In this document: positions 1-64,000 of the stretch, piece after piece | Layout of the letters: the number at the start of each line of letters is the position of its first letter | How positions within the stretch are numbered: the stretch's first letter is position 1 | Source: Shinella lacus | Lineage (GTDB): Bacteria > Pseudomonadota > Alphaproteobacteria > Rhizobiales > Rhizobiaceae | DNA length: 64,000 bases | NCBI RefSeq assembly: GCF_010994755.1 | Contig: NZ_WHSB02000004.1 | Span: forward strand, 248,001-312,000 | Reading direction: 5' to 3' | Position numbers and translations under genes: made by a program | The notes under the pieces: model-generated | The model's database searches: none | What the model was told of the DNA's origin: nothing | Seen by the model: only the letters and a program-made list of their open reading frames with translations

Positions 1-832
1 CCGTGCCGGTGCGCTCGCGGGCGATGAGATCCTGCATGTCGCCGTATTTCAGCAGAGTCGAAGCCTTCTGCACGGTCGCGATGCGCACCGGCCCGTCCGT
101 GCAATTGTCGAGCATGTAGCCATAGGCATCCTTGCCGCGCTGCATGCGGTCGGTCTTCACGAAGGCCTCGGCGACGCGCCAGAGCACGTCGGCATCGCTG
201 CATGTGAGCAGGCTCGGCGTCTCCGCGCCGAGGCGCACGACATCCTCGCTCTTGCCGGCATTGGAGGCGGCGACGAGGGCCGCGCGCTTCTCCGCCACGT
301 CGAGGCGATCGACTAGGTCGGCGGGCGGCGTCCATTGCGGGTCTTCCTGCTGGCGCTTGGCGATCGCCGCGCGCACGTCGGCATACCGCGACTGGCTGTA
401 GAGCGCCCACATCTCCTCGAGCTGCTTGTCTTCGTTGACCGGAACGGCGAGCGGATTTTCCGGCGGTATCCAGGTGGGATAGAGCGTGCGCAGCCGGGCG
501 ATCTCTGCGTTCAGCCGGGCGGTATCGCCGCGGGCCGCGAAGTAGCGTAGCGCACTTTCGTCGACGACCGGCTTGTTCGCGGTGACCGCCGTAACCGGCG
601 TTTGCTCCGTACCCGTCGCCTGCGCCGTCTGCTGGGCTTGCGCGATTTCCACGCGGTCCTGCTTGGCGAGGCGGGGAAGGCTTTCCTGCGTGCTGCTGGT
701 GGCGAAATCGTCGGTTCCCGCGCTAAGGCGCGGCAAACCCTTCCGCAGCCCTTCAGGCACGCCGAACGACACGCCTGCGACGCTTGCCACGCCGGCGGAG
801 ACGAGGACGAACGCAAGAAGGATCGACTTCAT
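1..832 (-). CDS. Secreted repeat-type protein of the cellulose locus (partial, 3' end outside window)
   Basis: This open frame runs off the left edge. The start is the ATG at 832, preceded by AAGGA about nine bases upstream. The first residues (MKSILLAFVLVSAGVAS) look like a signal peptide. The rest is alpha-helical and Ala/Arg rich, with repeated segments such as ALRYFAARGD and YADVRAAIAKRQQ that suggest TPR-like repeats. It lies 157 bases downstream of bcsB on the same strand, so a role in cellulose export or assembly, in the position of BcsC or a rhizobial cellulose accessory protein, is inferred. No domain was recognised with certainty, and the missing C-terminus prevents a firm name. Confidence 0.6.
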   Translation of the reverse strand, partial: MKSILLAFVLVSAGVASVAGVSFGVPEGLRKGLPRLSAGTDDFATSSTQESLPRLAKQDRVEIAQAQQTAQATGTEQTPVTAVTANKPVVDESALRYFAARGDTARLNAEIARLRTLYPTWIPPENPLAVPVNEDKQLEEMWALYSQSRYADVRAAIAKRQQEDPQWTPPADLVDRLDVAEKRAALVAASNAGKSEDVVRLGAETPSLLTCSDADVLWRVAEAFVKTDRMQRGKDAYGYMLDNCTDGPVRIATVQKASTLLKYGDMQDLIARERTGT

Positions 833-989
833 CCCGAATATCCTTCGGTACATCACCAACACCAAGCTCCGGCTTGAACCGCGACGACACCATGCGCCAT
901 GAACGTGGAACGCGTCGCCGCGTCCCCCAAGAAGAGCCAACCAGTTGTGATAAAACCCTGTTACGGTTAACCGCCGGTAAACGGGCGGC

Positions 990-3341
990 TCAGCCGCCCC
1001 GTCCGAAGCGGCGAAGCAGACCCGAAGTCGCGATGCCGAGCAGGATCGCCAGCGCGCAGAACAGCACGGCATAGGCGAGGATATTGGAGGACAGCCAGTT
1101 CGCCGCGACAAGCCGCATGTTGGCAAAGGTCCAGGGCTGCGTGGCGACGAAGCGGGTGCGGCTCACCGCGCGCGTATCGAGCGCTTGCACGCCCTTGCTG
1201 TCGAGGCTCACATAACCGTCGAGCTGCTGCCAGCGATCGTCCTGCGCCATTGCCACCATGCCGGCCTTGAGATCGACGCCGGTGGGCGCGGAAAGCACGG
1301 TCCAGGTCGCGCTCTCCTCCGGGCTGTTACCCTGTGCGACGAGGAAGCGCGCGGTGTCGTCCGGCACGACGAGTTCCTCTTCGCCGGGAAGCAGGCGCAA
1401 CGAAGAAAGAGAAATGTCGAACGTTTCCTGCAACCAGGTTTCGAGCGCCGAAATCTGCCCGCGCCAAGAGCCGCCACGCACGCGCGACTGCCATTCGTCG
1501 AAGGCTTCCTGCGTCGCACCGCGTTCGCCGCCGCCATCGGCCGGACCGCCCCAGGAGGAGGCGCTTTCGGCGGCAATATGCGTCTGGCCGAGGACCAGAG
1601 GCGGAAGCTGCGAAATGGTGCCGACGAGAATGGCGTTGCGCTCGCCGATCGCCAGCGCCGAGGATTCCGGCCTCACCAGCAGCGCCCGCCCGCTCGAAAC
1701 CGCCATCTTGCCAAGGAAGGTCGCGCTCGTCGAAAGCGTGTCCGCGTCGAGACGGTCGAGGTAGAGCGCCGTCGGATCGACCTGGCCGTTATAGGGAAAA
1801 CCCGTGCCGGACAGAGCGGACAGGTTCGGCAGGCGCGCGACGCGGGCGAAGCGCGGCATGCGGAATTCGGACGAATCGAACAGCGCGAACCGCGGCTCCT
1901 CGCTGGCGCTGGCGCCCGGCGCGCAGATCTTGTCCGCCTCCGTCATCAGCACGGTCTCGATGTCGACGCGGTTCGGCCCCGGCCGGAAATGCCGCATGGT
2001 CACGCGGATCGGCAGATGGCGGAAAATGCCGCCGTTGCGGCTGGTGATCGGCACGGTGGTGGCGATGTTGCCGTTGACATAGATATCGATATGGCTGCCC
2101 GGCAGCACTTCCGGCGAGTAGGCCGCATCGAGCAGCAGCCGCGCCTCGCCATAGGCATCCGCATAGAAGTCCGAGGGGATGCCGATGTCGAAGCCGGTGC
2201 GGTAGCGCCGCCCAGTGAATTCGCCGGTGCGCACGCCGAGCGAGGCGAAGGATAGCGACATCTCGCCGGAGACCAGCGGCATTTCGGTGGCATTGCGCTG
2301 GCGCACGCTGAGCGCTTCGCGCGTGACGCCGAGCGGCCGGTCGATGGGCGCCAGCATGCCCTCCACCGCTCCCTCGATCGAGGGCCAGTCCGGCCCACTG
2401 ACGACGAAGATCTTGCGGTTGCCCGCAGGCGCATCAACGAAGGTGGCGACCGCGGAGGACCGCGCCGTTACCGGCAGGCTCGGCAGCATCGCCGCCAGGT
2501 CGTCGGCGGTGCCGACCAGCACCGTCATCTCGCCGGCACCGGCCGTCGCCGGCAGCGCGTCAACGATATCAAATGTCTGGTTCGGCATCTTCGCCATCAG
2601 CGCGAGGCCCTGGCTCAGCCGCATCAGCGCATTGGTGGCGACCGGCTGGCCCATGTCCGGCGCCACCATGACGAATTTCGTCTGCCCGGTCGGCCCGAGG
2701 CCGATGGCGGCGATGTCGTCGGTGGTCAGAAGCCGGCCGCTGGTATCGGCCGGCACCGTCAGGAAGGTGCGCGCCGGATCGACCGCGGTCCACAGGTCGT
2801 AGGTCGAGCGGACCGTACAGTCGGTGCGGTGGCGGTGCACGGCGTTGAAGGTGACGCGGTTGAGACCCGGCCGGAGCAATCCCTTCGGCAGGTCGAACCG
2901 CATGTCCTTGGTGCCCTCGGCCGACTGCACCGGCAGTTCGCCGACCGAAACGTCGTTGACGACGACGGTCAGCCGCGAGGATTCCGGCGCCACCACGACG
3001 GCGTTGGAATAGCCGAGGTTGATCGACGTCGCGCTCTCGGCCTGCTGCGGGGTGAGGAAGACCGGGAAGGACTGGCTCGCCGCCTCGCCTTCGAGAAGCA
3101 GCGAGGTCGCGGGAACGATATAGCGCCGGGTCAGCGGATCGGGCGTCGCGACCTTCTTTTCCGGCTCCTTGGTTTCGGTCGTCGTCACAGGCGTGCCGCC
3201 CTCGACCACCGGCTTCTGCTCCGTACCCGGTGTGCGTTCGCCGGACATGTCGAAGGGTACAGCCGAATCCTGTCCGAACGCGACGGAGGCGGTCAGCGCG
3301 AAAACGAGGCCGATGAGCGCGGTCCTTGCAGGAGGGAGCAT
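990..3341 (-). CDS. bcsB: Cellulose synthase regulatory subunit BcsB
   Basis: This 783-residue protein is the periplasmic, membrane-anchored partner of BcsA in cellulose secretion. It opens with a signal peptide (ALIGLVFALTASVAFG) and ends with a single membrane helix (ILAYAVLFCALAILLGIATSGLL) followed by a short basic tail, as in the BcsB family. In between are the carbohydrate-binding and flavodoxin-like repeats of the family, for example the VNDVSVGELPV and DIYVNGNIATTVPI strands. The start at 3341 was chosen because its ATG overlaps the bcsA stop as ATGA; upstream in-frame starts lie inside bcsA and add unlikely sequence. The overlap indicates translational coupling and a BcsA-BcsB complex. 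Confidence 0.93.
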   Translation of the reverse strand: MLPPARTALIGLVFALTASVAFGQDSAVPFDMSGERTPGTEQKPVVEGGTPVTTTETKEPEKKVATPDPLTRRYIVPATSLLLEGEAASQSFPVFLTPQQAESATSINLGYSNAVVVAPESSRLTVVVNDVSVGELPVQSAEGTKDMRFDLPKGLLRPGLNRVTFNAVHRHRTDCTVRSTYDLWTAVDPARTFLTVPADTSGRLLTTDDIAAIGLGPTGQTKFVMVAPDMGQPVATNALMRLSQGLALMAKMPNQTFDIVDALPATAGAGEMTVLVGTADDLAAMLPSLPVTARSSAVATFVDAPAGNRKIFVVSGPDWPSIEGAVEGMLAPIDRPLGVTREALSVRQRNATEMPLVSGEMSLSFASLGVRTGEFTGRRYRTGFDIGIPSDFYADAYGEARLLLDAAYSPEVLPGSHIDIYVNGNIATTVPITSRNGGIFRHLPIRVTMRHFRPGPNRVDIETVLMTEADKICAPGASASEEPRFALFDSSEFRMPRFARVARLPNLSALSGTGFPYNGQVDPTALYLDRLDADTLSTSATFLGKMAVSSGRALLVRPESSALAIGERNAILVGTISQLPPLVLGQTHIAAESASSWGGPADGGGERGATQEAFDEWQSRVRGGSWRGQISALETWLQETFDISLSSLRLLPGEEELVVPDDTARFLVAQGNSPEESATWTVLSAPTGVDLKAGMVAMAQDDRWQQLDGYVSLDSKGVQALDTRAVSRTRFVATQPWTFANMRLVAANWLSSNILAYAVLFCALAILLGIATSGLLRRFGRGG

Positions 3342-5509
3342 CACGGTGCAGCCTCCCGCTTGCCGCCGCCGAAGCTGCGCGCGAAATAGACGAGCCCGCG
3401 GCTCGTCTGGTAGAGGGCGACGCCCAGGAACCACAGCGAACCGCGGAACAGGCCCGGATTGTAGCGCCGCGACACCTGGAAATCGCTCCACTGGTTGGAG
3501 TTGGCGAAGATCAGGTCGGCGACGAGCGAATGGTGCCGCGCCTCCTCCGGCAGGAAGCGGCAGCCGACGGCGACCACGCTGCCCTGGTTTTCCACATTGC
3601 GCACATCGACCGGCAGGGCCTCCTCATGATCGGAGCCGTAGGGCGTGAAACGCAGTTCGCCCCGCACACCCGTCGCAAGCTCCGCCTCCAGGCCGAAGAC
3701 CTGCACGCGCGCGCCATGTGCCGAAACGTTCTCCAGCGTCGCCGGATGGTGCAGGCCGCCGGCGACGAAGGTGCAGCGCCGCTTGACGGTCACGCGCCGG
3801 CTCGCCGCCCGCTCGCTGCGCTCCGAAACGACACCGAGCGCGCAGCCGGCGATGAGGAGGTTCAAGAGGTTCCAGGCGCCGACGACGAGTGTGACGTCCG
3901 CCTTGTAGGGTTCGGAATAGAAGCGGTAGATGCTCATCAGGAAGGCGATGAACAGCACGGCGAAGATGACGAAGAACGGCCGGCTGATTTCCGACAGCCG
4001 CGCCACCGCGATCGATTCGTCCTTCGCCGTCACCTTGAAGGTCGGCTTGGTCGGGTTCAGCATCACCGAGACGACGGCGGGCAGCAGGTGCACGCTCTGC
4101 ACATATTCGTAGAGTTCGGAAATCCACGGCCAGCGGAACGAGCCGTAGAGATAGTTCTGCATCATCAGGTTCACGAGCATGTAGGCGAGCGTATAGCCGA
4201 GGAACTCGCCACCCGATGCCGTGAAGATTTCGAGATCGAAGAACAGGTAGAACAGCGGCGCGAAGAGGAAGATCGTGCGCGGGAACGGGAACAGCCAGAA
4301 CAGCATCGACGACATGTAACAAAGGCGCTGCGGCACGGTGAGCCCGCGCTTGAACAGCGGAAAGCGGAAACGCAGGATCTGCATCATGCCCTGCGCCCAG
4401 CGGCTGCGCTGGCCGATGAAGCTGGCGAAGGTGGCAGGCTGCAGGCCGGCGATCAGCGGCTTGTCGACATACACGCTGTTCCAGCCGCGCGAATGCAGCG
4501 CGAGCGCCGTCTCGCAGTCCTCGGTGATCGAAAGGCCGGAAAAGCCGCCGGCCTCGTTGAGCGCGGTGCGCCGGAGCACCGCCGCCGAGCCGCAGAAGAA
4601 CGAGGCGTTCCACTTGTCGAGGCCGCGCTGGATGATGCCGTAGAACATCTCGTTTTCGCTCGGCATCGTCTCGAAGGTGCGCAGGTTGCGCTCCAGCGGG
4701 TCCGGGTTGAGGAAGAAGTGCGGCGTCTGGACGAGGAAGAGTTTTTGGTCGTCCGCGAAATAGCCGACCGTCTCGCGCAGGAAGTCGCGTGCCGGTGCAT
4801 GGTCCGCATCGAAGATGGCGATGAGTTCACCCGTCGAATGCTGCATGCCGTTGTTCATGTTGCCGGCCTTGGCATGTTCGTTGCGGGCGCGGGTCAGGTA
4901 GTTGACGTTGAGATCGCGGCAGAGCGCCTGGAGCTCGCGGTGGCGGGCTTCGGCCATCTGCGCCTCTATGACGGCGGCCGCATTGCGCTTCTGCTCCGTG
5001 CCGCCATCGTCGAGCAGCCAGACGGTCAGCTTTTCCGGCGGATAATCCATCGCCTTGGCGGCGGCGAGCGTGTTGGCGAGAAGGCCGATATCCTCGTTGT
5101 AGCTCGGCACGAACACGTCGACGGAAGGCAGCTTGCCCGTCTCCGCGACACGGCTCTTGCGCGGCGGCAGCGGCATGGCGACGACGAAGAGGCTGAGCGC
5201 CAGCATCATCACGCTGTACATTTCGGCGAGGTAGAGCAGGAAGCCGGGAATGAAGTTTTCCAGCTGGTTCAGCGGCGGCAGCGTACTGGTCGAGCGCCAG
5301 TAGACATAACGCAGCACGACGGCCGTGCCGAAGGCGAGCGCGATCAGGCGCCAGATTCCCTCGGCGCGCAGCACCTTGATGACCGCCATGAAGGTGACGA
5401 CCGCGATGCTGGCAACAAGCTGGGTCTGGAGGTTGATGGGCAGCGTGATCACGAGGATCACCACGGCGGAAATCATCGCCCACAGGATGACCGTGCCAAT
5501 ATGTCTCAT
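3341..5509 (-). CDS. bcsA: Cellulose synthase catalytic subunit BcsA (UDP-forming)
   Basis: This inner-membrane family 2 glycosyltransferase polymerises UDP-glucose into beta-1,4-glucan and threads it through its own membrane channel. The 722 residues show N-terminal membrane helices (about 5-25, 30-45, 90-113), then the catalytic domain with DDG (167-169), DAD (234-236), TED (329-331) and the QRSRW product-binding motif (367-371). More membrane helices follow, then a C-terminal PilZ-like segment (RRVTVKRRC, then ENVSAHG) expected to bind cyclic di-GMP. The start at 5509 has GAAGGA upstream. It is followed by bcsB with a 4-base overlap and preceded by bcsN 84 bases away. Confidence 0.96.
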   Translation of the reverse strand: MRHIGTVILWAMISAVVILVITLPINLQTQLVASIAVVTFMAVIKVLRAEGIWRLIALAFGTAVVLRYVYWRSTSTLPPLNQLENFIPGFLLYLAEMYSVMMLALSLFVVAMPLPPRKSRVAETGKLPSVDVFVPSYNEDIGLLANTLAAAKAMDYPPEKLTVWLLDDGGTEQKRNAAAVIEAQMAEARHRELQALCRDLNVNYLTRARNEHAKAGNMNNGMQHSTGELIAIFDADHAPARDFLRETVGYFADDQKLFLVQTPHFFLNPDPLERNLRTFETMPSENEMFYGIIQRGLDKWNASFFCGSAAVLRRTALNEAGGFSGLSITEDCETALALHSRGWNSVYVDKPLIAGLQPATFASFIGQRSRWAQGMMQILRFRFPLFKRGLTVPQRLCYMSSMLFWLFPFPRTIFLFAPLFYLFFDLEIFTASGGEFLGYTLAYMLVNLMMQNYLYGSFRWPWISELYEYVQSVHLLPAVVSVMLNPTKPTFKVTAKDESIAVARLSEISRPFFVIFAVLFIAFLMSIYRFYSEPYKADVTLVVGAWNLLNLLIAGCALGVVSERSERAASRRVTVKRRCTFVAGGLHHPATLENVSAHGARVQVFGLEAELATGVRGELRFTPYGSDHEEALPVDVRNVENQGSVVAVGCRFLPEEARHHSLVADLIFANSNQWSDFQVSRRYNPGLFRGSLWFLGVALYQTSRGLVYFARSFGGGKREAAP

Positions 5510-5593
5510 TCGCCGTCCTTCGCCGTCATAGCGCGTTTGGGCAAACCTTACGCACCATTATGTTAACGAAAAATGAGGTTGGCGGCCCCTAAA

Positions 5594-6550
5594 TCAATTG
5601 CAGGTTGTCGATCCGGTAGTCGATGTAACACATACGGGCGACGGCACCACGACGGCCTCGCCTTCGGTTTCCGTGCTCGCCCCGCCCGAAGGCGACGGCA
5701 CGATGACGGCGTCTCCCGTGTCGAGAAGCGTAGGCTTCTTCTCCGGCAGGCGGCGGGTCGCGGGCACGCGTGCTTCGGTCTCCACGCGAACGGTTGCCAC
5801 CGGCACCTTGCGCTCCTCCACCGCAACGCGCAGCGGTTGGCCGCCGCCGATCTGGCTATCGACGGAGGCCGGCGTGCCGTATGGGTTCCAGGTCGTGCCG
5901 GAAAAGCCGCCGACGATGGTGTAGCCATACATCATCTCGACCAGCTCCTTTTCGCTTGCGCCCGTCTGGCAGACGCGCAGGCGGATCTGGAGCATGCCAA
6001 GGCTGTTCAGGTGGTTGCGATCGGCCTCGTCCGAGCGGATCTGCTGCCAGCCGTAGAGGCAGCCGTCATCGCCAGCACCCCGTCCATAGGCATAGCCGAA
6101 GGGTCCATAGTTGTTGCGCACGAAATTCGCCGAGATCGCGAGCGAACGGCCCGGCAGGTAGGTGCGCATCTCGCTGCGGATGGCACCGTGCTGCACGGGC
6201 TTGAAGGCGAGCGCGCCGGCCGGCAGGGCCACCGTTTCCGCTGGCCCCAAGGCCTGGATACTGATGAAATTCTGGCCGGAAGTGGCGGCCGACGTCGAAA
6301 GAGCGATCTGCTGCTCGATCGCATTGGTATATTGCCGCTGGACCACGCTGATAATCGACAGGGAGCCCGGCGCGGGCAGAACCAGCGCGCTCGACGTCGG
6401 CACGGTGGTCGAAAGCGTCGCGATGCCGACGCCCGGCCGCGCTGCACAGCCGGCGACCATCGCTGCCGCCGCAAAGGTTGCGAGCAGGGAGACCGTCCGG
6501 AACGCCCTGCCGCAACGATCGGAAAATCGAATCGCTGCCGAATCATCCAT
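5594..6550 (-). CDS. bcsN: Cellulose biosynthesis protein BcsN (lipoprotein)
   Basis: This 318-residue protein resembles BcsN, an accessory protein found mainly in rhizobial cellulose loci and of unclear biochemical function. An N-terminal hydrophobic stretch ends in MVAGC, a good lipobox, so it is predicted to be lipid-anchored facing the periplasm. The middle contains the family-like stretch AISANFVRNNYGPFGYAYG. The C-terminal 70 residues are rich in Pro, Thr and acidic residues and probably disordered. It is the first gene of the minus-strand cellulose cluster, upstream of bcsA. The start codon has no clear ribosome site, so the exact N-terminus is uncertain. Confidence 0.85.
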   Translation of the reverse strand: MDDSAAIRFSDRCGRAFRTVSLLATFAAAAMVAGCAARPGVGIATLSTTVPTSSALVLPAPGSLSIISVVQRQYTNAIEQQIALSTSAATSGQNFISIQALGPAETVALPAGALAFKPVQHGAIRSEMRTYLPGRSLAISANFVRNNYGPFGYAYGRGAGDDGCLYGWQQIRSDEADRNHLNSLGMLQIRLRVCQTGASEKELVEMMYGYTIVGGFSGTTWNPYGTPASVDSQIGGGQPLRVAVEERKVPVATVRVETEARVPATRRLPEKKPTLLDTGDAVIVPSPSGGASTETEGEAVVVPSPVCVTSTTGSTTCN

Positions 6551-6643
6551 GAATCACTCATATTTCGCCCGGCCGCGAATAGGAATCCCAGAAATGACGG
6601 TGGCGACCGTCGTCACCAGCTTGATGCAAGGCACGCAAACGCG

Positions 6644-6679
6644 AAAAGCCCCGATGTCCGCACGACACCGGGGCTTTTT
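6644..6679. terminator. Bidirectional rho-independent terminator
   Basis: AAAAGCCCCG (6644-6653) pairs with CGGGGCTTTT (6669-6678), giving a strong stem with an A run on one side and a T run on the other. It lies 15 bases past the stop of the GlcG/HbpS-like gene (minus strand) and separates it from the cellulose cluster. Confidence 0.9.
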
Positions 6680-6693
6680 CTCAAGCGAATGAA

Positions 6694-7179
6694 TTACTTC
6701 AGCTTGGCGCTGACCGCTTCGATGCCGGCGCGGGCGCATTCGTCGTCGATGTCGCCGCTCGGTGCACCGCCGACGCCGATGGCGCCGATCGTCTCTTCGC
6801 CGGCCTTCACCGGTACGCCGCCGGCAAGCACGAGCAGGTTTTCGATCGAGACGAGCTGGGCTGCGGCCGGGTTCTTGCCGACATTTTCAGCGATCTTCTG
6901 AGTCGGGGTGCGGAAGGACGCGGCGGTGTAGGCCTTGCGGACGGCGCTGTCGAGCGTGTGCGGGCCGGCGCGGTCGGCGCGCAGCACGACGCGGGTGACG
7001 CCGGCGCGGTCGACCACGGCCACCGTCACGTTGAACTTCTTGGCCGCGCAGGCCTTGACCGCGGCATCGGCCGCTTCGACGGCGATGTCGAGCGGCATGT
7101 TGCGCTCGGTGAGGATTTCAGCCTGGGCGGCGCCGGCAAGCGTGAGGGCGGCAAAGGCAGCGGCTACGAACGTCTTCAT
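6694..7179 (-). CDS. Secreted GlcG/HbpS-family (heme-binding-like) protein
   Basis: This 161-residue protein has a clean signal peptide (MKTFVAAAFAALTLAGAAQA) and then the compact GlcG/HbpS fold, seen in NVTVAVVDRAGV, the central AYTAASFRTPT and the glycine-rich ETIGAIGVGGAPSG. Family members bind heme or corrinoid-type ligands, or act as accessory sensors; Streptomyces HbpS works with the SenS kinase. The start at 7179 is supported by GGAG seven bases upstream. It lies 108 bases downstream of a sensor kinase and response-regulator pair on the same strand, and a palindrome between them could be the regulator's binding site. Ligand and role in this organism are inference. Confidence 0.82.
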   Translation of the reverse strand: MKTFVAAAFAALTLAGAAQAEILTERNMPLDIAVEAADAAVKACAAKKFNVTVAVVDRAGVTRVVLRADRAGPHTLDSAVRKAYTAASFRTPTQKIAENVGKNPAAAQLVSIENLLVLAGGVPVKAGEETIGAIGVGGAPSGDIDDECARAGIEAVSAKLK

Positions 7180-7278
7180 CGTTATCTCCATCTGGGCCGC
7201 CCGGGTCTCGTTGGCGGCGACGGCCCTCTTTTCGGAGATTTCCGCTTGTGGCGGTATCGGTGGACGGACGGAGCGGGG

Positions 7279-7294
7279 TCCGTAGGACTACGGA
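7279..7294. promoter_or_regulatory. 7-2-7 palindrome, candidate response-regulator site
   Basis: TCCGTAG-GA-CTACGGA is a perfect inverted repeat with 7-base arms and a 2-base spacer, the geometry used by NarL/FixJ-type regulators. It overlaps the stop codon of the response regulator gene and is centred 107 bases upstream of the GlcG/HbpS-like start. Its use as a binding site is inference. Confidence 0.45.
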
Positions 7295-7884
7295 GCCTGG
7301 CCGATCAAGGCGAGGCGCGCGAACTCGGCGACCGAGGTCGTGCCGAGTTTCTGGGCGATGTTCGCCCGGTGCGTATCCACCGTGCGGGGCGAGAGTTGCA
7401 GGGCCTCCGCGATCTCCCGCGTCGACCAGCCGCGGCCGACCATGTCCAGCACCTCGCGCTCGCGATCGGTCAGTTGCGCCACGAGCTTCGCCGCCTCCGC
7501 CCGCTCCGCATGCACGTCGAGCGCGCCGGACGCCTGTTGCAGGGCCTCGATCAGCACCTGCTCGTCGACCGGCTTCGTCAGGAAGTCGACGACGCCCGCC
7601 TTGAAGGCGCGGCGGCAGGCATGCACGTCACCATGGCCGGTGCAGATGATGGTCGGCCAGTCGCAGCCGATGGCCGCAAGTTTTTCGTGCAGTTGCAAGC
7701 CGGTGATCGCCGGCATGCGCAAGTCGAGCAGCAGCACGCCGGGTTTCAGTTTTGGCGCACGCGCCAGGAAGGCTGCGGGGTCGCCAAACGTCTCGATGCG
7801 GATGCCGTAGGTGCCGAGCAGCAGCGACAGGGCGCTGCGAACGCCCTCGTCGTCATCGACCAGATAGACCGGCGCCATCGTCAT
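7288..7884 (-). CDS. Two-component response regulator, FixJ/NarL type
   Basis: This 198-residue DNA-binding response regulator has a receiver domain (about 4-120) with acidic pocket residues DDD (10-12), the phosphoacceptor Asp54 in LLLDLRMP and Lys104 in the TKP motif. A LuxR-type helix-turn-helix follows at about 134-198 (LTDREREVLDMVGRGWSTREIAEALQL spans the recognition region). The ATG at 7884 overlaps the stop of the upstream kinase as ATGA, so kinase and regulator are translationally coupled and very likely cognate. The target genes are unknown; nearby candidates are the GlcG/HbpS-like gene and its own operon. Confidence 0.92.
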   Translation of the reverse strand: MTMAPVYLVDDDEGVRSALSLLLGTYGIRIETFGDPAAFLARAPKLKPGVLLLDLRMPAITGLQLHEKLAAIGCDWPTIICTGHGDVHACRRAFKAGVVDFLTKPVDEQVLIEALQQASGALDVHAERAEAAKLVAQLTDREREVLDMVGRGWSTREIAEALQLSPRTVDTHRANIAQKLGTTSVAEFARLALIGQAP

Positions 7885-9500
7885 TCCGCTGCTTCCTCTT
7901 GTGTCTGCGTCTCGTGCGCGGCGGGCAGGCGCACGGTGAACACCGCCCCGCCCCCTGCTCCGTTTGCCGCCGAGATGCTGCCGTCGAAACGCTCGACGAT
8001 GCTTTCGCACAGGCTGAGCCCAAGCCCCATACCGTCCGGCTTGCTGGAGAAGAATGGCTCGAACAGCCGCGGCAGGACATTGTCGGCAATGCCCGTGCCG
8101 TTGTCCGCGACCAGGATCTCATAGGTCTGCCCCGCAGCCCGCAAGGAGACCGAAACCCGTCCATCCGCCCGGCCTGCCTGCTCCACCGCATCGGCGGCGT
8201 TGCGGACGAGGTTGTGGATAACCTGCTCGATCTCCACCGGATCGACGCGCGCCGGCGCCGGGGCATCGGGCAGGTCGAGATCGAGCGCGATGCCGCGCCG
8301 GTCGAGGTCGATGCGTGACAGCGCCACGATATCGGCGACGTGGCGGCAGAGGTCGTGCACGCCCGGCGCCTCCGCGCTCTTGCCGACATAGGCGCGCAGC
8401 CGCACCAGAATAGCCGCCGCGCGCTTGGCCTGGAGCACATTGGCGGCGAGCACGGTGTCGATCGGCGTGTCCTGCAAGCCATTAGCCGCCGCGATGCGCC
8501 GCCCGGCCTGGCTCTGGCTCAGAAGTGCCGTCAGCGGCTGGGTCAGCTCATGGGCGATGCCCGACGCCATCTCGCCCATGCTGTTGATGCGCAGCGCATG
8601 AGCAAGCTTCGTCTCATGCTGCCGCAGCGCCTCGCGCCGCGACGCGGCCTCGACCGCCGCCCGCGCCACGGCCGCGTCCTGCCGGTGCCGCAGCAGCGAG
8701 CGCACGAGCACCAGCCCGGCGAGCGATATCGCCGCGAAGAGCGCGAGCGGCAGTACGGGCAGAAGCTCGGCGAGCGTGACATGCCGTTGCAGCGAGAGTC
8801 GCAGCGGCTGCGTGGCGCTGGCGATCGGCGCATCGAAGCGGATGGTGCGCGCGAGGAAGGAGGATGCGGCGGGCTGTTTCGCGCCGGTTTCGATGAGCGG
8901 CCCGTCGGCGGTCGCCAGCGTCAGTGCGGCCCAGCGCGGCAGTTCCTCGCCCTCGATAAGTTTGGCGCCGTCGATATCTAGGCTGACGGCCAGGGTGTCG
9001 TTCATGCGCTTCATCAGGCGATAATGGCCGGACCGGGTATCCGCGCCATAGACGGCCTTGCCGGAGGCGAGGCCCTCGACCGCCTTTGCGACCTGCGCGG
9101 GGTCGACCGTCGAGCCGTCCGCGGATTTTGCGGAGCTCACCACCTCGCCGGCCGGCAGGCGGATGAGGTCGATGGCGACGACGCGCGGATAGAAGCGCAG
9201 GATCGATCTGGCGACGAGGTCGAAATCCGCCGATGGCTGCGCCTGCGCGAGGCCGAGCGCGCTGAGGCTCGTCAGATGGGCATCATGCTGGGCGACGCGC
9301 TGCGAGATGGCGCGCTGCAACGAACGCCCGCTTTCCGACACGTCCTGCTCCAGCGCCTGCCGGTGACTTGTCGCCGAATAGAGGCCGAAAGCGACCAGCA
9401 AGAGCAGCCAGCCGCCGGCAAGGGCGGCCGAGGTGCGGAGAAAGGTCAGACGTCGGGGCATGGTCGGCGAAGCTGCGTCAGGGATCGGGAGAAGCATCAT
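7881..9500 (-). CDS. Membrane sensor histidine kinase
   Basis: This 539-residue kinase has two membrane helices (about 23-43 and 247-268) enclosing a periplasmic sensor region of some 200 residues. After that come a HisKA dimerisation domain with His317 in AHELTQPL and an HATPase domain with the N box (HNLVRNAADAVE, about 429-440), DNGTG (466-470) and GMGLGLSLCES (490-500). The layout resembles DctB-type kinases. A GGGGGAGG ribosome site four to five bases before the ATG at 9500 supports this start. It sits 33 bases after the amidohydrolase gene and overlaps its response regulator. The signal is unknown; substrates of the adjacent transporter or the GlcG/HbpS-like protein are candidates. Confidence 0.92.
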   Translation of the reverse strand: MMLLPIPDAASPTMPRRLTFLRTSAALAGGWLLLLVAFGLYSATSHRQALEQDVSESGRSLQRAISQRVAQHDAHLTSLSALGLAQAQPSADFDLVARSILRFYPRVVAIDLIRLPAGEVVSSAKSADGSTVDPAQVAKAVEGLASGKAVYGADTRSGHYRLMKRMNDTLAVSLDIDGAKLIEGEELPRWAALTLATADGPLIETGAKQPAASSFLARTIRFDAPIASATQPLRLSLQRHVTLAELLPVLPLALFAAISLAGLVLVRSLLRHRQDAAVARAAVEAASRREALRQHETKLAHALRINSMGEMASGIAHELTQPLTALLSQSQAGRRIAAANGLQDTPIDTVLAANVLQAKRAAAILVRLRAYVGKSAEAPGVHDLCRHVADIVALSRIDLDRRGIALDLDLPDAPAPARVDPVEIEQVIHNLVRNAADAVEQAGRADGRVSVSLRAAGQTYEILVADNGTGIADNVLPRLFEPFFSSKPDGMGLGLSLCESIVERFDGSISAANGAGGGAVFTVRLPAAHETQTQEEAAE

Positions 9501-9533
9501 AGGGCCTCCCCCGCGCCTTGGCGATCCGCAGCA

Positions 9534-10976
9534 TCACGGATGCGGCAGCACCGGCAACGAGAGCGGCGCCAGTTCCGAAGCGGGGCGTCCGCGCGGATCG
9601 TTCGCCGGCAAGCGGCGCACCGCGAAATCCTGCACCGCCTGCAATTCCTGAAGCGCGCCGTCATAGTCGACCAGCGTCGGCCGGTCGTTCTCCATCACGC
9701 AGGTGCCGTCGACATAGACGGCGGCAACCGCGCGCTCGGCCGCGCAATGCAGCAGGTTGCGCAGCGGATCATAGACCGGCTGCATGCCGGGATGCTTGAG
9801 GTCGATCAGCGAAAAATCCGCCTTGGCGCCCGGGGCGATGCGGCCAATATCGCTGCGTCCGAGAGCCTTGGCACCGGTCAGCGTCGCCGCTTCGAAGACA
9901 TCAGCCGTCGAAACGTCAAACACCGAGCCGCCGGCGATGCGGGCGCAGATCATCGCCATGCGCATCTCCTCCAGCATGTTGAACGGATAGCTGTCCGTGC
10001 CGAGAGCCACGTTGACACCGTTTGTCCGGTAACGCCCGAGCGACTGCAAAACCATGCCGCTGCGCGAAAACGTGACCGGGCAATGGGCGACGGTAGTGCC
10101 GCTTTTCGCCAGCCGCTCCAGGTCGAGCGCCGTGCGCTGGCGCGTCCAGCTGTGGCTGTCGATGAAGATGCAATGGCCGAGGATGAGGTCCGGCCCGAGA
10201 ATGCCGAGCTTTTCGAGATAGTGCACGGCGGTGAGGCCGTGGCGGCGCAGGAGTTCCTCGTGTTCGGCCATGGTCTGCGCGGCATGGATGGTGATCGGCA
10301 CGCCGCGCGAGCGCGCCGCCTCGGCCGCCTCCTGCAACAGTTCCGGCGAGCAAGTCTCGACCTGTGCCGGCGCGATCACGCCGCCGAGCCGGCCGGAGGG
10401 ATGGGCCTCGGCGGCATCGACCGTTTCCAGCGCCCGGGCAAAGGCCTCTCGGCCGCGCGCCTCGTTCCAGCGGAAATCGAGCCGGTGGCTGTCTTCCACA
10501 TGCCAGGCGGCCTCGCGGAAGCCGGGGGCGACATAGGCGCGCGCGCCGCTCTGCGCGAGCGTCGGCAGCCAGCACTCGTGCGTGCCGGCGATATCGACGA
10601 AGGTGGTGACACCGCTGCGCAGCAGGTCGCCGAGCATGACGGTGAGTGCCGCCTGCACCGCATCGTCGCCGATCTCGATCAGCGTCGAATATTCGTACAT
10701 CGCCTGGCCCCAGAGCGCCGCCGTGCCGGCATCCTCGAACAGGCTCTTGGAAATCGGCTCCTCGCCGGAATGGCAATGCACGTTGACGAAGCCCGGCAGG
10801 ACCATGCGATCGCGGCCGGAAATTTCGCGCTCGAACGGCCCGTCATAGTGGCCGCCGACCTGAACGAACCCGTTCGCGTCGAAGACGACGTCCGCATCAT
10901 ACATATAGGCATGCCCGCCGCGGGCCGCGTCATAGGCGACGATCGTATGGGCGTTGCGGATGACGGTTCTAGGCAT
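9534..10976 (-). CDS. Metal-dependent amidohydrolase/deaminase (TrzA/AtzA-like family)
   Basis: This 480-residue enzyme belongs to the amidohydrolase superfamily, which hydrolyses or deaminates nitrogen heterocycles and related amides. Metal ligands are visible: HxH at His67/His69 (NVHCHSGEE), His231 (TIHAAQ), a further His268 (LGHCIF) and Asp328 (GTDSYPFNML). The closest style is the chlorohydrolase/S-adenosylhomocysteine deaminase group, but the substrate cannot be read from sequence. Its start overlaps the end of the aapM-like gene by 8 bases, so it is translated with the transporter genes. The transporter may import its substrate or a precursor. Confidence 0.88.
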   Translation of the reverse strand: MPRTVIRNAHTIVAYDAARGGHAYMYDADVVFDANGFVQVGGHYDGPFEREISGRDRMVLPGFVNVHCHSGEEPISKSLFEDAGTAALWGQAMYEYSTLIEIGDDAVQAALTVMLGDLLRSGVTTFVDIAGTHECWLPTLAQSGARAYVAPGFREAAWHVEDSHRLDFRWNEARGREAFARALETVDAAEAHPSGRLGGVIAPAQVETCSPELLQEAAEAARSRGVPITIHAAQTMAEHEELLRRHGLTAVHYLEKLGILGPDLILGHCIFIDSHSWTRQRTALDLERLAKSGTTVAHCPVTFSRSGMVLQSLGRYRTNGVNVALGTDSYPFNMLEEMRMAMICARIAGGSVFDVSTADVFEAATLTGAKALGRSDIGRIAPGAKADFSLIDLKHPGMQPVYDPLRNLLHCAAERAVAAVYVDGTCVMENDRPTLVDYDGALQELQAVQDFAVRRLPANDPRGRPASELAPLSLPVLPHP

Positions 10977-12063
10977 GGGTCGTCCTGAAATGCTGTTCGA
11001 GGAAGCGGCTATAGGCTCCCATCAGGGCGCTGAAGGTGAAGTAGACGGCGGCGGCGACGAGGTAGCCTTCGAGCACGGCAATGCCCTGCCATTCCGGGTC
11101 GCGGATGGCGGAGCGCACCGTATCGAGGAAATCCACGAGGCCGACGATGGTGACGAGCGTCGTATCCTGGAAGAAACCGATGAACAGACCCACCATCGGC
11201 GGGATGACCTTCTTCAAGGCCTGCGGCAGCACGATCTTGCGCATGACCTGCCAGTAATGCAGCCCGAGCGATTTTCCCGCCTCGAACTGGCCGACGGGAA
11301 CGTCCTGAAGACCGCCACGCACGATCTCGGCAATATAGGCCGAGGCGAAAAGGATGATCGCCACCTGCGCACGCACCAGTTTGTCGATGGTCACGCCATC
11401 CGGCATGAACAGCGGCAGCATCACCGTGGCCATGAAGAGGATGCTGATCAGCGGCACGCCGCGCACGATCTCGATGAAACCGACGGCCAGCACGCGAATT
11501 GCCGGCAGGTTGGAGGCGCGCGCAAGCGCCAGCACGATGCCGAGCGGCATGGCGAGCGTCAGCCCGATGAAGGAGAGCAGGAAGGACAGCGGCAGGCCGC
11601 CCCAGCTCGTGGTCGGCACCGGCGTCAGCCCGAAGAGACCGCCCGCCATCAGAATATAGAGCACCGGCAGGATGACGACGATCCAGGCGACGAGCAGGGC
11701 TCGGCTCCAGAAGCGCGGGACCATCGAGACGCCGCAGGCACCGAACAGCAGGAGAAGCGCCGTGAGCGGCCGCCATTGCTCCTCGTAAGGGTAGAAGCCG
11801 AACAGCATGTAGCGCAGTTTTTGCGCGACGAACGGCCAGCAGGCGCCGCCCGATACCTTGCAGGTCTCGCCATTGCCGGAAAACACCGCATCGACGACCA
11901 GCCAGCCGAAGGCGAGCTTGATGACGAACAGGATGATGGCGATCGATGCCACGCTGATGATCGTGTTGCCCGGCGTGCCGAAATAGGCGGAGAGCTTGCC
12001 GAGGCGTTGGGCGGTCGGCGCCGGTTGCGGCGGGGCGAGTGCCAGCATTTGAACATCGGCCAT
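10969..12063 (-). CDS. aapM: Amino-acid ABC transporter permease, AapM-like
   Basis: This 364-residue inner-membrane permease has about eight hydrophobic helices and the conserved EAA-type loop near GQFEAGKSLGLHYWQVMRKI, where the ATPase docks. It matches the AapM/BztC pattern: a long N-terminal extension with one membrane segment, then a HisM-like permease core. It starts one base after the aapQ-like stop and overlaps the amidohydrolase gene. Substrates of the family are general L-amino acids; a narrower substrate is possible here given the amidohydrolase neighbour. No ATPase gene follows. Confidence 0.88.
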   Translation of the reverse strand: MADVQMLALAPPQPAPTAQRLGKLSAYFGTPGNTIISVASIAIILFVIKLAFGWLVVDAVFSGNGETCKVSGGACWPFVAQKLRYMLFGFYPYEEQWRPLTALLLLFGACGVSMVPRFWSRALLVAWIVVILPVLYILMAGGLFGLTPVPTTSWGGLPLSFLLSFIGLTLAMPLGIVLALARASNLPAIRVLAVGFIEIVRGVPLISILFMATVMLPLFMPDGVTIDKLVRAQVAIILFASAYIAEIVRGGLQDVPVGQFEAGKSLGLHYWQVMRKIVLPQALKKVIPPMVGLFIGFFQDTTLVTIVGLVDFLDTVRSAIRDPEWQGIAVLEGYLVAAAVYFTFSALMGAYSRFLEQHFRTTHA

Positions 12064-12064
12064 G

Positions 12065-13213
12065 TCAGCGCTCCTTCAGCGCGACATGCGCATTGTACCA
12101 GTTCATGATCAGCGAGATGGTGATCGACAGCGCGAGATAGACGCCCATGAAGATTGCGATGGTCTCGATCGCCTGGCCGGTCTGGTTCATCACCGTGTTG
12201 GAGACCATGACGAGGTCCGGATAACCGATGGCAATCGCCAGCGAACTGTTCTTGAAGACGGTGAGATAGGTGTTGGTGAGCGGCGGGATGATGATGCGCA
12301 GCGCCTGCGGCAGCACGACGAGCCGCATGGTTTTTCCCCGCGAAAGCCCGAGCGCCGCGGATGCCTCCCACTGCCCCTTGCCGACCGCCTGAATGCCGGC
12401 GCGCACGATTTCCGCGACATTGGCCGAGGCGCTGAGCGCCAGCCCGAAAAGCAGCGCCACGAATTCCGGCCGCACATGCAGCCCGGCCGTCAGGCGGAAC
12501 TTTCCAGCCGTCGGGAAATCCCAATCGACGCTGAACCCGCCGGCAAGCCAGAGAAGAAAGACAGGTGCGAGCAATGCGGCAATCGCAAGCAAGCCGCCCT
12601 GGTTCGGCTGGCCGGTCGCAATGCGCCTGCGCGTCGCCACCGTGCGGATGAAGAACGCCGCCGCCGCGCCGCCGACGAGGCAGGCGAGAAGCGCCAGGCC
12701 ACCGCTTTGCAGCAGGGCCGCCGGCACGACGAGGCCGCTGTTTGAGAGGTAGACGCCGGGCAGAAGGTTCAGCGCCTGCTTGACCGGCGGCAGCACGAGG
12801 ATGATCAGCGAATACCAGAGGAAGAGATAGAGCAGCAGCGGCACATTGCGCAGAAGCTCGACATAGGTGAGCGCAAGGCGCGCCAGCAGCGGATTGTGTG
12901 ACATGCGCGCGATGCCGACGCCAAGGCCGAGCAGCGTGCCGAAGATGGCGGCGAGCAGCGACACCTTCACCGTATTGGCGATGCCGACGAGGATCGCCCG
13001 GCCGACCGTATCCGTCGCCTCGAAGGCGATAGCGGCCTCGGTGATGACGAAGCCCGCCGGCCGCGTCAGGAAGTCGAAGCCGGTCGCGATGTTCTGCTTG
13101 GCGAGGTTGTCGCTGGCCGTCGAAAACATCGTCCAACCGGCCAACACCACGAAACCGATCGCGACGACCTGATAAAAATAGGCGCGAAAGCGCATGTCAT
13201 GCAGGAAAGCCAT
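12065..13213 (-). CDS. aapQ: Amino-acid ABC transporter permease, AapQ-like
   Basis: This 382-residue inner-membrane permease has an N-terminal helix (YQVVAIGFVVLAGWTMF), a large mid-protein loop with extra helices, and a HisM-like core ending in the EAA-type loop (GQWEASAALGLSRGKTMRLV). That organisation is typical of AapQ/BztB, the partner of AapM/BztC. The ATG at 13213 has GAGG five bases upstream. The gene follows the binding-protein gene after a 69-base gap holding a strong hairpin, and is separated from the aapM-like gene by a single base. Confidence 0.9.
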   Translation of the reverse strand: MAFLHDMRFRAYFYQVVAIGFVVLAGWTMFSTASDNLAKQNIATGFDFLTRPAGFVITEAAIAFEATDTVGRAILVGIANTVKVSLLAAIFGTLLGLGVGIARMSHNPLLARLALTYVELLRNVPLLLYLFLWYSLIILVLPPVKQALNLLPGVYLSNSGLVVPAALLQSGGLALLACLVGGAAAAFFIRTVATRRRIATGQPNQGGLLAIAALLAPVFLLWLAGGFSVDWDFPTAGKFRLTAGLHVRPEFVALLFGLALSASANVAEIVRAGIQAVGKGQWEASAALGLSRGKTMRLVVLPQALRIIIPPLTNTYLTVFKNSSLAIAIGYPDLVMVSNTVMNQTGQAIETIAIFMGVYLALSITISLIMNWYNAHVALKER

Positions 13214-13242
13214 GAAACCTCGCCGCCGGATATAGGGAAAGG

Positions 13243-13269
13243 GGACGCGCGCAAAAAAGGCGCGCGTCC
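13243..13269 (-). promoter_or_regulatory. Intercistronic hairpin between aapJ- and aapQ-like genes
   Basis: GGACGCGCGC (13243-13252) and GCGCGCGTCC (13260-13269) form a perfect 10-base stem with a 7-base loop. Such hairpins after binding-protein genes commonly protect the upstream message and lower expression of the permease genes. There is no strong T run, so full termination is unlikely. Confidence 0.6.
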
Positions 13270-13282
13270 GGCTATGGGGCGA

Positions 13283-14302
13283 TCAGCGGATCGGCGGCGA
13301 GTAGATCAGTCCGCCGGCATTCCACAGGGCGTTCGGGCCGCGGGTCAGACCGAGCTTGGTGCCCTCGCCGAGGTTGCGCTCGAAGACTTCGCCGTAATTG
13401 CCGACGCTCTTGATGACGTTGTAGCCCCACTTGTTATCGAGGCCGAGCATCTTGCCGAGTTCCTCGGTGGCGCCCAGCATGCGCTGCACGTCCGGGTCCT
13501 CGCTCTTCAGCTTCTCGTCGACATTCGCCTGGGTGATGCCCTTCTCTTCCGCCGCCATCAGCAGCCAGACCGACCAGGAAACGATATCACCCCAGTTGGA
13601 ATCGTTCTGGCGGAAGGCCGGCGCCAGCGGCTCCTTGGAGATGGTCTCCGGCAGGACGATATAGTCGTCCGGATTGTTGGCGACGGCGCGGATCGAGGCG
13701 AGGTCCGAGCGGTCCGAGGTGATCGCCTCGCAGCGGCCGGAATAGAAGGCGGCGCGGTTCTCGTCCGGGCTTTCGAAGACGACGAGTTCGAACTTGCCGT
13801 TGATGGCGCGGAAGAAGTCGGAAATGTTCTGCGCCGTCGTGGTGCCCGGCAGGGTGCAGATCGCGGCTTCCGTCAGCTCCTTGGCGCTGGAAACGCCGAG
13901 CGACTTGGCGACCATCAGGCCCTGGCCGTCATAAAACACCGTCGGGCCGAAATCGAGGCCGAGCGAAGCGTCGCGCGAGAAGGTGTGGGTGGTCTGGCGC
14001 GACAGAACGTCGATTTCGCCGGATTGCAGCGCCTGGAAGCGCGTGTTGATGTTGGTCGGGACGAAATCGACCTTGTCGCCATCACCGAACACCGCAGCCG
14101 CAATCGAGCGGCAGATATCGGCATCGAAGCCCTGCATGCGGCCCTTGTCATCCGGCGCCGCAAAGCCCGGCGTTGCCAGCGATACGCCGCAGACGAGCTT
14201 GCCGCGCGCCTTCACGGTTTCAAGCGTGCCCGCCGCCGATGCCGCCCCGGCAACCGAAAGCCCGAGCGCCGCCGCGCAGATCGTCAGAAGTGCCTGTTTC
14301 AT
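13283..14302 (-). CDS. aapJ: Periplasmic amino-acid-binding protein, AapJ-like
   Basis: This 339-residue solute-binding protein of an ABC importer opens with a signal peptide (QALLTICAAALGLSVAGAASA). The SBP_bac_3 fold follows, with the family stretch GKLVCGVSLATPGFAAPDDK and GFDADICRSIAAAVFGD. Length and motifs fit AapJ/BztA. The ATG at 14302 has a strong GGGAGGGG site. It is the first gene of a minus-strand series that continues through two permeases, an amidohydrolase and a two-component pair, so it probably defines what that system takes up. A general amino-acid role is the family default. Confidence 0.9.
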   Translation of the reverse strand: MKQALLTICAAALGLSVAGAASAAGTLETVKARGKLVCGVSLATPGFAAPDDKGRMQGFDADICRSIAAAVFGDGDKVDFVPTNINTRFQALQSGEIDVLSRQTTHTFSRDASLGLDFGPTVFYDGQGLMVAKSLGVSSAKELTEAAICTLPGTTTAQNISDFFRAINGKFELVVFESPDENRAAFYSGRCEAITSDRSDLASIRAVANNPDDYIVLPETISKEPLAPAFRQNDSNWGDIVSWSVWLLMAAEEKGITQANVDEKLKSEDPDVQRMLGATEELGKMLGLDNKWGYNVIKSVGNYGEVFERNLGEGTKLGLTRGPNALWNAGGLIYSPPIR

Positions 14303-14873
14303 GCTTCCCCTCCCAATCGGGTGTTGTTGGGTGCGGCAGGCAACGCCGCCCTCCAGCAGCCCCGCCCCCACACCGCGACCATTTGGATCGCAATTATTGT
14401 GTACGATGCAAAAAAATTATCATCAACACTTTCAGACATGAAATGTCGACAATCCGCCCGGACTTCCCATGTACAATGGTCATCAAGCTATGTACGTCCG
14501 ACATGAACAGGTTGGAGGCGCCGTATAAAAAGCCATTTCGCCATATGAAAAGGCTTGCCGGCGAGCTGAAACAACGACAAAATACAATCAACCGGGTCTC
14601 ACGGTATGCAATTTACGTGTGACGAATTTTAGATGCGCGCGCCGGTAGCAGGCTCCTGAAAAGTTTCTCCCGGACGGCGGGGTCGGATCGTGAATGCTCC
14701 GGCCCCGTCTCTGTTTCGCCCGGTTCGCGCGGCAGTTTTCCCACCAGGCCTCGCATCATTCAGCGCGGCACAAGCGGGCTGGCGCTCCGCCCGAATTTTT
14801 CCCCGCACCCATCGGAACAATCGCCCGCCTTTCCGGTTGAAGGACCGTCGAAGACCATTAGGCGTGATCGCAT
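14303..14873. other. Non-coding interval upstream of the aapJ-like gene
   Basis: I see no convincing gene here; short open frames have neither ribosome sites nor coding-like composition. The part at 14390-14600 is clearly more AT-rich than its surroundings and probably holds the promoter of the transporter operon. It contains three GTAC-centred elements: TTGTGTACGA around 14401, ATGTACAATG around 14471 and TATGTACGTC around 14492. The last two are 21 bases apart. A short palindrome, GACATGAAATGTC, lies at 14435-14447. These could bind a GntR- or LysR-type regulator, but this is a guess. Confidence 0.35.
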
Positions 14874-15071
14874 ATGCCGGACCAATCCAAGCTCTTTCCC
14901 GACCATCGAAGGCTCTCGGGAGAACGCTACACGGTGGAAACCTTTCGCGCGGCCTATGACCTGCCCGCGCAGGAGGCCAGGCGCCTGTTCGAGAAGTTCG
15001 GTCCCTCCAAGCGGGAGCTGGACCTTCTCATGCGCGCCCGCCGCGACCCCGAGCAGTTCCTGAACTTTTGA
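14874..15071 (+). CDS. Small hypothetical protein
   Basis: This 65-residue, charged and helical protein (MPDQSKLFPDHRRLSGERYT to DPEQFLNF) carries no family I can name. Coding character is good: the central helix EARRLFEKFGPSKRELDLL has regular hydrophobic spacing. It is followed after 11 bases by a second small gene whose ribosome site overlaps its stop, so the two form a mini-operon ending at a clear terminator. Confidence 0.6.
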   Translation: MPDQSKLFPDHRRLSGERYTVETFRAAYDLPAQEARRLFEKFGPSKRELDLLMRARRDPEQFLNF

Positions 15072-15082
15072 GGAGACGCACC

Positions 15083-15241
15083 ATGACGAACCCAAAAAAT
15101 CCTTCTCCCGAGAAACGCAAGCCCGAGGACGGCGCTCCCGTCGAGGGCAGCGAGATGGAAACGGAAGACGAGAAAATCAAACGCGAGCAGGCCACCAAGC
15201 CCGCTTTGATGCCGATCGGCGATCCCGCCGGCGCGGCATAA
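15083..15241 (+). CDS. Very small acidic/charged hypothetical protein
   Basis: This 52-residue protein begins MTNPKNPSPEKRKPED and is dominated by Lys, Glu, Pro and Asp, so it is predicted to be intrinsically disordered. An AGGAG site lies about eight bases before the ATG and overlaps the stop of the preceding gene. A terminator follows 20 bases after its stop. No function can be assigned. Confidence 0.6.
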   Translation: MTNPKNPSPEKRKPEDGAPVEGSEMETEDEKIKREQATKPALMPIGDPAGAA

Positions 15242-15260
15242 CAACCATGATCTCGAACAA

Positions 15261-15290
15261 AACCCGCCGTCCTTTGACGGCGGGTTTTTC
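15261..15290. terminator. Bidirectional rho-independent terminator
   Basis: AACCCGCCGTC (15261-15271) pairs with GACGGCGGGTT (15276-15286) around a CTTT loop and is followed by a T run. It lies between the two convergent units, the small plus-strand genes and the minus-strand MFS gene, and can serve both. Confidence 0.9.
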
Positions 15291-15301
15291 GTGCGTCGCG
15301 A

Positions 15302-16516
15302 TCAAGCTGCCGCAAGCGCTTCCCGCGCCTTCGGCACCGGCTTGAAGGTCATGGCGATCAGGAAAGCGCCGATGCCGATGCCCCAGGAGCCGACATAGAG
15401 CCAGGTGTAGCTGGCGAAAGTATCGTAGATCAGCCCGCCGGCAACCGGCCCGAGCGCCATGCCGAGGCTGCCGGCCATGGCCGTGCCGCCGATGACCGTG
15501 CCCATCATGCGCAGCGGAAAGTTTTCCCGCGCGATCACCGCATAAAGCGGCATCACGCCCGCATAGATGAAGCCGAACAGGCCGGCGACGATGTAGAACG
15601 AGGCAAGCCCGCCGGTGAAGACGTAAGCCAGCGCGCCAAAAGCCTGCGCGAGCAACCCGAGCACGAGGATGTGCTTGGCGCCGAACCGGTCGCCGAGGAT
15701 GCCGAAGGCGACACGGCCGCCGAGGCCGGCCAGCCCTTCGATGCTGTAGATCGAGACGGCCGCGATCATCGGGATGCCGCAGGTGATGGCATAACTCACC
15801 GTGTGGAAGATCGGCCCCGAATGGGTGGCGCAGCAGAAGAAGTTCGTCAGGCAGAGAATGACGAATTGCGGCGATTTCAGCACGTCGCGCGTACTCATGC
15901 CGCCCTGCGGCTCGTCGGCCTCAACCAGATCGGCGCCGCCCGCCTCGAGCGCCGGCGCACGCCGCACCAGAAGCGAGACCGGGATCATCACCACCGCGAC
16001 GACGACGGCGATGATCTGCATGGAGGTGCGCCAGTCGTAGCCGGAGACCAGCCAGGCGGCGAAGGGCGACATGGTCATCGGCGCCATGCCCATGCCCGCC
16101 GAAACCAGCGAGACGGCAAGGCTGCGATGCGTGTCGAACCAGCCCGTCACGCAGGCCATCATCGGCGCGAAGACCGCGGCGGCAGCGATACCGACGAGCA
16201 GGCCGAAGACGAACTGGAAGGCGACGAGCGACGTCGCGATGCTGGCAAGCCCCAGGCTTGCGGCGAGCAGCACCGAGCCGGTGAGCACCACCGGCCGCGG
16301 CCCCCAGCGGTCCGACAGGCCGCCCCAGACCATGCTGGCGAAGGCCATGGCCAGGAAGCCGATGGTCATGGCGGTGGAAACGCCCGTCACCGACCAGCCC
16401 GTGTCCTTCGATATGGGCAGCAGGAAGACCGGCAGCGAGAACATGGCGCCGATGGCGATGCAGCCGAGCAGGCCGCCCGCAGCGACGATCACCCAGCGAT
16501 AATGCGTATGGATCAT
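15302..16516 (-). CDS. MFS transporter
   Basis: This 404-residue inner-membrane transporter of the major facilitator superfamily has 12 hydrophobic helices. The first-half signature is GGLSDRWGPRPVV after helix 2, repeated in the second half as GILGDRFGAKHIL. The style is that of the oxalate/formate antiporter and monocarboxylate group, so an organic acid is a reasonable substrate guess only. An ATG six bases further upstream (16522) directly abuts the GGGAG ribosome site, whereas the ATG at 16516 has proper spacing, so I chose the latter. Confidence 0.88.
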   Translation of the reverse strand: MIHTHYRWVIVAAGGLLGCIAIGAMFSLPVFLLPISKDTGWSVTGVSTAMTIGFLAMAFASMVWGGLSDRWGPRPVVLTGSVLLAASLGLASIATSLVAFQFVFGLLVGIAAAAVFAPMMACVTGWFDTHRSLAVSLVSAGMGMAPMTMSPFAAWLVSGYDWRTSMQIIAVVVAVVMIPVSLLVRRAPALEAGGADLVEADEPQGGMSTRDVLKSPQFVILCLTNFFCCATHSGPIFHTVSYAITCGIPMIAAVSIYSIEGLAGLGGRVAFGILGDRFGAKHILVLGLLAQAFGALAYVFTGGLASFYIVAGLFGFIYAGVMPLYAVIARENFPLRMMGTVIGGTAMAGSLGMALGPVAGGLIYDTFASYTWLYVGSWGIGIGAFLIAMTFKPVPKAREALAAA

Positions 16517-16567
16517 TGTCATCTCCCTTCGCGGCCGGCCGGATTTTTGGCCGGAGCCGCCCCAAAA

Positions 16568-17266
16568 TCAATACTCATCGTGCCGCTTCACCCATTCCAT
16601 CGGATAGCGCAGGCCGCCTTCGTCGCGGCCCTTCGGCACGAGGTCGAGGTAGTGATAGGCACCGTTCAGCATCTCGACCCCGCGCGCGTAGCAGGAATAG
16701 GTGTGGTACACCTCACCCGGCCCGCTCCTGTAAAAGACGCTGACGCCGACCATTTCCGACACCGTGACCGGACGAATCGCAAAATTGTAGACGGCGCGGC
16801 CCGCCGCGAGCTCTTCGGGCGTCGCCGACGCCTGGTAATCGAAGTTGAAATCGCTGGCGCCGGACGACACCCAGGGGAAATGCCAGCCCATGCGCTGCCG
16901 GTAGGCCTCGATCTGCGGCAGCGGCGCGCGCGAGATCGCCGTGAAGGTCACGTCGCGCTGAGCCAGATGGACCGGAATGCCGTCGAAATTGTCAGCCCAG
17001 AAGGAGCAGTGCTTGCAGCCCTCCTGCCAGTCCGGCCCGAGCATGAAATGATAGACGAGGAGCTGCGAGCGACCGCCGAACAGATCCTCCAGCGTCGCCA
17101 CGCCCTTCGGTCCCTCGAAACGATAGGGTTTCTCCACGCGTTCCCAGGGCATGGCCATGCGGCGGCGCGTCAGCGCCTCGCGCTGGCGGGAAAATTCCTT
17201 CTCGGCGGCGAGCAATTCCAGGCGGGCCGCCAACCAGTCCTCGTGCGAAACGACTTGATTGCGCAT
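16568..17266 (-). CDS. DUF899 family protein (thioredoxin-like fold)
   Basis: This 232-residue protein of the DUF899 family shows the family stretches SQLLVYHFMLGPDW, CKHCSFWADNFDG with its CxxC pair, and VFYRSGPGEVYHTYSCYARG. The fold is thioredoxin-like; the reaction is unknown, though redox or peroxide stress roles are often suggested. The ATG at 17266 has GGAG at good distance. It is transcribed away from the TPR/winged-helix gene 86 bases upstream, a pairing that suggests the regulator controls it. Confidence 0.85.
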   Translation of the reverse strand: MRNQVVSHEDWLAARLELLAAEKEFSRQREALTRRRMAMPWERVEKPYRFEGPKGVATLEDLFGGRSQLLVYHFMLGPDWQEGCKHCSFWADNFDGIPVHLAQRDVTFTAISRAPLPQIEAYRQRMGWHFPWVSSGASDFNFDYQASATPEELAAGRAVYNFAIRPVTVSEMVGVSVFYRSGPGEVYHTYSCYARGVEMLNGAYHYLDLVPKGRDEGGLRYPMEWVKRHDEY

Positions 17267-17352
17267 CGGGAAACTCCATTCTCCTGTTTCGGTGCGCCCA
17301 AAATAGGCGGGCAACACCGGAGCGCGGGAGTTACAAGTGTGACGGGAAAACC

Positions 17353-18573
17353 ATGGACTCGATGATCACAGCCGCCGCCCGGGCCCTTGCCACCGGCGAT
17401 CCGCTCGGCGCGCTGAACCGCGTGGCGTTACGTGACGACGCGCCCGCGCTGGCCCTGCGCGGCATCGCCATGGCGCAGCTCGGCGAGCTCGACCGCGCGA
17501 AAACCCTGCTGAAAAGTGCAGCCCGCGCCTTCGGCCCGCGGGAGGCCGTGGCGCGGGCGCGCTGCGTCGTCGCCGAGGCGGAAATCGCCCTCGTGTCGCG
17601 CGATCTCACCTGGCCGGTAAAGGCGCTCGCCGCAGCCGGCGCGACGCTCGCGGCCCACGGCGACCGCCTTAACGCCGCCCATGCCAGAACGCTCGCGATC
17701 CGCCGCCTGCTGCTGATCGGCCGGCTGGACGATGCCGCGGCCCTGCTCGCCGAGGTCGATCCGGCGACGCTTCCCCCGCCGCTGCGCACCGCGCACGAAC
17801 TGGCCGCCGCCGGCATCGCGATCCGCCGGCTGCGCACCACGATGGCCCGCGAGGCCTTCGCCCGCGCCGCAGACGCCGCCAGGCAGGCCCGCATCCCGGC
17901 CCTGATGGCGGAGGTGGAGGACGCCGCCGCCATCCTGCAAAAACCGGCCGCCCGCCTGATAACCCGCGGCGCGGAACGCCCGCTGCTTCCCGACGCCGTC
18001 GAAGCGCTGCTTGCAACGCAAACGCTCGTCGTCGACGCCTGCCGCCACGTCGTCCGCTGCGGGGAGCGGTCGATTTCGCTCGCCACCCGGCCGATCCTGT
18101 TTTCCCTGCTCAGGACGCTGGCCGAGGCCTGGCCCGATGATGCCGGCCGGAAAACGCTGCTCTTCAACGCCTTCCGCGCCAGGCATGCCGACGAATCCCA
18201 CCGCGCCCGGCTGCGTGTGGAAATGGGCCGGCTGCGCGCGGAGCTGGAGCCGCTGGCGGACATCACCGCCACAAAGGATGGTTTCCTGCTGGCGCCACGC
18301 GAGGACCGGCCGGTCGCCGTGCTCGCCCCGCCGCTGGACGAACCGCATGCCGAGGTGCTGGCGCTCTTCGCCGATGGCGAGGCCTGGTCGAGCTCCGCGC
18401 TTTCGATCGCGCTCGGCACCAGCGCGCGCACCGTGCAGCGCGCGCTCGAACAGCTTTCGGCCGCCGGAAAGGTGCAGGCGATCGGCGGCGGGCGCACCCG
18501 CCGCTGGCTCACGCCCACGGCCGGCGCTTTCTCGACACTCTTGTTACTCCCGGGTCCGCTGCCGGGCGATTAG
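17353..18573 (+). CDS. TPR-containing transcriptional regulator with C-terminal winged helix
   Basis: This 406-residue protein is almost all alpha-helical. The first 200 residues are Ala-rich helical repeats of TPR type (ALALRGIAMAQLGELDRAKT, ARTLAIRRLLLIGRLDDAAA). A middle domain follows, then a C-terminal HTH at about 335-385 (WSSSALSIALGTSARTVQRA) with a beta-wing (GKVQAIGGGRTRRWL). It is probably a cytoplasmic DNA-binding regulator that senses through the repeats. It is divergent from the DUF899 gene and 35 bases ahead of the beta-propeller gene. The ribosome site is weak, so the start is moderately sure. Confidence 0.75.
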   Translation: MDSMITAAARALATGDPLGALNRVALRDDAPALALRGIAMAQLGELDRAKTLLKSAARAFGPREAVARARCVVAEAEIALVSRDLTWPVKALAAAGATLAAHGDRLNAAHARTLAIRRLLLIGRLDDAAALLAEVDPATLPPPLRTAHELAAAGIAIRRLRTTMAREAFARAADAARQARIPALMAEVEDAAAILQKPAARLITRGAERPLLPDAVEALLATQTLVVDACRHVVRCGERSISLATRPILFSLLRTLAEAWPDDAGRKTLLFNAFRARHADESHRARLRVEMGRLRAELEPLADITATKDGFLLAPREDRPVAVLAPPLDEPHAEVLALFADGEAWSSSALSIALGTSARTVQRALEQLSAAGKVQAIGGGRTRRWLTPTAGAFSTLLLLPGPLPGD

Positions 18574-18608
18574 GATCGCATCATTCAACGATCCAAAGGA
18601 GACAGACG

Positions 18609-19241
18609 ATGACCACTTCCCAAGCAGATATCATCCGCGAATACGGCCCGTTCCCCGGCGTGGAGCAGGTCCATGGCGTCACCTATGACGGTAAAACCGT
18701 CTGGTTCGCCTCCGGCGACAAGGTCAATGCGGTGGACCCGGACGAGGGCACCGTGCTGCGCTCGATCGACATCGCCGCCCATGCCGGCACCGCCTATGAC
18801 GGCCGCCACCTCTTCCAGATCGCGGAAGACCGCATCCGCAAGATCGATCCCGCCTCCGGCGCGGTGCTCGCCACCATCCCCGCCCCCGGCGAAGGCGGCG
18901 ATTCCGGCCTCACCTGGGCGGAAGGCTCGCTCTGGGTCGGGCAATATCGCAGCAAGCAGATCCACCAGATCGATCCCGAGACCGGCGCCGTCCTCCGCGT
19001 CATCCAGAGCAACCGCATGGTGACCGGCGTCACCTGGGTGGATGGCGAATTGTGGCACGGCACCTGGGAGGGCGAGGAAAGCGACCTGCGCCGCCTGGAC
19101 CCGAAGACGGGCGCGGTGCTCGACACCATCGTCATGCCCGAGGGAACCGGCGTATCCGGCCTCGAATCCGACGGCGGCGACCGCTTCTTCTGCGGCGGCG
19201 GCCGAAGCGGAAAGATCCGCGCCGTCCGCCGGCCGCGCTGA
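18609..19241 (+). CDS. Beta-propeller (Vgb/YVTN-like) protein
   Basis: This 210-residue protein is built from repeats of the type VDPDEGTVLRSI, IDPASGAVLATI, IDPETGAVLRVI and LDPKTGAVLDTI, spaced about 45 residues apart: four to five propeller blades. There is no signal peptide, so it is predicted to be cytoplasmic. Such proteins resemble streptogramin lyase or quinoprotein-like propellers, but catalytic residues were not identified. AAAGGAG precedes the ATG. It probably shares a transcript with the upstream regulator. Confidence 0.8.
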   Translation: MTTSQADIIREYGPFPGVEQVHGVTYDGKTVWFASGDKVNAVDPDEGTVLRSIDIAAHAGTAYDGRHLFQIAEDRIRKIDPASGAVLATIPAPGEGGDSGLTWAEGSLWVGQYRSKQIHQIDPETGAVLRVIQSNRMVTGVTWVDGELWHGTWEGEESDLRRLDPKTGAVLDTIVMPEGTGVSGLESDGGDRFFCGGGRSGKIRAVRRPR

Positions 19242-19244
19242 CGC

Positions 19245-20105
19245 TTAAAGCCCGTGGGTGCCGTCGTAGCCGTTCACGGCCGGCGGCGCCCAGCCCTCCG
19301 GCAGGCCGGCGGGCTTGTAGATCTCAACGACCATTGGATAGCACTTCGCCGTGTCGGAGGAATGCTGCGCCGAGCAATCCCCGCCCGGGCAGGCCGACAT
19401 GCAGCCAAGCAGATCGATCTCCGCAAAGAACTCCAGATAATCCCCCGGCCGCACCGGGCTCGCCTTCATGAAATACTGTCCCGTATCGCGCGTGAAGCCC
19501 GTGCACATGAAGACGTTCAGGACGTCATGCACATAGCTCTCCGCCTCGCGCAGTGCCATGCCCGTCTTCGCCGCGAAGGCGCGCGTCAGGTTCGAGTGGC
19601 AGCAGTGATGATACTGCCCGCCATGGCTCAGGAGATTGTGCGTATAGGGATCGCAGCGCGTGCCGATGACATCATGCACCGCCCCGCCGAACTCGTCGAA
19701 ACCGTACCAGTCCAGCGTGTCATGCGTGATGGTGGCGATCGGCCGAAGATAGGGGAAATTGGAAAACAGCTGGTCGCCAAGCCCGACATGCGTGCCGTTC
19801 AGCGCCCGTGTCTTGCCCGTATAAAGCCGCTCCTTCAGATCCTTCGCATTGAACAGGTTGAGATCGCCGACCTGCGCCCCTTCGCTGCAAACGATCCGGC
19901 AAAAATACCCCGCCGGCACCGCCCACGTCGCCGCCTCGCGCGGCGGCACGACGACGGTCTCGACCAGCGTAAGACCATCCCTCAGCGCCCGATAGCTCGC
20001 AAGATCGGGCCGCGGCAACGTCTCTACCGGATAACAAACCACCGGAGCGATTGCCTTGCGCGCCACGGCATCGGCGGGCTGCGCGGTTATCGGATTAGGC
20101 TTCAT
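19245..20105 (-). CDS. DUF1989 (urea carboxylase-associated) family protein
   Basis: This 286-residue protein has the DUF1989 pattern: FCRIVCSEGAQVGDLNLFNA, HDVIGTRCDPYTHNLLS, HHCCHSNLTRAF and a C-terminal CPGGDCSAQHS. The Cys/His clusters suggest a bound metal. Relatives next to urea carboxylase have been identified as the two subunits of a carboxyguanidine deiminase in guanidine breakdown. This one stands alone, without carboxylase or allophanate hydrolase nearby, so its substrate is open. GGAGGGAG precedes the ATG at 20105. An inverted repeat lies about 45-75 bases upstream. Confidence 0.85.
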   Translation of the reverse strand: MKPNPITAQPADAVARKAIAPVVCYPVETLPRPDLASYRALRDGLTLVETVVVPPREAATWAVPAGYFCRIVCSEGAQVGDLNLFNAKDLKERLYTGKTRALNGTHVGLGDQLFSNFPYLRPIATITHDTLDWYGFDEFGGAVHDVIGTRCDPYTHNLLSHGGQYHHCCHSNLTRAFAAKTGMALREAESYVHDVLNVFMCTGFTRDTGQYFMKASPVRPGDYLEFFAEIDLLGCMSACPGGDCSAQHSSDTAKCYPMVVEIYKPAGLPEGWAPPAVNGYDGTHGL

Positions 20106-20150
20106 GAAACTCCCTCCTCCTTACGGCGGCGCAAAACGCCGATCGCAATC

Positions 20151-20182
20151 TTGTTGAATAACATTACTACGATTGTTCAACA
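20151..20182. promoter_or_regulatory. Inverted repeat upstream of the DUF1989 gene
   Basis: TGTTGAA (20152-20158) and TTCAACA (20176-20182) are perfect inverted copies with a 17-base spacer. The same bases can be read as a direct repeat, TTGTTGAA and TTGTTCAA, 22 bases apart. The position 46-77 bases before the start codon fits an operator or activator site. The regulator is unknown. Confidence 0.4.
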
Positions 20183-20447
20183 GAATGCAATATGAGCCTG
20201 CGCGCCATCTGGCTGCGCCGGAGAGCGGCAGCACCGTTATTGTCTGGCGCCGAAATCGGCTTTTAACGGCTGGATATCATTGGTGATTATCCGATTTTCT
20301 ATTGACCCAAATTTGGCTGGATTCGCCCGAAGGTTTTCGCCACCAACTGATTGCCAAAGCACCGGAAGAACCCGAAGACGGAGGTTCACGGACGATAACG
20401 CCGCTAAAAGAGACCGCGCCTTGGCGGCAACGAAGGGAGACGGGCAG

Positions 20448-21008
20448 TTGGCTAAGCATGAAATCGCGCAGGTGATCAGGGGCATGGTCGATACCAAGAC
20501 ACGCCGGTCCAACCTTTTCCATTACTCAACGACAGCATATTCCGCCAATGAAACGGGCTTTTACCTGCTTGTCGAAGAATATCGCAAAACGGGAAGTAAA
20601 GGACAGGCGAGCTTCCTCCGTGACACCTACCTCAAAGGCGTTGTCGTGAAAGGCCTGGAAAAGGTCACCGGGCAGATAAACCTTGACCGCCGCGACAAGA
20701 CCGATGACCTCATAAACAAGATATCGTCCCAAGTGGATGGCGTCGGCCTATCGATGATGGACAAGATCAGGGACAACGGCCTCCTCAAAGCGATAGAACT
20801 TAAGATGGGCAATACTGCGATCGATACAACATTGTTCGACGACGCCCAGGAAGAGGCAGCGGCAAACATCTACAGAAGCCTTGAAAATTACAGCTTCCAA
20901 CTGGACAAGAAATACCAGCCAAAGCCGGACTGCCAGGCGCAAGTCGCGAAATTTCGCCAAAAGCTCATTCTCCTGAAATTCGACATGTTCGCGCTGGGAA
21001 TGTGGTAG
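20448..21008 (+). CDS. RGS-like (regulator of G-protein signalling) domain protein
   Basis: This 186-residue protein, from a TTG start with GGGAG eight bases upstream, resembles the eukaryotic RGS fold. YSANETGFYLLVEEYRKT (31-48) lines up with the helix containing EEN and EEYKK in RGS4. INLD (77-80) lines up with its VNLD, and LFDDAQEEAAANIY then LENYSFQL (129-151) with FDEAQ, IFNLM and DSYRRFL. The Asn residues at 34 and 78 correspond to RGS4 Asn88 and Asn128, which contact the G-alpha protein. An insertion of about 35 residues (94-127) separates the last helices. There is no signal peptide. GC content is lower than in neighbouring genes, suggesting transfer. The role in a bacterium is unknown, and other starts are possible. 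Confidence 0.6.
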   Translation: MAKHEIAQVIRGMVDTKTRRSNLFHYSTTAYSANETGFYLLVEEYRKTGSKGQASFLRDTYLKGVVVKGLEKVTGQINLDRRDKTDDLINKISSQVDGVGLSMMDKIRDNGLLKAIELKMGNTAIDTTLFDDAQEEAAANIYRSLENYSFQLDKKYQPKPDCQAQVAKFRQKLILLKFDMFALGMW

Positions 21009-21035
21009 TCGGCCGGCCCAGAAATATTCCTGCCG

Positions 21036-21935
21036 TCAAGCAGGTCGCTCGCCGTGAAACAGTGGCCGTAGCGCCTGGAATTCCTTTGCAAGGAATTCAG
21101 ATAGAACCCTGATGCGCCTAGTGTGGCGCAGTTCGCTATGCGTCAGGAACCAAAGATCGCTCGAGAGTTCGTCAATAGGTTCGCCCACCCGGGTGAGCCT
21201 CGGGTCGAGGTCCGCCAGATAGCAGGGCAGGATGCCGGAGCCGATGCCGCTGGCGACGGCTTCGGTGAGCGTATAGAGGCTGTTGACCTGAAGTGCGGCG
21301 CCGGAATACCGGCCGGTGTCCTTCAGCCATCGCGCCGAGGCCAGATGGGCGAGCTCGGCGTTGGGGACAACCCAGGCCTTGTCGTCAGCCATGCCATCAC
21401 CGTCTCCACTGCTGCGGTAAACCGAAACGGCGATCCGGCAGAGCTTCCGACCGACAAGGCTTTCGGGCGGTTCGCCGCCGGCGCGTAGCGCGGCATCGAC
21501 TTCCCGCTGGCGCAGATCCGACATGCTTACGCTTGAGCGCAAATCAAGCAAGATGGCAGGATGTTCCGACCCGAAGCGCCGGATCAACGGCATCAAGGGG
21601 CCTGCCACAAGGGTATCCACGGTCGCCAACCGGACTGTCCCAGCCGCGTCGGAATTCTCGTTGCCGACACGCGCCTCGAGCGCACCGATATCCTCATCGA
21701 TACGTTCGGCCAAGGCGGCAGCCTCTCTCCCGGCGGCGGTGAGAGACACACCGGTCGTGTCACGATGAAAGACCAGGGTTCCCAGCCGCTCCTCCACCGC
21801 CCTGGCGTGGCGAAACACTGTGGGCGTGCTCACCCCGAGCCGCACGGCGGCACCCGCAAATGAGCCCGACCGCGCCACAGCGAGGATCAGGCTCAGATCA
21901 TTCCATTGAAGTCGCTGCTGCACGAAATCCGGCAT
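21036..21935 (-). CDS. LysR-family transcriptional regulator
   Basis: This 299-residue regulator has an N-terminal winged helix-turn-helix (about 11-70: LILAVARSGSFAGAAVRLGV, STPTVFRHARAVEERLG) and a periplasmic-binding-protein-like effector domain (about 95-295). It is divergent from the cupin/VOC pair, with 67 bases between the two start codons, the typical layout of a LysR regulator controlling its neighbour. The effector is unknown. Confidence 0.9.
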   Translation of the reverse strand: MPDFVQQRLQWNDLSLILAVARSGSFAGAAVRLGVSTPTVFRHARAVEERLGTLVFHRDTTGVSLTAAGREAAALAERIDEDIGALEARVGNENSDAAGTVRLATVDTLVAGPLMPLIRRFGSEHPAILLDLRSSVSMSDLRQREVDAALRAGGEPPESLVGRKLCRIAVSVYRSSGDGDGMADDKAWVVPNAELAHLASARWLKDTGRYSGAALQVNSLYTLTEAVASGIGSGILPCYLADLDPRLTRVGEPIDELSSDLWFLTHSELRHTRRIRVLSEFLAKEFQALRPLFHGERPA

Positions 21936-22002
21936 TTCATTTTTGCCACTACCCGAATTCCACTTTTAGCGGCAAATCTCCTTTCAAGCAATGGAGACTG
22001 TC

Positions 22003-22335
22003 ATGGCGACCAACAGCATCAAATGGACAGACGGTGCGACATCCTGGGACGGCGAGTTTCAGGGCGGCGGCTTTGGATCCGGCGTGTCGATCATATTCAC
22101 CCGGCTCGACAGACCGGGCGGAGGGCCGGCACTCCACCGTCATCCCTATTCGGAGACTTTTCTCGTCCGGAAGGGAGTGGTGCGTTTCACGGTCGGCACA
22201 CAGAGCCTGGACGCTGTAGCGGGGGAGATCGTTGTGGTCGCCCCGGATACGCCTCACCGGTTCACAGGCGTCAGTGACGAGGTCGAGATGATCGACATCC
22301 ACGCCAGCCGCCGGTTCATCACGGAGTGGCTGTAG
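22003..22335 (+). CDS. Small cupin-domain protein
   Basis: This 110-residue single-domain beta-barrel carries cupin motif 1, ALHRHPYSETFLVRKG, and motif 2, PDTPHRF. The His and Glu ligands indicate one bound divalent metal. The ATG at 22003 has GGAG seven bases upstream, better than the ATG at 21991. Family members range from dioxygenases to isomerases and sensors, so no reaction is proposed. It is probably controlled by the divergent LysR protein and co-transcribed with the VOC gene. Confidence 0.85.
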   Translation: MATNSIKWTDGATSWDGEFQGGGFGSGVSIIFTRLDRPGGGPALHRHPYSETFLVRKGVVRFTVGTQSLDAVAGEIVVVAPDTPHRFTGVSDEVEMIDIHASRRFITEWL

Positions 22336-22404
22336 CCACGGCCGACAAGCAACCCGCGCCGCCACTTCAGCGCGCATAAAAATTCAACCAAAGGAGAATA
22401 GGCA

Positions 22405-22824
22405 ATGCCAAAGATGATTTTCGTCAACCTGCCGGTAAAGGATCTGGCTGCCGCAACCCGCTTCTACGAGGCGATCGGCTGCCGGAAAAACGCCCAGTTC
22501 AGTGATGAACAGGCGTCCAGCATGGTTTGGTCAGATGACATCACATTTCAGTTGTTGTCGCGCGACTATTTTTCGACCTTCACCCCGAAGCCGGTCGCTG
22601 ATGCGCATGCAAGCTGCCAAGTGCTGATCGCGCTCAGCCATGACAGCAGGGAGCATGTCGACGCGATCGCCGATGCGGGCGCAGTAGCGGGCGGCAAGGC
22701 CGATATTCGCGAGCCGCTGGACATGGGCTTCCTCTACAACCGCGCCGTCGAAGATCCCGACGGCCACGTCTTGGAGCTAGCCTGGATGGATATGAGCCAA
22801 GCAGGCGAAATGGCGGGCGTATAG
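22405..22824 (+). CDS. VOC-superfamily (glyoxalase-like) protein
   Basis: This 139-residue protein has the vicinal oxygen chelate fold: KMIFVNLPVKDLAAATRFYEAIG at the start and AVEDPDGHVLELAWMD near the end, where the Glu is a typical metal ligand. It resembles the uncharacterised lactoylglutathione-lyase-like group rather than true glyoxalase I. It follows the cupin gene by 69 bases with AAAGGAG before its ATG. Confidence 0.87.
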   Translation: MPKMIFVNLPVKDLAAATRFYEAIGCRKNAQFSDEQASSMVWSDDITFQLLSRDYFSTFTPKPVADAHASCQVLIALSHDSREHVDAIADAGAVAGGKADIREPLDMGFLYNRAVEDPDGHVLELAWMDMSQAGEMAGV

Positions 22825-23392
22825 ATTAGCTAGCACGCCTCCCAATAAGGCCGGATGTCACCGCTCGACCGAGAGCCGTATTGGATGTTGTCTGACACGG
22901 GTATCCGGAATTCTAGGAATATATGGGAAGTCGGCGGATTATCTGAAAAAGCGTCGGAAGTTCAGCGGCTTGGCGCGAGGGGCCGCATTCCGGGGCGCGG
23001 CGCGGTTTGTCAGCGGATTGCGCGCTGGCGGCCTGCCGGCGTGGCCAAACGGCAGAGGATCGCGGGCGGCCTCAAGCGGGCTTCAGAAAACCCCCGGACG
23101 CCTTTAACGCGGCTTCAAACCATTGAAAATATTCGATGGAGCCGCCTTTAAGGCAGAGCGCTGTTTTCAGCTATCAGGGCTCCAACTCGGCTGAAAAATC
23201 AAATCCAAGAATGAAGTCCCTTCACTCCTGCCGGGAAACGTTGGAAATCCGGCTCCTCTACGCGGGAAGCGGCAATTTTCAAGAATGAAGTGCGGTGCGG
23301 GTTCGGGTGCAAAAAGCGGACACACATTCGCCCTGCAGGTCGCTCGACGAGGCCCGATCGCCTTTGCCCGAAAACCGGTTGGAAGGCAATAA
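22825..23392. other. Gene-poor interval between host genes and prophage
   Basis: I find no supported gene here. A plus-strand open frame near 22855-23151 has poor composition and no ribosome site. The stretch next to the prophage contains short translatable pieces interrupted by stops and may be decayed mobile DNA that continues into the Ash-like remnant. Confidence 0.4.
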
Positions 23393-23680
23393 TCCGTTTG
23401 CTCGCGCGCGGGGCGGGCAACTATAACGGTAGCGGGCTTGAACACCCTGACTTCACATAGGCGCGCCGCCATAGCGGCAGCCGAACACATGCGCAGCCTG
23501 GCGGCTGGCGCATTCGCCGTGGCCTTTTCGGCCGGGGGCGATGTGCCATGTCCAAGCTCCGGCTAAAAGCGCATCGGCGTGTCTGTGAAGCGCGTGTTCA
23601 ACCCCCGGCTCCGGCGCCGACTGCCGGTACCGTGGCGACCGGAATTTACCATCATTGCACTTACAGCAGGGATTGTTTGA
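23393..23680 (+). pseudogene. Degraded Ash/Icd-like phage protein remnant
   Basis: Read in one frame from 23393, the sequence gives RAGRATITVAGLNTLTSHRR, then HMRSLAAGAFAVAFSAGGD. It stops at TAA (23564-23566) and continues in the same frame to TGA at 23678-23680. This is the style of the short Ash or Icd-like proteins found in phages and islands. A stop also directly precedes it (23390-23392), and there is no start with a ribosome site, so I call it a relic. The family assignment is from memory of the pattern and is tentative. Confidence 0.3.
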
Positions 23681-23693
23681 ACCGCCGCCACTC

Positions 23694-23721
23694 AACCACT
23701 AGCTTTTAGGCTGTAGTGGTT
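23694..23721. repeat. Inverted repeat at the probable left boundary of the prophage
   Basis: AACCACTA (23694-23701) and TAGTGGTT (23714-23721) are perfect inverted copies around a 12-base loop. To the right, TTTGCGCTGTTT and GGTTGTGCTTTG look like imperfect repeats that a transposase could bind. The phage repressor operon ends here, so the left end of the element is probably within some tens of bases. The exact end needs the right terminus for comparison. Confidence 0.35.
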
Positions 23722-23905
23722 TGCGCTGTTTGGGGTTGTGCTTTGATTTAAGGCGTGTGGGGGCGGCCATCCCGGGGCCGAGGGAGTTGGGACTTTCTCT
23801 TCCGGGCTCGAAAAACATCTTCGACAGTAGCACCTGGTACGCGTTTCCGGGCGCCGTCGATCCTGCGTCTTTCTTCCGCTGCTCGTCGCTCATCTCGACG
23901 ATCAT
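23699..23905 (-). CDS. Small hypothetical protein downstream of the repressor
   Basis: This 68-residue frame starts with an ATG overlapping the repressor stop (ATGA) and begins MIVEMSDEQRKKDAGS. The last 25 residues are basic and low-complexity. Its end coincides with the probable left end of the phage, so the stop could lie in host DNA. Translational coupling to the repressor favours a real gene, but the composition is weak. No function is proposed. Confidence 0.4.
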   Translation of the reverse strand: MIVEMSDEQRKKDAGSTAPGNAYQVLLSKMFFEPGRESPNSLGPGMAAPTRLKSKHNPKQRKPLQPKS

Positions 23906-24429
23906 GAGGCCTCGCGTTTCCTCGAGCCGGGTTCGAGACTTGCCTCATACAATTCCCGTTTCAGCTTTGCAGTTTCCGCAGCCAGTATCCCATCCACCTC
24001 ATCAGGCCCAGCCTTCGGGTCGAGGGCTTCGATGACGTCGTCGAAGATGCTGCGCACCATCGTCGCGAGCGTTCTCGGAGGAAGCGTGATGTTCGCATTT
24101 TGGTGTTCTTCTTGGACCATGTCGCTGATCCGGATGAATATCTCATCTTCCACTGCCGCGCTTAGCCATGTGACGGCGCTTCTTGGGCCAAGCCCGGTCA
24201 GAATCCATCCTGGGTTAACACCGACCTTTCCGAAATTCAGCAACGTCTCGCCGCTGGGCGTGCCCTCATCTCGCTCCATTTTCTGCCAGGCCCGGAGAGA
24301 TACGCTCATCCTATCAGCGATGGCCTGCTGACTTAGCTCAAGATCCTCACGCACTTTTTTAGCACGCGATCCGATCGTTTCCGTGTTTGGCTTTTCCTTC
24401 ATAGAAGCCAGCACATTTGTGCTTGTCAT
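23902..24429 (-). CDS. Phage repressor, XRE/Cro-CI-type helix-turn-helix
   Basis: This protein of up to 175 residues has an HTH at about 24-60 (REDLELSQQAIADRMSVSLRAWQKMERDEGTPS). No LexA-type protease motif is seen, unlike lambda CI. It is transcribed away from the Ner-like gene and two operator-like palindromes lie at and just before its start, consistent with the lysogeny repressor that shuts off the early promoter and regulates itself. A second ATG at 24402 (MKEKPNTE) is an alternative start; neither has a well-placed ribosome site. Confidence 0.82.
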   Translation of the reverse strand: MTSTNVLASMKEKPNTETIGSRAKKVREDLELSQQAIADRMSVSLRAWQKMERDEGTPSGETLLNFGKVGVNPGWILTGLGPRSAVTWLSAAVEDEIFIRISDMVQEEHQNANITLPPRTLATMVRSIFDDVIEALDPKAGPDEVDGILAAETAKLKRELYEASLEPGSRKREAS

Positions 24430-24451
24430 AAAGCATAAATGTGCTTATCCT
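24410..24451 (+). promoter_or_regulatory. Early promoter overlapped by two repressor operators
   Basis: TTGTCA (24423-24428), a 17-base spacer and TATCCT (24446-24451) form a good sigma-70-type promoter directed at the Ner-like gene. Two related palindromes lie over it: AGCACATTTGTGCT (24410-24423) and AGCATAAATGTGCT (24432-24445). Their centres are 22 bases apart, two helical turns. The first lies at or just before the repressor start, so one protein could control both directions. Confidence 0.65.
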
Positions 24452-24523
24452 TTCTGTGTTCGCAGATTTCAACACCCCAAAAAAGGAGGCCGGCCAGGGC
24501 CTCCCTTCTGGAAGGATCATTTT

Positions 24524-24865
24524 ATGCACCGTGCCGATGAGACCGGCAAGCTTGAGCGCGCCAAGTCGCGCCGTCTGAAAGAGGTGGGCCGCATCCGCGA
24601 CCTGCTTGCCCGCAAAGAACTGACGCTCGCGCAGATCGACGAGGATTACCGGCTACCCCGTGGCACCGCAGGCAATGCGGTCCACGAGCCGCATGTTGCC
24701 GGCGAACGGGCGATTGCCGCCGCGCTCGGGCGGCGCCCCGAGCATCTCTGGTTCTCTCGCTATCACGCTGACGGCACGCGCAAGAGCCCGCAGCCGGCCG
24801 AGAACTATCGCTATGCGCGCCGTCAGACGCCAGCGGATGGCATGTCCTGCGGAGCAGCGGCATGA
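24524..24865 (+). CDS. Ner/Nlp-family winged-helix early regulator
   Basis: This 113-residue DNA-binding protein has the core ELTLAQIDEDYRLPRGTAGN, then GERAIAAALGRRPEHLW and FSRYHADG, which matches the Ner/Nlp pattern (recognition helix, then a conserved W-x-S-R-Y-like end). In Mu, Ner lowers early and repressor transcription during lytic growth. The ATG at 24524 has AAGGA about nine bases upstream. It is the first gene of the early operon. Confidence 0.82.
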   Translation: MHRADETGKLERAKSRRLKEVGRIRDLLARKELTLAQIDEDYRLPRGTAGNAVHEPHVAGERAIAAALGRRPEHLWFSRYHADGTRKSPQPAENYRYARRQTPADGMSCGAAA

Positions 24866-25050
24866 CTGGCCGCGTCACCGACATTGATGCGGCCCGCCAA
24901 CACGCAAGAGATCGCCGCGCGTACCTCAAGGCTGCGCAGGCGGCTCATCGTCATTTTTTGGCGCTGCGCCCACAAGAGTTAGCTGAGGAGATCGGCGTTG
25001 ATCTTTGGCAGGCTCGTCATGACGGGACATCGGAAGGTGATCCACAATGA
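24862..25050 (+). CDS. Small hypothetical early protein
   Basis: This 62-residue frame starts MTGRVTDIDAARQHARDRR and overlaps the Ner-like stop as ATGA. The N-terminal half has regular helical and coding-like composition. The last 125 bases lie opposite the 3' end of the minus-strand gene at 24926-25378, so one of the two ends may be wrong, or the genes truly overlap tail to tail. Confidence 0.45.
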   Translation: MTGRVTDIDAARQHARDRRAYLKAAQAAHRHFLALRPQELAEEIGVDLWQARHDGTSEGDPQ

Positions 25051-25378
25051 TCCGGCACGATCTCTCGTACAGCCGGCGGGCTTGGGATTTCGGCATCCCT
25101 TGCGTCTTGATGATTTGCTCGAAATGCTCCTTCTCCATCCGAAGGATTTTGCCCCGCAGTTCGGCCACCGAGAAGCCTGGCGCGACGACTTCCAGATATC
25201 GCAGCAGGTTCGTGATGATCGAATCCTGCGCCAGCAGCTGCTCGGCCACTGAAACCTCGCCGTCTTCCGTGGCCCCGTCTTCGTCGGCCCCGGTCCAGCC
25301 TTCCAGCTGCGCGATGCGCCGCTCCATCGCATTGATCCGCGCCACCAGCATTTCATCTGCTGTCATCCGGTCGGTCAT
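24926..25378 (-). CDS. Hypothetical protein on the opposite strand in the early region
   Basis: This 150-residue protein starts MTDRMTADEMLVARINAMER with GGAG nine bases upstream. Third-position GC is high over the first two thirds and the protein looks genuine: a helical, coiled-coil-like N-terminus, an acidic linker, then LLRYLEVVAPGFSVAELRGK and a basic helix QARRLYERSCRIIVDH. It points against the early operon and overlaps the end of a small plus-strand frame. No family was recognised. Confidence 0.7.
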   Translation of the reverse strand: MTDRMTADEMLVARINAMERRIAQLEGWTGADEDGATEDGEVSVAEQLLAQDSIITNLLRYLEVVAPGFSVAELRGKILRMEKEHFEQIIKTQGMPKSQARRLYERSCRIIVDHLPMSRHDEPAKDQRRSPQLTLVGAAPKNDDEPPAQP

Positions 25379-25436
25379 CTCTGGTCTCCATTTCCGTTCC
25401 TTGTCCTCACCCTCCCGCATTTTCGGAGCTTCGCCA

Positions 25437-25604
25437 ATGTCGAAACGACAGAGCGAAATCGACATGCCGCACCCGCTTTTCATCCCCGCCCGCCGGCCGC
25501 TCTGCACGGCGGCGCAGACCGTGTTGATTTTCAGTACCGCGTTCCTCGGCCTCGCCGCCTCGCTGATCAGCCTGCTCAACCAGGTCTCAGGAGGCCTCCA
25601 ATGA
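25437..25604 (+). CDS. Small membrane-spanning hypothetical protein
   Basis: This 55-residue protein starts MSKRQSEIDMPHP with GGAG nine bases upstream. Residues 24-44 (AAQTVLIFSTAFLGLAASLIS) form one membrane helix. Its stop overlaps the next ATG (ATGA). It starts 59 bases from the divergent minus-strand gene, so a promoter probably lies between them. Confidence 0.5.
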   Translation: MSKRQSEIDMPHPLFIPARRPLCTAAQTVLIFSTAFLGLAASLISLLNQVSGGLQ

Positions 25605-26197
25605 TCGCACTGGTAAATGCTGCAGTAATCCCCTTCTTCGACCGGATACCGCCGCGCGCCATTCCGGTGGTACGCCGCGCCATCGAGCGTATCCGGCACC
25701 AGGAGCTCGGCTCGCAGACCACCGATTTCAGCTACAATCTCTTCTGCACCGAGCTTCGCGCCGTCGATATCGCCGGCCCCTCCGTCGACGAGTGGGCGGT
25801 TTGGGTTCGCGACGTGCAAACGGAGCTGGCCGAAATTGCCAACGATCTGGCGGGCGGCTTGTCTTCGGCCGCTGCGAAGGCGCGTACGGCCTACCGGATC
25901 GTCGCGATGGCGGTCAGCCTGCAACAGGCAATGATCGACGGCGGCTACAGCCCCGACAGCGTCGAGTTGGAAAACCAGATCGTCGCCGAGGCCATCAAGG
26001 AATGGCTGACCGCCGAGGCCAAGGGCTGGGGCGAGGCCATGAACATTCCCTACTCGCCCGGCGAAATGGCCATGAGCCTGCTCTCCAGCCCCGACAGCGA
26101 CCAGAACGCCAAGCTGCTCGACGTGTTCGCCCTGCACATGCAGCGCGAACTTGCGCAGGCGATCGTCAAAACCACCCCGAAGGAAAACGCACAATGA
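25601..26197 (+). CDS. Phage hypothetical protein, paralogue of the next gene
   Basis: This 198-residue protein has no recognised family. Its N-terminus, VIPFFDRIPPRAIPVVRRAI, is closely mirrored in the next gene (VIPFFSDLDVRAIPAVQRLY). The following FSYNLFCTELRAVDIAGPSV also resembles that gene's YSNFISRLNSAGVAPPA. The rest is helical. ATGA overlaps on both sides tie it into the early operon. Confidence 0.75.
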   Translation: MIALVNAAVIPFFDRIPPRAIPVVRRAIERIRHQELGSQTTDFSYNLFCTELRAVDIAGPSVDEWAVWVRDVQTELAEIANDLAGGLSSAAAKARTAYRIVAMAVSLQQAMIDGGYSPDSVELENQIVAEAIKEWLTAEAKGWGEAMNIPYSPGEMAMSLLSSPDSDQNAKLLDVFALHMQRELAQAIVKTTPKENAQ

Positions 26198-27072
26198 ACG
26201 ACGTGATCCCCTTCTTTTCTGACCTTGATGTCAGGGCCATCCCGGCCGTGCAGCGCCTTTACGATGAGGCGCAGGAGCCCGGCTACAGCCTGCCGATCCT
26301 CTATTCCAATTTCATTTCCCGCCTGAACTCTGCGGGGGTTGCGCCGCCGGCACGGAAGCTGGTGGTGCAGTGGCTCGCCGCCGTTAAAATCGGCATGGCG
26401 GGCCGGCCGGAGATATCGGCCGGCATTGCCACGCCGGTCAGCCCGCTGGCGCCGACGCCTGGCTATTTCGAGAACCTGCCGGAAGGCGCGATGCCGGCGC
26501 TTGCAGCAGCTTGGGACGCGATCCAGACCGCCGGAGCCGACCCCGACGACGCGGACGAAAAGGCGTTTGAAGCCTTCTTCGACGCCATGCGTGCCATCGG
26601 GCACATGGAACCTTCATGGCGCGGCTTTGTGGCCTATGCCAAGGCCGTGCGCGCTGGCCAGGTCGACCGGCCGGCCCGCCAGATCGTCGAGCCTGACGCG
26701 ATTGCGCAGCCGGCGCCGGAAGAGCCCGTCAAACGGAAAGGGCGACCGCCGAGGGTGGCAGCCGAGCCGAAGGTGCCCTCGATCGTCGACGCCCAGCCGG
26801 CAGCGAGTGAGGCCCAAGTTCTGGTGCAGCCGGAGGCCCTGGCCGCAGACGCCTTCGTGCCCCTCACCCCTCAGAGCTTCCTCGCGGCGGCTTCGCCGGA
26901 GATGCGCACGCCCACGGATGTGATGGCATCGCAGCTCCATGCCATCCGCGACCGTATGGTTGAGGAAACCATCGTCCAGCTTCACGCCGAGGTGCGCCGG
27001 AAGGCCGAGGCGATCGTTGCCGGCCAGCTTCGCGCCCTTGCTGACGAGATGGAAAGCAGGGTCGCATGCTGA
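26194..27072 (+). CDS. Phage hypothetical protein with paralogous N-terminus
   Basis: This 292-residue protein repeats the N-terminal module of the preceding gene. It adds a segment of helical repeats, a Pro/Ala-rich basic linker (PVKRKGRPPRVAAEPKV, possibly AT-hook-like GRPPR) and a C-terminal helical domain with DRMVEETIVQLHAEVRRKAE. DNA binding through the basic linker is possible but unproved. It is coupled to both neighbours by overlaps. Confidence 0.75.
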   Translation: MNDVIPFFSDLDVRAIPAVQRLYDEAQEPGYSLPILYSNFISRLNSAGVAPPARKLVVQWLAAVKIGMAGRPEISAGIATPVSPLAPTPGYFENLPEGAMPALAAAWDAIQTAGADPDDADEKAFEAFFDAMRAIGHMEPSWRGFVAYAKAVRAGQVDRPARQIVEPDAIAQPAPEEPVKRKGRPPRVAAEPKVPSIVDAQPAASEAQVLVQPEALAADAFVPLTPQSFLAAASPEMRTPTDVMASQLHAIRDRMVEETIVQLHAEVRRKAEAIVAGQLRALADEMESRVAC

Positions 27073-27437
27073 ACCGATACGACCAGAAGCAGGTCTATGA
27101 AGCGACGGTTCATGCCTGCCTTTGCGCGGTGCGGGAGGGTTTCCCGCACCTTGCGATCCGCGACATCGTCGACCCGCCGCACGAATGGTTCGACGCAGCG
27201 CTTGCCCGGCAGATCGCCATGCACCTGGTCATCCGCGAATTCGCCTGGCCGAAGCGCCGCGTGGTCGAGATGGAGGACCGCTCCCGCGAGGCGATCAACC
27301 GTGCAATCCGCACCGTTGATGCCCGCATCGCGCATGACCGCTTTGCCCAGCACTACCAGACCATGGCCGAACGCGCGCGGGTGCTCCTGTTCCTGCGCAT
27401 GACCGACGACGAGCAGCCCTATGACGAGGTCGCCTGA
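27066..27437 (+). CDS. Possible DnaA domain IV-like DNA-binding protein
   Basis: This 123-residue protein's middle, ARQIAMHLVIREFAWPKRRV followed by MEDRSREAINRAIRTVDARI, has the spacing of the C-terminal DNA-binding domain of DnaA (R-Q-I-A-M-Y-L, a short loop, then R-D/S and a recognition helix). The central GGRDH is not conserved (EDRSREA), so the call is tentative. It is coupled to the ParB-like gene by a one-base overlap (TGATG). Confidence 0.5.
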   Translation: MLNRYDQKQVYEATVHACLCAVREGFPHLAIRDIVDPPHEWFDAALARQIAMHLVIREFAWPKRRVVEMEDRSREAINRAIRTVDARIAHDRFAQHYQTMAERARVLLFLRMTDDEQPYDEVA

Positions 27438-28300
27438 TGGCATCCTTTAAGACCATCCCCGTTTCCTCCATCTTCGTCGGCGAGCGCGCTCGCCCCGTCG
27501 ACGAAGAGGTTGCAACCGCAATCGCCGCCTCCATGGCCGATCGCGGGCTCATTAATCCGCTGACCGTGCGCTCGACGCCGGCCGCCAATGGCGGAACGAC
27601 ACCGTGGACGTTGATCGCTGGTGGGCACCGCCTGTTCGGCGCCAAGCTGAACAAGTGGGAAGAGATCGACGTCATCGTTGTATCGGCCGATGCCGAAGAG
27701 GCGCAGCTAATCGAGATCTCGGAGAACCTGTATCGCAACGATCTGACCGCTCTCGATCGCGGCATATTCGTCGCGAAGTTCCGGGAACTCTATGAGGAGA
27801 AGTTCGGCAAAATCGGTCGTGGAGGCGATAGAAAATCAAACCGCAACGATTGCGGTTTGATTTTCACGCCCGGGCGCGAGATCTCGGACCGCATCAAAGA
27901 CCGCTTCGGTTTCGGCCAGCGGACATATGAATACGCCTCGCGGATCGGGCTGAAACTGCATCCCGCCCTTCGCAACGCTGTACGCGGTACCGATGCGGAA
28001 AACGACCAGAAGCTTCTCTTGAAGCTCGCCGGCCTTCCCGAGGCCAAACAGGCCGGGATCGCAGCCGGCCTCAAGATTGAGCCGGATGTCCGCAAAGTGC
28101 TCGGTGCCGACAAGCCGGCCGCGCCGCCGATCGACCTGCAGGCCGCGCTGCTGAAGAAGCTGACCGCCGCCTGGGACGAGGCCGACGAGCAGACCCGTTA
28201 CGAGTTCCTCGTGCATGCCGGTATCGATCCGCTCGATATCTCGGGTACGGCGCTCGGCGACATGATGGACGAAGCCCGGCGCGAGGCGGTGGCGGCATGA
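27437..28300 (+). CDS. ParB-like nuclease-domain protein
   Basis: This 287-residue protein has a ParB/Srx-type N-terminal domain: VSSIFVGERARPVDEEV, RGLINPLTVR, the GGHRLFGAK motif and AEEAQLIEISENLYRNDL. These correspond to the nucleotide-binding and clamp region of ParB. A HTH-like helical region follows (RIKDRFGFGQRTYEYASRIG) and a C-terminal helical tail. No parA is present, so a role in transcription or early DNA handling is more likely than partition. A perfect 16-base inverted repeat lies inside the coding sequence. Confidence 0.82.
   Translation: MASFKTIPVSSIFVGERARPVDEEVATAIAASMADRGLINPLTVRSTPAANGGTTPWTLIAGGHRLFGAKLNKWEEIDVIVVSADAEEAQLIEISENLYRNDLTALDRGIFVAKFRELYEEKFGKIGRGGDRKSNRNDCGLIFTPGREISDRIKDRFGFGQRTYEYASRIGLKLHPALRNAVRGTDAENDQKLLLKLAGLPEAKQAGIAAGLKIEPDVRKVLGADKPAAPPIDLQAALLKKLTAAWDEADEQTRYEFLVHAGIDPLDISGTALGDMMDEARREAVAA
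27831..27865. repeat. Perfect 16-bp inverted repeat inside the ParB-like gene
   Basis: GAAAATCAAACCGCAA (27831-27846) and TTGCGGTTTGATTTTC (27850-27865) are perfect inverted copies around CGA. The hairpin is AT-richer than its surroundings and encodes residues just after GRGGDRK. It could be a transcription attenuator, a protein-binding site or an inserted palindromic element that kept the frame. Confidence 0.9.
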
Positions 28301-28758
28301 CGAAGCGCGACCCCTCCCAGCTCGACTTCTGGAAAGAGCAGCTTTTTCCCGTCCGCGCCGCCGCCGACCGGATCGATATCGACCGGTTCCGCGCCCGCCT
28401 GAAGCGCGACATGGCCCGCGCCATTCGCGAATGCCCCTTCGATCGCCCGACGATCGCCGCGCGCATGGCAGATTATCTCGCGGTCGCTGGCGTCTCCAAG
28501 GCCACGCTCGACGCCTATACGGCCGAGAGTGCAGCGGCCCACGATATCAGCCTGGTGCGGTTCAAGGCCTTCGTCCGCGCCACCGGCGCCACCTGGCTAT
28601 GGGACACCATCGTTTCCGATGACGGCTTGCTGCTGCTCGAAGGCGACGAAGCGCGCCTTGCCGAAATCGCCCGTATCCAGCAGGAGCGCCGCGCGCTCAC
28701 GGCCGAGCTGAAGGTGCTCCAGGCCACCCCCGTCACCATTCGGCGGGGGCGCAAATGA
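28297..28758 (+). CDS. Phage hypothetical protein upstream of the transposase
   Basis: This 153-residue protein begins MTKRDPSQLDFWKEQLFP. It contains a helix-turn-helix-like stretch (DRPTIAARMADYLAVAGVSK, then TLDAY) and a C-terminal Arg-rich helix. Genes of this kind often stand directly before the A transposase in Mu-like phages of alphaproteobacteria; function unknown. Starts and stops overlap both neighbours by four bases. Confidence 0.75.
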   Translation: MTKRDPSQLDFWKEQLFPVRAAADRIDIDRFRARLKRDMARAIRECPFDRPTIAARMADYLAVAGVSKATLDAYTAESAAAHDISLVRFKAFVRATGATWLWDTIVSDDGLLLLEGDEARLAEIARIQQERRALTAELKVLQATPVTIRRGRK

Positions 28759-30794
28759 GCGGCGAGTGGTTCACGATCCCCATGCTGGCCGAGCTGCGCC
28801 TGCCGGGCCTGCCGACCACAGAACGCGGCATCCACGACATGGCGAACCGTTGCGGATGGAAGAGCGACGTCGAGCGGGTGCGCAAGCTCGATCGTCGCGG
28901 CGGCGGCTACGAATACCATGTCACGCTGCTGCCGCGCTCTGCACAATTGAAGCTCGCCGTCATCGCGGGCGAGGAAGCCGCCCGCGCTGAAAGCCGCGAG
29001 AAGCGGAAACGTCTCCATTGGGTCGCCTTCGAGGCGATGACCGACGATCACCGCGCGATCTGCCACGCGCGTCTCAACGTCATCATGGATGCGGAGAAGG
29101 CCCTTGCGGCGCGCCTCATCTCCTGTGACAGCGCCAGCGTCGAAGCCGCCCTCACCCGCGTGCTTGACCGTCACGGCGTTTCGTCTTCGACCTATTACGA
29201 GTGGCGCGCCCGGCTGAAGGGCATTGACCAGGAAGACTGGCTCCCCGCGCTTGCCCCCAAGTACACGGAAGACGGCCTCGTTCACGAAAACCGCGCCGAT
29301 TGCCACCCGGATGCCTGGGCGGCTCTGAAGTCGGATTATCTTCGACCGGAGGGCTCCGGCTTCTCGGCGTGCTATCGCCGGATGGAAGCAGCGGCAAAGA
29401 AAAAGAATTGGTCGCCAATCCCGTCCGAGCGCGCCTTGCGCCGCCGCCTCGATGCCGAGGTGGAGAAGGCCGTGCAGGTCTATGCCCGCCTCGGCAAGAA
29501 GAAGGCCGAGCAGCTCTATCCGCCGCAGGTGCGCACGAAGGATCACCTGCACGCGCTGGAGATCGTCAACACGGATGGCCACCAGCTCGACCTTTTCGTA
29601 TGGGCGCCCTGGAATGCCAAGAACCCTGTTCGCGTCATCCTGCTCGGCATCCAGGACATTTTCTCTGGCAAGATCCTGTCATGGCGCCTTGCCTCCGCCG
29701 AGACATGGGACGTGGTGCGCGCCTGCATCGGCGACATGATCGAGGACTTCGGCATTCCCGAACACTTCTACATGGATAATGGCCGCGCCTTCGCCAGCGA
29801 GGCGATCTCAGGACGCGCCACGCACCGCAACCGCTTCAGAAAGAAGCCGAAGAAGGTGAATCGGTTTGGCATCGACGAGGACGAAGTTGCTGGCATCCTT
29901 GTGAATTTCGGGTCCGAGCCGCATTTCACGAGGCCCTATGCGGGCCAATCGAAGCCGATCGAGCGCGCCTGGAAGGATCTCGCCGAGGAGATCTCGAAGC
30001 ATCCCGCCATGTCCGGCTGCTACACCGGCCGCAACACCAACGAAAAGCCCGAGAACTATCGCAAGCGCGCCGTCCAGCTCGACGTGTTGCAGCAGCATGT
30101 TGCCGAGCGCATCGCCGAACACAACGCCCGCACCGGCCGGAAGTCAGAGACCGCCAAGGGCAGGAGCTTCGACGAGACGTTCGAGGCGAGCTTCCGCCAC
30201 CCCTCGACGATCATTCGCCAGGCGACCCAGGCGCAACGGGATTTCTGGCTGCTGGCCGAAAAGGTGCTGCACGCCCGCAAGGGCCGAGGCGATATCCACT
30301 ACGAGAAGAACGTCTATTGGTCGGATGCGCTCATCGAATGGGCCGGGCGGAAGGTCAAAATCCGCTTCGATCCCGACGCGCTGCACGAGCCGATCAAGGT
30401 TTACGCCCCCGACGGCCACCTCATCTGCTCGGCACCCTGCACCGAAAAGGGCAAGTTCCGCGACGTTGAAGCCGCGAACATCCACAACCGGAACCGCAAG
30501 GCCTGGCTGAAGAGCAAGAAGACCCTCCTCGACATGGAGCGCAAGTTCTCCGCCGACGAGCTGGCCGACCTCTACAGCGTCGAAGACACGCCCGCGCCGA
30601 AGCGGAAAATCCGCCCGGCCGTCACGCGCCTGGTCACCGGCAACCTCGCCATCGAGGCCGACGACGACGTGATGTCCGACGAGGAGTTCGAGGCCGGCAT
30701 TACCGCGACCCTTTCCAAGATTTCGGGCGACAGCTCGATCATCCCATTCCCTCCGGCATCAGTCGCCGGGCGGAAGCATAGAGCCGAAAAGTAG
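28755..30794 (+). CDS. DDE transposase, MuA type
   Basis: This 679-residue recombinase cuts and joins phage ends during replicative transposition. The N-terminus carries a Mu-type winged helix (EWFTIPMLAELRLPGLP, then GGGYEYHVTLLP). Helical end-binding domains follow. The catalytic core shows Asp274 (NTDGHQLD), Asp341 (YMDNGRAF) and Glu403 (KPIERAW), equivalent to MuA Asp269, Asp336 and Glu392. The C-terminal region is basic and should contact the ATPase helper. Length is close to MuA (663). It is intact. Confidence 0.95.
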   Translation: MSGEWFTIPMLAELRLPGLPTTERGIHDMANRCGWKSDVERVRKLDRRGGGYEYHVTLLPRSAQLKLAVIAGEEAARAESREKRKRLHWVAFEAMTDDHRAICHARLNVIMDAEKALAARLISCDSASVEAALTRVLDRHGVSSSTYYEWRARLKGIDQEDWLPALAPKYTEDGLVHENRADCHPDAWAALKSDYLRPEGSGFSACYRRMEAAAKKKNWSPIPSERALRRRLDAEVEKAVQVYARLGKKKAEQLYPPQVRTKDHLHALEIVNTDGHQLDLFVWAPWNAKNPVRVILLGIQDIFSGKILSWRLASAETWDVVRACIGDMIEDFGIPEHFYMDNGRAFASEAISGRATHRNRFRKKPKKVNRFGIDEDEVAGILVNFGSEPHFTRPYAGQSKPIERAWKDLAEEISKHPAMSGCYTGRNTNEKPENYRKRAVQLDVLQQHVAERIAEHNARTGRKSETAKGRSFDETFEASFRHPSTIIRQATQAQRDFWLLAEKVLHARKGRGDIHYEKNVYWSDALIEWAGRKVKIRFDPDALHEPIKVYAPDGHLICSAPCTEKGKFRDVEAANIHNRNRKAWLKSKKTLLDMERKFSADELADLYSVEDTPAPKRKIRPAVTRLVTGNLAIEADDDVMSDEEFEAGITATLSKISGDSSIIPFPPASVAGRKHRAEK

Positions 30795-30817
30795 TGAGTA
30801 CGGTTCCTGACAAAAAA

Positions 30818-30840
30818 GCGGCCGGGGACAACCCGGCCGC
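30818..30840 (+). promoter_or_regulatory. Hairpin between transposase and ATPase genes
   Basis: GCGGCCGGG (30818-30826) pairs with CCCGGCCGC (30832-30840) around GACAA. It lies in the probable leader of the ATPase gene, 40 bases before the ATG at 30881. It may tune ATPase translation, or, if the GTG at 30794 is the true start, encode part of its N-terminus. Confidence 0.5.
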
Positions 30841-30880
30841 GACAATAGCCCCTATGGGCACTCCACAAGGAACCATTGTA

Positions 30881-31903
30881 ATGAACATGAACGTAAGCAC
30901 AAGCATGAGCGCCCGTTGGCCCGAACTGGAGCCTTCGGCGAAGTTTCTGGCGAAGCACCCCGCCGACGAGGTAGGCGCCTGGCGCGACCTCCGAAGCCGC
31001 GTCGTCGATATCGCCTCGAAAAATAGCTGGACGAAGTCCGAAACCAGCAAGCGCATCGGCATGGCCGATAGCTCGTTTTCGCTGTGGATGTCCGGCACGC
31101 TCGACGGCATCCTTGAAAACGCGAACGTCACGATCGCCCGCTGGTTGGACGCGGTCGAAGACGCCGCCAGCCTGACCTCTACCCTTCCGAGATCGCCGGA
31201 TTTCTTTCCGTCGAATGCCTCGGCCGAAATCCACAAGACCCTGCTGCTTGCGCAGACCATTGCCGGTTTCGTGACCGTCACTCTCGATGCAGGGCGCGGC
31301 AAGACGGTCGCCTGCGAAGCCTACCGCCGCGCGAAGCCGCACGTTCACATGGTCACGTTGCACGAGAAGGCCACGACCGTGACCGGCGCGATGAACATGC
31401 TGGCACGCCAGTTCGGCGTGCGTGTCTTCAACCAGGGCGAAGTCGTTGAGGTGCTTGGCGAGCGGTTAAAGCGCAGCGGCAATTCGCTCCTGATCATCGA
31501 CGAGGCCCAGCATGCCGATGGCCGGGCGGTCAACCAGTTCCGGCATTTCTCGGACAAGTACGACTGCGGCGTGGCGCTCGTCGGCAATTCCGGCATCCGT
31601 CGCCGCATCAGCCAGGACGGTCCGAACGCGGCAAGCCGTGACCAGATCGTCAGTCGGATCGACAAGAACCTCAAGCGCGACCCCGGCCGGGAGGATGACG
31701 TGCGCGCCTTTATCGAGCAATGGGGCATCCTGGATGCTTCCTGCACCCGGTTCCTGTTCGGGATCGGCATGAAGGGCGGCGCGCTTCGGCAGATCGACCG
31801 CACCATCAAGATTGCGTGCTTCGCAGCCGGCCGGCCGGCGCCGGAGCTTGAGAAGAAGCATTTGGAAGCCGCCTGGCGCAACCGCGACGTCGAGGATCTC
31901 TGA
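30881..31903 (+). CDS. AAA+ transposition helper ATPase, MuB type
   Basis: This 340-residue ATPase selects target DNA and activates the transposase. Walker A is seen in TLDAGRGKTVACE and Walker B in LLIIDEAQHADG. The N-terminus holds a helix-turn-helix-like domain (NSWTKSETSKRIGMADSSFS), as in MuB. I chose the ATG at 30881 with AAGGA nine bases upstream. A GTG at 30794, overlapping the transposase stop, would add 29 residues of low-complexity type. The stop overlaps the next ATG. Confidence 0.93.
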   Translation: MNMNVSTSMSARWPELEPSAKFLAKHPADEVGAWRDLRSRVVDIASKNSWTKSETSKRIGMADSSFSLWMSGTLDGILENANVTIARWLDAVEDAASLTSTLPRSPDFFPSNASAEIHKTLLLAQTIAGFVTVTLDAGRGKTVACEAYRRAKPHVHMVTLHEKATTVTGAMNMLARQFGVRVFNQGEVVEVLGERLKRSGNSLLIIDEAQHADGRAVNQFRHFSDKYDCGVALVGNSGIRRRISQDGPNAASRDQIVSRIDKNLKRDPGREDDVRAFIEQWGILDASCTRFLFGIGMKGGALRQIDRTIKIACFAAGRPAPELEKKHLEAAWRNRDVEDL

Positions 31904-32208
31904 TGCGCCGGGCCCAGACATTGAACTTGAGCGATGGGCTTCAGATGCTTTCTGACACCTTCGCTCCTCACCGCAAGATTGCCGATGACGAAACAATCGT
32001 CATCGGCGGCGCGGATGTGCGCAACCTGCTGAAGGTCATTCGCACGCTTCGCCATCTGGCCATCCTCCAGGAGCGCGAGATAGGTGCGTTGCGCCATTTG
32101 GAAGCGGCCCGTGAACTTCGCCAGGTCGTGACGAGCGAGTTGAAGGCTGCAGCGGAAACCTTGCCCGGCGACAATGTCATTCGACCGGATTTCGGGGGCA
32201 AGCCATGA
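31903..32208 (+). CDS. Phage hypothetical protein
   Basis: This 101-residue, mostly helical protein (MRRAQTLNLSDGLQMLSDTF; LLKVIRTLRHLAILQEREIG) may form a coiled coil. It overlaps the ATPase stop by one base (TGATG) and the DnaA-like gene by four. No known family was recognised. Confidence 0.65.
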   Translation: MRRAQTLNLSDGLQMLSDTFAPHRKIADDETIVIGGADVRNLLKVIRTLRHLAILQEREIGALRHLEAARELRQVVTSELKAAAETLPGDNVIRPDFGGKP

Positions 32209-32726
32209 TCACTTGCCGCCTTATCACCGAGGCCGTCTCGTCCGCCTATTCCGTGCCGGTGCTTCAGCTCTATTCGCGGCGCCGGGATGCGGGGACCGTT
32301 CTGCCCCGGCATATGGCCTGGACGCTGGCGAGCCGCCTGACGACGCATTCTTATTCCGCGATCGGGCGATTCATGGGCGGTCGCGATCATGCGACCGTCT
32401 CGCACGGCGTCTCCAAGATCACGGCAGCGCTGGAAACCGATCCGCAGGTTGCCACCAATTATCGGGCACTGGTCGACGCTGTCACCCTGTTGGCAGAGGC
32501 CGGGCAAAGCGCCGATCGTGTGCGCCAGTGCTTCAACGACATCGATCCGCTCGATGTAGCGGAACGCATCCTCTCCTCTGCCTTCCGCGACGTGCTCCCC
32601 TCGATGGAGGAGATCCGGGCGCTTTGTTTCGGCGTCACCCACTACGCCGCCGAATGCAGCCGGCTTCTCGGCGAAACCGACGTGCTCGACCAGACCGCTC
32701 TCTCCCCCGCCTTAACCGACCTTTGA
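32205..32726 (+). CDS. DnaA domain IV-containing phage protein
   Basis: This 173-residue protein has the DnaA C-terminal DNA-binding signature: PRHMAWTLASRLTTHSYSAI, then GRFMGGRDHATVSHGVSKI, with GGRDH-x-T-V exactly as in DnaA, which reads DnaA boxes. There is no AAA+ domain, so it cannot by itself act as an initiator. It may mark phage sites, compete with host DnaA or adapt the host initiation machinery. The C-terminal 90 residues are helical and unknown. Confidence 0.8.
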   Translation: MITCRLITEAVSSAYSVPVLQLYSRRRDAGTVLPRHMAWTLASRLTTHSYSAIGRFMGGRDHATVSHGVSKITAALETDPQVATNYRALVDAVTLLAEAGQSADRVRQCFNDIDPLDVAERILSSAFRDVLPSMEEIRALCFGVTHYAAECSRLLGETDVLDQTALSPALTDL

Positions 32727-32740
32727 AAGGACTTTAAATC

Positions 32741-33394
32741 ATGGACGCCATCAATTACGAGGAACAGCCGGGCACCGGCATCGTCATTGTTAAAGGCCGC
32801 GAATGCATGATCGACGGCAAAGGTCAGGCGATCCCGCTGACCAACGTCGCGCCGGCCGACAAGCTTCAGGACGAGCTCGTCCGCAAAATCATCGGCTTTG
32901 CCGCCGACCTCAACGGCAGGATTTCCCGCTTTCGCGATCACACGATGGGTGACCTGTGTAGCTTCGACGCGCTGCTCGCACAGGAATATGGGGCGAAGAT
33001 CGGCGGGAAGAAGGGGAACCGCACATATCAGAGTTATGACGGCCTGATGCAGGTTCGCGTGCAGGTTTCCGACCGCATCGAATTCGGCCCTGAACTCCAG
33101 ATCGCCAAGAGCCTTATCGACGAATGCCTCACGGAATGGTCGGCCGAAAGCCGGCCGGAAATTCAGTCGATCGTCGCGCGCGCGTTCAATACCGATCGCG
33201 AAGGCCAGATCAACAAATCAGAGCTGTTCATGCTTCTGCGGCTGGAGATTGAGGAGGAGCGTTGGAAGCGCGCTATGGAAGCCATTCGCGCCTCGATCCG
33301 CGTCACCGGCTCCAAGGAATATGTCCGCTTCTACAGTCGCCGCAACCTCGAAGCGGCTTGGGAAGCAATCACGATCGACCTAGCCAAAGCGTGA
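32741..33394 (+). CDS. DUF3164 family phage protein
   Basis: This 217-residue protein of the DUF3164 family is common in the early region of Mu-like phages. Diagnostic stretches are MIDGKGQAIPLTNV, YQSYDGLMQVRVQVSDRIEF and NKSELFMLLRLEIEEERW followed by YVRFYSR. Function unknown. A ribosome site (GAAAGGA) precedes the ATG. Confidence 0.85.
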   Translation: MDAINYEEQPGTGIVIVKGRECMIDGKGQAIPLTNVAPADKLQDELVRKIIGFAADLNGRISRFRDHTMGDLCSFDALLAQEYGAKIGGKKGNRTYQSYDGLMQVRVQVSDRIEFGPELQIAKSLIDECLTEWSAESRPEIQSIVARAFNTDREGQINKSELFMLLRLEIEEERWKRAMEAIRASIRVTGSKEYVRFYSRRNLEAAWEAITIDLAKA

Positions 33395-33404
33395 GGCCCT
33401 TCCC

Positions 33405-33662
33405 ATGGCCCTTCTTTCCTCAAACCACGCAAAAAAGCTGCTGGCTCAATCCCGGTGCCCGGCGTGTGGCGCGCTGCGCACGGAACTGATCGACGAGCGC
33501 ATGATCGTCATCGCCACCTTTGAGTGCTCCGCGCGGTTCGCTGCCCAGGGCGAGCGCGAGATCTTTGCGCACACTATCTGCCCGGCCGCATCTCATATTG
33601 CGGCCTGGACGCTCAACGCAGAAGTGGTCGCCGAAGCTGGCGACAAGGCGGGTGCGGAATGA
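33405..33662 (+). CDS. Small zinc-finger-like hypothetical protein
   Basis: This 85-residue protein has a CPACG pair near the start and further Cys residues (FECSA, TICPA), enough for a zinc-binding fold. The gene lies in a series of small overlapping early genes; its stop overlaps the next start as ATGA. Function unknown. Confidence 0.65.
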   Translation: MALLSSNHAKKLLAQSRCPACGALRTELIDERMIVIATFECSARFAAQGEREIFAHTICPAASHIAAWTLNAEVVAEAGDKAGAE

Positions 33663-34078
33663 CGGGCCAGTATGAATACATCTTCCGTTATTACGGCGTC
33701 CGTCCCGTCGTCGGCGGGCGCGTCGAGCATAGCGTCACCGGTGAATTCGGGACCATCCTGAAGGAGGCCGATACACACAAGCACTATGTGCATGTGCGAT
33801 TCGATGGCTGCGAGCAGCCCGGCCTCTGCCACCCGCTGGAGCTCGACTTCCTCGCGCCCGACGAGATCGAAGTGCGCCAGCGCGACGAGGTGAAGCGCGG
33901 CGTGCTTACGATGTGCGAGCATTTCCGGGCCGATTACGAGAATTGCCCGGAATGCCGCGCCCTCGGATCGATCACCATCGAAATCCACCGAGACCGGGAT
34001 CATTTCGAGCGCCTGGCAGACGAGGTGTTGAAAGAGCTCGACGCCTCCGCCCCATCATCAAAGGGATCGGTCGAATGA
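33659..34078 (+). CDS. Hypothetical phage protein
   Basis: This 139-residue protein starts MTGQYEYIFRYYGVRPVVGG. A small beta domain (GEFGTILKEADTHKHYVHVR, SH3-like or KOW-like) precedes a Cys-containing C-terminus (MCEHFRADYENCPECRAL) that could bind zinc. Overlaps of four bases link it to both neighbours. No family is named. Confidence 0.65.
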   Translation: MTGQYEYIFRYYGVRPVVGGRVEHSVTGEFGTILKEADTHKHYVHVRFDGCEQPGLCHPLELDFLAPDEIEVRQRDEVKRGVLTMCEHFRADYENCPECRALGSITIEIHRDRDHFERLADEVLKELDASAPSSKGSVE

Positions 34079-34713
34079 TCATTATTCCCGAAAAAGAACT
34101 GGTCCTGATCACGCCGCCGCGCACTGGCAGCACGTCACTTTCCGATCAGATCGCGAAAAATTATCCCATGTCTTTCCGTCCGTATCGCCACATGGAGGCA
34201 GACGGCATTCCTTTCGGCTATGATCGCTGGAGACGCGTTGGCGTCTTTCGTGAGCCGGTCGCGCGGCTGTGGTCCGTCTACCATTACTGCAAGTCCGTCG
34301 CGATCTCCGACCGTGGCACACCGGCATGGCGCGAAAAGTTGTTGCGATCGGTTTCCGCGCCCTTTGAGGAATGGCTTATCGAAAACCCGATCGTCTTTAC
34401 CGATCCGTTCGATAGCGCCGGCACCCGATATTATCCCAGATATGCCGTGCGCAGTCCGGTTCCCGAAAATCGGAAAAGCCTCTTCATGTACCTGCGCCCG
34501 GATCTCGGAACGGAGATCATGGAGCTAAACGATCTGATGTTGCTTCTGGACCTCGATCCGAGCGAGCGCAAAAACAGCTCGTCTTGCCCCGCGGCGCCTC
34601 GCTACAGCGACCTCCCCCTGCCGGCGCGCGAACATTTTTACACGTTCTTCGATTGGGATTTCCGCCGACATTTCGGCGGCACCACCAGAACCAGGATCGG
34701 GGGCGAGCCATGA
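34075..34713 (+). CDS. Sulfotransferase-like protein in the phage early region
   Basis: This 212-residue protein has the two PAPS-binding signatures of sulfotransferases: the 5'-phosphosulfate loop LVLITPPRTGSTSL (residues 9-22, with RTGST) and the 3'-phosphate motif VFREPVARLWSVYHY (57-71). The enzyme would move a sulfuryl group from PAPS to a hydroxyl or amine, possibly a sugar or lipid. There is no signal peptide or membrane helix. It is shorter than most members, so the acceptor domain may be reduced. It is embedded by ATGA overlaps in the early operon. The acceptor is unknown; surface sugar modification is inference. Confidence 0.7.
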   Translation: MIIIPEKELVLITPPRTGSTSLSDQIAKNYPMSFRPYRHMEADGIPFGYDRWRRVGVFREPVARLWSVYHYCKSVAISDRGTPAWREKLLRSVSAPFEEWLIENPIVFTDPFDSAGTRYYPRYAVRSPVPENRKSLFMYLRPDLGTEIMELNDLMLLLDLDPSERKNSSSCPAAPRYSDLPLPAREHFYTFFDWDFRRHFGGTTRTRIGGEP

Positions 34714-35204
34714 GCAACACGCGCCTTCAGCTGCGATGGGAAGCGACAGACAAGCCCGCCGACGAATTCGGCTACCGCGACTGGGTTTGCAAGTACGAGT
34801 TGAGCATCGCACTCAATGAGTACGACATTCGCCGAGAAGATGAGAACTACGCGAAGGTGCGGGATTCGATCGTTATCGAGATCGGCTCCACCAAGCGCGG
34901 CTCATCACAGGAACCCTGCATCGGTCCGGGTGGCGCGCATTACTTCGACCCACCCTACCGCGATGCTTCGCATGCAACTTGGGATGCCGCCAAGCTTGGA
35001 AATCTGCCGATCGTGTGCATCGCGATCGACGGGACCATTATTCCCAAGCCGACCCCAAGCACGACCGAGCACTTCAATCCGGCCAACGGTTCGCAAGCGA
35101 CGGCAGATCAAATGGCTGCGGTCATGTTGCAGCACGGCACAACAGAGCAGCGCGAGGACGCCCTCGATTACGCCACAAACACGGGCGGAGCCGGCCGTGT
35201 CTGA
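34710..35204 (+). CDS. Hypothetical phage protein
   Basis: This 164-residue protein begins MSNTRLQLRWEATDKPADEF with a mixed alpha/beta composition and a central GGAHYFDPPYRDASHATWDA stretch. No family is recognised. It overlaps the sulfotransferase-like gene by four bases and the next gene by eight. Confidence 0.6.
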   Translation: MSNTRLQLRWEATDKPADEFGYRDWVCKYELSIALNEYDIRREDENYAKVRDSIVIEIGSTKRGSSQEPCIGPGGAHYFDPPYRDASHATWDAAKLGNLPIVCIAIDGTIIPKPTPSTTEHFNPANGSQATADQMAAVMLQHGTTEQREDALDYATNTGGAGRV

Positions 35205-35430
35205 CAAACTCACCTGGTTTACGTGCAGCTATCGCGTCGGCGAGCAAACCTTTGCAGTTCATATCGAGGGCCGGGACTGGGCGGATGCGTCGGCCAGGCT
35301 CCGCGCGATCGGCACGCGCGGCAAAGTCGATGGCGAGCTTATCCTTCACGGTGACCTCTTCCCCTCATTCAGCATGAAGAGGCTGGCCAAGAAGGTCGCC
35401 CACATCCTTCTTTACGGGGAGTGGGTCTGA
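35197..35430 (+). CDS. Small hypothetical phage protein
   Basis: This 77-residue protein starts with GTG at 35197 (VSDKLTWFTCSYRVGEQTFA). It has beta-rich composition and the motif DWADASARLRAIGTRGKVDG. Similar short genes occur in related rhizobial phages as far as I recall; function unknown. Confidence 0.6.
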   Translation: MSDKLTWFTCSYRVGEQTFAVHIEGRDWADASARLRAIGTRGKVDGELILHGDLFPSFSMKRLAKKVAHILLYGEWV

Positions 35431-35431
35431 A

Positions 35432-35713
35432 ATGGCGCACATCGTTTGCTGGAGAACAGGGAAAGTCAGCGTGTCGCGCCGCGTCCCGAAGGGCGCCATG
35501 GGCGTTGTCGCGGGGCACGGCAATCGCCTTCGCCGCGTCCTGCGCCAGCATGGCGGCCTTCAGCGCGATGGCCAGGCGTATTTGTTGCCTGCCCTTCGAA
35601 CCGCCGTTGGAGACCGGGCGGCAATTCTCGCGATCGAAGCCTTCATGGCATCGGTTCGCGAGATCCTCGCACGCGGCCCGCATCGCCGCTTCCGTGGGGG
35701 GCGCCTGCTTTGA
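35432..35713 (+). CDS. Small basic hypothetical phage protein
   Basis: This 93-residue, Arg-rich protein (VSRRVPKGAMGVVAGHGNRL) has its start one base after the previous stop. Composition is acceptable for coding. No domain was recognised; the basic character would allow nucleic-acid binding. Confidence 0.55.
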   Translation: MAHIVCWRTGKVSVSRRVPKGAMGVVAGHGNRLRRVLRQHGGLQRDGQAYLLPALRTAVGDRAAILAIEAFMASVREILARGPHRRFRGGRLL

Positions 35714-35958
35714 CGTCGCGTCTCTTCCCCCCTTCCTTCACCCAGGGCTATGCGATCATGACGCCGGGCGGCTCGATCATAGAGCACACCTATCGACGGA
35801 CACCGGCCGAGGCGATTGCGACGATCGCCACGCCAGAAGACCCGGATCGCTGGCGGGCCTTCGAGGAACACGGCTGCACCGTCCAGTTCGTCTATGCCCG
35901 CATTTTCGTGCCGCAATTTTCCCCGAGCAAACCCGAAGCCGAAGGAGCCGAGCCATGA
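35710..35958 (+). CDS. Small hypothetical phage protein
   Basis: This 82-residue protein starts at TTG 35710, overlapping the previous stop, or at ATG 35758 (MTPGGSIIEHTYRRTP) if shorter. It has the alternating strand-helix look of a small domain (TPAEAIATIATPEDPDRWRA). Its stop overlaps gemA by four bases. Function unknown. Confidence 0.5.
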   Translation: MTSRLFPPSFTQGYAIMTPGGSIIEHTYRRTPAEAIATIATPEDPDRWRAFEEHGCTVQFVYARIFVPQFSPSKPEAEGAEP

Positions 35959-36605
35959 GCCTGGTCGGACGCATTCATGCCGCTGCCAAACAGGCCGGCC
36001 TCGACGACGACACCCGCCGCGCCAAATGTATGGCCATTGTCGGCAAATCATCGACGAAAGAGATGACGGATCCCGAGCTGTGGAAGGTGCTGCAAACCTT
36101 CGAGAACGAGGGTTACGCCTCCCGCAAGTCGCCGCGTGTCGACGGCCGCACCCGCAAATCCCCCTTCACCGGGAAGTATGTTCCGAAGATGCGGGCGCTC
36201 TGGATCGCGCTTTACAATCTCGGCGTCATCGCCGATCGGCGCGATAGCGCCATCGAAAGCTTCGCGCTCGGCCACCAGGTCAAGGGCATCGACGACGTGC
36301 GGTTCATCCATGCGCACAGCGACGGCCAGTCCGTCATCGAAGCCATGAAAGCGATGCTTGCCCGCCATGGCGTCGACTGGACGGACCACAAGCCTTGCCC
36401 GGACTGGATGACCCGCCACGGCTATAAGATCGCCCGCGCGCAGTGGGCAAAGCTCAGCCCGAACGGCAGCCGGGATTTCTGGAAGGTCGTCACGGACCTG
36501 CTCGACCTGGACGAAACGATCCGCGATCTGACCGACCAGCAGTGGATCGACGCCATGAACCTGCTCGGCCAGCGCATCCGCAAGATGCCGAAAGGTCAGG
36601 CATGA
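35955..36605 (+). CDS. gemA: GemA-like regulatory protein (DUF1018)
   Basis: This 216-residue protein has GemA family features: an N-terminal helical unit MSLVGRIHAAAKQAGLDDDT, then GKSSTKEMTDPELWKVLQTF, and a C-terminal LTDQQWIDAMNLLGQRIRKM. In Mu, GemA influences host gene expression and DNA topology. It is typically placed just before the Mor gene, as here. Confidence 0.85.
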   Translation: MSLVGRIHAAAKQAGLDDDTRRAKCMAIVGKSSTKEMTDPELWKVLQTFENEGYASRKSPRVDGRTRKSPFTGKYVPKMRALWIALYNLGVIADRRDSAIESFALGHQVKGIDDVRFIHAHSDGQSVIEAMKAMLARHGVDWTDHKPCPDWMTRHGYKIARAQWAKLSPNGSRDFWKVVTDLLDLDETIRDLTDQQWIDAMNLLGQRIRKMPKGQA

Positions 36606-36811
36606 CCGAGATACCGGAAGCCCACGCCAACATTTTCGAAGTGCTGCTGGTTTGCCTGATGCAGAAGGCGGACATGGTGGCGGCCGGCGAGGATCGCCGA
36701 ACCGTGGAATGCTCCCGGTGCGGCGGTCAGCTTCATCTCGCCCTGGTCGGCGCGCGCAAGCATCTGCGCATGGCATGCGACGGCGGCTGCGGCATGGAGG
36801 CGATGGAATAG
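36602..36811 (+). CDS. Small zinc-finger-like phage protein
   Basis: This 69-residue protein has CSRCGG and CDGGCG pairs about 30 residues apart, a likely zinc ribbon. It overlaps gemA by four bases and precedes the Mor-like gene by four. Function unknown; DNA or RNA contact is possible. Confidence 0.65.
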   Translation: MTEIPEAHANIFEVLLVCLMQKADMVAAGEDRRTVECSRCGGQLHLALVGARKHLRMACDGGCGMEAME

Positions 36812-36815
36812 CCAA

Positions 36816-37223
36816 ATGAGTGAGCAGCTTCCCGAGCGCGCCTGGTTCTCGCCCCTGCTGAACGAAATCGCCGACGTTGCCGGCGATCGGGCGGCGCTAT
36901 TGCTCGGGCGGGAAAAGGCGTGTTGCCGGATCTTCATCCCGAAAAACCTTAAACCCGGTCACTGGCTCGTGGAGCTTGTCGGCGACGAGGCCGCGGGCAA
37001 GCTTGTGAAGCGGTATGCGGACAGCTACCTTGACATCCCGCCTGCACTCGGCGGACAAATGCGCCGCCGTCGCCGTGCCATCACGGACATGACGATGCAG
37101 GGCTGGTCGATTGCCCGCATCACACGCGCTCTGGGCGTGGCACGATCGACGGTGACCGATCAGCGCCGCAAGATCGGCCGACCTGCTCCTCAAGACGACC
37201 TCTTCAGCAATAGCGAAGACTGA
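36816..37223 (+). CDS. Mor-type transcription activator
   Basis: This 135-residue member of the Mor/C family activates phage middle or late transcription together with host RNA polymerase. The N-terminal dimerisation half is followed by a C-terminal HTH (about 90-120: MQGWSIARITRALGVARSTV). It is the last gene before the first late-promoter palindrome, two bases downstream of its stop. No separate C gene was seen, so this protein may directly switch on the late operons. Confidence 0.85.
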   Translation: MSEQLPERAWFSPLLNEIADVAGDRAALLLGREKACCRIFIPKNLKPGHWLVELVGDEAAGKLVKRYADSYLDIPPALGGQMRRRRRAITDMTMQGWSIARITRALGVARSTVTDQRRKIGRPAPQDDLFSNSED

Positions 37224-37224
37224 C

Positions 37225-37240
37225 GGTCCGAAATCGGACC
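37225..37240. promoter_or_regulatory. Late-promoter palindrome, copy 1 (lysis block)
   Basis: GGTCCGA-AA-TCGGACC, one of three copies. The centre is at 37232.5. A -10-like TAGCAT lies at 37262-37267, which would place the palindrome near -41.5 relative to the start of transcription, the position of a class II activator. It stands in front of the endolysin gene. Confidence 0.7.
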
Positions 37241-37318
37241 ATTCGACCCACGCCACCCCCATAGCATTGTGCCCCCACGACAGCCGCCGTCGCCGGCTGT
37301 CCCGACCTGGGGGCTTTC

Positions 37319-38050
37319 ATGAACTTCGACGAATGGCTGATCGCACGTCTGCGCGTGCACGGCGCTTATGGCGGCGCAATGGATGGCGTGCCCGGCCGGG
37401 AAATGTACCGCGCCCTTGAGCGGTTCCAGGCGAGCGAACATCTGGACATCACGGGTGTGGCCGATCGGGCCACCGTCAATGCGCTCCGCAAAGCACCGAA
37501 TACCAAAGCCAGCGGCCTCACCGTCTATGAGAAAGCGCCGGAGTTGCCGGCTGAACCGGTCTGGATGCGCGAAGCCCGTCGTCTAATCGGCGTGCGCGAA
37601 GTCGTCGGCAAGGGCAGTAATCCGACGATCATGGACTGGGCAAAGCGCCTCGGCGGTTGGGTCGCCAGCTTCTTCAAAGATGACGACATCGCCTGGTGCG
37701 GGCTGTTCATGGCGCATGTGCTGGGCCTGACGCTGCCACGCGAACCTTTGCCCGCAAATCCGCTCGGCGCCCTTCAGTACAACAAACTCGGCCGCCAGCT
37801 CGCCGCGCCTGCCCTCGGGGCGATCATGACATTCACTCGCGATGGCGGCGGCCATGTCGGAATCTATGTCGGCGAGGACAAGACCCACTTCCATATCCTT
37901 GGCGGCAACCAGGGCAACAGCGTGCGGATCTCCCGCATCGAGAAGGATCGGCTTTCCGATACCCGCTGGCCGAGAACCGGCGAGCCCGAGCGTCCCGGCC
38001 GCGTCTACTTGACGGCCGCAGGCGTTCCCGCATCTTCGAATGAGCGCTGA
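37319..38050 (+). CDS. Endolysin with peptidoglycan-binding and CHAP-like amidase domains
   Basis: This 243-residue lysis enzyme has an N-terminal peptidoglycan-binding domain (about 10-60: VPGREMYRALERFQASEHLD). The C-terminal part resembles the TIGR02594/CHAP family, with the catalytic Cys in DDIAWCGLFMAHVLG and His in GGGHVGIYVGEDKTH. It has no signal peptide, so it depends on the holin next door. It is the first gene of the first late operon. Confidence 0.85.
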   Translation: MNFDEWLIARLRVHGAYGGAMDGVPGREMYRALERFQASEHLDITGVADRATVNALRKAPNTKASGLTVYEKAPELPAEPVWMREARRLIGVREVVGKGSNPTIMDWAKRLGGWVASFFKDDDIAWCGLFMAHVLGLTLPREPLPANPLGALQYNKLGRQLAAPALGAIMTFTRDGGGHVGIYVGEDKTHFHILGGNQGNSVRISRIEKDRLSDTRWPRTGEPERPGRVYLTAAGVPASSNER

Positions 38051-38053
38051 ACG

Positions 38054-38308
38054 ATGATCCCGGAAAAGCCCTCCTATTCGACCTCCAAGCGGCATCTGCT
38101 TTACTCGTCGGTTCTGGCCTGGACCGTCATCCTGCTCTGCGCCATCGGCGCGTTGCTGGGCAGGTCCGAGGCCGTAGCCTTCGGCACGATTGCCGTCCCG
38201 TCCATGGTAGCGTTGATCGCCGCCATGCTCGGCATCCATCGCATCTCCGGCTCCATGGATTTTCGCGCCTCCAACTTGCCTCGCGATCAGCCGGGAGGTG
38301 AATCGTGA
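38054..38308 (+). CDS. Holin-like membrane protein
   Basis: This 84-residue protein has two membrane helices (about 14-36 and 42-62: LYSSVLAWTVILLCAIGALL and VAFGTIAVPSMVALIAAMLG), the size and layout of a class II holin. Its position between endolysin and spanin genes supports the call. Confidence 0.75.
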   Translation: MIPEKPSYSTSKRHLLYSSVLAWTVILLCAIGALLGRSEAVAFGTIAVPSMVALIAAMLGIHRISGSMDFRASNLPRDQPGGES

Positions 38309-38670
38309 TTGATGGGATGTTTCGTCAAGCAGCGCTTCCCGTCCTCGCCGGGTTAGCGCTGCTCTGTTTCGGCCTGCTCGTCTTATGGCTTATCCTGGTC
38401 AAGTTCGATGACATGATCGGGCGGGCGGCAAAAGCGGCCACCGAAAGCCGGGACGCCCATTGGTCGGCGCAGATTGAGCGCGCGAATGCGGACGCAAACC
38501 GCCAGATTGCCAACCAGGCGAAGGCGGCATTGGCCATCGAGACGGAAGCGAACGCGCGTGTGCGTGCCGTCGAGGAACAGCTCACCACCATGGAGATTGC
38601 GAATGCGGCCTTGCCTTTCGGCGATGCTTGCGGCCTCGGCCGTGATCGCGTCCGCCTGCTCCCGAACTGA
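38305..38670 (+). CDS. Inner-membrane spanin, Rz-like
   Basis: This 121-residue protein has one N-terminal membrane helix (LPVLAGLALLCFGLLVLWLI) and a long periplasmic coiled coil (ATESRDAHWSAQIERANADA, then RQIANQAKAALAIE), as in i-spanins that fuse the two membranes at lysis. The outer-membrane partner starts inside its 3' end in another frame. Confidence 0.8.
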   Translation: MIDGMFRQAALPVLAGLALLCFGLLVLWLILVKFDDMIGRAAKAATESRDAHWSAQIERANADANRQIANQAKAALAIETEANARVRAVEEQLTTMEIANAALPFGDACGLGRDRVRLLPN

Positions 38671-38884
38671 ACCCGTGCCGCTCGTGCGTGTCGAACAGCG
38701 CCCCGTCATGCTGCCCGAGGTTGCCCGTCAGCCCTGCGCCGATCCCCGCGAACTTCCCGACCGCGATCTTTCCTCGCGGGAGGTTGCGACCAACTGGGGC
38801 GCCGATCGGGCGGCCCTGACGACCTGTGAAACTAGGCGGGCGGCTGCGGTCGCGGCCGTCGCTGCCGTTGAAGGGAATCCATGA
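38603..38884 (+). CDS. Outer-membrane spanin lipoprotein, Rz1-like
   Basis: This 93-residue lipoprotein has the signal MRPCLSAMLAASAVIASAC, lipobox ASAC, then a Pro-containing periplasmic part (EPVPLVRVEQRPVMLPEVAR). It overlaps the Rz-like gene by 68 bases in a different frame, the classical nested Rz/Rz1 layout. Confidence 0.82.
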   Translation: MRPCLSAMLAASAVIASACSRTEPVPLVRVEQRPVMLPEVARQPCADPRELPDRDLSSREVATNWGADRAALTTCETRRAAAVAAVAAVEGNP

Positions 38885-39189
38885 TGGACGTCTCTCCCCT
38901 GAAGGACTGGCTAGGCCTGATCGCACTGCTGATCTCGGTCGGCTCGTCTGTCGTGCTCTTCCTCAAATCCGACGCGAAGAGGGCCGCCGTGACGATCTCG
39001 GACCACGATAAGCGCATCCAGCGCCTGGAAGATGAGATGCGGCACATGCCCGACAAGGAGACGGTGCACAAGCTCCAGCTCGATTTGACCGAGATGAAGG
39101 GGCAGATGTCGACCATGGTGAAATCGTCGGAGGCCACGGAGCGCGCGACCAGGCGCGTCGAGGACTTCCTTATGAGCAAAGCAGCCTGA
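38881..39189 (+). CDS. DUF2730 family phage protein (Mu gp25-like position)
   Basis: This 102-residue protein has an N-terminal membrane helix (WLGLIALLISVGSSVVLFLK) and a coiled coil (HDKRIQRLEDEMRHMPDKET). It matches DUF2730. Function unknown; it is usually found between lysis and terminase genes in Mu-like phages. ATG at 38881 or 38884. Confidence 0.8.
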   Translation: MMDVSPLKDWLGLIALLISVGSSVVLFLKSDAKRAAVTISDHDKRIQRLEDEMRHMPDKETVHKLQLDLTEMKGQMSTMVKSSEATERATRRVEDFLMSKAA

Positions 39190-39199
39190 GGGGCGCGAA

Positions 39200-39511
39200 A
39201 TGCTGACAGAAGACTACGCGACTTGGGTAGATCAGAACATCAGGCTGATCATCTTGAAGGACTTGGCCGACCCGAAATCTGGCGGCACCACCAACACGTT
39301 CCTCATCCAGTTGAGCCTTGAGCGGTTCTCCTACCGCAAGAGCCGGGATTACATCCGCAACCAGCTGCTCTGGCTTGAGAGCGAGGTAGGCGCGGTGCGC
39401 ACCCGTACGGAGGGCACCGAAACTTCGGCGGAAATCACCCGCCGTGGCCGTGACCATGTCGAGCGGCGCACGGTGCTTGCCGGCGTTCAGGCACCCGGCG
39501 ATGCGGAGTAA
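39200..39511 (+). CDS. Mu gp26-like protein (VpaChn25_0724 family)
   Basis: This 103-residue protein is a predicted winged helix: DYATWVDQNIRLIILKDLAD, then RKSRDYIRNQLLWLESEVGA and ITRRGRDHVERR. It is the gene preceding the terminase small subunit in Mu-like phages. Molecular role unknown. Confidence 0.82.
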   Translation: MLTEDYATWVDQNIRLIILKDLADPKSGGTTNTFLIQLSLERFSYRKSRDYIRNQLLWLESEVGAVRTRTEGTETSAEITRRGRDHVERRTVLAGVQAPGDAE

Positions 39512-39517
39512 TCCGCC

Positions 39518-40105
39518 ATGACGCCGCACACGAGACCCCGGCCATCCGCCATCGATCAGTTGCCCGAGGAATGCGAAGCCATTGTTGCCTGGGCGGCGCA
39601 AGAGCTTGCCAACACCCCGAAAAGCCAGACGGAAATCTATGCCGAATTCCGCATGAAGCTGATTGCCCTGCAGGGCGAGCTCGGCCTTGCCTTCGACATC
39701 CCGCATTTCTCGTCCTTCAACCGGCATGCCCTGCGCCTGGCGAAGGTGACGCATCGGCTTCAGCGTAGCCAGATGATCGCCGACGCCGTGGTCGCGCGTA
39801 CTGATGGCGAAGACGCCGACAAGCTGACGCAGGCTTCCACCCGGCTCCTGAAGACCATCATTTTCGAGATGATGGAGAACGCGGCCGACGACGGATTCGT
39901 GCCGAAGGAAGCGCACCAGGCCGCCGCCGCGCTCTATCGCCTTTCCATGGCGGAGAATGTCTCGACGCAGCGCCGGCAGAAGCTCCAGGCGGAAATTGCC
40001 AGCCAGGCGCGGGAGGCGGTCGAAACCGTCGCCAAGGCGAAGGGGCTTTCCGACGACACCGCGCAGGAAATCCTTTCCAAGATCCTCGGGGTTGAAAAGG
40101 CATGA
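39518..40105 (+). CDS. Terminase small-subunit-like protein, DUF3486 (Mu gp27)
   Basis: This 195-residue protein has the DUF3486 pattern: RPSAIDQLPEECEAIVAWAA, then the FSSFNRHALRLAKVTHRLQR helix. In Mu-like phages this protein works with the large terminase in recognising phage DNA next to the end for head filling. It overlaps the large-subunit gene by four bases. Confidence 0.87.
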   Translation: MTPHTRPRPSAIDQLPEECEAIVAWAAQELANTPKSQTEIYAEFRMKLIALQGELGLAFDIPHFSSFNRHALRLAKVTHRLQRSQMIADAVVARTDGEDADKLTQASTRLLKTIIFEMMENAADDGFVPKEAHQAAAALYRLSMAENVSTQRRQKLQAEIASQAREAVETVAKAKGLSDDTAQEILSKILGVEKA

Positions 40106-41730
40106 CCGTCGCCATCACGCCGGAGCAGTGGGCGGAAGCTCGCCGCCAGGCGACCGACGTCATTCCTGAGATCATCGAGAAATTCGGCCTGCCCAAGGCG
40201 CTGCTCGGCTATCAAAGCCGGACGATCGCGCTTCTGGAGACCGCCGCCTGCCGTGTGCTTTTCATCGAGAAGTCGCGGCGCATCGGCGAGACCTGGGCGC
40301 TCGCCGCCTATGCCGTGCTGCGCGCAGCGCGCGCCAAAAAGGCCGGCGGTAAGGACGCACTTTATATCTCCTATTCGCAGGAGATGACCCGCGAGTTCAT
40401 CGACGCGTGCGCCATGTGGGCCAAGGCTTATTCCTTTGCGGCCTCGGAAGTCGATGAATTCCTGTTCAAGGATGAGACCGCCGAGGGCAATCAGTCTATC
40501 CAGGCGTTCCGCATCAAGTTCGCGAGCGGCTTTGAAGTCGTCGGCCTCTCATCTGCACCGCGATCACTTCGCGGTAAGGATGGCCTCCTGATCATCGACG
40601 AAGCGGCGTTTGTCGATAATCTGAAGGAACTGCTGAAAGCCGGCCTTGCGTTCCTCACCTGGGGCGGCCAGGTCGTTGTCTGCTCGACCCACAACGGCGC
40701 CGAGAACGAATTCAACGTCAAGATTCAGGATATTCTTGGCGGCCGCCTCAAATACAAACATCTGCGCATCGACCTCGACGATGCGCTGAATGATGGCCTC
40801 TATCAGCGCATCTGCCTCGTCAATGGCCTTGAATGGTCGCCCGAGGCGGAGGCAAAGTGGCGGCAGGAACTCATCGAATTTTACGACGAAGCTTCCGACG
40901 AGGAACTATACTGCGTGCCAAGCCAGGGCTCCGGCGCCTGGCTGACCACGCCGCTCATCGAAGCCCGGATGACGTCGGACGCACCCGTGCTCACGCTCGA
41001 CCTGCCCGATAACTATCTGCTTCTCTCCAAGCTGGAGCAGGCTGCCCTTATGGCGCCCTTCATGGAGCAGCTGCGCGAGGCGCTGAGAGCTCTGGACCCG
41101 GAGAAGCAGCACGCTTTCGGCTTCGACTTTGCCCGCGTCGGCGACCTCACCGTCGGCACCCTCCTGTCGATCGACAAGGTGCTCAAGCGCGAAACCGCGC
41201 TGACGGTCGAACTGCGCCGCGTACCAGGTGACGAGCAGAAACTCATCACCAGGACGATTCTGAAAGCTGCACCTCGCTTGATCGGCGCCGCCTTCGACGC
41301 CACCGGCATGGGCTGGACGGTCGCGGAAGACATGGGCCGCATCTTCGGCTTCCGCGAGAGCGAAGAAGATGCCGGCATGATCTGGTCCATCAAATTCAGC
41401 ATGGACTGGTATCGCATCAACATGCCGCCGCTGAAGGTCGCCTTCGAAGATGCGGCGATCGCCATTTCGAAGAACGTCAACCACCTACTCGATCTTCGCC
41501 TCGTCAAGATGATCGCCGGTGTTCCGCGCGTCCCTGACCTTCGATCGGGTGAGACCGGCAAGAAGCGGCATGGCGACTTCGCCATTGCGCTGGCGCTCGC
41601 TCACTTCGCGAGCCGCTTCATGGGGCGGGAATATGCCTACACCCCGATATCCGACATCGACGACGACGACTGGTCCGAACGCGATCGGAGCGACGACGCT
41701 TCGCCGTTCGGGCGCGGAGGACTTTGGTAA
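40102..41730 (+). CDS. Terminase large subunit (Mu gp28-like)
   Basis: This 542-residue DNA-packaging motor has an atypical Walker A region in FIEKSRRIGETWALAAYAVL, Walker B LLIIDEAAFVDNL and a motif-III-like VVCSTHNGAENEF. The nuclease half begins near GFDFARVGDLTVGTL with catalytic Asp residues. Length and motifs fit Mu-type headful packaging terminases. Its stop overlaps the portal start (TAATG). Confidence 0.93.
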   Translation: MTVAITPEQWAEARRQATDVIPEIIEKFGLPKALLGYQSRTIALLETAACRVLFIEKSRRIGETWALAAYAVLRAARAKKAGGKDALYISYSQEMTREFIDACAMWAKAYSFAASEVDEFLFKDETAEGNQSIQAFRIKFASGFEVVGLSSAPRSLRGKDGLLIIDEAAFVDNLKELLKAGLAFLTWGGQVVVCSTHNGAENEFNVKIQDILGGRLKYKHLRIDLDDALNDGLYQRICLVNGLEWSPEAEAKWRQELIEFYDEASDEELYCVPSQGSGAWLTTPLIEARMTSDAPVLTLDLPDNYLLLSKLEQAALMAPFMEQLREALRALDPEKQHAFGFDFARVGDLTVGTLLSIDKVLKRETALTVELRRVPGDEQKLITRTILKAAPRLIGAAFDATGMGWTVAEDMGRIFGFRESEEDAGMIWSIKFSMDWYRINMPPLKVAFEDAAIAISKNVNHLLDLRLVKMIAGVPRVPDLRSGETGKKRHGDFAIALALAHFASRFMGREYAYTPISDIDDDDWSERDRSDDASPFGRGGLW

Positions 41731-43304
41731 TGACCCTGCTCGACCGTTTTGGAAATCCGCTCAAGGCTCCGCAAAAACAGGTGCTCCTCGAGGAGCAGAG
41801 CGCGCCCACGCTGACGGGCGTTCGCTCGCTCTGGAATGAGAATGTCGCGTCCGGCCTCACGCCTTCCCGGTTAGCCCGCATCCTCAAGGAAAGTGGCGAT
41901 CCCGGTGGCGATTTCCGCGACTATCTCACCCTTGCCGAGGAGATGGAGGAACGCGAACCGCAGTACCGGATGGCGCTCGCCCAGCGCAAACTCGCGATTC
42001 GAAACCTCGCACCTGTCGTCGAGGCAGCCAGCAAGAGCGCGAAGGACAAGGAAATTTCCGCCAGCGTCCAGCGCATGCTCGACACGACAGCCTTCCGTAG
42101 CACGATGATGCACCTTGCCGATGGCATCGCCAAGGGCTTTGCGGTGGCCGAAAACCTCTGGCGGATGGACGGCTCGTTCTGGTCGTTGCCCCGCATCGTC
42201 CAGCGCGACCAGCGGCATTTCCAGTTCGACCGCATCACCGGCCGAGAATTGCGGCTGCGCCATGACGGCGTCTTCGAGGGCGTCGAACTTCCCCAGGCAA
42301 AGTATGTAGTGCACATCCCGACGCTCTTGTCCGGTCTGCCGATCCGCCAGGGCCTCGCGCGCACGGCCTGCTGGATATTCATGCTGAAGAGCTTCAGCCT
42401 GAAGGACTGGATGTCGTTTCTTGAAATCTACGGCATGCCATTCCGTATCGGCAAATACGGGCCGAACGCCTCGAAGGAAGACAAGCGTGCGCTCCTGAAG
42501 GCCGTGGCGAACGTCGCGGCTGACGGCGGCTGCATCATCCCGGAAAGCATGCTGCTGGAATTCATCGAGACCAAGGCGGGCAATGCCGGGGAAAATGCCT
42601 TCAAGGGCATGGCCGAATATCTCGATGACCAGTTCGCAAAGCTGATCCTCGGTCAGACGATGACGTCGGATGATGGCTCATCTGAAGCCCAGGCGAACGT
42701 ACATGACGATATTCGCTTGCTGATTCTGCGCGCTGACGGCGACGACATGGCGGCGACGGTGCAGCGCGACGTGGTCGATCCGTTTGTCGCTTTCAACCAC
42801 GGCGCTCATGTGGACGCGCCTCAGGTCACGTTCCCGGTGCCTGACCCGGAAGACATCAAACTGCTCATGGACGCGACGAAAACCTTCGTCGAAATGGGCG
42901 GCACGGTCCCGGCCGGGCCGGTGCGTGAGAAGCTCGGGTGGCGCGATCCGGTCGATGGCGAGGAGGTGCTCGGCGGAACGAAGAAGGAAGAGCCGCCGAA
43001 GGAGCCCACGCCGAAGGATGCGGCCGAGGCCATGCGCCGTCTGTTCGACAAGACGGCATCGCCCATGTCGATCGCCGCCGACGATATAACCGAAGGTTTC
43101 GCCGAGGAAATGACGGCGGAATGGGAAGAGCAGCTCTCTCCGCTGATGGACGCCATCCGAAAAGCGACGGCGGCGGCCACTGACTTTCCCTCCCTGCTTA
43201 AGGCGCTGGAAAACGTAACTACCGGAGATGTCGGCCTGGGAGGTCGCCTGGCGGCGGCAACCTTTGTTGCCCGCATTATGGGCGGCGGCCGCGAAGATGG
43301 CTGA
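41730..43304 (+). CDS. Portal protein, DUF935 (Mu gp29)
   Basis: This 524-residue portal subunit forms the ring through which DNA enters the head. Family stretches include MEEREPQYRMALAQRKLAIR, DGIAKGFAVAENLW and YGMPFRIGKYGPNASKEDKR. The ATG at 41730 overlaps the terminase stop. The C-terminus contains a Pro/Lys/Glu linker and a helical tail. Confidence 0.93.
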   Translation: MTLLDRFGNPLKAPQKQVLLEEQSAPTLTGVRSLWNENVASGLTPSRLARILKESGDPGGDFRDYLTLAEEMEEREPQYRMALAQRKLAIRNLAPVVEAASKSAKDKEISASVQRMLDTTAFRSTMMHLADGIAKGFAVAENLWRMDGSFWSLPRIVQRDQRHFQFDRITGRELRLRHDGVFEGVELPQAKYVVHIPTLLSGLPIRQGLARTACWIFMLKSFSLKDWMSFLEIYGMPFRIGKYGPNASKEDKRALLKAVANVAADGGCIIPESMLLEFIETKAGNAGENAFKGMAEYLDDQFAKLILGQTMTSDDGSSEAQANVHDDIRLLILRADGDDMAATVQRDVVDPFVAFNHGAHVDAPQVTFPVPDPEDIKLLMDATKTFVEMGGTVPAGPVREKLGWRDPVDGEEVLGGTKKEEPPKEPTPKDAAEAMRRLFDKTASPMSIAADDITEGFAEEMTAEWEEQLSPLMDAIRKATAAATDFPSLLKALENVTTGDVGLGGRLAAATFVARIMGGGREDG

Positions 43305-44478
43305 TAACGTTCGCCGCCGGAACCCGCCCCCGGAGGCCATCGCACACGTTGAGAGCAAAGGCTATCGGGTTTCGTTTCACCACCTCGACACCTGGGCCGA
43401 AGAGCACGCCCATGAGTTCACCGTGGCCAAGGCCATGGAAATGGACGTCCTCCGCACGGTACGACAGGAAATAGAGCGCGCTATACGCGACGGCATCCCC
43501 TTTGAGCAGTTTCGCCAGGAGCTGACACCGCGCCTGGTCGCGCTCGGCTGGTGGGGCAAGAGGCCGATGGTAGACCCCGCGACGGGCGAACAGAAGATCG
43601 TGCAGCTCGGAAGCCCGCGCCGCCTTCAAACGATCTATTGGGCCAACACCAGGTCGGCCTATGCCGCCGGTCAGTGGGAGCGTGCCCAGCGCACCAAGCG
43701 CGGCTTGCCCTATTTCGTGTACGAGCTCGGCCCGAGCGAACAGCACCGCCCGCATCATGAGGCCATCGCCAATCGCCCGACCGTGCTTCCTGTCGACGAT
43801 CCATTCTGGGATACGCACTATCCTCCCAACGGGTGGGGCTGCAAATGCCGGCTCCGCCAGATCACACAGTTCGAAGCCAACGAGATCGGTGCGCCTGAAG
43901 GAGCACCCGAGGTCAAGCTGAAGGAGTTCCGCAACAAGCGCACCGGCGAAGTCTCCATGATCCCCGAGGGCATCGACCCCGGCTGGCATACCAATCCGGG
44001 CAAGGCCAGGGCGAAGACCCTCGTTAGCGCGTTGTCGCAGCGCCTAGAGCAAGCACCGATCGCGGAAGCGAAGAAGGTCATCGCAGATTTCTGGCAGAGC
44101 CGGGCGCCGGAAGCCTACATGCGCATGGCCGAGCAGGTCGACCTTCCTGTCGCCATCGCTCCGGATCTCGCGGCCGAGCTGGGCGCGACCGGCACGCTGA
44201 TCTCGGTGAGCAACCGCGCCATCGGCGTGAAGACCGAAAAGCACGCCATGACGGAGCTGGGACGCTTCGCCGAGTTTCAGGCGATGGTCGACGAGGACGA
44301 GAAGGTCAAGCGGCCGGACGGCAGCCGGCAGTTCTGGAAGCAACTCGACGGGACTTTCTTTGTCGGCGCCGTGCGCAAGATGGCCTCGGGCTTCCTGCGC
44401 CTGGTCACATTCCATAGCGCGTCTCCCGATCGGCTCGACCAGGTGAGACGTGTTGAACAACGATTGAAGGGGGAGTGA
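43297..44478 (+). CDS. Head morphogenesis protein (Mu gpF/gp30, SPP1 gp7-like)
   Basis: This 393-residue minor head protein has family features: HAHEFTVAKAMEMDVLRTVR, TIYWANTRSAYAAGQWERAQ, then HRPHHEAIANRPTVLPVDDP and the Cys-containing PPNGWGCKCRLRQIT. It starts inside the portal gene's end (8-base overlap). It helps start head assembly, by analogy with SPP1 gp7. The C-terminal 100 residues (KRPDGSRQFWKQLDGTFF) look like an added domain. Confidence 0.9.
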   Translation: MADNVRRRNPPPEAIAHVESKGYRVSFHHLDTWAEEHAHEFTVAKAMEMDVLRTVRQEIERAIRDGIPFEQFRQELTPRLVALGWWGKRPMVDPATGEQKIVQLGSPRRLQTIYWANTRSAYAAGQWERAQRTKRGLPYFVYELGPSEQHRPHHEAIANRPTVLPVDDPFWDTHYPPNGWGCKCRLRQITQFEANEIGAPEGAPEVKLKEFRNKRTGEVSMIPEGIDPGWHTNPGKARAKTLVSALSQRLEQAPIAEAKKVIADFWQSRAPEAYMRMAEQVDLPVAIAPDLAAELGATGTLISVSNRAIGVKTEKHAMTELGRFAEFQAMVDEDEKVKRPDGSRQFWKQLDGTFFVGAVRKMASGFLRLVTFHSASPDRLDQVRRVEQRLKGE

Positions 44479-44802
44479 TGCGCGCGGAGGACGTGATCCC
44501 TCCCAGCCCTCAGACGGACAGCACACTAATCGGCGCGCACCATCAACATACGCCTTCCCGCAGGCATTTTCAACTTTCAGTTCCGTCATCGTCAGGGCGG
44601 CGTGGGACGCGCGGAGCGACTCCGGCCGGGCGACGACAGCGACCAGGGGGCAATCGCGCGCCCACGGCCTTTAAAAGTGCTTTAAATCTGACAGTGTTGT
44701 TGCGTGGTCGGCCCCTCTTGCGCCTGCCGACCGTGATGGCTAGGTTTCCTTCAGCCGGTTCGCGCAACGCCCACCGGTCTTTCCCCCAAGATCTCGATTG
44801 AC
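44479..44802 (+). other. Interval between head gene and protease operon, possible decayed gene
   Basis: A 107-codon frame (44478-44801) begins at an ATG overlapping the preceding stop. Only its first dozen codons have normal composition; the rest is Arg/Ser/Pro rich and not protein-like. TTTAAAAGTGCTTTAAA (around 44671-44687) is an AT-rich direct repeat. Best read as leader DNA or a broken gene. In Mu a tail/head assembly gene (gpG) sits here; in this phage gpG lies further on, so loss or movement is plausible. Confidence 0.4.
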
Positions 44803-44818
44803 GGTCCGATTTCGGACC
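44803..44818. promoter_or_regulatory. Late-promoter palindrome, copy 2 (head block)
   Basis: GGTCCGA-TT-TCGGACC, the same 7-2-7 palindrome as upstream of the endolysin gene, placed 38 bases before the protease start. A T-rich TTGTTTATT at 44840-44848 may include the -10 region. Confidence 0.65.
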
Positions 44819-44855
44819 CGGCAAAAAGCCCCTGCGATGTTGTTTATTCGCCGGC

Positions 44856-45824
44856 ATGCAAAACGCACTCGCCGCCATTCTCTGCTCGCAGCTCCTGCCC
44901 GACAGCGCCACCGCGCCGGACTGGATTCTGCTCGTCCCCGCTGGTGACATCGTCGCCCGCGACGGCCGCGCCTTTTCCAACCGCACGCCGGACGCCGTCG
45001 TCACCGCGTTTCGCGCCGATCGCAAGGACATGCCCGTCGACTACGAGCACGCCACGCACCTGCGCGCACCGGAAGGCCTGTCCGCGCCGGCCGTTGCCTG
45101 GGTGAAGGATATCGAGGTCCGCGAGGGCGCCCTGTGGGGCAAGGTCGACTGGAACCGCGATGGCCGTGAGGCCGTCGAGGGCAAAGCCTATCGCTACATT
45201 TCCCCCGTCGTGCATCCGGACGCCAGCCGAAACGTCGTGCGCATCTCCTCTGTCGCGCTGACCAACGACCCCGCCCTCTTTCTGCCGGCGCTGTTGCGCC
45301 GCGACCCAACCGAAAAGGACCAGGACATGAAAACCATCGCGCTTGCGCTCGGCCTGAAGGAAGACGCCACCGAGACGGAAATCCTCTCCAAGATCAATGC
45401 TGACAAGACCAGCGTCGAGCTGCTCACCCGCAAGGCGGAGAAGCCGGACCCGGAACTCTTCGTCGCCCGCAAGGATCATGACGCTGTTGTCGAGCTGTGC
45501 TCGCAGCAGAAGACCGAGATCGAGACCCTGAAGAACGCCGATACCGATCGCGCCGTCACCTCGGCCGTCGAAGGCGCCATTGCTGAAGGCAAGGTCATTC
45601 CGGCCGTGAAGGAAAGCGAGCTGGAGCTGTGCCGCGCGATCGGCGTCACGAAGTACCAGGAGCGCCTCTCCCGCCTGTCGCCGATCGTCAAGCCCGGCGA
45701 AGACGCGACGACGCGCGCCGCTGAACTCGGCAAGGGCGCGGCCTTCTCCCGCGAGGAGGTCGAAGTGCTGCGCCGCATGGGCATCTCCGAAGAGGACGCC
45801 AAGAAAACCCGCGACGGCGCCTGA
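44856..45824 (+). CDS. Prohead protease/scaffold precursor (Mu gpI-like)
   Basis: This 322-residue protein's first 150 residues form the protease: PDWILLVPAGDIVARDGRAF, then MPVDYEHATHLRAPEG with a candidate catalytic His, and VVRISSVALTNDPAL with a Ser. The C-terminal half is a charged helical scaffold. As in Mu gpI/gpZ, an internal start at 45327 with its own ribosome site would give the scaffold alone. The protease cuts head proteins during maturation. Confidence 0.88.
   Translation: MQNALAAILCSQLLPDSATAPDWILLVPAGDIVARDGRAFSNRTPDAVVTAFRADRKDMPVDYEHATHLRAPEGLSAPAVAWVKDIEVREGALWGKVDWNRDGREAVEGKAYRYISPVVHPDASRNVVRISSVALTNDPALFLPALLRRDPTEKDQDMKTIALALGLKEDATETEILSKINADKTSVELLTRKAEKPDPELFVARKDHDAVVELCSQQKTEIETLKNADTDRAVTSAVEGAIAEGKVIPAVKESELELCRAIGVTKYQERLSRLSPIVKPGEDATTRAAELGKGAAFSREEVEVLRRMGISEEDAKKTRDGA
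45327..45824 (+). CDS. Nested scaffold protein (Mu gpZ-like), internal start within the protease gene
   Basis: An in-frame ATG at codon 158 of the protease gene is preceded by AAAAGGA at eight bases, better than the site of many genes here. The product (165 residues, MKTIALALGLKEDATETEIL) is the helical scaffold. Mu uses the same arrangement. Use of this start is inferred. Confidence 0.55.
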   Translation: MKTIALALGLKEDATETEILSKINADKTSVELLTRKAEKPDPELFVARKDHDAVVELCSQQKTEIETLKNADTDRAVTSAVEGAIAEGKVIPAVKESELELCRAIGVTKYQERLSRLSPIVKPGEDATTRAAELGKGAAFSREEVEVLRRMGISEEDAKKTRDGA

Positions 45825-45887
45825 GCGCCGCCGAACCTGACCCCGCAACGGCGCCGGTAGCTGCGCCACCTCGAAAGGACTTTCCGC

Positions 45888-46292
45888 ATGGCCGCCGCAG
45901 GACCGCGCAACACCATCACCCGCCAGGGCGAAGATCGTGAGATCGGCGTCAAGGCTGCGACCCGCATCTGGCAGGGCACCATTGCCGTCAACGACGCGGG
46001 CGTAGCCGCGCCTGGTCGCACCGCGACCGGCCTCGTCGCTCTCGGCCTCGCCCAGGAGACGGCCGATAATTCCGGCGGCGCCGCGAACGCCATCCGCGTC
46101 AAGATCCGGCGCGGCACCTTCTACCTGAAGAATTCGTCCGGCGATCCGGTGACGGCTGCCTCGATCGGCAAAGACGTCTTTATCGTCGATGACGAAACCG
46201 TCTCGGCGACCAATGCCGGCGGCAACACCCAATCCGTTGCCGGGAAGTGCCACGACGTCGATGCCGGCGGCGTCTGGGTCACCTTCGGCTAA
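45888..46292 (+). CDS. Head decoration-like protein
   Basis: This 134-residue protein is beta-rich and Gly/Ala/Thr-rich (NTITRQGEDREIGVKAATRI; FIVDDETVSATNAGGNTQSV), the style of capsid decoration or stabilisation proteins encoded between scaffold and major head genes. AAAGGA precedes its ATG. Confidence 0.7.
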   Translation: MAAAGPRNTITRQGEDREIGVKAATRIWQGTIAVNDAGVAAPGRTATGLVALGLAQETADNSGGAANAIRVKIRRGTFYLKNSSGDPVTAASIGKDVFIVDDETVSATNAGGNTQSVAGKCHDVDAGGVWVTFG

Positions 46293-46330
46293 TCGGCCGG
46301 AACCTTCATCACCAACACGAGAACCGACCG

Positions 46331-47230
46331 ATGATCATCAACAAGACCAACCTCTCGATCATGAACACCGGCTTCAAGACGGCGTTCCGCAATGCCTTTT
46401 CCGGGGTCGAACAGACCTATCTGCGCATCACCACGGTCATTCCGTCGTCGACGCTGATCGAGACCTATGGCTGGATGAAGCAGACATCCGGCATGCGGGA
46501 GTGGATTGGCGAACGTTTCGTCAAGAACCTCGACAGCGAAGCCTACCAGCTCAAGAACAAGAAGTACGAAGAGACCGTCGCGGTCATCCGCGATGCAATC
46601 TCCGACGATCAGTACGGCACCTACACCCCCGCCATCGCCATGATGGGCGAGAACGCCGCGCGCCTACCCGAAGAACTCATCTATCAGGAGGCCTTGCCCG
46701 GGGGCTTCACCTCGAAGTGCTATGACGGGCAGTACTTCTTCGATACCGACCATCCCGTGGTTGACGCTGCCGGCGTCGAGCAGTCGGTTTCCAATATGCA
46801 GGCGGGTTCGTCCGCACCTTGGTATCTGCTCTGCACCAATCGCAGCCTGAAGCCGTTTATCTACCAGGACCGCGAAAAGGCCGAGCTGATCATCAAGGAC
46901 AGCCCCGAGACGTCGGACGATGTCTTCAATCGCGACGAGTTCCGCTATGGCACGCGCGCCCGAGGTGCGGCCGGCTACGGCTTCTGGCAGATGGCCTTCG
47001 GCTCCAAGGCTGTGCTCGACACGGCGAATTTCGATGCGGCGTACCTCGCCATGATGCAGTTCAAGCGCGACGGCGGAAAGCCGCTCGGCGTGGTTCCCAA
47101 CCTTCTCGTCTGCGGCCCGAGCAACATGAAGAAGGCCGACGAGATCCTGAACCTTCAGCGCCTGTCGAACGGCTCCGACAACCCGAACTACAAGAAGGTC
47201 GAAACCCTCGTGGTGCCGTGGCTCCCCTGA
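46331..47230 (+). CDS. Major head protein (Mu gpT-like)
   Basis: This 299-residue main capsid subunit has the gpT family pattern: NLSIMNTGFKTAFRNAFSGV, IETYGWMKQTSGMREWIGER, the GQYFFDTDHPV motif and PNLLVCGPSNMKKADEIL. Length is close to Mu gpT (305). Two hairpins follow the stop, as expected for a very abundant message. Confidence 0.94.
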   Translation: MIINKTNLSIMNTGFKTAFRNAFSGVEQTYLRITTVIPSSTLIETYGWMKQTSGMREWIGERFVKNLDSEAYQLKNKKYEETVAVIRDAISDDQYGTYTPAIAMMGENAARLPEELIYQEALPGGFTSKCYDGQYFFDTDHPVVDAAGVEQSVSNMQAGSSAPWYLLCTNRSLKPFIYQDREKAELIIKDSPETSDDVFNRDEFRYGTRARGAAGYGFWQMAFGSKAVLDTANFDAAYLAMMQFKRDGGKPLGVVPNLLVCGPSNMKKADEILNLQRLSNGSDNPNYKKVETLVVPWLP

Positions 47231-47256
47231 TCCGCGCGTCGTGAGCGACGTGCATG

Positions 47257-47317
47257 CCGCTGGCGGTATCCTCCCGCCGCCAGCGGGTTTCCGGAAACGG
47301 GTGCCTCGCCCGTTTCC
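47257..47317 (+). terminator. Two consecutive hairpins after the major head gene
   Basis: CCGCTGGCGG (47257-47266) pairs with CCGCCAGCGG (47277-47286). GGAAACGGG (47293-47301) pairs with CCCGTTTCC (47309-47317). Neither is followed by a T run, so they probably protect the head message or partly attenuate the genes behind it rather than terminate fully. Confidence 0.55.
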
Positions 47318-47341
47318 CGAGACCCGCAAAGGAGAAACGAC

Positions 47342-47563
47342 ATGGCGAAAGCCCCGACTAGCACCAATGAGAACGAGAATGCCAACGCCGAAGGCAGTGA
47401 GAAGAGGGAAGGCCGTGTGCTGAAGCTGATGTCCATCAACGGCATCCGCCGTGCCGGCATTCGCTTCCCCGCCCGCGAGGCGGTCCCGGTCGACCTCGCC
47501 GACCTGACCGAAGAGCAGGTGAAGCTGCTCGAAAACGAGCCGGACCTGCGCCCGGTTCGCTGA
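47342..47563 (+). CDS. Small head-region protein (Mu gp35-like position)
   Basis: This 73-residue protein has a disordered N-terminus (APTSTNENENANAEGSEKRE) and a short conserved-looking domain with KLMSINGIRRAGIRFPARE and LTEEQVKLLENEPDL. It corresponds in place and style to the small gene after gpT in Mu-like phages. AAAGGAG precedes the ATG. Confidence 0.72.
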   Translation: MAKAPTSTNENENANAEGSEKREGRVLKLMSINGIRRAGIRFPAREAVPVDLADLTEEQVKLLENEPDLRPVR

Positions 47564-47714
47564 AATACCTGCGGGGAGCGCCGCGAGCGGTAGAAGCCGG
47601 AGGTGCCGATAGGCCAGAGCCGGCAGCAAACCCGAAGCCCCCCGATGGAACAGGAACCCGCAAGGGACCATCGGAAACAGTGGCATTCACTTTACCCAAA
47701 GCCAAGGCACGTCG

Positions 47715-48161
47715 ATGACCCAGTATGCGACGATCGAGGATATGGAACTGGCGTTTGGGGCGGCGTACGTCCTGAAGCTTTCCGACCGCGACAACACGCG
47801 GGTCCGCAATGACGCGGCGCTGAACAGCGTGCTCACCAAGGCGACCAGCCTTGCCAACAGCTACGTCGACAAGAAGTACGCCGTGCCGCTGGTCAATCCG
47901 CCGGACTTCCTGGTGTCGGCGGTTATCGACGTGGCGATCTACATGCAGTCGCGTGACCGCGCGACGGGCACGAGCGAAATGCGCCAGCGCTACGAGGATG
48001 CGCTGAAGCTGTTTCAACAGGTCGCGAAGGGTGAAGTCACCCTTGCCGGCAACGAACCGGCCTCCAATCCCGATACCGGCATGCCGGGCACGACAGGTTC
48101 CGACGACGTCTTCGTCATCTCCCGCGAGCGGTATTTCGACCGCAAGACGGAGATCATTTGA
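47715..48161 (+). CDS. DUF1320 head-tail connector protein (Mu gp36/gpJ)
   Basis: This 148-residue protein has the gp36 pattern: MTQYATIEDMELAFGAAYVL, then KATSLANSYVDKKYAVPLVN and YEDALKLFQQVAKGE. It is part of the head completion/neck set. The gap of 150 bases before it holds no gene but includes a CCGATGG/CCATCGG inverted repeat. Confidence 0.88.
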   Translation: MTQYATIEDMELAFGAAYVLKLSDRDNTRVRNDAALNSVLTKATSLANSYVDKKYAVPLVNPPDFLVSAVIDVAIYMQSRDRATGTSEMRQRYEDALKLFQQVAKGEVTLAGNEPASNPDTGMPGTTGSDDVFVISRERYFDRKTEII

Positions 48162-48162
48162 G

Positions 48163-48642
48163 ATGGCCGTGAGGATCGTTGCAAGCGGGCTTGAAGAGGC
48201 CGCGAAGGTCATCGCGCAGATCGCCGATCCGGATGTGCCGCAGTATCTCGATGAGCTTGGCGGCATCGTCACGTCGCAGACCCAGAAGCGCATCCGATCG
48301 GAGAAGACCTCGCCGGCCGGTGAGGCGTGGAAGCCCAACCGCGAAGGCACCTCCATCCTGTTTCGCTCGGGCGCCCTCGACGACAGCATCCACCACGAGG
48401 TGGCGGGCAATTCCGTAGAGGTCGGCTCCAACCTGGTCTATGCCGGCATCCACCAGCATGGCGGCAAGATCGTGCCGAAGAACAAGAACGCGCTCGCATT
48501 CTCCAGCGGTGGTCAGTTCTTCATGGCGAAAAGCGTGACAATGCCGGCGCGCCCCTATGTCGGGATCTCGGCCGCCAACGAGCCAGAAATCATCGCCTTC
48601 ACCGAAGCCTTCATTTCCGCAGGAGCTGGTGATGCTCGCTGA
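48163..48642 (+). CDS. Virion morphogenesis/tail completion protein (gpG/gpS type)
   Basis: This 159-residue protein has the family pattern RIRSEKTSPAGEAWKPNREG, ILFRSGALDDSIHHEVAGNS, IHQHGGKIVPKN and MPARPYVGISAAN. Members take part in joining tails to heads. In Mu this gene precedes the protease; here it stands after gp36. Confidence 0.87.
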   Translation: MAVRIVASGLEEAAKVIAQIADPDVPQYLDELGGIVTSQTQKRIRSEKTSPAGEAWKPNREGTSILFRSGALDDSIHHEVAGNSVEVGSNLVYAGIHQHGGKIVPKNKNALAFSSGGQFFMAKSVTMPARPYVGISAANEPEIIAFTEAFISAGAGDAR

Positions 48643-49174
48643 AATCAACAAGCGCCTCTCGATCCTGCTTGAGACCCGGCATCCTGAGTTCCGCGACGTC
48701 GGCCGCCATCGTGGCCGCATGAGCGTTGAAGACATCAAGGCGATCGGCGTCTTCGCGCCGGCCCTTCGCATCGGCCTCTTCGGCAAGCTCACCACCGAAG
48801 ATCTTCCGTCCGGCGAACGCGTCCTGGTCGTTCCCTTCGCCGCTGCCGTCATCACCGCAGAAGGCGATTTGCTCGATAGCCAGGACAGGGCGATCGCCTT
48901 GGCACTCGCCGTTGAGACATCGCTCGCCCGCATCACCCCCGGCGCGGCCGACGAGGACCGCGACTGGCCAGCGCTTTCCGGCGTCGGCCTGGCCGAGGAC
49001 CTCTCGATCGACATCGCCGATGGCAACGACCTTGACGATGAGGGTATCGCGCTTTGGGCGGTCCTCTTCAAGATCCGCGTGATCATCGGCGAGAACTTTG
49101 CCCGCGAAGGTGCCGAGGAAGCAATCCAGATCATCTGGCCCGAGGGCTTCGACCCGGCGGAGATCGCACCATGA
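48632..49174 (+). CDS. Mu gp37-like tail terminator protein (DUF1834)
   Basis: This 180-residue protein starts at 48632 with AGGAG upstream, overlapping the previous gene by 11 bases. Pattern: MLAEINKRLSILLETRHPEF, then FFVP-like strands (ALRIGLFGKLTTEDL; VVPFAAAVITAEG). It fits the gp37 type, which caps the tail tube. Confidence 0.72.
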   Translation: MLAEINKRLSILLETRHPEFRDVGRHRGRMSVEDIKAIGVFAPALRIGLFGKLTTEDLPSGERVLVVPFAAAVITAEGDLLDSQDRAIALALAVETSLARITPGAADEDRDWPALSGVGLAEDLSIDIADGNDLDDEGIALWAVLFKIRVIIGENFAREGAEEAIQIIWPEGFDPAEIAP

Positions 49175-49722
49175 GCGGAGCCCAGGCGTCCAACACCTTC
49201 CTGCTGCGCACCATGCTGCGCCAGCACATCGAGATCCGCGAGCTGAAGCGCCGGCTGCTGAACATGGTGCGTGAAGGCAAGGTCATCGAGCATCATCCCG
49301 ATGATCCCAAAAAGCTGAAGGCCGACCTTGGCCCGGAAGGTTCTCCGGTCCCTTCACCGTGGTTGGAATTCTCGGAGCGCGCCGGGGCGGTAAAGTCGAT
49401 CTCGCGCCCATCGATCGGCGAGCGCGTCACGGTCATCTCGCCGGACGGCGAGCTCGGCCAGGCGTCCCGTGTCATCCTTGGCGGCTTCTCCGATCAGAAC
49501 GCTCACCCGGAGCAAGCGGCCGATGGCGAGCTGATCCAGACGATCGGCGGAGCCGTGCTGCGCTTCCACAGTGGCGGCCTCGATATCAAGGGCCGGCTGC
49601 ATGTCGACGGCGACGTCCGCGCCGAGGGTGGAGCCTTCGAGCACGAAGGCGTCAATGTCGGCAATAATCACATCCATACCGGTGACGACATGGACGGTCT
49701 CACCGGGCCGCCACAAAGCTGA
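49171..49722 (+). CDS. Baseplate assembly protein V (tail spike)
   Basis: This 183-residue protein forms the membrane-piercing spike at the tail tip. Family features: ISRPSIGERVTVISPDGELG, the beta-helix region GGAVLRFHSGGLDIKGRLHV and the C-terminal tip NVGNNHIHTGDD with the HxH that coordinates iron in P2 gpV. First gene of the P2-like baseplate module. Confidence 0.9.
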   Translation: MSGAQASNTFLLRTMLRQHIEIRELKRRLLNMVREGKVIEHHPDDPKKLKADLGPEGSPVPSPWLEFSERAGAVKSISRPSIGERVTVISPDGELGQASRVILGGFSDQNAHPEQAADGELIQTIGGAVLRFHSGGLDIKGRLHVDGDVRAEGGAFEHEGVNVGNNHIHTGDDMDGLTGPPQS

Positions 49723-49732
49723 AGGAAGCACC

Positions 49733-49927
49733 ATGGAAAAGAAGACCTACGAAATCCTCACCGACACGTTCCCGGCGCGCGCGCCTCTTGGCACCGGCGC
49801 GACGATCGACCTGACCGAGGGCGAGGCAAAGTACCCGCTGCTCTCCGAGGAAATCCGCCTTGCCGGCTCCAAGCCTGCCGTAAAACCGAAGGGCAAGGCC
49901 GGCGGCTCGGAAGGCGAAGGAGCCTGA
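49733..49927 (+). CDS. Small hypothetical baseplate-region protein
   Basis: This 64-residue protein begins MEKKTYEILTDTFPARAPLG, has a short beta domain (TGATIDLTEGEAKYPLL) and a Lys/Gly-rich tail. GAAGGA lies before the ATG. No family was recognised. Confidence 0.65.
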   Translation: MEKKTYEILTDTFPARAPLGTGATIDLTEGEAKYPLLSEEIRLAGSKPAVKPKGKAGGSEGEGA

Positions 49928-49928
49928 C

Positions 49929-50306
49929 ATGCGCATTCCGCGTGGCCTCGACCGGAACACATTCCAGATCGTCGAAGGCTGGCCCTATGTCGAGGTCCTG
50001 CTGATCGACGTCTTCGGAACCCGCGTCGGGCTGCGTGTCCTGCGCCGCTGGTATGGCTCGGATGTGCCGGACTATGTCGACGCGCCTGGCGATCGCACCG
50101 AGATCCTTGAGCTGCTGGCCGACATCGCCGCTGCCACCGACACCATCCGCGACCTTGAGACTGGTGAAGCCGTCGTTCGCTTCACCCATGCCTCCGAGGT
50201 GACGGCCGGCCGCGACGGCCAGTATGGCGTGCTTTGCCACTTTGACGATCTCTTCTCCGGCGAAAGCCATGACATCGCCCTTGAGCGGCTGAAGGCGGCA
50301 GCATGA
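49929..50306 (+). CDS. Baseplate wedge protein W/gp25-like
   Basis: This 125-residue member of the GPW/gp25 family has the pattern VLLIDVFGTRVGLRVLRRWY and LLADIAAATDTIRDLETGEA followed by VRFTHASEV. It links the spike hub to the sheath. It overlaps the next gene by four bases. Confidence 0.85.
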   Translation: MRIPRGLDRNTFQIVEGWPYVEVLLIDVFGTRVGLRVLRRWYGSDVPDYVDAPGDRTEILELLADIAAATDTIRDLETGEAVVRFTHASEVTAGRDGQYGVLCHFDDLFSGESHDIALERLKAAA

Positions 50307-51154
50307 CGACGACGCTCGACATTTCCAGCCTTCCCGCGCCGCAAGTCGTTCGCACCATCGATCCCGAAGCCGAGGTTGCCGCCTTCGTCGCGGCGCTGAA
50401 AGAAGCCCTCCCGCAATGGCGTGGCGTCTTCGAGGGCGATAGCTTTCAGAAGATCTGCCAAGTGTGGGCGCTCCGCCTCATCATGAAGGAGCAGGAGCAC
50501 AACGAGGATGCCCGCTCGATCCTGCTTGCCTATGCAAAAGGCCCGGCGCTCGACCACATCCTCACCACCTATCATCGCACGCCACGCCTGCCGGGCGAAC
50601 TCGACGAAGACTATCGCGCGCGCGGCCAGCTCGCGCCCGAAGCCATGGCGGATCTCGGCATTACCCATGGCGGCTATATATTCCGCGTTCGAAGTGCCTT
50701 CAAAGACGCCATAAAGGACGTTCGACCGATCCGCCGTGACGGCGGGCGCATCGAACTGCGCCTGCTTGGCCGCAATGAAACGGGCGCGGTTTCCGATGCG
50801 GTGCTCGCCGCGATCATCCGCGCCTTCCAGCCGGAAGGCGCAACCCAGTCGACAGACATTCTCACGGTCCTGCCCGCCGAGATCGACGAGCGGCATGTGA
50901 CGGTGCGGCTTGCCATTCCGCGTGGCCCTGACCCGACGCCGGTGCGCTTGGCAGCGCGCACGAAGCTTGAAGCCTATGCCGCGTCAGTGCATCGCATCAA
51001 TGCCGGCCTCTATGTCGACGCGCTCTATGCCGCCGCCCATGTGCCGCCCGTCATCACGGTCAGCATGACGGGCCTGACGGAAAACATCTTGCGGCGCCCC
51101 GAGGTGGCGATCCGGCTCGTCATCGATGACGTCATTGTCGAGGTGATGCCGTGA
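50303..51154 (+). CDS. Baseplate wedge protein J
   Basis: This 283-residue protein of the baseplate J family has QVVRTIDPEAEVAAFVAALK, the LLAYAKGPALDHILTTYHRT region and GITHGGYIFRVRSAFKDAIK, with a C-terminal ARTKLEAYAASVHRINAGLY. Conserved in P2 and Mu-type contractile tails. Overlaps W and I by four bases. Confidence 0.9.
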   Translation: MTTTLDISSLPAPQVVRTIDPEAEVAAFVAALKEALPQWRGVFEGDSFQKICQVWALRLIMKEQEHNEDARSILLAYAKGPALDHILTTYHRTPRLPGELDEDYRARGQLAPEAMADLGITHGGYIFRVRSAFKDAIKDVRPIRRDGGRIELRLLGRNETGAVSDAVLAAIIRAFQPEGATQSTDILTVLPAEIDERHVTVRLAIPRGPDPTPVRLAARTKLEAYAASVHRINAGLYVDALYAAAHVPPVITVSMTGLTENILRRPEVAIRLVIDDVIVEVMP

Positions 51155-52377
51155 GCAATCCTTTGCCGCCTGAGCTGCACCTGCTGCCGCTGCAATCATC
51201 GACCATCCCACAACGCGCAGCCGCCGCAATCGGCGCGCTCGCGGCCGACCTGGACGATCCGATCGCCCTGATGGCGAACCCTGTCCTGGTCCCGGCAGAA
51301 GCCCTGCCGCATCTTGCCTGGGGATGGTCGACGGATTACTGGCGCGCCGATTGGCCAGAACATCGCAAGCGCCAGGTCGTGCTGGAGCAGCCCGCATTCC
51401 ATCGCCTCAAGGGCACAATCCCGGCCGATCGCATGGCCTGCGGTTATGCCGATGCCGAGCTGATTTCCTACCATCTGCCACGCGACGGTTTCATGATCGG
51501 TCGATCGCCGACGCCGGAAGCTTATGAGGCATGGCTTCGCGCCCTGCCGGAGATCCGCATCTATCCGCTGCCGCCGCGCGCGACGAAGACGCCGCCGCTC
51601 GGCGGGGCACTCGGACGCCATCCAGTGTTTCGCGGCTCGCCCATGCAGCAGGCGCGCCGGGCCGAGCTGCGCAAGGGTGACAAGGTCACCGCTCTCGTGG
51701 TCTCCGGCGAGGCGTTCGATCCGGATGGCGTGGCGATCGCCGAGATCGAGCGCGTCTCTGTTCCGGTCGCGCCCTCCGCAACGCTTGCCGTAGGCCAAGG
51801 CCCGCTCACCCGTCCGATCGGCAAGCCGGCATCGACGCGCCGTGTCTTCGACTTCGACTGGCGGCCGGTATCGACCGACCCGTTCGACATGAAGCCCGGC
51901 CTTCCATCGATGATGCCGGCAGAGGCGACACCGCGCCGCGTGCCGATCCCGCATCCACATCGCCCCTGGCGCATCGTCGTCGGCCGCACGCCCGTTGGCG
52001 GCGCGGTCGCCGCCGCACCGGCGCGCGAGGATTTCTATCTGGCGCTTCGGGTTGCCGATGGCACCGGGCCATCCGGCTCCCGGCCGCGCACCGGTGCCAT
52101 CGGCCGTTCGCGTCTGCCGCGCGCCGCCTTCACCAAGGAACTGGCCGTCCTGGTGGCGCGGCCGAGGAAGCGCGGCTTTCCGTTTTCCGGAAGCCGCATC
52201 ACGCCCGACCCGATCGACAAAACCAAGGACGTCTTGTCGGCGATCGCCAGTGCCCAGGTCGCCCGCGATCTCGTCACCGTGAACTTCAACGTGGTGCGCG
52301 ACCTCACTGTCGCGGACTTCAACGACATCGACGAACGCACCCGCATCGGCGCGGTCAAACTTATGAGCAGGAGATAG
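51151..52377 (+). CDS. Tail protein I with long C-terminal extension
   Basis: The first 140 or so residues follow the P2 gpI pattern (PAEALPHLAWGWSTDYWRAD, then WPEHRKRQVVLEQPAFHRLK and GTIPADRMACGYADAE). The protein continues to 408 residues, about twice the usual length. The extra part is Arg/Pro/Ala rich with repeated short strands (PRRVPIPHPHRPWRIVVGRT) and may carry a further baseplate or fibre-anchoring domain. Confidence 0.82.
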   Translation: MSNPLPPELHLLPLQSSTIPQRAAAAIGALAADLDDPIALMANPVLVPAEALPHLAWGWSTDYWRADWPEHRKRQVVLEQPAFHRLKGTIPADRMACGYADAELISYHLPRDGFMIGRSPTPEAYEAWLRALPEIRIYPLPPRATKTPPLGGALGRHPVFRGSPMQQARRAELRKGDKVTALVVSGEAFDPDGVAIAEIERVSVPVAPSATLAVGQGPLTRPIGKPASTRRVFDFDWRPVSTDPFDMKPGLPSMMPAEATPRRVPIPHPHRPWRIVVGRTPVGGAVAAAPAREDFYLALRVADGTGPSGSRPRTGAIGRSRLPRAAFTKELAVLVARPRKRGFPFSGSRITPDPIDKTKDVLSAIASAQVARDLVTVNFNVVRDLTVADFNDIDERTRIGAVKLMSRR

Positions 52378-52381
52378 CCTC

Positions 52382-54730
52382 ATGTATCAACGCGTCACAA
52401 TCAGCCAGGACGAACACTTCCGCCAGGAAGACGTCGATCGCCTGGGCACGTTCCCGCAGGCCGGCGACGAGATGTTGACCCAGGACTGGCTCGGCACGGC
52501 CCGCTATCGCGGGTTCTCCACCGTCAAGGACGGGCAGAACGCCGTCGTCGTCGCCACCGGCGCTGCCTATGTGAACTTCCGCCAGTATGCGCTCGAAGCG
52601 CCCGTCACAGTCAGCCTGGTCGCGGAAAAGCCGCTGATCGCGGGCCAGAAGCGCGTCGTGGTGCTCGCAGGACAGGGCATCGACGATCGCCCGGCGCCGG
52701 CCGTCTCTCGTGATAAGACGGTCGAGGTGCCGGATGGCGCTGGTGGAACGACCACGCAGGACATCGTCACCACCGTTTCGCCCTACGTTCGCAACGTCGT
52801 CGAGATCGCAAAGCTTGCCTCCGGTCTGTCCACCCAGGAGCTTGATCCGCCGATCCCCGCAAACGTCGTGCCGTTCTGCCGCATCGTCCTCGATGTCAAC
52901 GGCATCGTCGGCGATCCGGAAATGCTCGACGATCACCGCATCCGGTCGGTCAACGATCTCGACGCGATTATTTCTCAGCAGGGCGCCATCCTCGACGTGG
53001 TGCGCGGCGAGGTGCAGGCGCTGCGCAACGACCTGGTCGGCATCTCCGGCTTCCTGAAGTCCACCGTCAGCTACGCGACCCTCGACCAGATCATCTACGA
53101 CGTCGCGACGCTGAAGGACGTCAACGATATCGGCGACACGGGCGCACCCTATGCGCTCGATCGGCTTGCCAATGACAGCGAGGTCAACACGGCGCATCCC
53201 GACTTCAAGGGTCGTGTCGACGAAGGCTTGCAGGCGCCTTATGCCGCAGAAGACCGCGTTCCGCTCTCACTGTTCAACGCGAACGACATCCGCCTGATGC
53301 ACCAGGACAAGGGCGTGCTCTTCCCCGCCTACGATCCCGAGATCGGCCATATCGTGCATTCGACGGGCCAGACCGCGCCGCTCGGCGGGACCGTCACACA
53401 GACCATGTCGCTTGTCCGCATGCACATGACCCGCGTCCGCATCCGCTATGGCGGCTACTACCATTATATGAACCCGCTGCTCTGGCATCCGCTGCGCTAC
53501 CAGACGGACATTGTGTATCGCGTCTGGGCGCAGCAGGCAGAGGCGTTCGCCTATCCCTACGGCTACTACATCAACCGCTATCCCTACTGGAACCGCTACT
53601 GGCGCTATGGCGTCATCGTCGATCGCTACGTCTACAGCTATGACGTCTGGCGCAAGACGAACCTGACCATCCAGGGCGTCATCAAGGCGCAGACCTGGTT
53701 GCAGTCGCAGGAACGTTATATCCCGGCGATCCGCCTCGGCCTGCTCAATTGGGAGAACGGCGCGGAAATCACAGTAGCACTCTGCAAGCTGCGGCCAGAC
53801 GGCTCTCCGGACCCGGAAAAGACGCTCCAGACCGTCACGCTGAATTCGTCCAGCTTTGTTCGCTATGTCCGCGGCAAGGATGCGACGATGACGCGCTTTG
53901 CCTTCCCGGTTCCGGCGCATGTTGGGCGCGAGGGCGTCGGTTACGTCACCTCTGTTACCGGCAACGTCACGGTTGCAATGGCAACCGGTGACCAGTTCCT
54001 TGGTGGCAACTACTTCGAGAGCACGGACGGCAACTTCTTCGTCGGTTCGATCACGCAGGACATGGCTCACGCCGTAGAATACTGTAAGTTCCGCGCCACG
54101 ACGCTGGATGTTCGCTTGAACAACCTGTCGCTTTCGGGTGGCGTGCAAAACGTCGACATCAACTGCCCGGCGGTAGTGCCGGACAACACGGGTGTTGCCT
54201 GGCAGGCCAATTCGGGCGGGGCATGGAAGACGATGGCGAACCTGCCGTCGGACGAAACGGCCCCGGATCCTGATCCCACCGACGTCTTTGGCGTTGGCAC
54301 CACAGCAACCTACGACTTCCGGGCTTTCCTGACCGGGAACGAGTGGGTGATGCCGGTGCTTGATCTCACGGGCTCGGAACGCACGGTGTTTCGTGCAGAT
54401 GACGACGTTCATTACATCAGCAAGGCCCGTACCGTGCCGTCTGGCACGACATGGGTGAAACTTTATGTCACCGCGACGATCCCCAAATATGACGCGGCCC
54501 GCCATACGCTGAGCGCCAAGATTCACCACGGCACGGCGCTGACGACGGTCGTCAACCCTGTTGGCGCACCGGTTATCAAACCGATCCCCGAAAACAACGC
54601 CGTCGAGGCGACATGGGAATTCACGGTCGATCCGTCAAATGACGTCTACCAGACGCATGTGCTGGCCTCGACCAACAATATCGCGTTCCCGATCGCCATC
54701 GCGAAAGTGTTCTCGAAGGTCACGCAGTAA
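52382..54730 (+). CDS. Large tail tip/fibre-anchoring protein (DUF4815-like)
   Basis: This 782-residue protein begins MYQRVTISQDEHFRQEDVDR and has the DUF4815-like N-terminus with GTFPQAGDEMLTQDWLGTAR. Residues 353-424 are extraordinarily aromatic: 17 Tyr and 5 Trp in 73 residues. The last 250 residues are beta-rich. By position between I and the fibre it probably links baseplate and receptor-binding fibre, the role of P2 gpH's N-terminal part. Confidence 0.72.
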   Translation: MYQRVTISQDEHFRQEDVDRLGTFPQAGDEMLTQDWLGTARYRGFSTVKDGQNAVVVATGAAYVNFRQYALEAPVTVSLVAEKPLIAGQKRVVVLAGQGIDDRPAPAVSRDKTVEVPDGAGGTTTQDIVTTVSPYVRNVVEIAKLASGLSTQELDPPIPANVVPFCRIVLDVNGIVGDPEMLDDHRIRSVNDLDAIISQQGAILDVVRGEVQALRNDLVGISGFLKSTVSYATLDQIIYDVATLKDVNDIGDTGAPYALDRLANDSEVNTAHPDFKGRVDEGLQAPYAAEDRVPLSLFNANDIRLMHQDKGVLFPAYDPEIGHIVHSTGQTAPLGGTVTQTMSLVRMHMTRVRIRYGGYYHYMNPLLWHPLRYQTDIVYRVWAQQAEAFAYPYGYYINRYPYWNRYWRYGVIVDRYVYSYDVWRKTNLTIQGVIKAQTWLQSQERYIPAIRLGLLNWENGAEITVALCKLRPDGSPDPEKTLQTVTLNSSSFVRYVRGKDATMTRFAFPVPAHVGREGVGYVTSVTGNVTVAMATGDQFLGGNYFESTDGNFFVGSITQDMAHAVEYCKFRATTLDVRLNNLSLSGGVQNVDINCPAVVPDNTGVAWQANSGGAWKTMANLPSDETAPDPDPTDVFGVGTTATYDFRAFLTGNEWVMPVLDLTGSERTVFRADDDVHYISKARTVPSGTTWVKLYVTATIPKYDAARHTLSAKIHHGTALTTVVNPVGAPVIKPIPENNAVEATWEFTVDPSNDVYQTHVLASTNNIAFPIAIAKVFSKVTQ

Positions 54731-56737
54731 ATGGCAACCAACCCTGCCTCCCTCTTCGACCTTCCGGGCGACCGGCTGCTGGACAACCTGAAGCGGGCCT
54801 TGAGCCTGCTTCACGAGCGCGGTGAAGCAGCGGCCGAGGCCATCTCGGATCTCCAGGCGGGCCAGGTCGCCGCCGTCGATGATCTCGTCCAGCAGATCAC
54901 GACGAACTTTTCCGAGCTGTTCACGGACGGTTCGGTTGTCGTGCAGGCCCTTCAGGAGGGCCACTACACCTCGGCCGATATCGATGGTCCGGTGATCTTC
55001 GACGTCCAGAACGGGCTTTCCCTCTCGCTCGACGTCTCCGGGCCGATCGGCTTTTCGCCAGCTCCGATCGTCATGATCGGCCATAATGCGAGCGCGGCCG
55101 ATTTCGCGGCTGCCCGTGTCGTCTCCTGGAACAAGGAGACCAGCACGCTCGTGGTCAACATCCTCACCGTGAACGGCAGTGAGGGACCGCACAATGACTG
55201 CTACGTCGAGGTCGGACTGCTGTCGGCTCTTGCCGAGGTCTCGATGCTGGAGCAGGTGCAGGCGCTTCTCGGCCTGACACAAGACGCGCGGGATGCGGCG
55301 GCGGCTCACGTTGCCACGGCGGCGGGCCACGTTTCGAGCGCGGCATCGGCACAGTCCGCAGCCGAGACGGCGCGGTTCAGTGCGCAGGGTTTTGCCTCGG
55401 CCGCTGCCGGTTACCGCGATACCGCTCTCGGCTATCGCGATCAGGCGGCGACGTCTGCCGCGCTGGCTGCGTCTTCGGCCGGTCAGATCGTCAACGTGCT
55501 CGATCGCGTGGATGTGTTGCCGACGCTCAATCTCGATCTTACCGACATCAATGGAGCGCCGTTCAAGGGCAACCTGACACGCGCGACGGGTGGTGGGTAT
55601 CGGCAGAATTCCAAGGGCGTCTTGGTTCCGACCGCTGCCAATGCGCCGGTGATCGACTACGATGTAGATGGAAAGCCGAAGGGGGCGGGGTTCTTTAGTG
55701 CTTACACGAACCTGCTGCTTTACTCGGAGCAGTTCGATAATGCGGCCTGGTTCAAGGCTAACCTGACTGTCTCAGCCGATGCGACGATTGCTCCAGACGG
55801 AAACCTGACGATGGATGCTCTGGTTGAGGATGCAGCAACGTCCCAGCACAGCATTTCGAGGGTGGCGACCAAGAGCGCCAGCGCTCTGCCTTACACTCTC
55901 TCTCTTTTTGTGAAGGCCGGCAAGGGCCGCCAGATTGTTCTGAACCTCTTCGGGGCTGGGTATGCCGGTGGCGTCCAGATGCGCTTCAACCCGGAGGCGG
56001 GTGCAATTACCACCGCAGCTTTCGCTTATGGAACCGGCTTTGCCTCGGGTTCGGGCTCATTCGCGAAGGTTAGCGATGGGGTCTATCTAGTATGGGTCAC
56101 TGCAACATCTGACACTACAACGTCGATCGGCGGGCAGTTTGGACTGCATAATGGGACGGCGCTGTCGTACACCGGCGACGGCACGTCCGGGGTCAACGCA
56201 TGGGGCGCCCAACTCACCCAAACCGCCTTCCCCGGGCCCTACGTCCCGACCACCTCGGCGGCGGTCGTGCGCAATGCGGATAGTATGGTCATCAGCGGGA
56301 CGGATTTTACGGATTTCTTTAATCCGATCGAGGGGACGATTTTCGCGGAATTCAGGGCCCCCGCGTATGGCGCATCGCAACTAGCATGGACGCTGTCCGA
56401 TGGGACCTACCCTAATGCCTTATTTGGCGCTTTGAATACAGACGGCAGAATTTATACTCTGGGCGGCGGGGGCTGGAATTTGAGCCTGCCCCCTGGGCCA
56501 ACAATCGACGCGGCGACAGCGAAGATGGCGACAACCTACGCCACGAGCGCGGTGCGTATGTCTGTGAACGGGGCCGTGGCTGTAGCTGATACATCGGTTA
56601 CAGTACCAGCGTTGTCACGCCTCTCAATAGGCGGCGATTGGCTTGGTACTGGAAACCATCTTCGTGGGTTTATCCGCCGCATCATCTATTGGCCCAAGGC
56701 CCTGAGCGCCACTGACCTACAGAGGATCACGGCATGA
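54731..56737 (+). CDS. Tail fibre with Ala-rich shaft and LamG-like C-terminal domain
   Basis: This 668-residue protein has an N-terminal anchoring region, then Ala/Ser-rich helical repeats (about 190-258: AAAHVATAAGHVSSAASAQS; ARFSAQGFASAAAGYRD) typical of trimeric fibre shafts. The beta-sandwich C-terminus (YTNLLLYSEQFDNAAWFKAN; GFIRRIIYWPKALSATDLQR) is a concanavalin/LamG-like glycan-binding fold. The DNA of the second half is more AT-rich than the rest of the phage, which suggests receptor-binding domain exchange. Confidence 0.85.
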   Translation: MATNPASLFDLPGDRLLDNLKRALSLLHERGEAAAEAISDLQAGQVAAVDDLVQQITTNFSELFTDGSVVVQALQEGHYTSADIDGPVIFDVQNGLSLSLDVSGPIGFSPAPIVMIGHNASAADFAAARVVSWNKETSTLVVNILTVNGSEGPHNDCYVEVGLLSALAEVSMLEQVQALLGLTQDARDAAAAHVATAAGHVSSAASAQSAAETARFSAQGFASAAAGYRDTALGYRDQAATSAALAASSAGQIVNVLDRVDVLPTLNLDLTDINGAPFKGNLTRATGGGYRQNSKGVLVPTAANAPVIDYDVDGKPKGAGFFSAYTNLLLYSEQFDNAAWFKANLTVSADATIAPDGNLTMDALVEDAATSQHSISRVATKSASALPYTLSLFVKAGKGRQIVLNLFGAGYAGGVQMRFNPEAGAITTAAFAYGTGFASGSGSFAKVSDGVYLVWVTATSDTTTSIGGQFGLHNGTALSYTGDGTSGVNAWGAQLTQTAFPGPYVPTTSAAVVRNADSMVISGTDFTDFFNPIEGTIFAEFRAPAYGASQLAWTLSDGTYPNALFGALNTDGRIYTLGGGGWNLSLPPGPTIDAATAKMATTYATSAVRMSVNGAVAVADTSVTVPALSRLSIGGDWLGTGNHLRGFIRRIIYWPKALSATDLQRITA

Positions 56738-57147
56738 TCGACCATATCTTGATTTATGCCGATGACGCCGCTCGCGATGCGGCCTGGCCCGCGCCGGAAG
56801 ACAACCCGCCAAGCTGGACGGACGGCGAGCGATCCATCATGCCGACGCGCATCGTGCATGCGCGGGCCAGCTATGACGCCGAAGGCAATGAGACCTCGCC
56901 AGAGGTGACGGCGCCCGGCTCATATCTGGTGATCCGCACGCCGAGCCGTGACGCGGAGATCGAGGCGATGGCCGAATGCATCATCGCCACCGATGCCGGC
57001 CTGATGGCGGACGGTCAGCCCTACGTCCTCAAATGCTCGCTCCAGCCGGAGACCGTCCTCGGCCAGGTCGATCCGGTCTGGGCGGGCTCGCCCTATGCCA
57101 TCCCGGTCGGCTCGCCGGCCTCTGCTCTCGATGACTGGAGGGTCTGA
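56734..57147 (+). CDS. Small fibre-region protein, possibly tail-fibre accessory
   Basis: This 137-residue protein starts MIDHILIYADDAARDAAWPA, overlapping the fibre stop by four bases. It has mixed composition, with LVIRTPSRDAEIEAMAECII and SALDDWRV at the end. No family is named; co-encoding with the fibre suggests an assembly chaperone or minor tip protein. Confidence 0.65.
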   Translation: MIDHILIYADDAARDAAWPAPEDNPPSWTDGERSIMPTRIVHARASYDAEGNETSPEVTAPGSYLVIRTPSRDAEIEAMAECIIATDAGLMADGQPYVLKCSLQPETVLGQVDPVWAGSPYAIPVGSPASALDDWRV

Positions 57148-57569
57148 TGCCGACACCTGTTGCCAATAAGAACCGCGCCGGCCTGATGGGGCCGGAGCAC
57201 GTTAAGCAGCTCGACGGCAAAGCAGACCAGACGGCGCTCGACGCTGCCGCCACCACGGCCGCCAATGCGACCGCTGCCGTCAAGGCCGACCTCGCGACGG
57301 TCATCACCGCAAACCGTACGGCCATCGTCGGTGACAAGCTGGTTGCCAACACGGCAAGCGGTGCGATCGTGGTGACACTTCCCGTAACGCCGGCCGCTGG
57401 CACGCCCGTCAGGGTCTACCGAGATGGCGCCAACACCGTCACGATCGCTCGCAACGGCTCGACCATCGAGGGCGCCGCCGAAGACCTCGTCCTCGACGAG
57501 GACAAGCGCGGCGTCCGGATGACGTACCTGTTCGGGACGTGGAAAGCTTTTCCAGAGGTGCTTGCATGA
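57147..57569 (+). CDS. Fibre-region protein with Ala-rich stalk and beta-roll end
   Basis: This 140-residue protein starts MPTPVANKNRAGLMGPEHVK. An Ala/Thr-rich helix (DAAATTAANATAAVKADLAT) is followed by strands (TVTIARNGSTIEGAAEDLVL) like those of phage tail-tip adhesins. It overlaps the next gene by four bases. Probably a minor fibre or adhesin base. Confidence 0.65.
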   Translation: MPTPVANKNRAGLMGPEHVKQLDGKADQTALDAAATTAANATAAVKADLATVITANRTAIVGDKLVANTASGAIVVTLPVTPAAGTPVRVYRDGANTVTIARNGSTIEGAAEDLVLDEDKRGVRMTYLFGTWKAFPEVLA

Positions 57570-58582
57570 ATTACTCCGCTCTTTTTGGCTCAACCGCAGC
57601 ACCATCCGCTCAAATTGTTATCGCGCTGAAGGCCAGAACCTGGACAGCGCCTCGCGACTGCACGGTTAAAGCTTCCGCCTTCGGCGCGTCCGGAAGTGGG
57701 GGTGCTCGCCGTGGGGCCGGCGGTAACGCGACCGGCGGCGGCTCCGGCGCGCGATGCACAAAGATCATCAAGCTGAAGGCCGGTGATACTCTTACCCTCG
57801 CTCCAGGGGCTGGTGGCGCTGGTGTGTCCACCACCAACGGGACCGTCCAAGGCAATGCCGGGGGCAACTCGACGATCACGGGTCCGAACGGGCTGAACAT
57901 GATCGCAGGAGGGGGTGGACCCGGCCAGGCGAATGCGGCTGGCAACGTTGCTCTCCCTGGCGGAGCAGGAGGCATCGCGACGGGTGGTGATGAGAACGTA
58001 TCGGGATGCAGAGGCGGAAATGCTGCGGCCGGCAATTCGTCGACAGATGTCCGCGCGACTGGTGGCGGCTCGGTTCCTCTTCTCGACAGCAATGGACGTG
58101 GCGGCGATATCCTCGGCAATCATAACCAGATCGCGACCGGCGGTGGCGGTGTCGGCGGTCACGGTGGTGACGCGAATGCTGGCTTGCTTGCGACGGGCGG
58201 AGGCGGCTCCCACGGCGACGGTGAGACCAGGACATCGGGGGCCGGAGATGGCGCTCCGGGCACCACGATCTCGCCAAGCGTCTCGCTGGCCTCATGGCTC
58301 CTGGCATCCGGTTCCGGATCCGCTGGGAAAAATACAACGGCAGACCCGGCCGGTTTAGGAGGCGGGGGTGGCGGCGCATATCAGAACAGCACGAGCGCCG
58401 CGTTCTCCGGAATTCCGGGCTTCTTGGGCGGGGGTGGCGGCGCGCAAGGACAGTCCGGCTCGGCCACAGCGAGAGGCAACAGCGAAGCGCTCTTTGGTGC
58501 AACCGGCGGCGCGTGTTGCGCGAGCGGGACCGCGGCCACAGAAAAGGGCGGCGACGGCTTCTTCATCCTGGAGGTCTATTGA
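57566..58582 (+). CDS. Glycine-rich tail adhesin
   Basis: This 338-residue protein is dominated by Gly, Asn, Ser and Ala, with many GGGG-type runs (LGGGGGGAYQNST; FLGGGGGAQGQSG), probably a polyglycine-helix bundle as in T-even tip adhesins. The N-terminus (TWTAPRDCTVKASAFGASGS) resembles a tail-tip docking strand. It may define host range. Confidence 0.75.
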   Translation: MNYSALFGSTAAPSAQIVIALKARTWTAPRDCTVKASAFGASGSGGARRGAGGNATGGGSGARCTKIIKLKAGDTLTLAPGAGGAGVSTTNGTVQGNAGGNSTITGPNGLNMIAGGGGPGQANAAGNVALPGGAGGIATGGDENVSGCRGGNAAAGNSSTDVRATGGGSVPLLDSNGRGGDILGNHNQIATGGGGVGGHGGDANAGLLATGGGGSHGDGETRTSGAGDGAPGTTISPSVSLASWLLASGSGSAGKNTTADPAGLGGGGGGAYQNSTSAAFSGIPGFLGGGGGAQGQSGSATARGNSEALFGATGGACCASGTAATEKGGDGFFILEVY

Positions 58583-59073
58583 TGCGGTACAAAATCTTCG
58601 ACATCGAAGGAAACCACGTCAACTCGATCGTCGCCGACGAAGCGTTCGTCGAGCAGCATTTTCCCGGCAGATACGAGCTTTTGCCGTCGCCACCACCGCC
58701 TGCGCCTTTGCCGCCGACCTCGGCCGACGTTGATGCAGAACGCGATCGCCGCATCTCAGCCGGTTTCGTGTTCGGGGGCATCCTCTACCAGTCGCGCCCA
58801 GAGGACCGCGAAAACATCACCGGCGCATCTCTCGCAGCACTCGCCGCCATGATGAACGGCGCCGTTGTAGGGAACCTTCGCTGGCATGGTGGCGACAGCG
58901 ACTTCATGTGGATCGCAGCCGATAACTCGGTCTATCCGATGGACGCCCAGACCGTCTTTACGTTCGGTCAGACGGCCATGGCGCACAAGCAGGGCTTGAT
59001 TTTCGCGGCCCGTGCCATCAAGGATGAAGAACCGATCCCGGCTGATTATACCGACGACGGTTACTGGCCCTAG
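58582..59073 (+). CDS. DUF4376-like tail protein
   Basis: This 163-residue protein begins MRYKIFDIEGNHVNSIVADE. A Pro-rich linker leads to ADVDAERDRRISAGFVFGGI, the hallmark of DUF4376 domains, which are found on fibre or fibre-accessory proteins. It is the last gene of the fibre block. Confidence 0.78.
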   Translation: MRYKIFDIEGNHVNSIVADEAFVEQHFPGRYELLPSPPPPAPLPPTSADVDAERDRRISAGFVFGGILYQSRPEDRENITGASLAALAAMMNGAVVGNLRWHGGDSDFMWIAADNSVYPMDAQTVFTFGQTAMAHKQGLIFAARAIKDEEPIPADYTDDGYWP

Positions 59074-59080
59074 TGCCGAA

Positions 59081-59096
59081 GGTCCGAATTCGGACC
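59081..59096. promoter_or_regulatory. Late-promoter palindrome, copy 3 (sheath block)
   Basis: GGTCCGA-AT-TCGGACC, fully symmetric, 67 bases before the tail sheath start. Same 7-2-7 palindrome as at the other two late operons. A -10 hexamer is not obvious here. Confidence 0.65.
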
Positions 59097-59162
59097 ATTC
59101 GTTTTCCTCCTTTGCGGCTCCATGGATTGCGGTGACAACCGCAATCACCGAAGGAGGCCGCG

Positions 59163-60395
59163 TTGACGGCACTTGGATACAAGCACGGCTCTTTCGTCGA
59201 GAGCGTTCCGGAAGGCTCCGTCAGCTTCACCACCGTCGAGCAGGGGACATTCGGCATTCTCGGCACGGCGCCCGCTGCCGATGCCGGCGAATTCCCGATC
59301 AACCAGCCGATCGGCCTGATCGGCGATCCCGCCCAGATCGAAGCGCTGGGTGCGACGGGCACACTCCGCGACCAGATCAACAACCTCATTGTCGCAGCCG
59401 GTGGCTCCTACCTCCCGCGCATCGCAATCGTTCGTGTCACCGAGGGCGCGGACGCCGAGGCGACCATCGCCAACATGGTCGGTTCGGCTGGATCGGCGAC
59501 CGGCTGGCACGCCTTCAAACATGCGAAGTCCGAACTCGGTTTCAAGCCGAAGACCTATATGCTGCCGGGCTTCACCCAGCGGATCAGCAACGCCGCCAAT
59601 CCTGTCGTCGCGGCCATGGTGCCGTGGCTGGAGCGCCAGCGCTCCCGCATGCTCGTCGGTCTCCCGACCGCCAAGGCCGACGCGCTCGCCGCTCGGGCGG
59701 ATTTCAGCTCCATGGCCCTCGACCTGATCGCACCGCGCGTGCTGGCGCCCGATCCGGACACCGGCCTCAACATCATCCAGCCGGCGGAAGCCTTCGTCGC
59801 TGGCCTCGGCCTCAAGATCATGCGCGATGGCGATATCGCCGCCAAGAAGCCGGCCGGGTTCTGGGTGTCCTGGTCGAACTCCGTCATTGGCGGGATCGTC
59901 GGCACGGAACGGCCGATCAGCTTCGACTATACGGACGCGGACACCGAGGCGACACTCCTCAACGAGAACCGCATCAACACCATCGTGCGCGAGGGCGGCT
60001 GGCGTTACTGGGGTGGTCTCACCGCATCCAACGACGACGACTGGATGTTCTCCAATGTCGTGCGCACCCGCTACGCGCTCGAAGAAATGGTCGCTGCCGG
60101 CTTCGCCCCGGTGGTCGATGCGCCGATGCAGTCGACGGTGGCCGTCGAGGCGATCTCTTCCCTCGGCGACAAGCTGCTGGAGTTCAAGGAAGCCGGCGCC
60201 ATCATCGACGGCCGCGCATTTTTCCTGCCGGAGCTGAACCAGAGCAGCCAACTCCGTCGCGGCATCATTCGCTTCGAGTTTGACGCGGAGGAAACCCCGC
60301 CGATGCACGCCATCATCGCCGGCAGTCGCCGGAACAAGAAGTATTTCGATGTGCTGGTCGAGGACATCGTCCGCGACCTCGCCGCTGCGGCTTAA
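59163..60395 (+). CDS. Contractile tail sheath protein (P2 FI-like)
   Basis: This 410-residue sheath subunit has the P2 FI pattern: SFVESVPEGSVSFTTVEQGT and FPINQPIGLIGDPAQIEAL at the start, VREGGWRYWGGLTASNDDDW in the middle and a C-terminal tail with DVLVEDIVRDLAAA. It begins with TTG at 59163, supported by GAAGGAGG eight bases upstream. It contracts to drive the tube into the host. Confidence 0.92.
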   Translation: MTALGYKHGSFVESVPEGSVSFTTVEQGTFGILGTAPAADAGEFPINQPIGLIGDPAQIEALGATGTLRDQINNLIVAAGGSYLPRIAIVRVTEGADAEATIANMVGSAGSATGWHAFKHAKSELGFKPKTYMLPGFTQRISNAANPVVAAMVPWLERQRSRMLVGLPTAKADALAARADFSSMALDLIAPRVLAPDPDTGLNIIQPAEAFVAGLGLKIMRDGDIAAKKPAGFWVSWSNSVIGGIVGTERPISFDYTDADTEATLLNENRINTIVREGGWRYWGGLTASNDDDWMFSNVVRTRYALEEMVAAGFAPVVDAPMQSTVAVEAISSLGDKLLEFKEAGAIIDGRAFFLPELNQSSQLRRGIIRFEFDAEETPPMHAIIAGSRRNKKYFDVLVEDIVRDLAAAA

Positions 60396-60406
60396 AGGGG
60401 AAGATC

Positions 60407-60910
60407 ATGAAGGATATCGGCCGCGCCTGGTCCGCATTCATCGACGGCAAGGGCAAGTTTGCCGAGGCCGCGAGCTTTGAGGAGCCCGACTTCAAATGGA
60501 TCCGCGAGAAGATCGCGGGTGGCGGCATGTCCGGCGAAACGTCCGTGCCGATGATGCTCGAAGAGCAAACGGCCACGCTCGGCCTCTACACCTATGACGT
60601 CGACGCCATGCGGGTCTTCGGTCTCAGCGTGAAGGCGCCGCAGTCGTTCATCTTTCGCCGGGAGCTGTTCGACAGCCGCTCGCAGGTGACGTCGAACATC
60701 ACCATCCGCTGCCTTGCCACGATGGACCTTGAGTTTCCAGACTGGGACCGCAAGAAGCCGGAAGGCATCAAGATCCCGCTCTTCCTGGTCAACTACCGGC
60801 GCTTCCGCAACGGCATCCTGGAATTGCACCACGATCCCGAGAACGGGATATTTGACGACGGCTCGGGCAACCTGCTTGCAGAGAGCAGCCGCGCGATCGG
60901 GAGACGCTGA
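60407..60910 (+). CDS. Tail tube protein (P2 FII-like)
   Basis: This 167-residue tube subunit shows MKDIGRAWSAFIDGKGKFAE, MMLEEQTATLGLYTYDV and QVTSNITIRCLATMDLEFPD with the typical FII beta-barrel pattern. It follows the sheath by 11 bases. Confidence 0.88.
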   Translation: MKDIGRAWSAFIDGKGKFAEAASFEEPDFKWIREKIAGGGMSGETSVPMMLEEQTATLGLYTYDVDAMRVFGLSVKAPQSFIFRRELFDSRSQVTSNITIRCLATMDLEFPDWDRKKPEGIKIPLFLVNYRRFRNGILELHHDPENGIFDDGSGNLLAESSRAIGRR

Positions 60911-60912
60911 CC

Positions 60913-61239
60913 ATGCCGGCCGAAACCATCCACTTTTCCCGCAAGGTCGACTTCGGCGATCAGGCGTTCACCAGCATCACGCTTCGCGAGATGGAGGCCG
61001 GCGACTATTTCGACGCCGCCGCCATGATCCGCGAGGGCGCCAGCCGCGCCGAACTGGAGGCACAGGTTGCCGCCATCTGCGCGGACGTGCCCTTCGCGCT
61101 GATCCGCAAGCTGCGACCCGCCGACATCGTCAAGGTGTCGAGCTGGTACGATCGCCAGTGGCAAAGCGACAAGGCCAGCGGGGATGAAGGCGACGTCGAG
61201 GACCCTTCGAAGGCCGGCGCGGCGGGGCAGCCCTCCTAG
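60913..61239 (+). CDS. Tail assembly chaperone (P2 gpE-like)
   Basis: This 108-residue protein has VDFGDQAFTSITLREMEAGD and AICADVPFALIRKLRPADIV. It coats the tape measure during tail assembly. The following open frame, in the -1 frame and without a start codon, is coding-like, so a longer fusion made by ribosomal frameshifting is expected, as in P2 E/E'. Confidence 0.83.
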   Translation: MPAETIHFSRKVDFGDQAFTSITLREMEAGDYFDAAAMIREGASRAELEAQVAAICADVPFALIRKLRPADIVKVSSWYDRQWQSDKASGDEGDVEDPSKAGAAGQPS

Positions 61240-61403
61240 GGGTCATTGAGGAGATCGCGTCGGTCTATCCTTTCTCCTTCGCCGATCTCCGGCGGTTTCC
61301 GCTCGATCGGCTTCGCTTCTTTGCCATCACGGCCGGCGCCCGGCGCCAGGCGCAAGGCGGATCCCTCAAGGCGCTTTTGACGGTTCTTGGAAGAGGTGTT
61401 TAA
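61239..61403 (+). CDS. Frameshift extension of the tail chaperone (gpE'-like)
   Basis: Translated in the -1 frame relative to the chaperone: GVIEEIASVYPFSFADLRRF, then DRLRFFAITAGARRQ, 54 codons to TAA at 61401-61403. It has no start codon with a ribosome site. The -1 frame is open only from 61188, so the shift must occur between there and the chaperone stop at 61237-61239. A GGGG run at 61224-61227 permits glycine tRNA to re-pair exactly. Confidence 0.7.
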   Translation, partial: GVIEEIASVYPFSFADLRRFPLDRLRFFAITAGARRQAQGGSLKALLTVLGRGV

Positions 61404-61409
61404 GGGCCG

Positions 61410-63842
61410 ATGAAAGCCTCAGTCGTCATCGAATTTTTGATGAAGGGCCTGGACAAGGCCAAGGCGGGCGAGCGATCGCTTCGCGACCTCGCGCGTGCCG
61501 CCGATGGCGCCGAGCGCGAGGCGTCTGGCCTTGCCCGCGCCAATGACCGCCTCCGTGACAGCTCCGGACGCTTCGTCGCCAATGAGCAGCGGGCGACCCA
61601 GGCTATCCATCGCTCCACGGAAGCCATGCGCCGGCAGAAGATCGAAGCCAGCGCCCTGGAGCGCCAGCAAGAGCGGCTCATCCGCAGACAACAGCAGCAG
61701 GTTCGCAGCAGCACCGCGCTTGCGGCCGGCGGCGCGCTGTCCGGCATTCGCGGCATCGGTGGCGCCTTCATCGGCGGCCTCGGCCTTGGTGTCGGCGGCG
61801 TGGCGGGCGCCGGTCTCATACTCAAGGAGTCGATGCAGCTGGCGGCCGCCGTCGAATATGAGCGCGATCAGCTCCAGGTGCTCGGGGAATATTCCGACGA
61901 GAAGGCGGCGCTCTTCGACAAGATCCTGAAGCCCGCTGGCGTGCGCGCCGGTGTCGGCACGAAGGGCGCCTATGGCGTCTTCGGCGAGCTGATGGCGGGC
62001 GGTCTCGGCGGCGATGACGCTGCCGCGATGACCGACAGCGTTCTGACCTTCGCCAAGGCGACCAGGGCGGAAACGATCGACGCCGGCAAGACGGCTGTCG
62101 CTCTCCAGAACAATATGAAGGTCGGCGCCAATGAACTGATGACAGCCTTCGACGCCATGGCGCTCGCCGGCAAGGAAGGCCAGTTCGAAGTTCGCGACAT
62201 GGCGCGCAATGCGCCATCCATCTTCGCCAAAATGGCAAAGCTCGGGTCTACCGGCCTTGAAGGCGTGCGCAATTTTTCCGCCATGGCGCAGGCGATCCGT
62301 GCGACGGCCGGCACCTCGGATGAAGCGGCGACGAACTTCGAGAACATGCTCGACAAGTTCACCTCGGGCGACTTCATCAAAAACGCCTCGAAGATGGGCA
62401 TCAACGTCAAGAAGGTGTTTGCCGACGCCAACAAAAAGGGCCTCGACCCGACCTTCGAGCTGCTCAAGAAAATCCGCGACGTGACGAAGGGCGACACGTT
62501 CAAGCTCAAGGAATTGATGCCCGACGTTCAGGCGAACTCGGCGCTCTCCTCGCTGATTTCCAAGCTCGATGAGGTCTTCGCTGCTGCCAGCCGTTATGGA
62601 AATGCCGGTGGCACGGTCATGCGGGATTTCACGAAGGCGACAGACAACGCAACGGAAAGCTGGAACCGCCTTTCAAGCAATATTCAAAACCAAGCCGAGA
62701 TGATTGCATCCAAGGCAATCCCGTTCGTGACAGACGCCATGAACCGCCTGTCGAAGTCCATGGAGGATATCGAGGCTCGCCGTAACGCCATGAGCGGCGA
62801 TAGTGGCGACATGGTCAACAACGACCGTGACGAATTCATGCGGCGGTATCGAGCCTACAATCCTAACGCTGGCCCGATGGACGGTTCTTACTTTTATGAG
62901 CAGGCGCTCGCCCGCAAGGGACGCGGTGAAATCCCGTCGATCATGACGGTGATCGAAGAGATGGAAAGCCGACAACGCGCCCGTGAGATCTATACGGCGG
63001 GCAAGGCGCGCCCCTCGACCGGTCGCCATAGTCAGCAGTTTCTCGGCATCAGCACAGGTACGATCCCCACCCCGAGCCGGCGCGAGGACAACCTGCCAGC
63101 CGAGCCCGGATCGGCGCGATGGCTTGCGGAACGCTATGGCAAGGGCACAGGCCGCGAGTATGTCGCTGGCGCCGAGGAGCCTGCACGCAACTGGGGCCGT
63201 CAGAACCGCCGGGCGCTTTTGAAGAAGGCCAGCCTTTCAGAACTTGGCATGCAGGGCATGGGTGGTGCCGAACTGGAAACGGCCGCAGCCGGCCAGAAGG
63301 CTGGAGACGGTCTCGCCAAGGGGATGGAACAGGGCGGCAAGAAGGCGGAGCAGGCGATCAAGGCGACGGCCAGCGCAATTGAAGCAACCATCAATGCCAT
63401 CTCGGCCTATACCTCCGGCTACAAGGTGGGCGTACAGTTCGCGGCCGGCATTCAGGCGGCCGCACCTTTGATCGCGGCAGCGGCTTCAGCCGCACTGGTA
63501 TCCCCAGTTGCCGGGCGGCTTCCACAATCCCCGGCGAAGATCGGCCCTCTGCGCAACCTGCCTCTCATGGGCCGCAAGATCGCCCAGCAGCTCGCAGGCG
63601 GCATGGAGAGCGAGCAGAGCCCGCTCCGCGCCGCCCAGGGTATTGCCGGCCGCATAGCCGCAGCCTCGACCGGCAGTGCTGGCGGGGTGGCGTCGGTGCA
63701 GGTTGCCGGTGGCGCTGGCGGGCGGTCGCTCACGATCGGCTCGATCGTCCTGAACGGCGTCAAGGACGCGGCCGAGGGGGTCAATAGTCTCGGCATCGAA
63801 CTCGAAAGGCGGCTCGCGGGAACGCTGGCCGACGTGGGTTAG
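61410..63842 (+). CDS. Tail tape measure protein
   Basis: This 810-residue protein sets tail length. It has long helical and coiled-coil stretches at the N-terminus (AREASGLAR-type heptads, RQKIEASALERQQERLIRRQ), a TMP family core (AVALQNNMKVGANELMTAFD, then FSAMAQAIRATAGTSDEAAT), hydrophobic Gly/Ala-rich helices at about 105-140, and a small C-terminal beta domain. Confidence 0.92.
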   Translation: MKASVVIEFLMKGLDKAKAGERSLRDLARAADGAEREASGLARANDRLRDSSGRFVANEQRATQAIHRSTEAMRRQKIEASALERQQERLIRRQQQQVRSSTALAAGGALSGIRGIGGAFIGGLGLGVGGVAGAGLILKESMQLAAAVEYERDQLQVLGEYSDEKAALFDKILKPAGVRAGVGTKGAYGVFGELMAGGLGGDDAAAMTDSVLTFAKATRAETIDAGKTAVALQNNMKVGANELMTAFDAMALAGKEGQFEVRDMARNAPSIFAKMAKLGSTGLEGVRNFSAMAQAIRATAGTSDEAATNFENMLDKFTSGDFIKNASKMGINVKKVFADANKKGLDPTFELLKKIRDVTKGDTFKLKELMPDVQANSALSSLISKLDEVFAAASRYGNAGGTVMRDFTKATDNATESWNRLSSNIQNQAEMIASKAIPFVTDAMNRLSKSMEDIEARRNAMSGDSGDMVNNDRDEFMRRYRAYNPNAGPMDGSYFYEQALARKGRGEIPSIMTVIEEMESRQRAREIYTAGKARPSTGRHSQQFLGISTGTIPTPSRREDNLPAEPGSARWLAERYGKGTGREYVAGAEEPARNWGRQNRRALLKKASLSELGMQGMGGAELETAAAGQKAGDGLAKGMEQGGKKAEQAIKATASAIEATINAISAYTSGYKVGVQFAAGIQAAAPLIAAAASAALVSPVAGRLPQSPAKIGPLRNLPLMGRKIAQQLAGGMESEQSPLRAAQGIAGRIAAASTGSAGGVASVQVAGGAGGRSLTIGSIVLNGVKDAAEGVNSLGIELERRLAGTLADVG

Positions 63843-63844
63843 CC

Positions 63845-64000
63845 ATGTCGCTCATGCAGTTCGGCGGCTTCAAGTTTGAGATGCGCGGCGTCTCCCCGCG
63901 CCGGGTGACCAGCCTGGACGAATGGCGCTGGCCTTCGACAGAGCGCCTCTCTGGCGAGAGCGCCATCCAGTTCCTCGGCCGTGGACCCGGAGAATTGAGC
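63845..64000 (+). CDS. Tail protein U (P2 gpU-like), partial at window edge
   Basis: 52 codons are visible from the ATG at 63845: MSLMQFGGFKFEMRGVSPRR and SAIQFLGRGPGELS, the gpU start pattern. It follows the tape measure by two bases, as in P2 order. The C-terminus is outside the window. Confidence 0.83.
   Translation, partial: MSLMQFGGFKFEMRGVSPRRVTSLDEWRWPSTERLSGESAIQFLGRGPGELS

Follow-up and report, generated by a model that had tools for sequence, protein, structure and literature searches.

Results

The window, the whole 64,000-nt stretch of DNA that was analysed, contains a prophage in which three 16-bp palindromes (dyads, no strand assigned) precede genes of late function. The first, GGTCCGAAATCGGACC (37225-37240, centre AAAT), follows the gene of a 135-aa Mor-like activator (36816..37223, + strand; phrog_836 late transcriptional activator, E 4.4e-17), and a single base, 37224, separates it from the mor stop codon (37221-37223). 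It is followed by the leader hairpin GACAGCCG-7-CGGCTGTC (37279..37301, +), located between the promoter predicted at this site and a lysozyme/endolysin-like gene (37319..38050, +; phrog_1259 and endolysin families) that heads the lysis-terminase-portal block. The second dyad, GGTCCGATTTCGGACC (44803-44818, centre ATTT), lies upstream of the head maturation protease gene (44856..45824, +; phrog_328, E 7e-76). Between its end and the protease ATG 37 bases intervene, so that the start is base 38 past the dyad. The third dyad, GGTCCGAATTCGGACC (59081-59096, centre AATT), lies 66 bases before the tail sheath gene (59163..60395, +; phrog_23, E 5.4e-66), which heads the tail block and has the inverted repeat GATTGCGGTGACAACCGCAATC (59125..59146, +) upstream of it. 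The phage also has a ParB-like gene (27437-28300), and the genes of the window without a PHROG match include 44475-44801 and 57539-58582. The original prediction had placed the three copies at the heads of functional blocks and the start of copy 1 at the second base past the Mor-like gene, and both statements agree with the assignments given here.

Exact matching of the pattern GGTCCGANNTCGGACC returned the three predicted copies in the window, and none of 100 dinucleotide shuffles contained any. Across the whole genome of 7,043,451 bases it occurs exactly three times, always within the prophage, and the reversed control pattern has no match there. Many copies across the host genome, which the original prediction had named as evidence against itself, are thus not seen. 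When up to three mismatches were allowed in the window, eight matches were obtained against 6.3 expected, which is chance level; therefore only the perfect copies stand out. The motif is also present in 4 of 100 genomes of other relatives, in one copy each. Of 393 further genomes drawn from the family, 7 had one copy of the pattern GGTCCGWWWWCGGACC and none had two; its reversed control was present in 13. Eighteen motif loci outside Mu-like phages, which are stretches of about 3 kb where drawn from whole genomes, gave no tblastn match to 41 prophage proteins of the window and were therefore treated as chance or unrelated occurrences. The copy in G022 (L035) has one weak small-terminase match in the surrounding 20 kb (32%, E 5.6e-5). 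Repressor operators are an unlikely reading of the palindromes, since every copy lies at one of the three block heads. Repeated palindromes also arose in shuffled sequences (three shuffles for number and three for size per sequence), the largest groups being four in one shuffle of G016 and three in one of G011, and palindrome pairs occur at other places in real sequences, for example at 45286 and 45815 in the window and in G464, G002, B3 and POA1180. The cluster count alone is therefore weak, and it is the position relative to the genes that carries the argument.

Scanning of the full prophage and its relatives, the check proposed at the outset, showed that the copies in the relatives occupy the same positions. 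Four distinct relatives (proteins 23-82% identical) contain seven motif copies, all at the three positions of the window. Dyads 2 and 3 are kept in two of them: G105 has the motif after mor, before the protease gene and, with one mismatch in the centre, before the sheath gene, and G101 has it before the protease and sheath genes. G106 and G462 carry it after mor. In other Mu-like phages, including the cultured RcapMu, RR1-B and POA1180, the positions are kept and each phage has its own dyad sequence. The half-site is GCTGAC in G018 and G002 (three sites each), CCGGAC in RcapMu (two sites), CCGGAAC in RR1-B (four sites), CCTGAC in POA1180 (three sites) and GCCCGC in G016, where it stands after mor, before the protease gene and before a third gene. 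G010 has its own dyad before the protease and third genes and no clean copy after mor; the half-site AGGGCG of G463 forms a perfect dyad after mor and an imperfect one before the protease gene. G011, G465 and G466 do not show this layout cleanly: the dyads of G466 are weaker, and that of G011 is imperfect, with 11 of 16 bases common to its two copies. No recurrent perfect 6-4-6 dyad was detected in KS10 or Mu, and neither of the two dyad pairs of B3 lies at block heads of the lysis, protease or sheath type. These counts leave out G464, which nearly duplicates G463, as well as G102 and G107, which nearly duplicate G101, and the UViG of the window itself. A partial literature search, covering titles and the beginnings of abstracts, found no published description of such dyads in these phages.

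The sigma-70 consensus is TTGACA/TATAAT. Over 25 dyad sites, a weak sigma-70-like -35/-10 pair was found at one fixed distance from the dyad. The mean number of consensus matches at this offset is 4.64 of 12, the next best offset reaches 3.24, and the largest of 2000 random draws 3.88; T occurs at +30 in 18, A at +26 in 17 and A at +5 in 16 of the 25 sites. This register places the -10 hexamer 25-30 bases past the dyad and the dyad centre at about -44.5, so that the 25 sites show the arrangement of a Mor/C-dependent promoter, in which a -10 and a poor -35 accompany a 16-bp dyad near -43.5. G465 and G466 were left out of this set, as was G011, a member of a 26-site set, because its dyad is imperfect. 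The seven sites of POA1180 and RR1-B were kept apart because of their odd length; when added, they lower the peak to 3.91. Among the nine thinned sites outside the GGTCCG group there is no peak at the fixed offset (not significant; best 3.67 at offset 30), and the two RcapMu sites reach no more than 1 and 2 of 12 at that offset. For the RcapMu promoters behind 13949 and 22370, which thus fit poorly, the general register would put the starts near 14001 and 22422.

The family register gives three predicted late promoters in the window, all on the + strand. Promoter 1 (37242..37270) would consist of the weak -35 TTCGAC (37242-37247) and the -10 CATTGT (37265-37270), with a predicted +1 at about 37277. 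Promoter 2 (44820..44848) would use GGCAAA (44820-44825) and TTTATT (44843-44848), with +1 at about 44855. Promoter 3 (59098..59126), the weakest of the three, would use TTCGTT (59098-59103) and the weak -10 CATGGA (59121-59126), with +1 at about 59133. At site 1, TAGCAT (37262-37267) is an alternative -10 and, taken alone, a better hexamer than CATTGT. The original prediction had used TAGCAT to place the centre of copy 1 near -41.5; this value does not hold as the register of the family, and TAGCAT is possible at site 1 only.

The predicted +1 of promoter 2 is one base ahead of the protease ATG, and no Shine-Dalgarno-like string was found ahead of this start by the pattern used. In 11 of 13 phages the protease ATG lies 37-39 bases past the dyad end (10 of 12 without G011), against a background of 4.8% when random positions in nine of those phages were checked for any ATG. 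Likewise, in 11 of 13 phages the predicted +1 falls on or adjoins this ATG; therefore the mRNA of the protease/head operon is probably leaderless.

The sequence profile phrog_836 assigns the Mor-like protein to the Mor/C-type phage activators. Its helix-turn-helix (HTH), placed from an alignment of 18 Mor/C-type proteins, spans about residues 96-120 (37101-37175), with the recognition helix region ...ARSTVTDQRR.... Several Pfam HTH families match the protein there, below their cut-offs. The structure model (pLDDT 76.7, pTM 0.52) has a C-terminal HTH (helices 99-106 and 110-120) after an N-terminal domain; Foldseek returned no significant fold match for it (best E 0.43), and Mu Mor (1rr7) is absent among the 50 matches listed. 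The window-type alignment A2 matches an alignment of the RcapMu, RR1-B, POA1180 and KS10 proteins with 99.8% probability, and the latter matches Mu Mor and C with 94.3%; A2 straight against Mu reaches only 59.6%. The Pfam family Mor (PF08765) does not match the window protein at E up to 1. It matches six of eight alignment members at that threshold (best 2.4e-6), and no match above its cut-off was obtained across six genomes or records. No relative was found when genome collections were scanned with the Mor protein or its alignment. A profile that recognises both Mu Mor and Mu C detected one Mor/C-type gene in 9 of 10 records, and the window genome has one detectable gene of this type.

Half-site similarity follows the identity of the Mor recognition helix (r 0.74, p 4e-4, 12 phages; G011, G465 and G466 left out). 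The N-terminal part of Mor tracks it as well (r 0.76, 12 phages), and therefore the helix is not isolated by this comparison. No such relation was seen with TnpA (r -0.01, 11 phages), ParB (r 0.04, 10 phages) or the phrog_2345 early regulator (r -0.07, seven phages). Since portal (r 0.69) and gp30 (r 0.65), both structural proteins of the head module, also track the half-site, co-variation is not by itself specific to Mor. The blastn matches of G011 to the window cover 36827-37069 and 37309-41619; the interval between them, 37070-37308, is unmatched and contains site 1 and the HTH-encoding half of mor.

Discussion

We consider it very likely that the three palindromes are bound by the only Mor/C-type activator of the phage, which would drive three late promoters in the absence of a separate C. 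As originally proposed, the Mor-like protein would be the only late activator acting at these sites; the confinement of the sites to the prophage, the single Mor/C-type gene, the dyads of the relatives and the co-variation with Mor rather than with the early DNA-binding proteins compared argue for this at the sequence level. The protein, encoded where the early genes end, would bind all three 16-bp dyads, likely as a dimer, with one HTH per 6-bp half-site and the mostly A/T centre of 4 bp between them. Occupying about -52 to -37, immediately ahead of the poor -35, it would turn on the host RNA polymerase at the promoters of the lysis/terminase/portal, protease/head and sheath/tail blocks. Since no separate C gene was found, one protein would perform the late step that is done by C in Mu. 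At the protease promoter, transcription would start on or next to the ATG and give a leaderless mRNA.

That the Mor-like protein binds the dyads but another, unrecognised activator is required for the late genes as well, making a cascade instead of one step, is unlikely. Some window genes, such as the two named above, have no PHROG match, and profile searches can miss distant paralogues; however, 9 of 10 records have one Mor/C-type gene by a profile that recognises both Mu proteins, and one dyad type serves all three blocks. Palindromes of 16 bp resemble parS in form, and ParB-like genes are present in the window phage, RcapMu, RR1-B and POA1180. Partition sites bound by the ParB-like protein are nevertheless extremely unlikely: ParB identity does not track the motif, being 83% in G011, which lacks the motif, against 51% in G105 and 28% in G106, which have it, and parS would need no fixed distances to a -10 and an ATG.

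A reading of the palindromes as intrinsic terminators, or as 3′ end hairpins, that close the upstream operons and are repeated incidentally is very unlikely. The copies of the GGTCCG group do sit a few bases past a stop triplet, the stem has 6-7 G/C-rich pairs, and site 3, with a T-run shortly past the dyad, was called terminator-like. T-runs are also found at both RcapMu sites and at the sheath sites of G101 and G002, and T-rich DNA follows three of four RR1-B copies. In the Mu record (AF083977), terminators are predicted beside Pm, Plys and PI, at 9179-9200 (within the Pm annotation), 10383-10406 and 17908-17953. However, with POA1180 and RR1-B excluded, just 5 of 25 sites have at least five T in the eight bases past the stem, and sites 1 and 2 of the window were not called terminators. 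Moreover, within a phage and across the GGTCCG phages the stems do not co-vary but have the same sequence, and a promoter signature lies at a fixed distance downstream. Some copies may act as both terminator and activator site.

With the dyads read as activator sites, we lean slightly towards the view that the Mor-like family forms natural, mutually orthogonal activator-promoter pairs. The recognition half and site 1, which are neighbours in the genome, could change as one block, as in G011 compared with the window, and the protease and sheath sites would change to match; the activator would start transcription on the protease ATG, leaving the head operon leaderless. A poorly described part of Mu-like phages thus becomes testable in its protein-DNA pairing, late transcript starts and leaderless head operon. 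The seven natural half-sites, together with their recognition helices, offer material for working out HTH specificity, and the dyad can be tested directly in a cultured phage, for example RcapMu.

The Mu record annotates Plys just past C and PI just ahead of protease I, and marks a ribosome site ahead of gene I, whereas the window protease starts at the predicted +1. In PMC4390567, the Mu Mor dimer is described on a 16-bp element centred at -43.5. As in Pm, the dyads of the window would stand in place of a -35 (centre about -44.5 by our register), with a predicted promoter directly past mor and a predicted -10. Pm differs in its 5-bp repeats and G/C-rich 6-bp spacer, as opposed to 6-bp repeats and a mostly A/T 4-bp centre, and it is one promoter leading to a middle operon that makes C, whereas the window would have three late promoters (PMC4390567). 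The late promoters of Mu C are Plys, PI, PP and Pmom (PMC4461284), and the window would share with them promoters just past the activator gene and just ahead of protease I. It matches the lys and protease positions only: the third copy precedes the sheath gene and, as there is no further motif copy, none lies at the P or mom positions. RcapMu, RR1-B, POA1180 and KS10 are alike in having one annotated late-activator gene each (that of POA1180 in NC_070931), and KS10 differs in the lack of a recurrent perfect dyad. The dyads of the other three, absent from the record annotations examined, recur after mor and before the protease gene as in the window, with half-site sequences other than its own.

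Identification of the late-block dyads

The original prediction placed three copies of one palindrome at the heads of late gene blocks. This was confirmed, as exact GGTCCGANNTCGGACC starts at 37225, 44803 and 59081 in the window, with no further mismatch-free copy and none in 100 shuffles of the window. Site 1 (37225-37240) begins one base after the stop codon of mor (36816..37223, forward strand) and lies upstream of a lysozyme-like gene. Site 2 (44803-44818) precedes the head protease gene, and site 3 (59081-59096), the weakest of the three predicted promoters and terminator-like, precedes the sheath gene. The 135 aa product of mor was assigned to phrog_836, a family of late activators, with E 4.4e-17; Pfam Mor does not match it, and a search with its structure model returned no significant fold match. 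Inverted repeats lie between site 1 and its gene and likewise between site 3 and its gene. Several phages have an equivalent of the leader hairpin at 37279-37301, which separates the dyad downstream of mor from the lysis gene. A 16-bp perfect inverted repeat within the ParB-like gene (27831-27865) has ACCGCAA/TTGCGGT in common with the pre-sheath repeat at 59125-59146.

The host genome, where many copies would count against the prediction, contains exactly these three in 7,043,451 bases, and the reversed control is absent. Of 100 further genomes from relatives, 4 contain one copy each. In a family-wide sample of 393 other genomes, GGTCCGWWWWCGGACC occurred as a single copy in seven (reversed control in 13) and as two copies in none. 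In the viral collection GGTCCGAWWTCGGACC was found in 17 stretches on 14 contigs; six of these are the window prophage or Mu-like relatives, and the examined stretches of the other eight show no similarity to window prophage proteins. The 54.7 kb record IMGVR_UViG_3300047160_001822 (L058, G109) carries seven GTCCGATATCGGAC-like palindromes (0-2 mismatches) across its length, possibly repressor sites; the stretch examined has no match to window prophage proteins.

Dyads in related phages

The window-type dyad occupies equivalent places in four distinct phages, whose proteins are 23-82% identical to those of the window where matched. G105 has it after mor, before the protease gene and, with one centre mismatch, before the sheath gene. 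G106 and G462 each have a single perfect site, after mor, and the fragmentary record G101, which lacks mor, has it before the protease and sheath genes. The Mor proteins of G105, G106 and G462 share 64-68% identity with the window protein. In G462 (L071, 2299-2332) the dyad adjoins a second, partial half-site copy, GGACCTTAATCGGACC at 2317, which is perhaps a second binding unit.

Other dyads were sought by taking the DNA downstream of mor and looking for its recurrence elsewhere in the same phage. GCTGACATTTGTCAGC is present at mor, protease and sheath in G018, and G002 has its dyad at the same three places; GCCCGCCATGGCGGGC is present at mor and protease in G016, and AGGGCGAAACCGCCCT at mor in G463, where the protease copy is imperfect. 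Odd-length dyads stand at three block heads in POA1180 and at four in RR1-B. G466 has a weaker pair, G011 an imperfect dyad, and G465 dyads only after mor; G010 has no clean copy downstream of mor. No dyad was found at the corresponding block heads of KS10, B3 and Mu. A gene-blind scan of 20 sequences for any repeated perfect 6-4-6 palindrome (arm-centre-arm lengths) recovered the expected dyad in eight (window, G105, G101, G018, G002, G016, G010 and RcapMu), along with some pairs at other places. Two of the four RR1-B dyads (L102) stand before the tape measure gene (26074) and a baseplate gene (31111), and in the baseplate case an ATG follows 37 bases past the dyad end; this phage seems to possess four late promoters. 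The RcapMu dyads at 13949 and 22370 (L101) are longer through additional C/G pairs, have T-runs behind them, and may be activator site and terminator at once.

Predicted promoter register and protease start

When 25 sites were aligned on the dyad alone, three columns stood far above the others: T at +30 (18/25), A at +26 (17/25) and A at +5 (16/25); the next best had p 0.0025. A TTGACA-17-TATAAT model gave one peak offset with 4.64 of 12 matches, against 3.24 at the next offset, 3.08 in the upstream control and 3.88 in the largest of 2000 random draws. Thinning to 18 sites left the offset unchanged (4.5), as did restriction to nine thinned sites of the phages with half-site GGTCCG (5.44). Nine thinned sites outside this group gave no peak there (best 3.67, elsewhere), the RcapMu sites have one and two matches of 12 at this offset, and inclusion of the POA1180 and RR1-B sites lowers the peak to 3.91. 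With this offset, the predicted +1 falls 37 bases past the end of the dyad, which is then centred at -44.5.

The distance from dyad to protease ATG was measured independently of the -10. Ten of 12 phages have the ATG 37-39 bases past the end of the dyad (window, G105, G101, G018, G002, G016, G010, G463, G466 and POA1180, the last by a half-base convention). The G011 ATG, placed by the imperfect dyad, lies at 37, making 11 of 13. In RR1-B the annotated ATG is at 57, behind GGAG, and another ATG in frame with it stands at 39; the RcapMu start is at 54. At random positions in nine of these phages, an ATG falls at such a distance in 4.8% of cases, and one opening at least 100 codons in 1.7%. A loosely defined Shine-Dalgarno-like string precedes one of the ten protease starts (G018). 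The lysis and sheath starts, located 53-88 bases past the dyad, have such a string in 14 of 17 cases. The simplest reading is that protease transcription would begin on or beside the ATG, giving a leaderless mRNA. The starts are themselves predictions, and a downstream ATG is a possible alternative in G018 and G002.

Candidate reader of the dyad

Phages with the same half-site have recognition helices in common: RSTVTD with GGTCCG, RSTVKD with AGGGCG, HERTIW with GCTGAC, HERSAY with CCTGAC, ES[SG]VDK with GCCCGC, and [ST]QR with CCGGAC or CGGAAC. Half-site similarity correlates with identity of the Mor helix (r 0.74, p 4e-4) and of the Mor N-terminus (r 0.76) across 12 phages. The early DNA-binding proteins tested as readers were excluded, showing no correlation: TnpA (r -0.01, 11 phages), ParB (r 0.04, 10 phages) and the phrog_2345 regulator (r -0.07, seven phages). 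For terL r was 0.24 (10 phages). The co-variation test by itself does not single out Mor, because the structural proteins portal (r 0.69) and gp30 (r 0.65) also correlate, in 12 phages each.

At the sequence level, comparison with G011 sharpens this test. G011 is 86% identical to the window in TnpA, 87% in TnpB, 83% in ParB, 74% in the lysis gene and 86% in terL, with the remaining early genes 51-97% identical or unmatched; Mor is 50% and portal 37% identical. Its DNA matches the window by blastn at 36827-37069 and 37309-41619, with no match between 37069 and 37309, which covers the HTH half of mor and site 1. Exchange and fast divergence would produce the same gap in these data.

A probable single late activator

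The predicted single Mor-like activator acting without C is supported by the finding of one phrog_836 match per record in nine of ten records searched; the tenth is the fragment G101, and several viral records are incomplete. A Mu-like C, if there, should have been detected, because the profile also picks up both Mor and C of Mu itself. Single activators have already been annotated in RcapMu, RR1-B and KS10, so having only one is not new in itself. Within the literature searched, what appears new is the set of predicted sites for the activator, the code that they follow and the geometry of the start. PMC4390567 describes Mu Mor as binding a 16-bp element that is centred at -43.5 and stands in for the -35, compared with the centre of -44.5 predicted for the present dyads.
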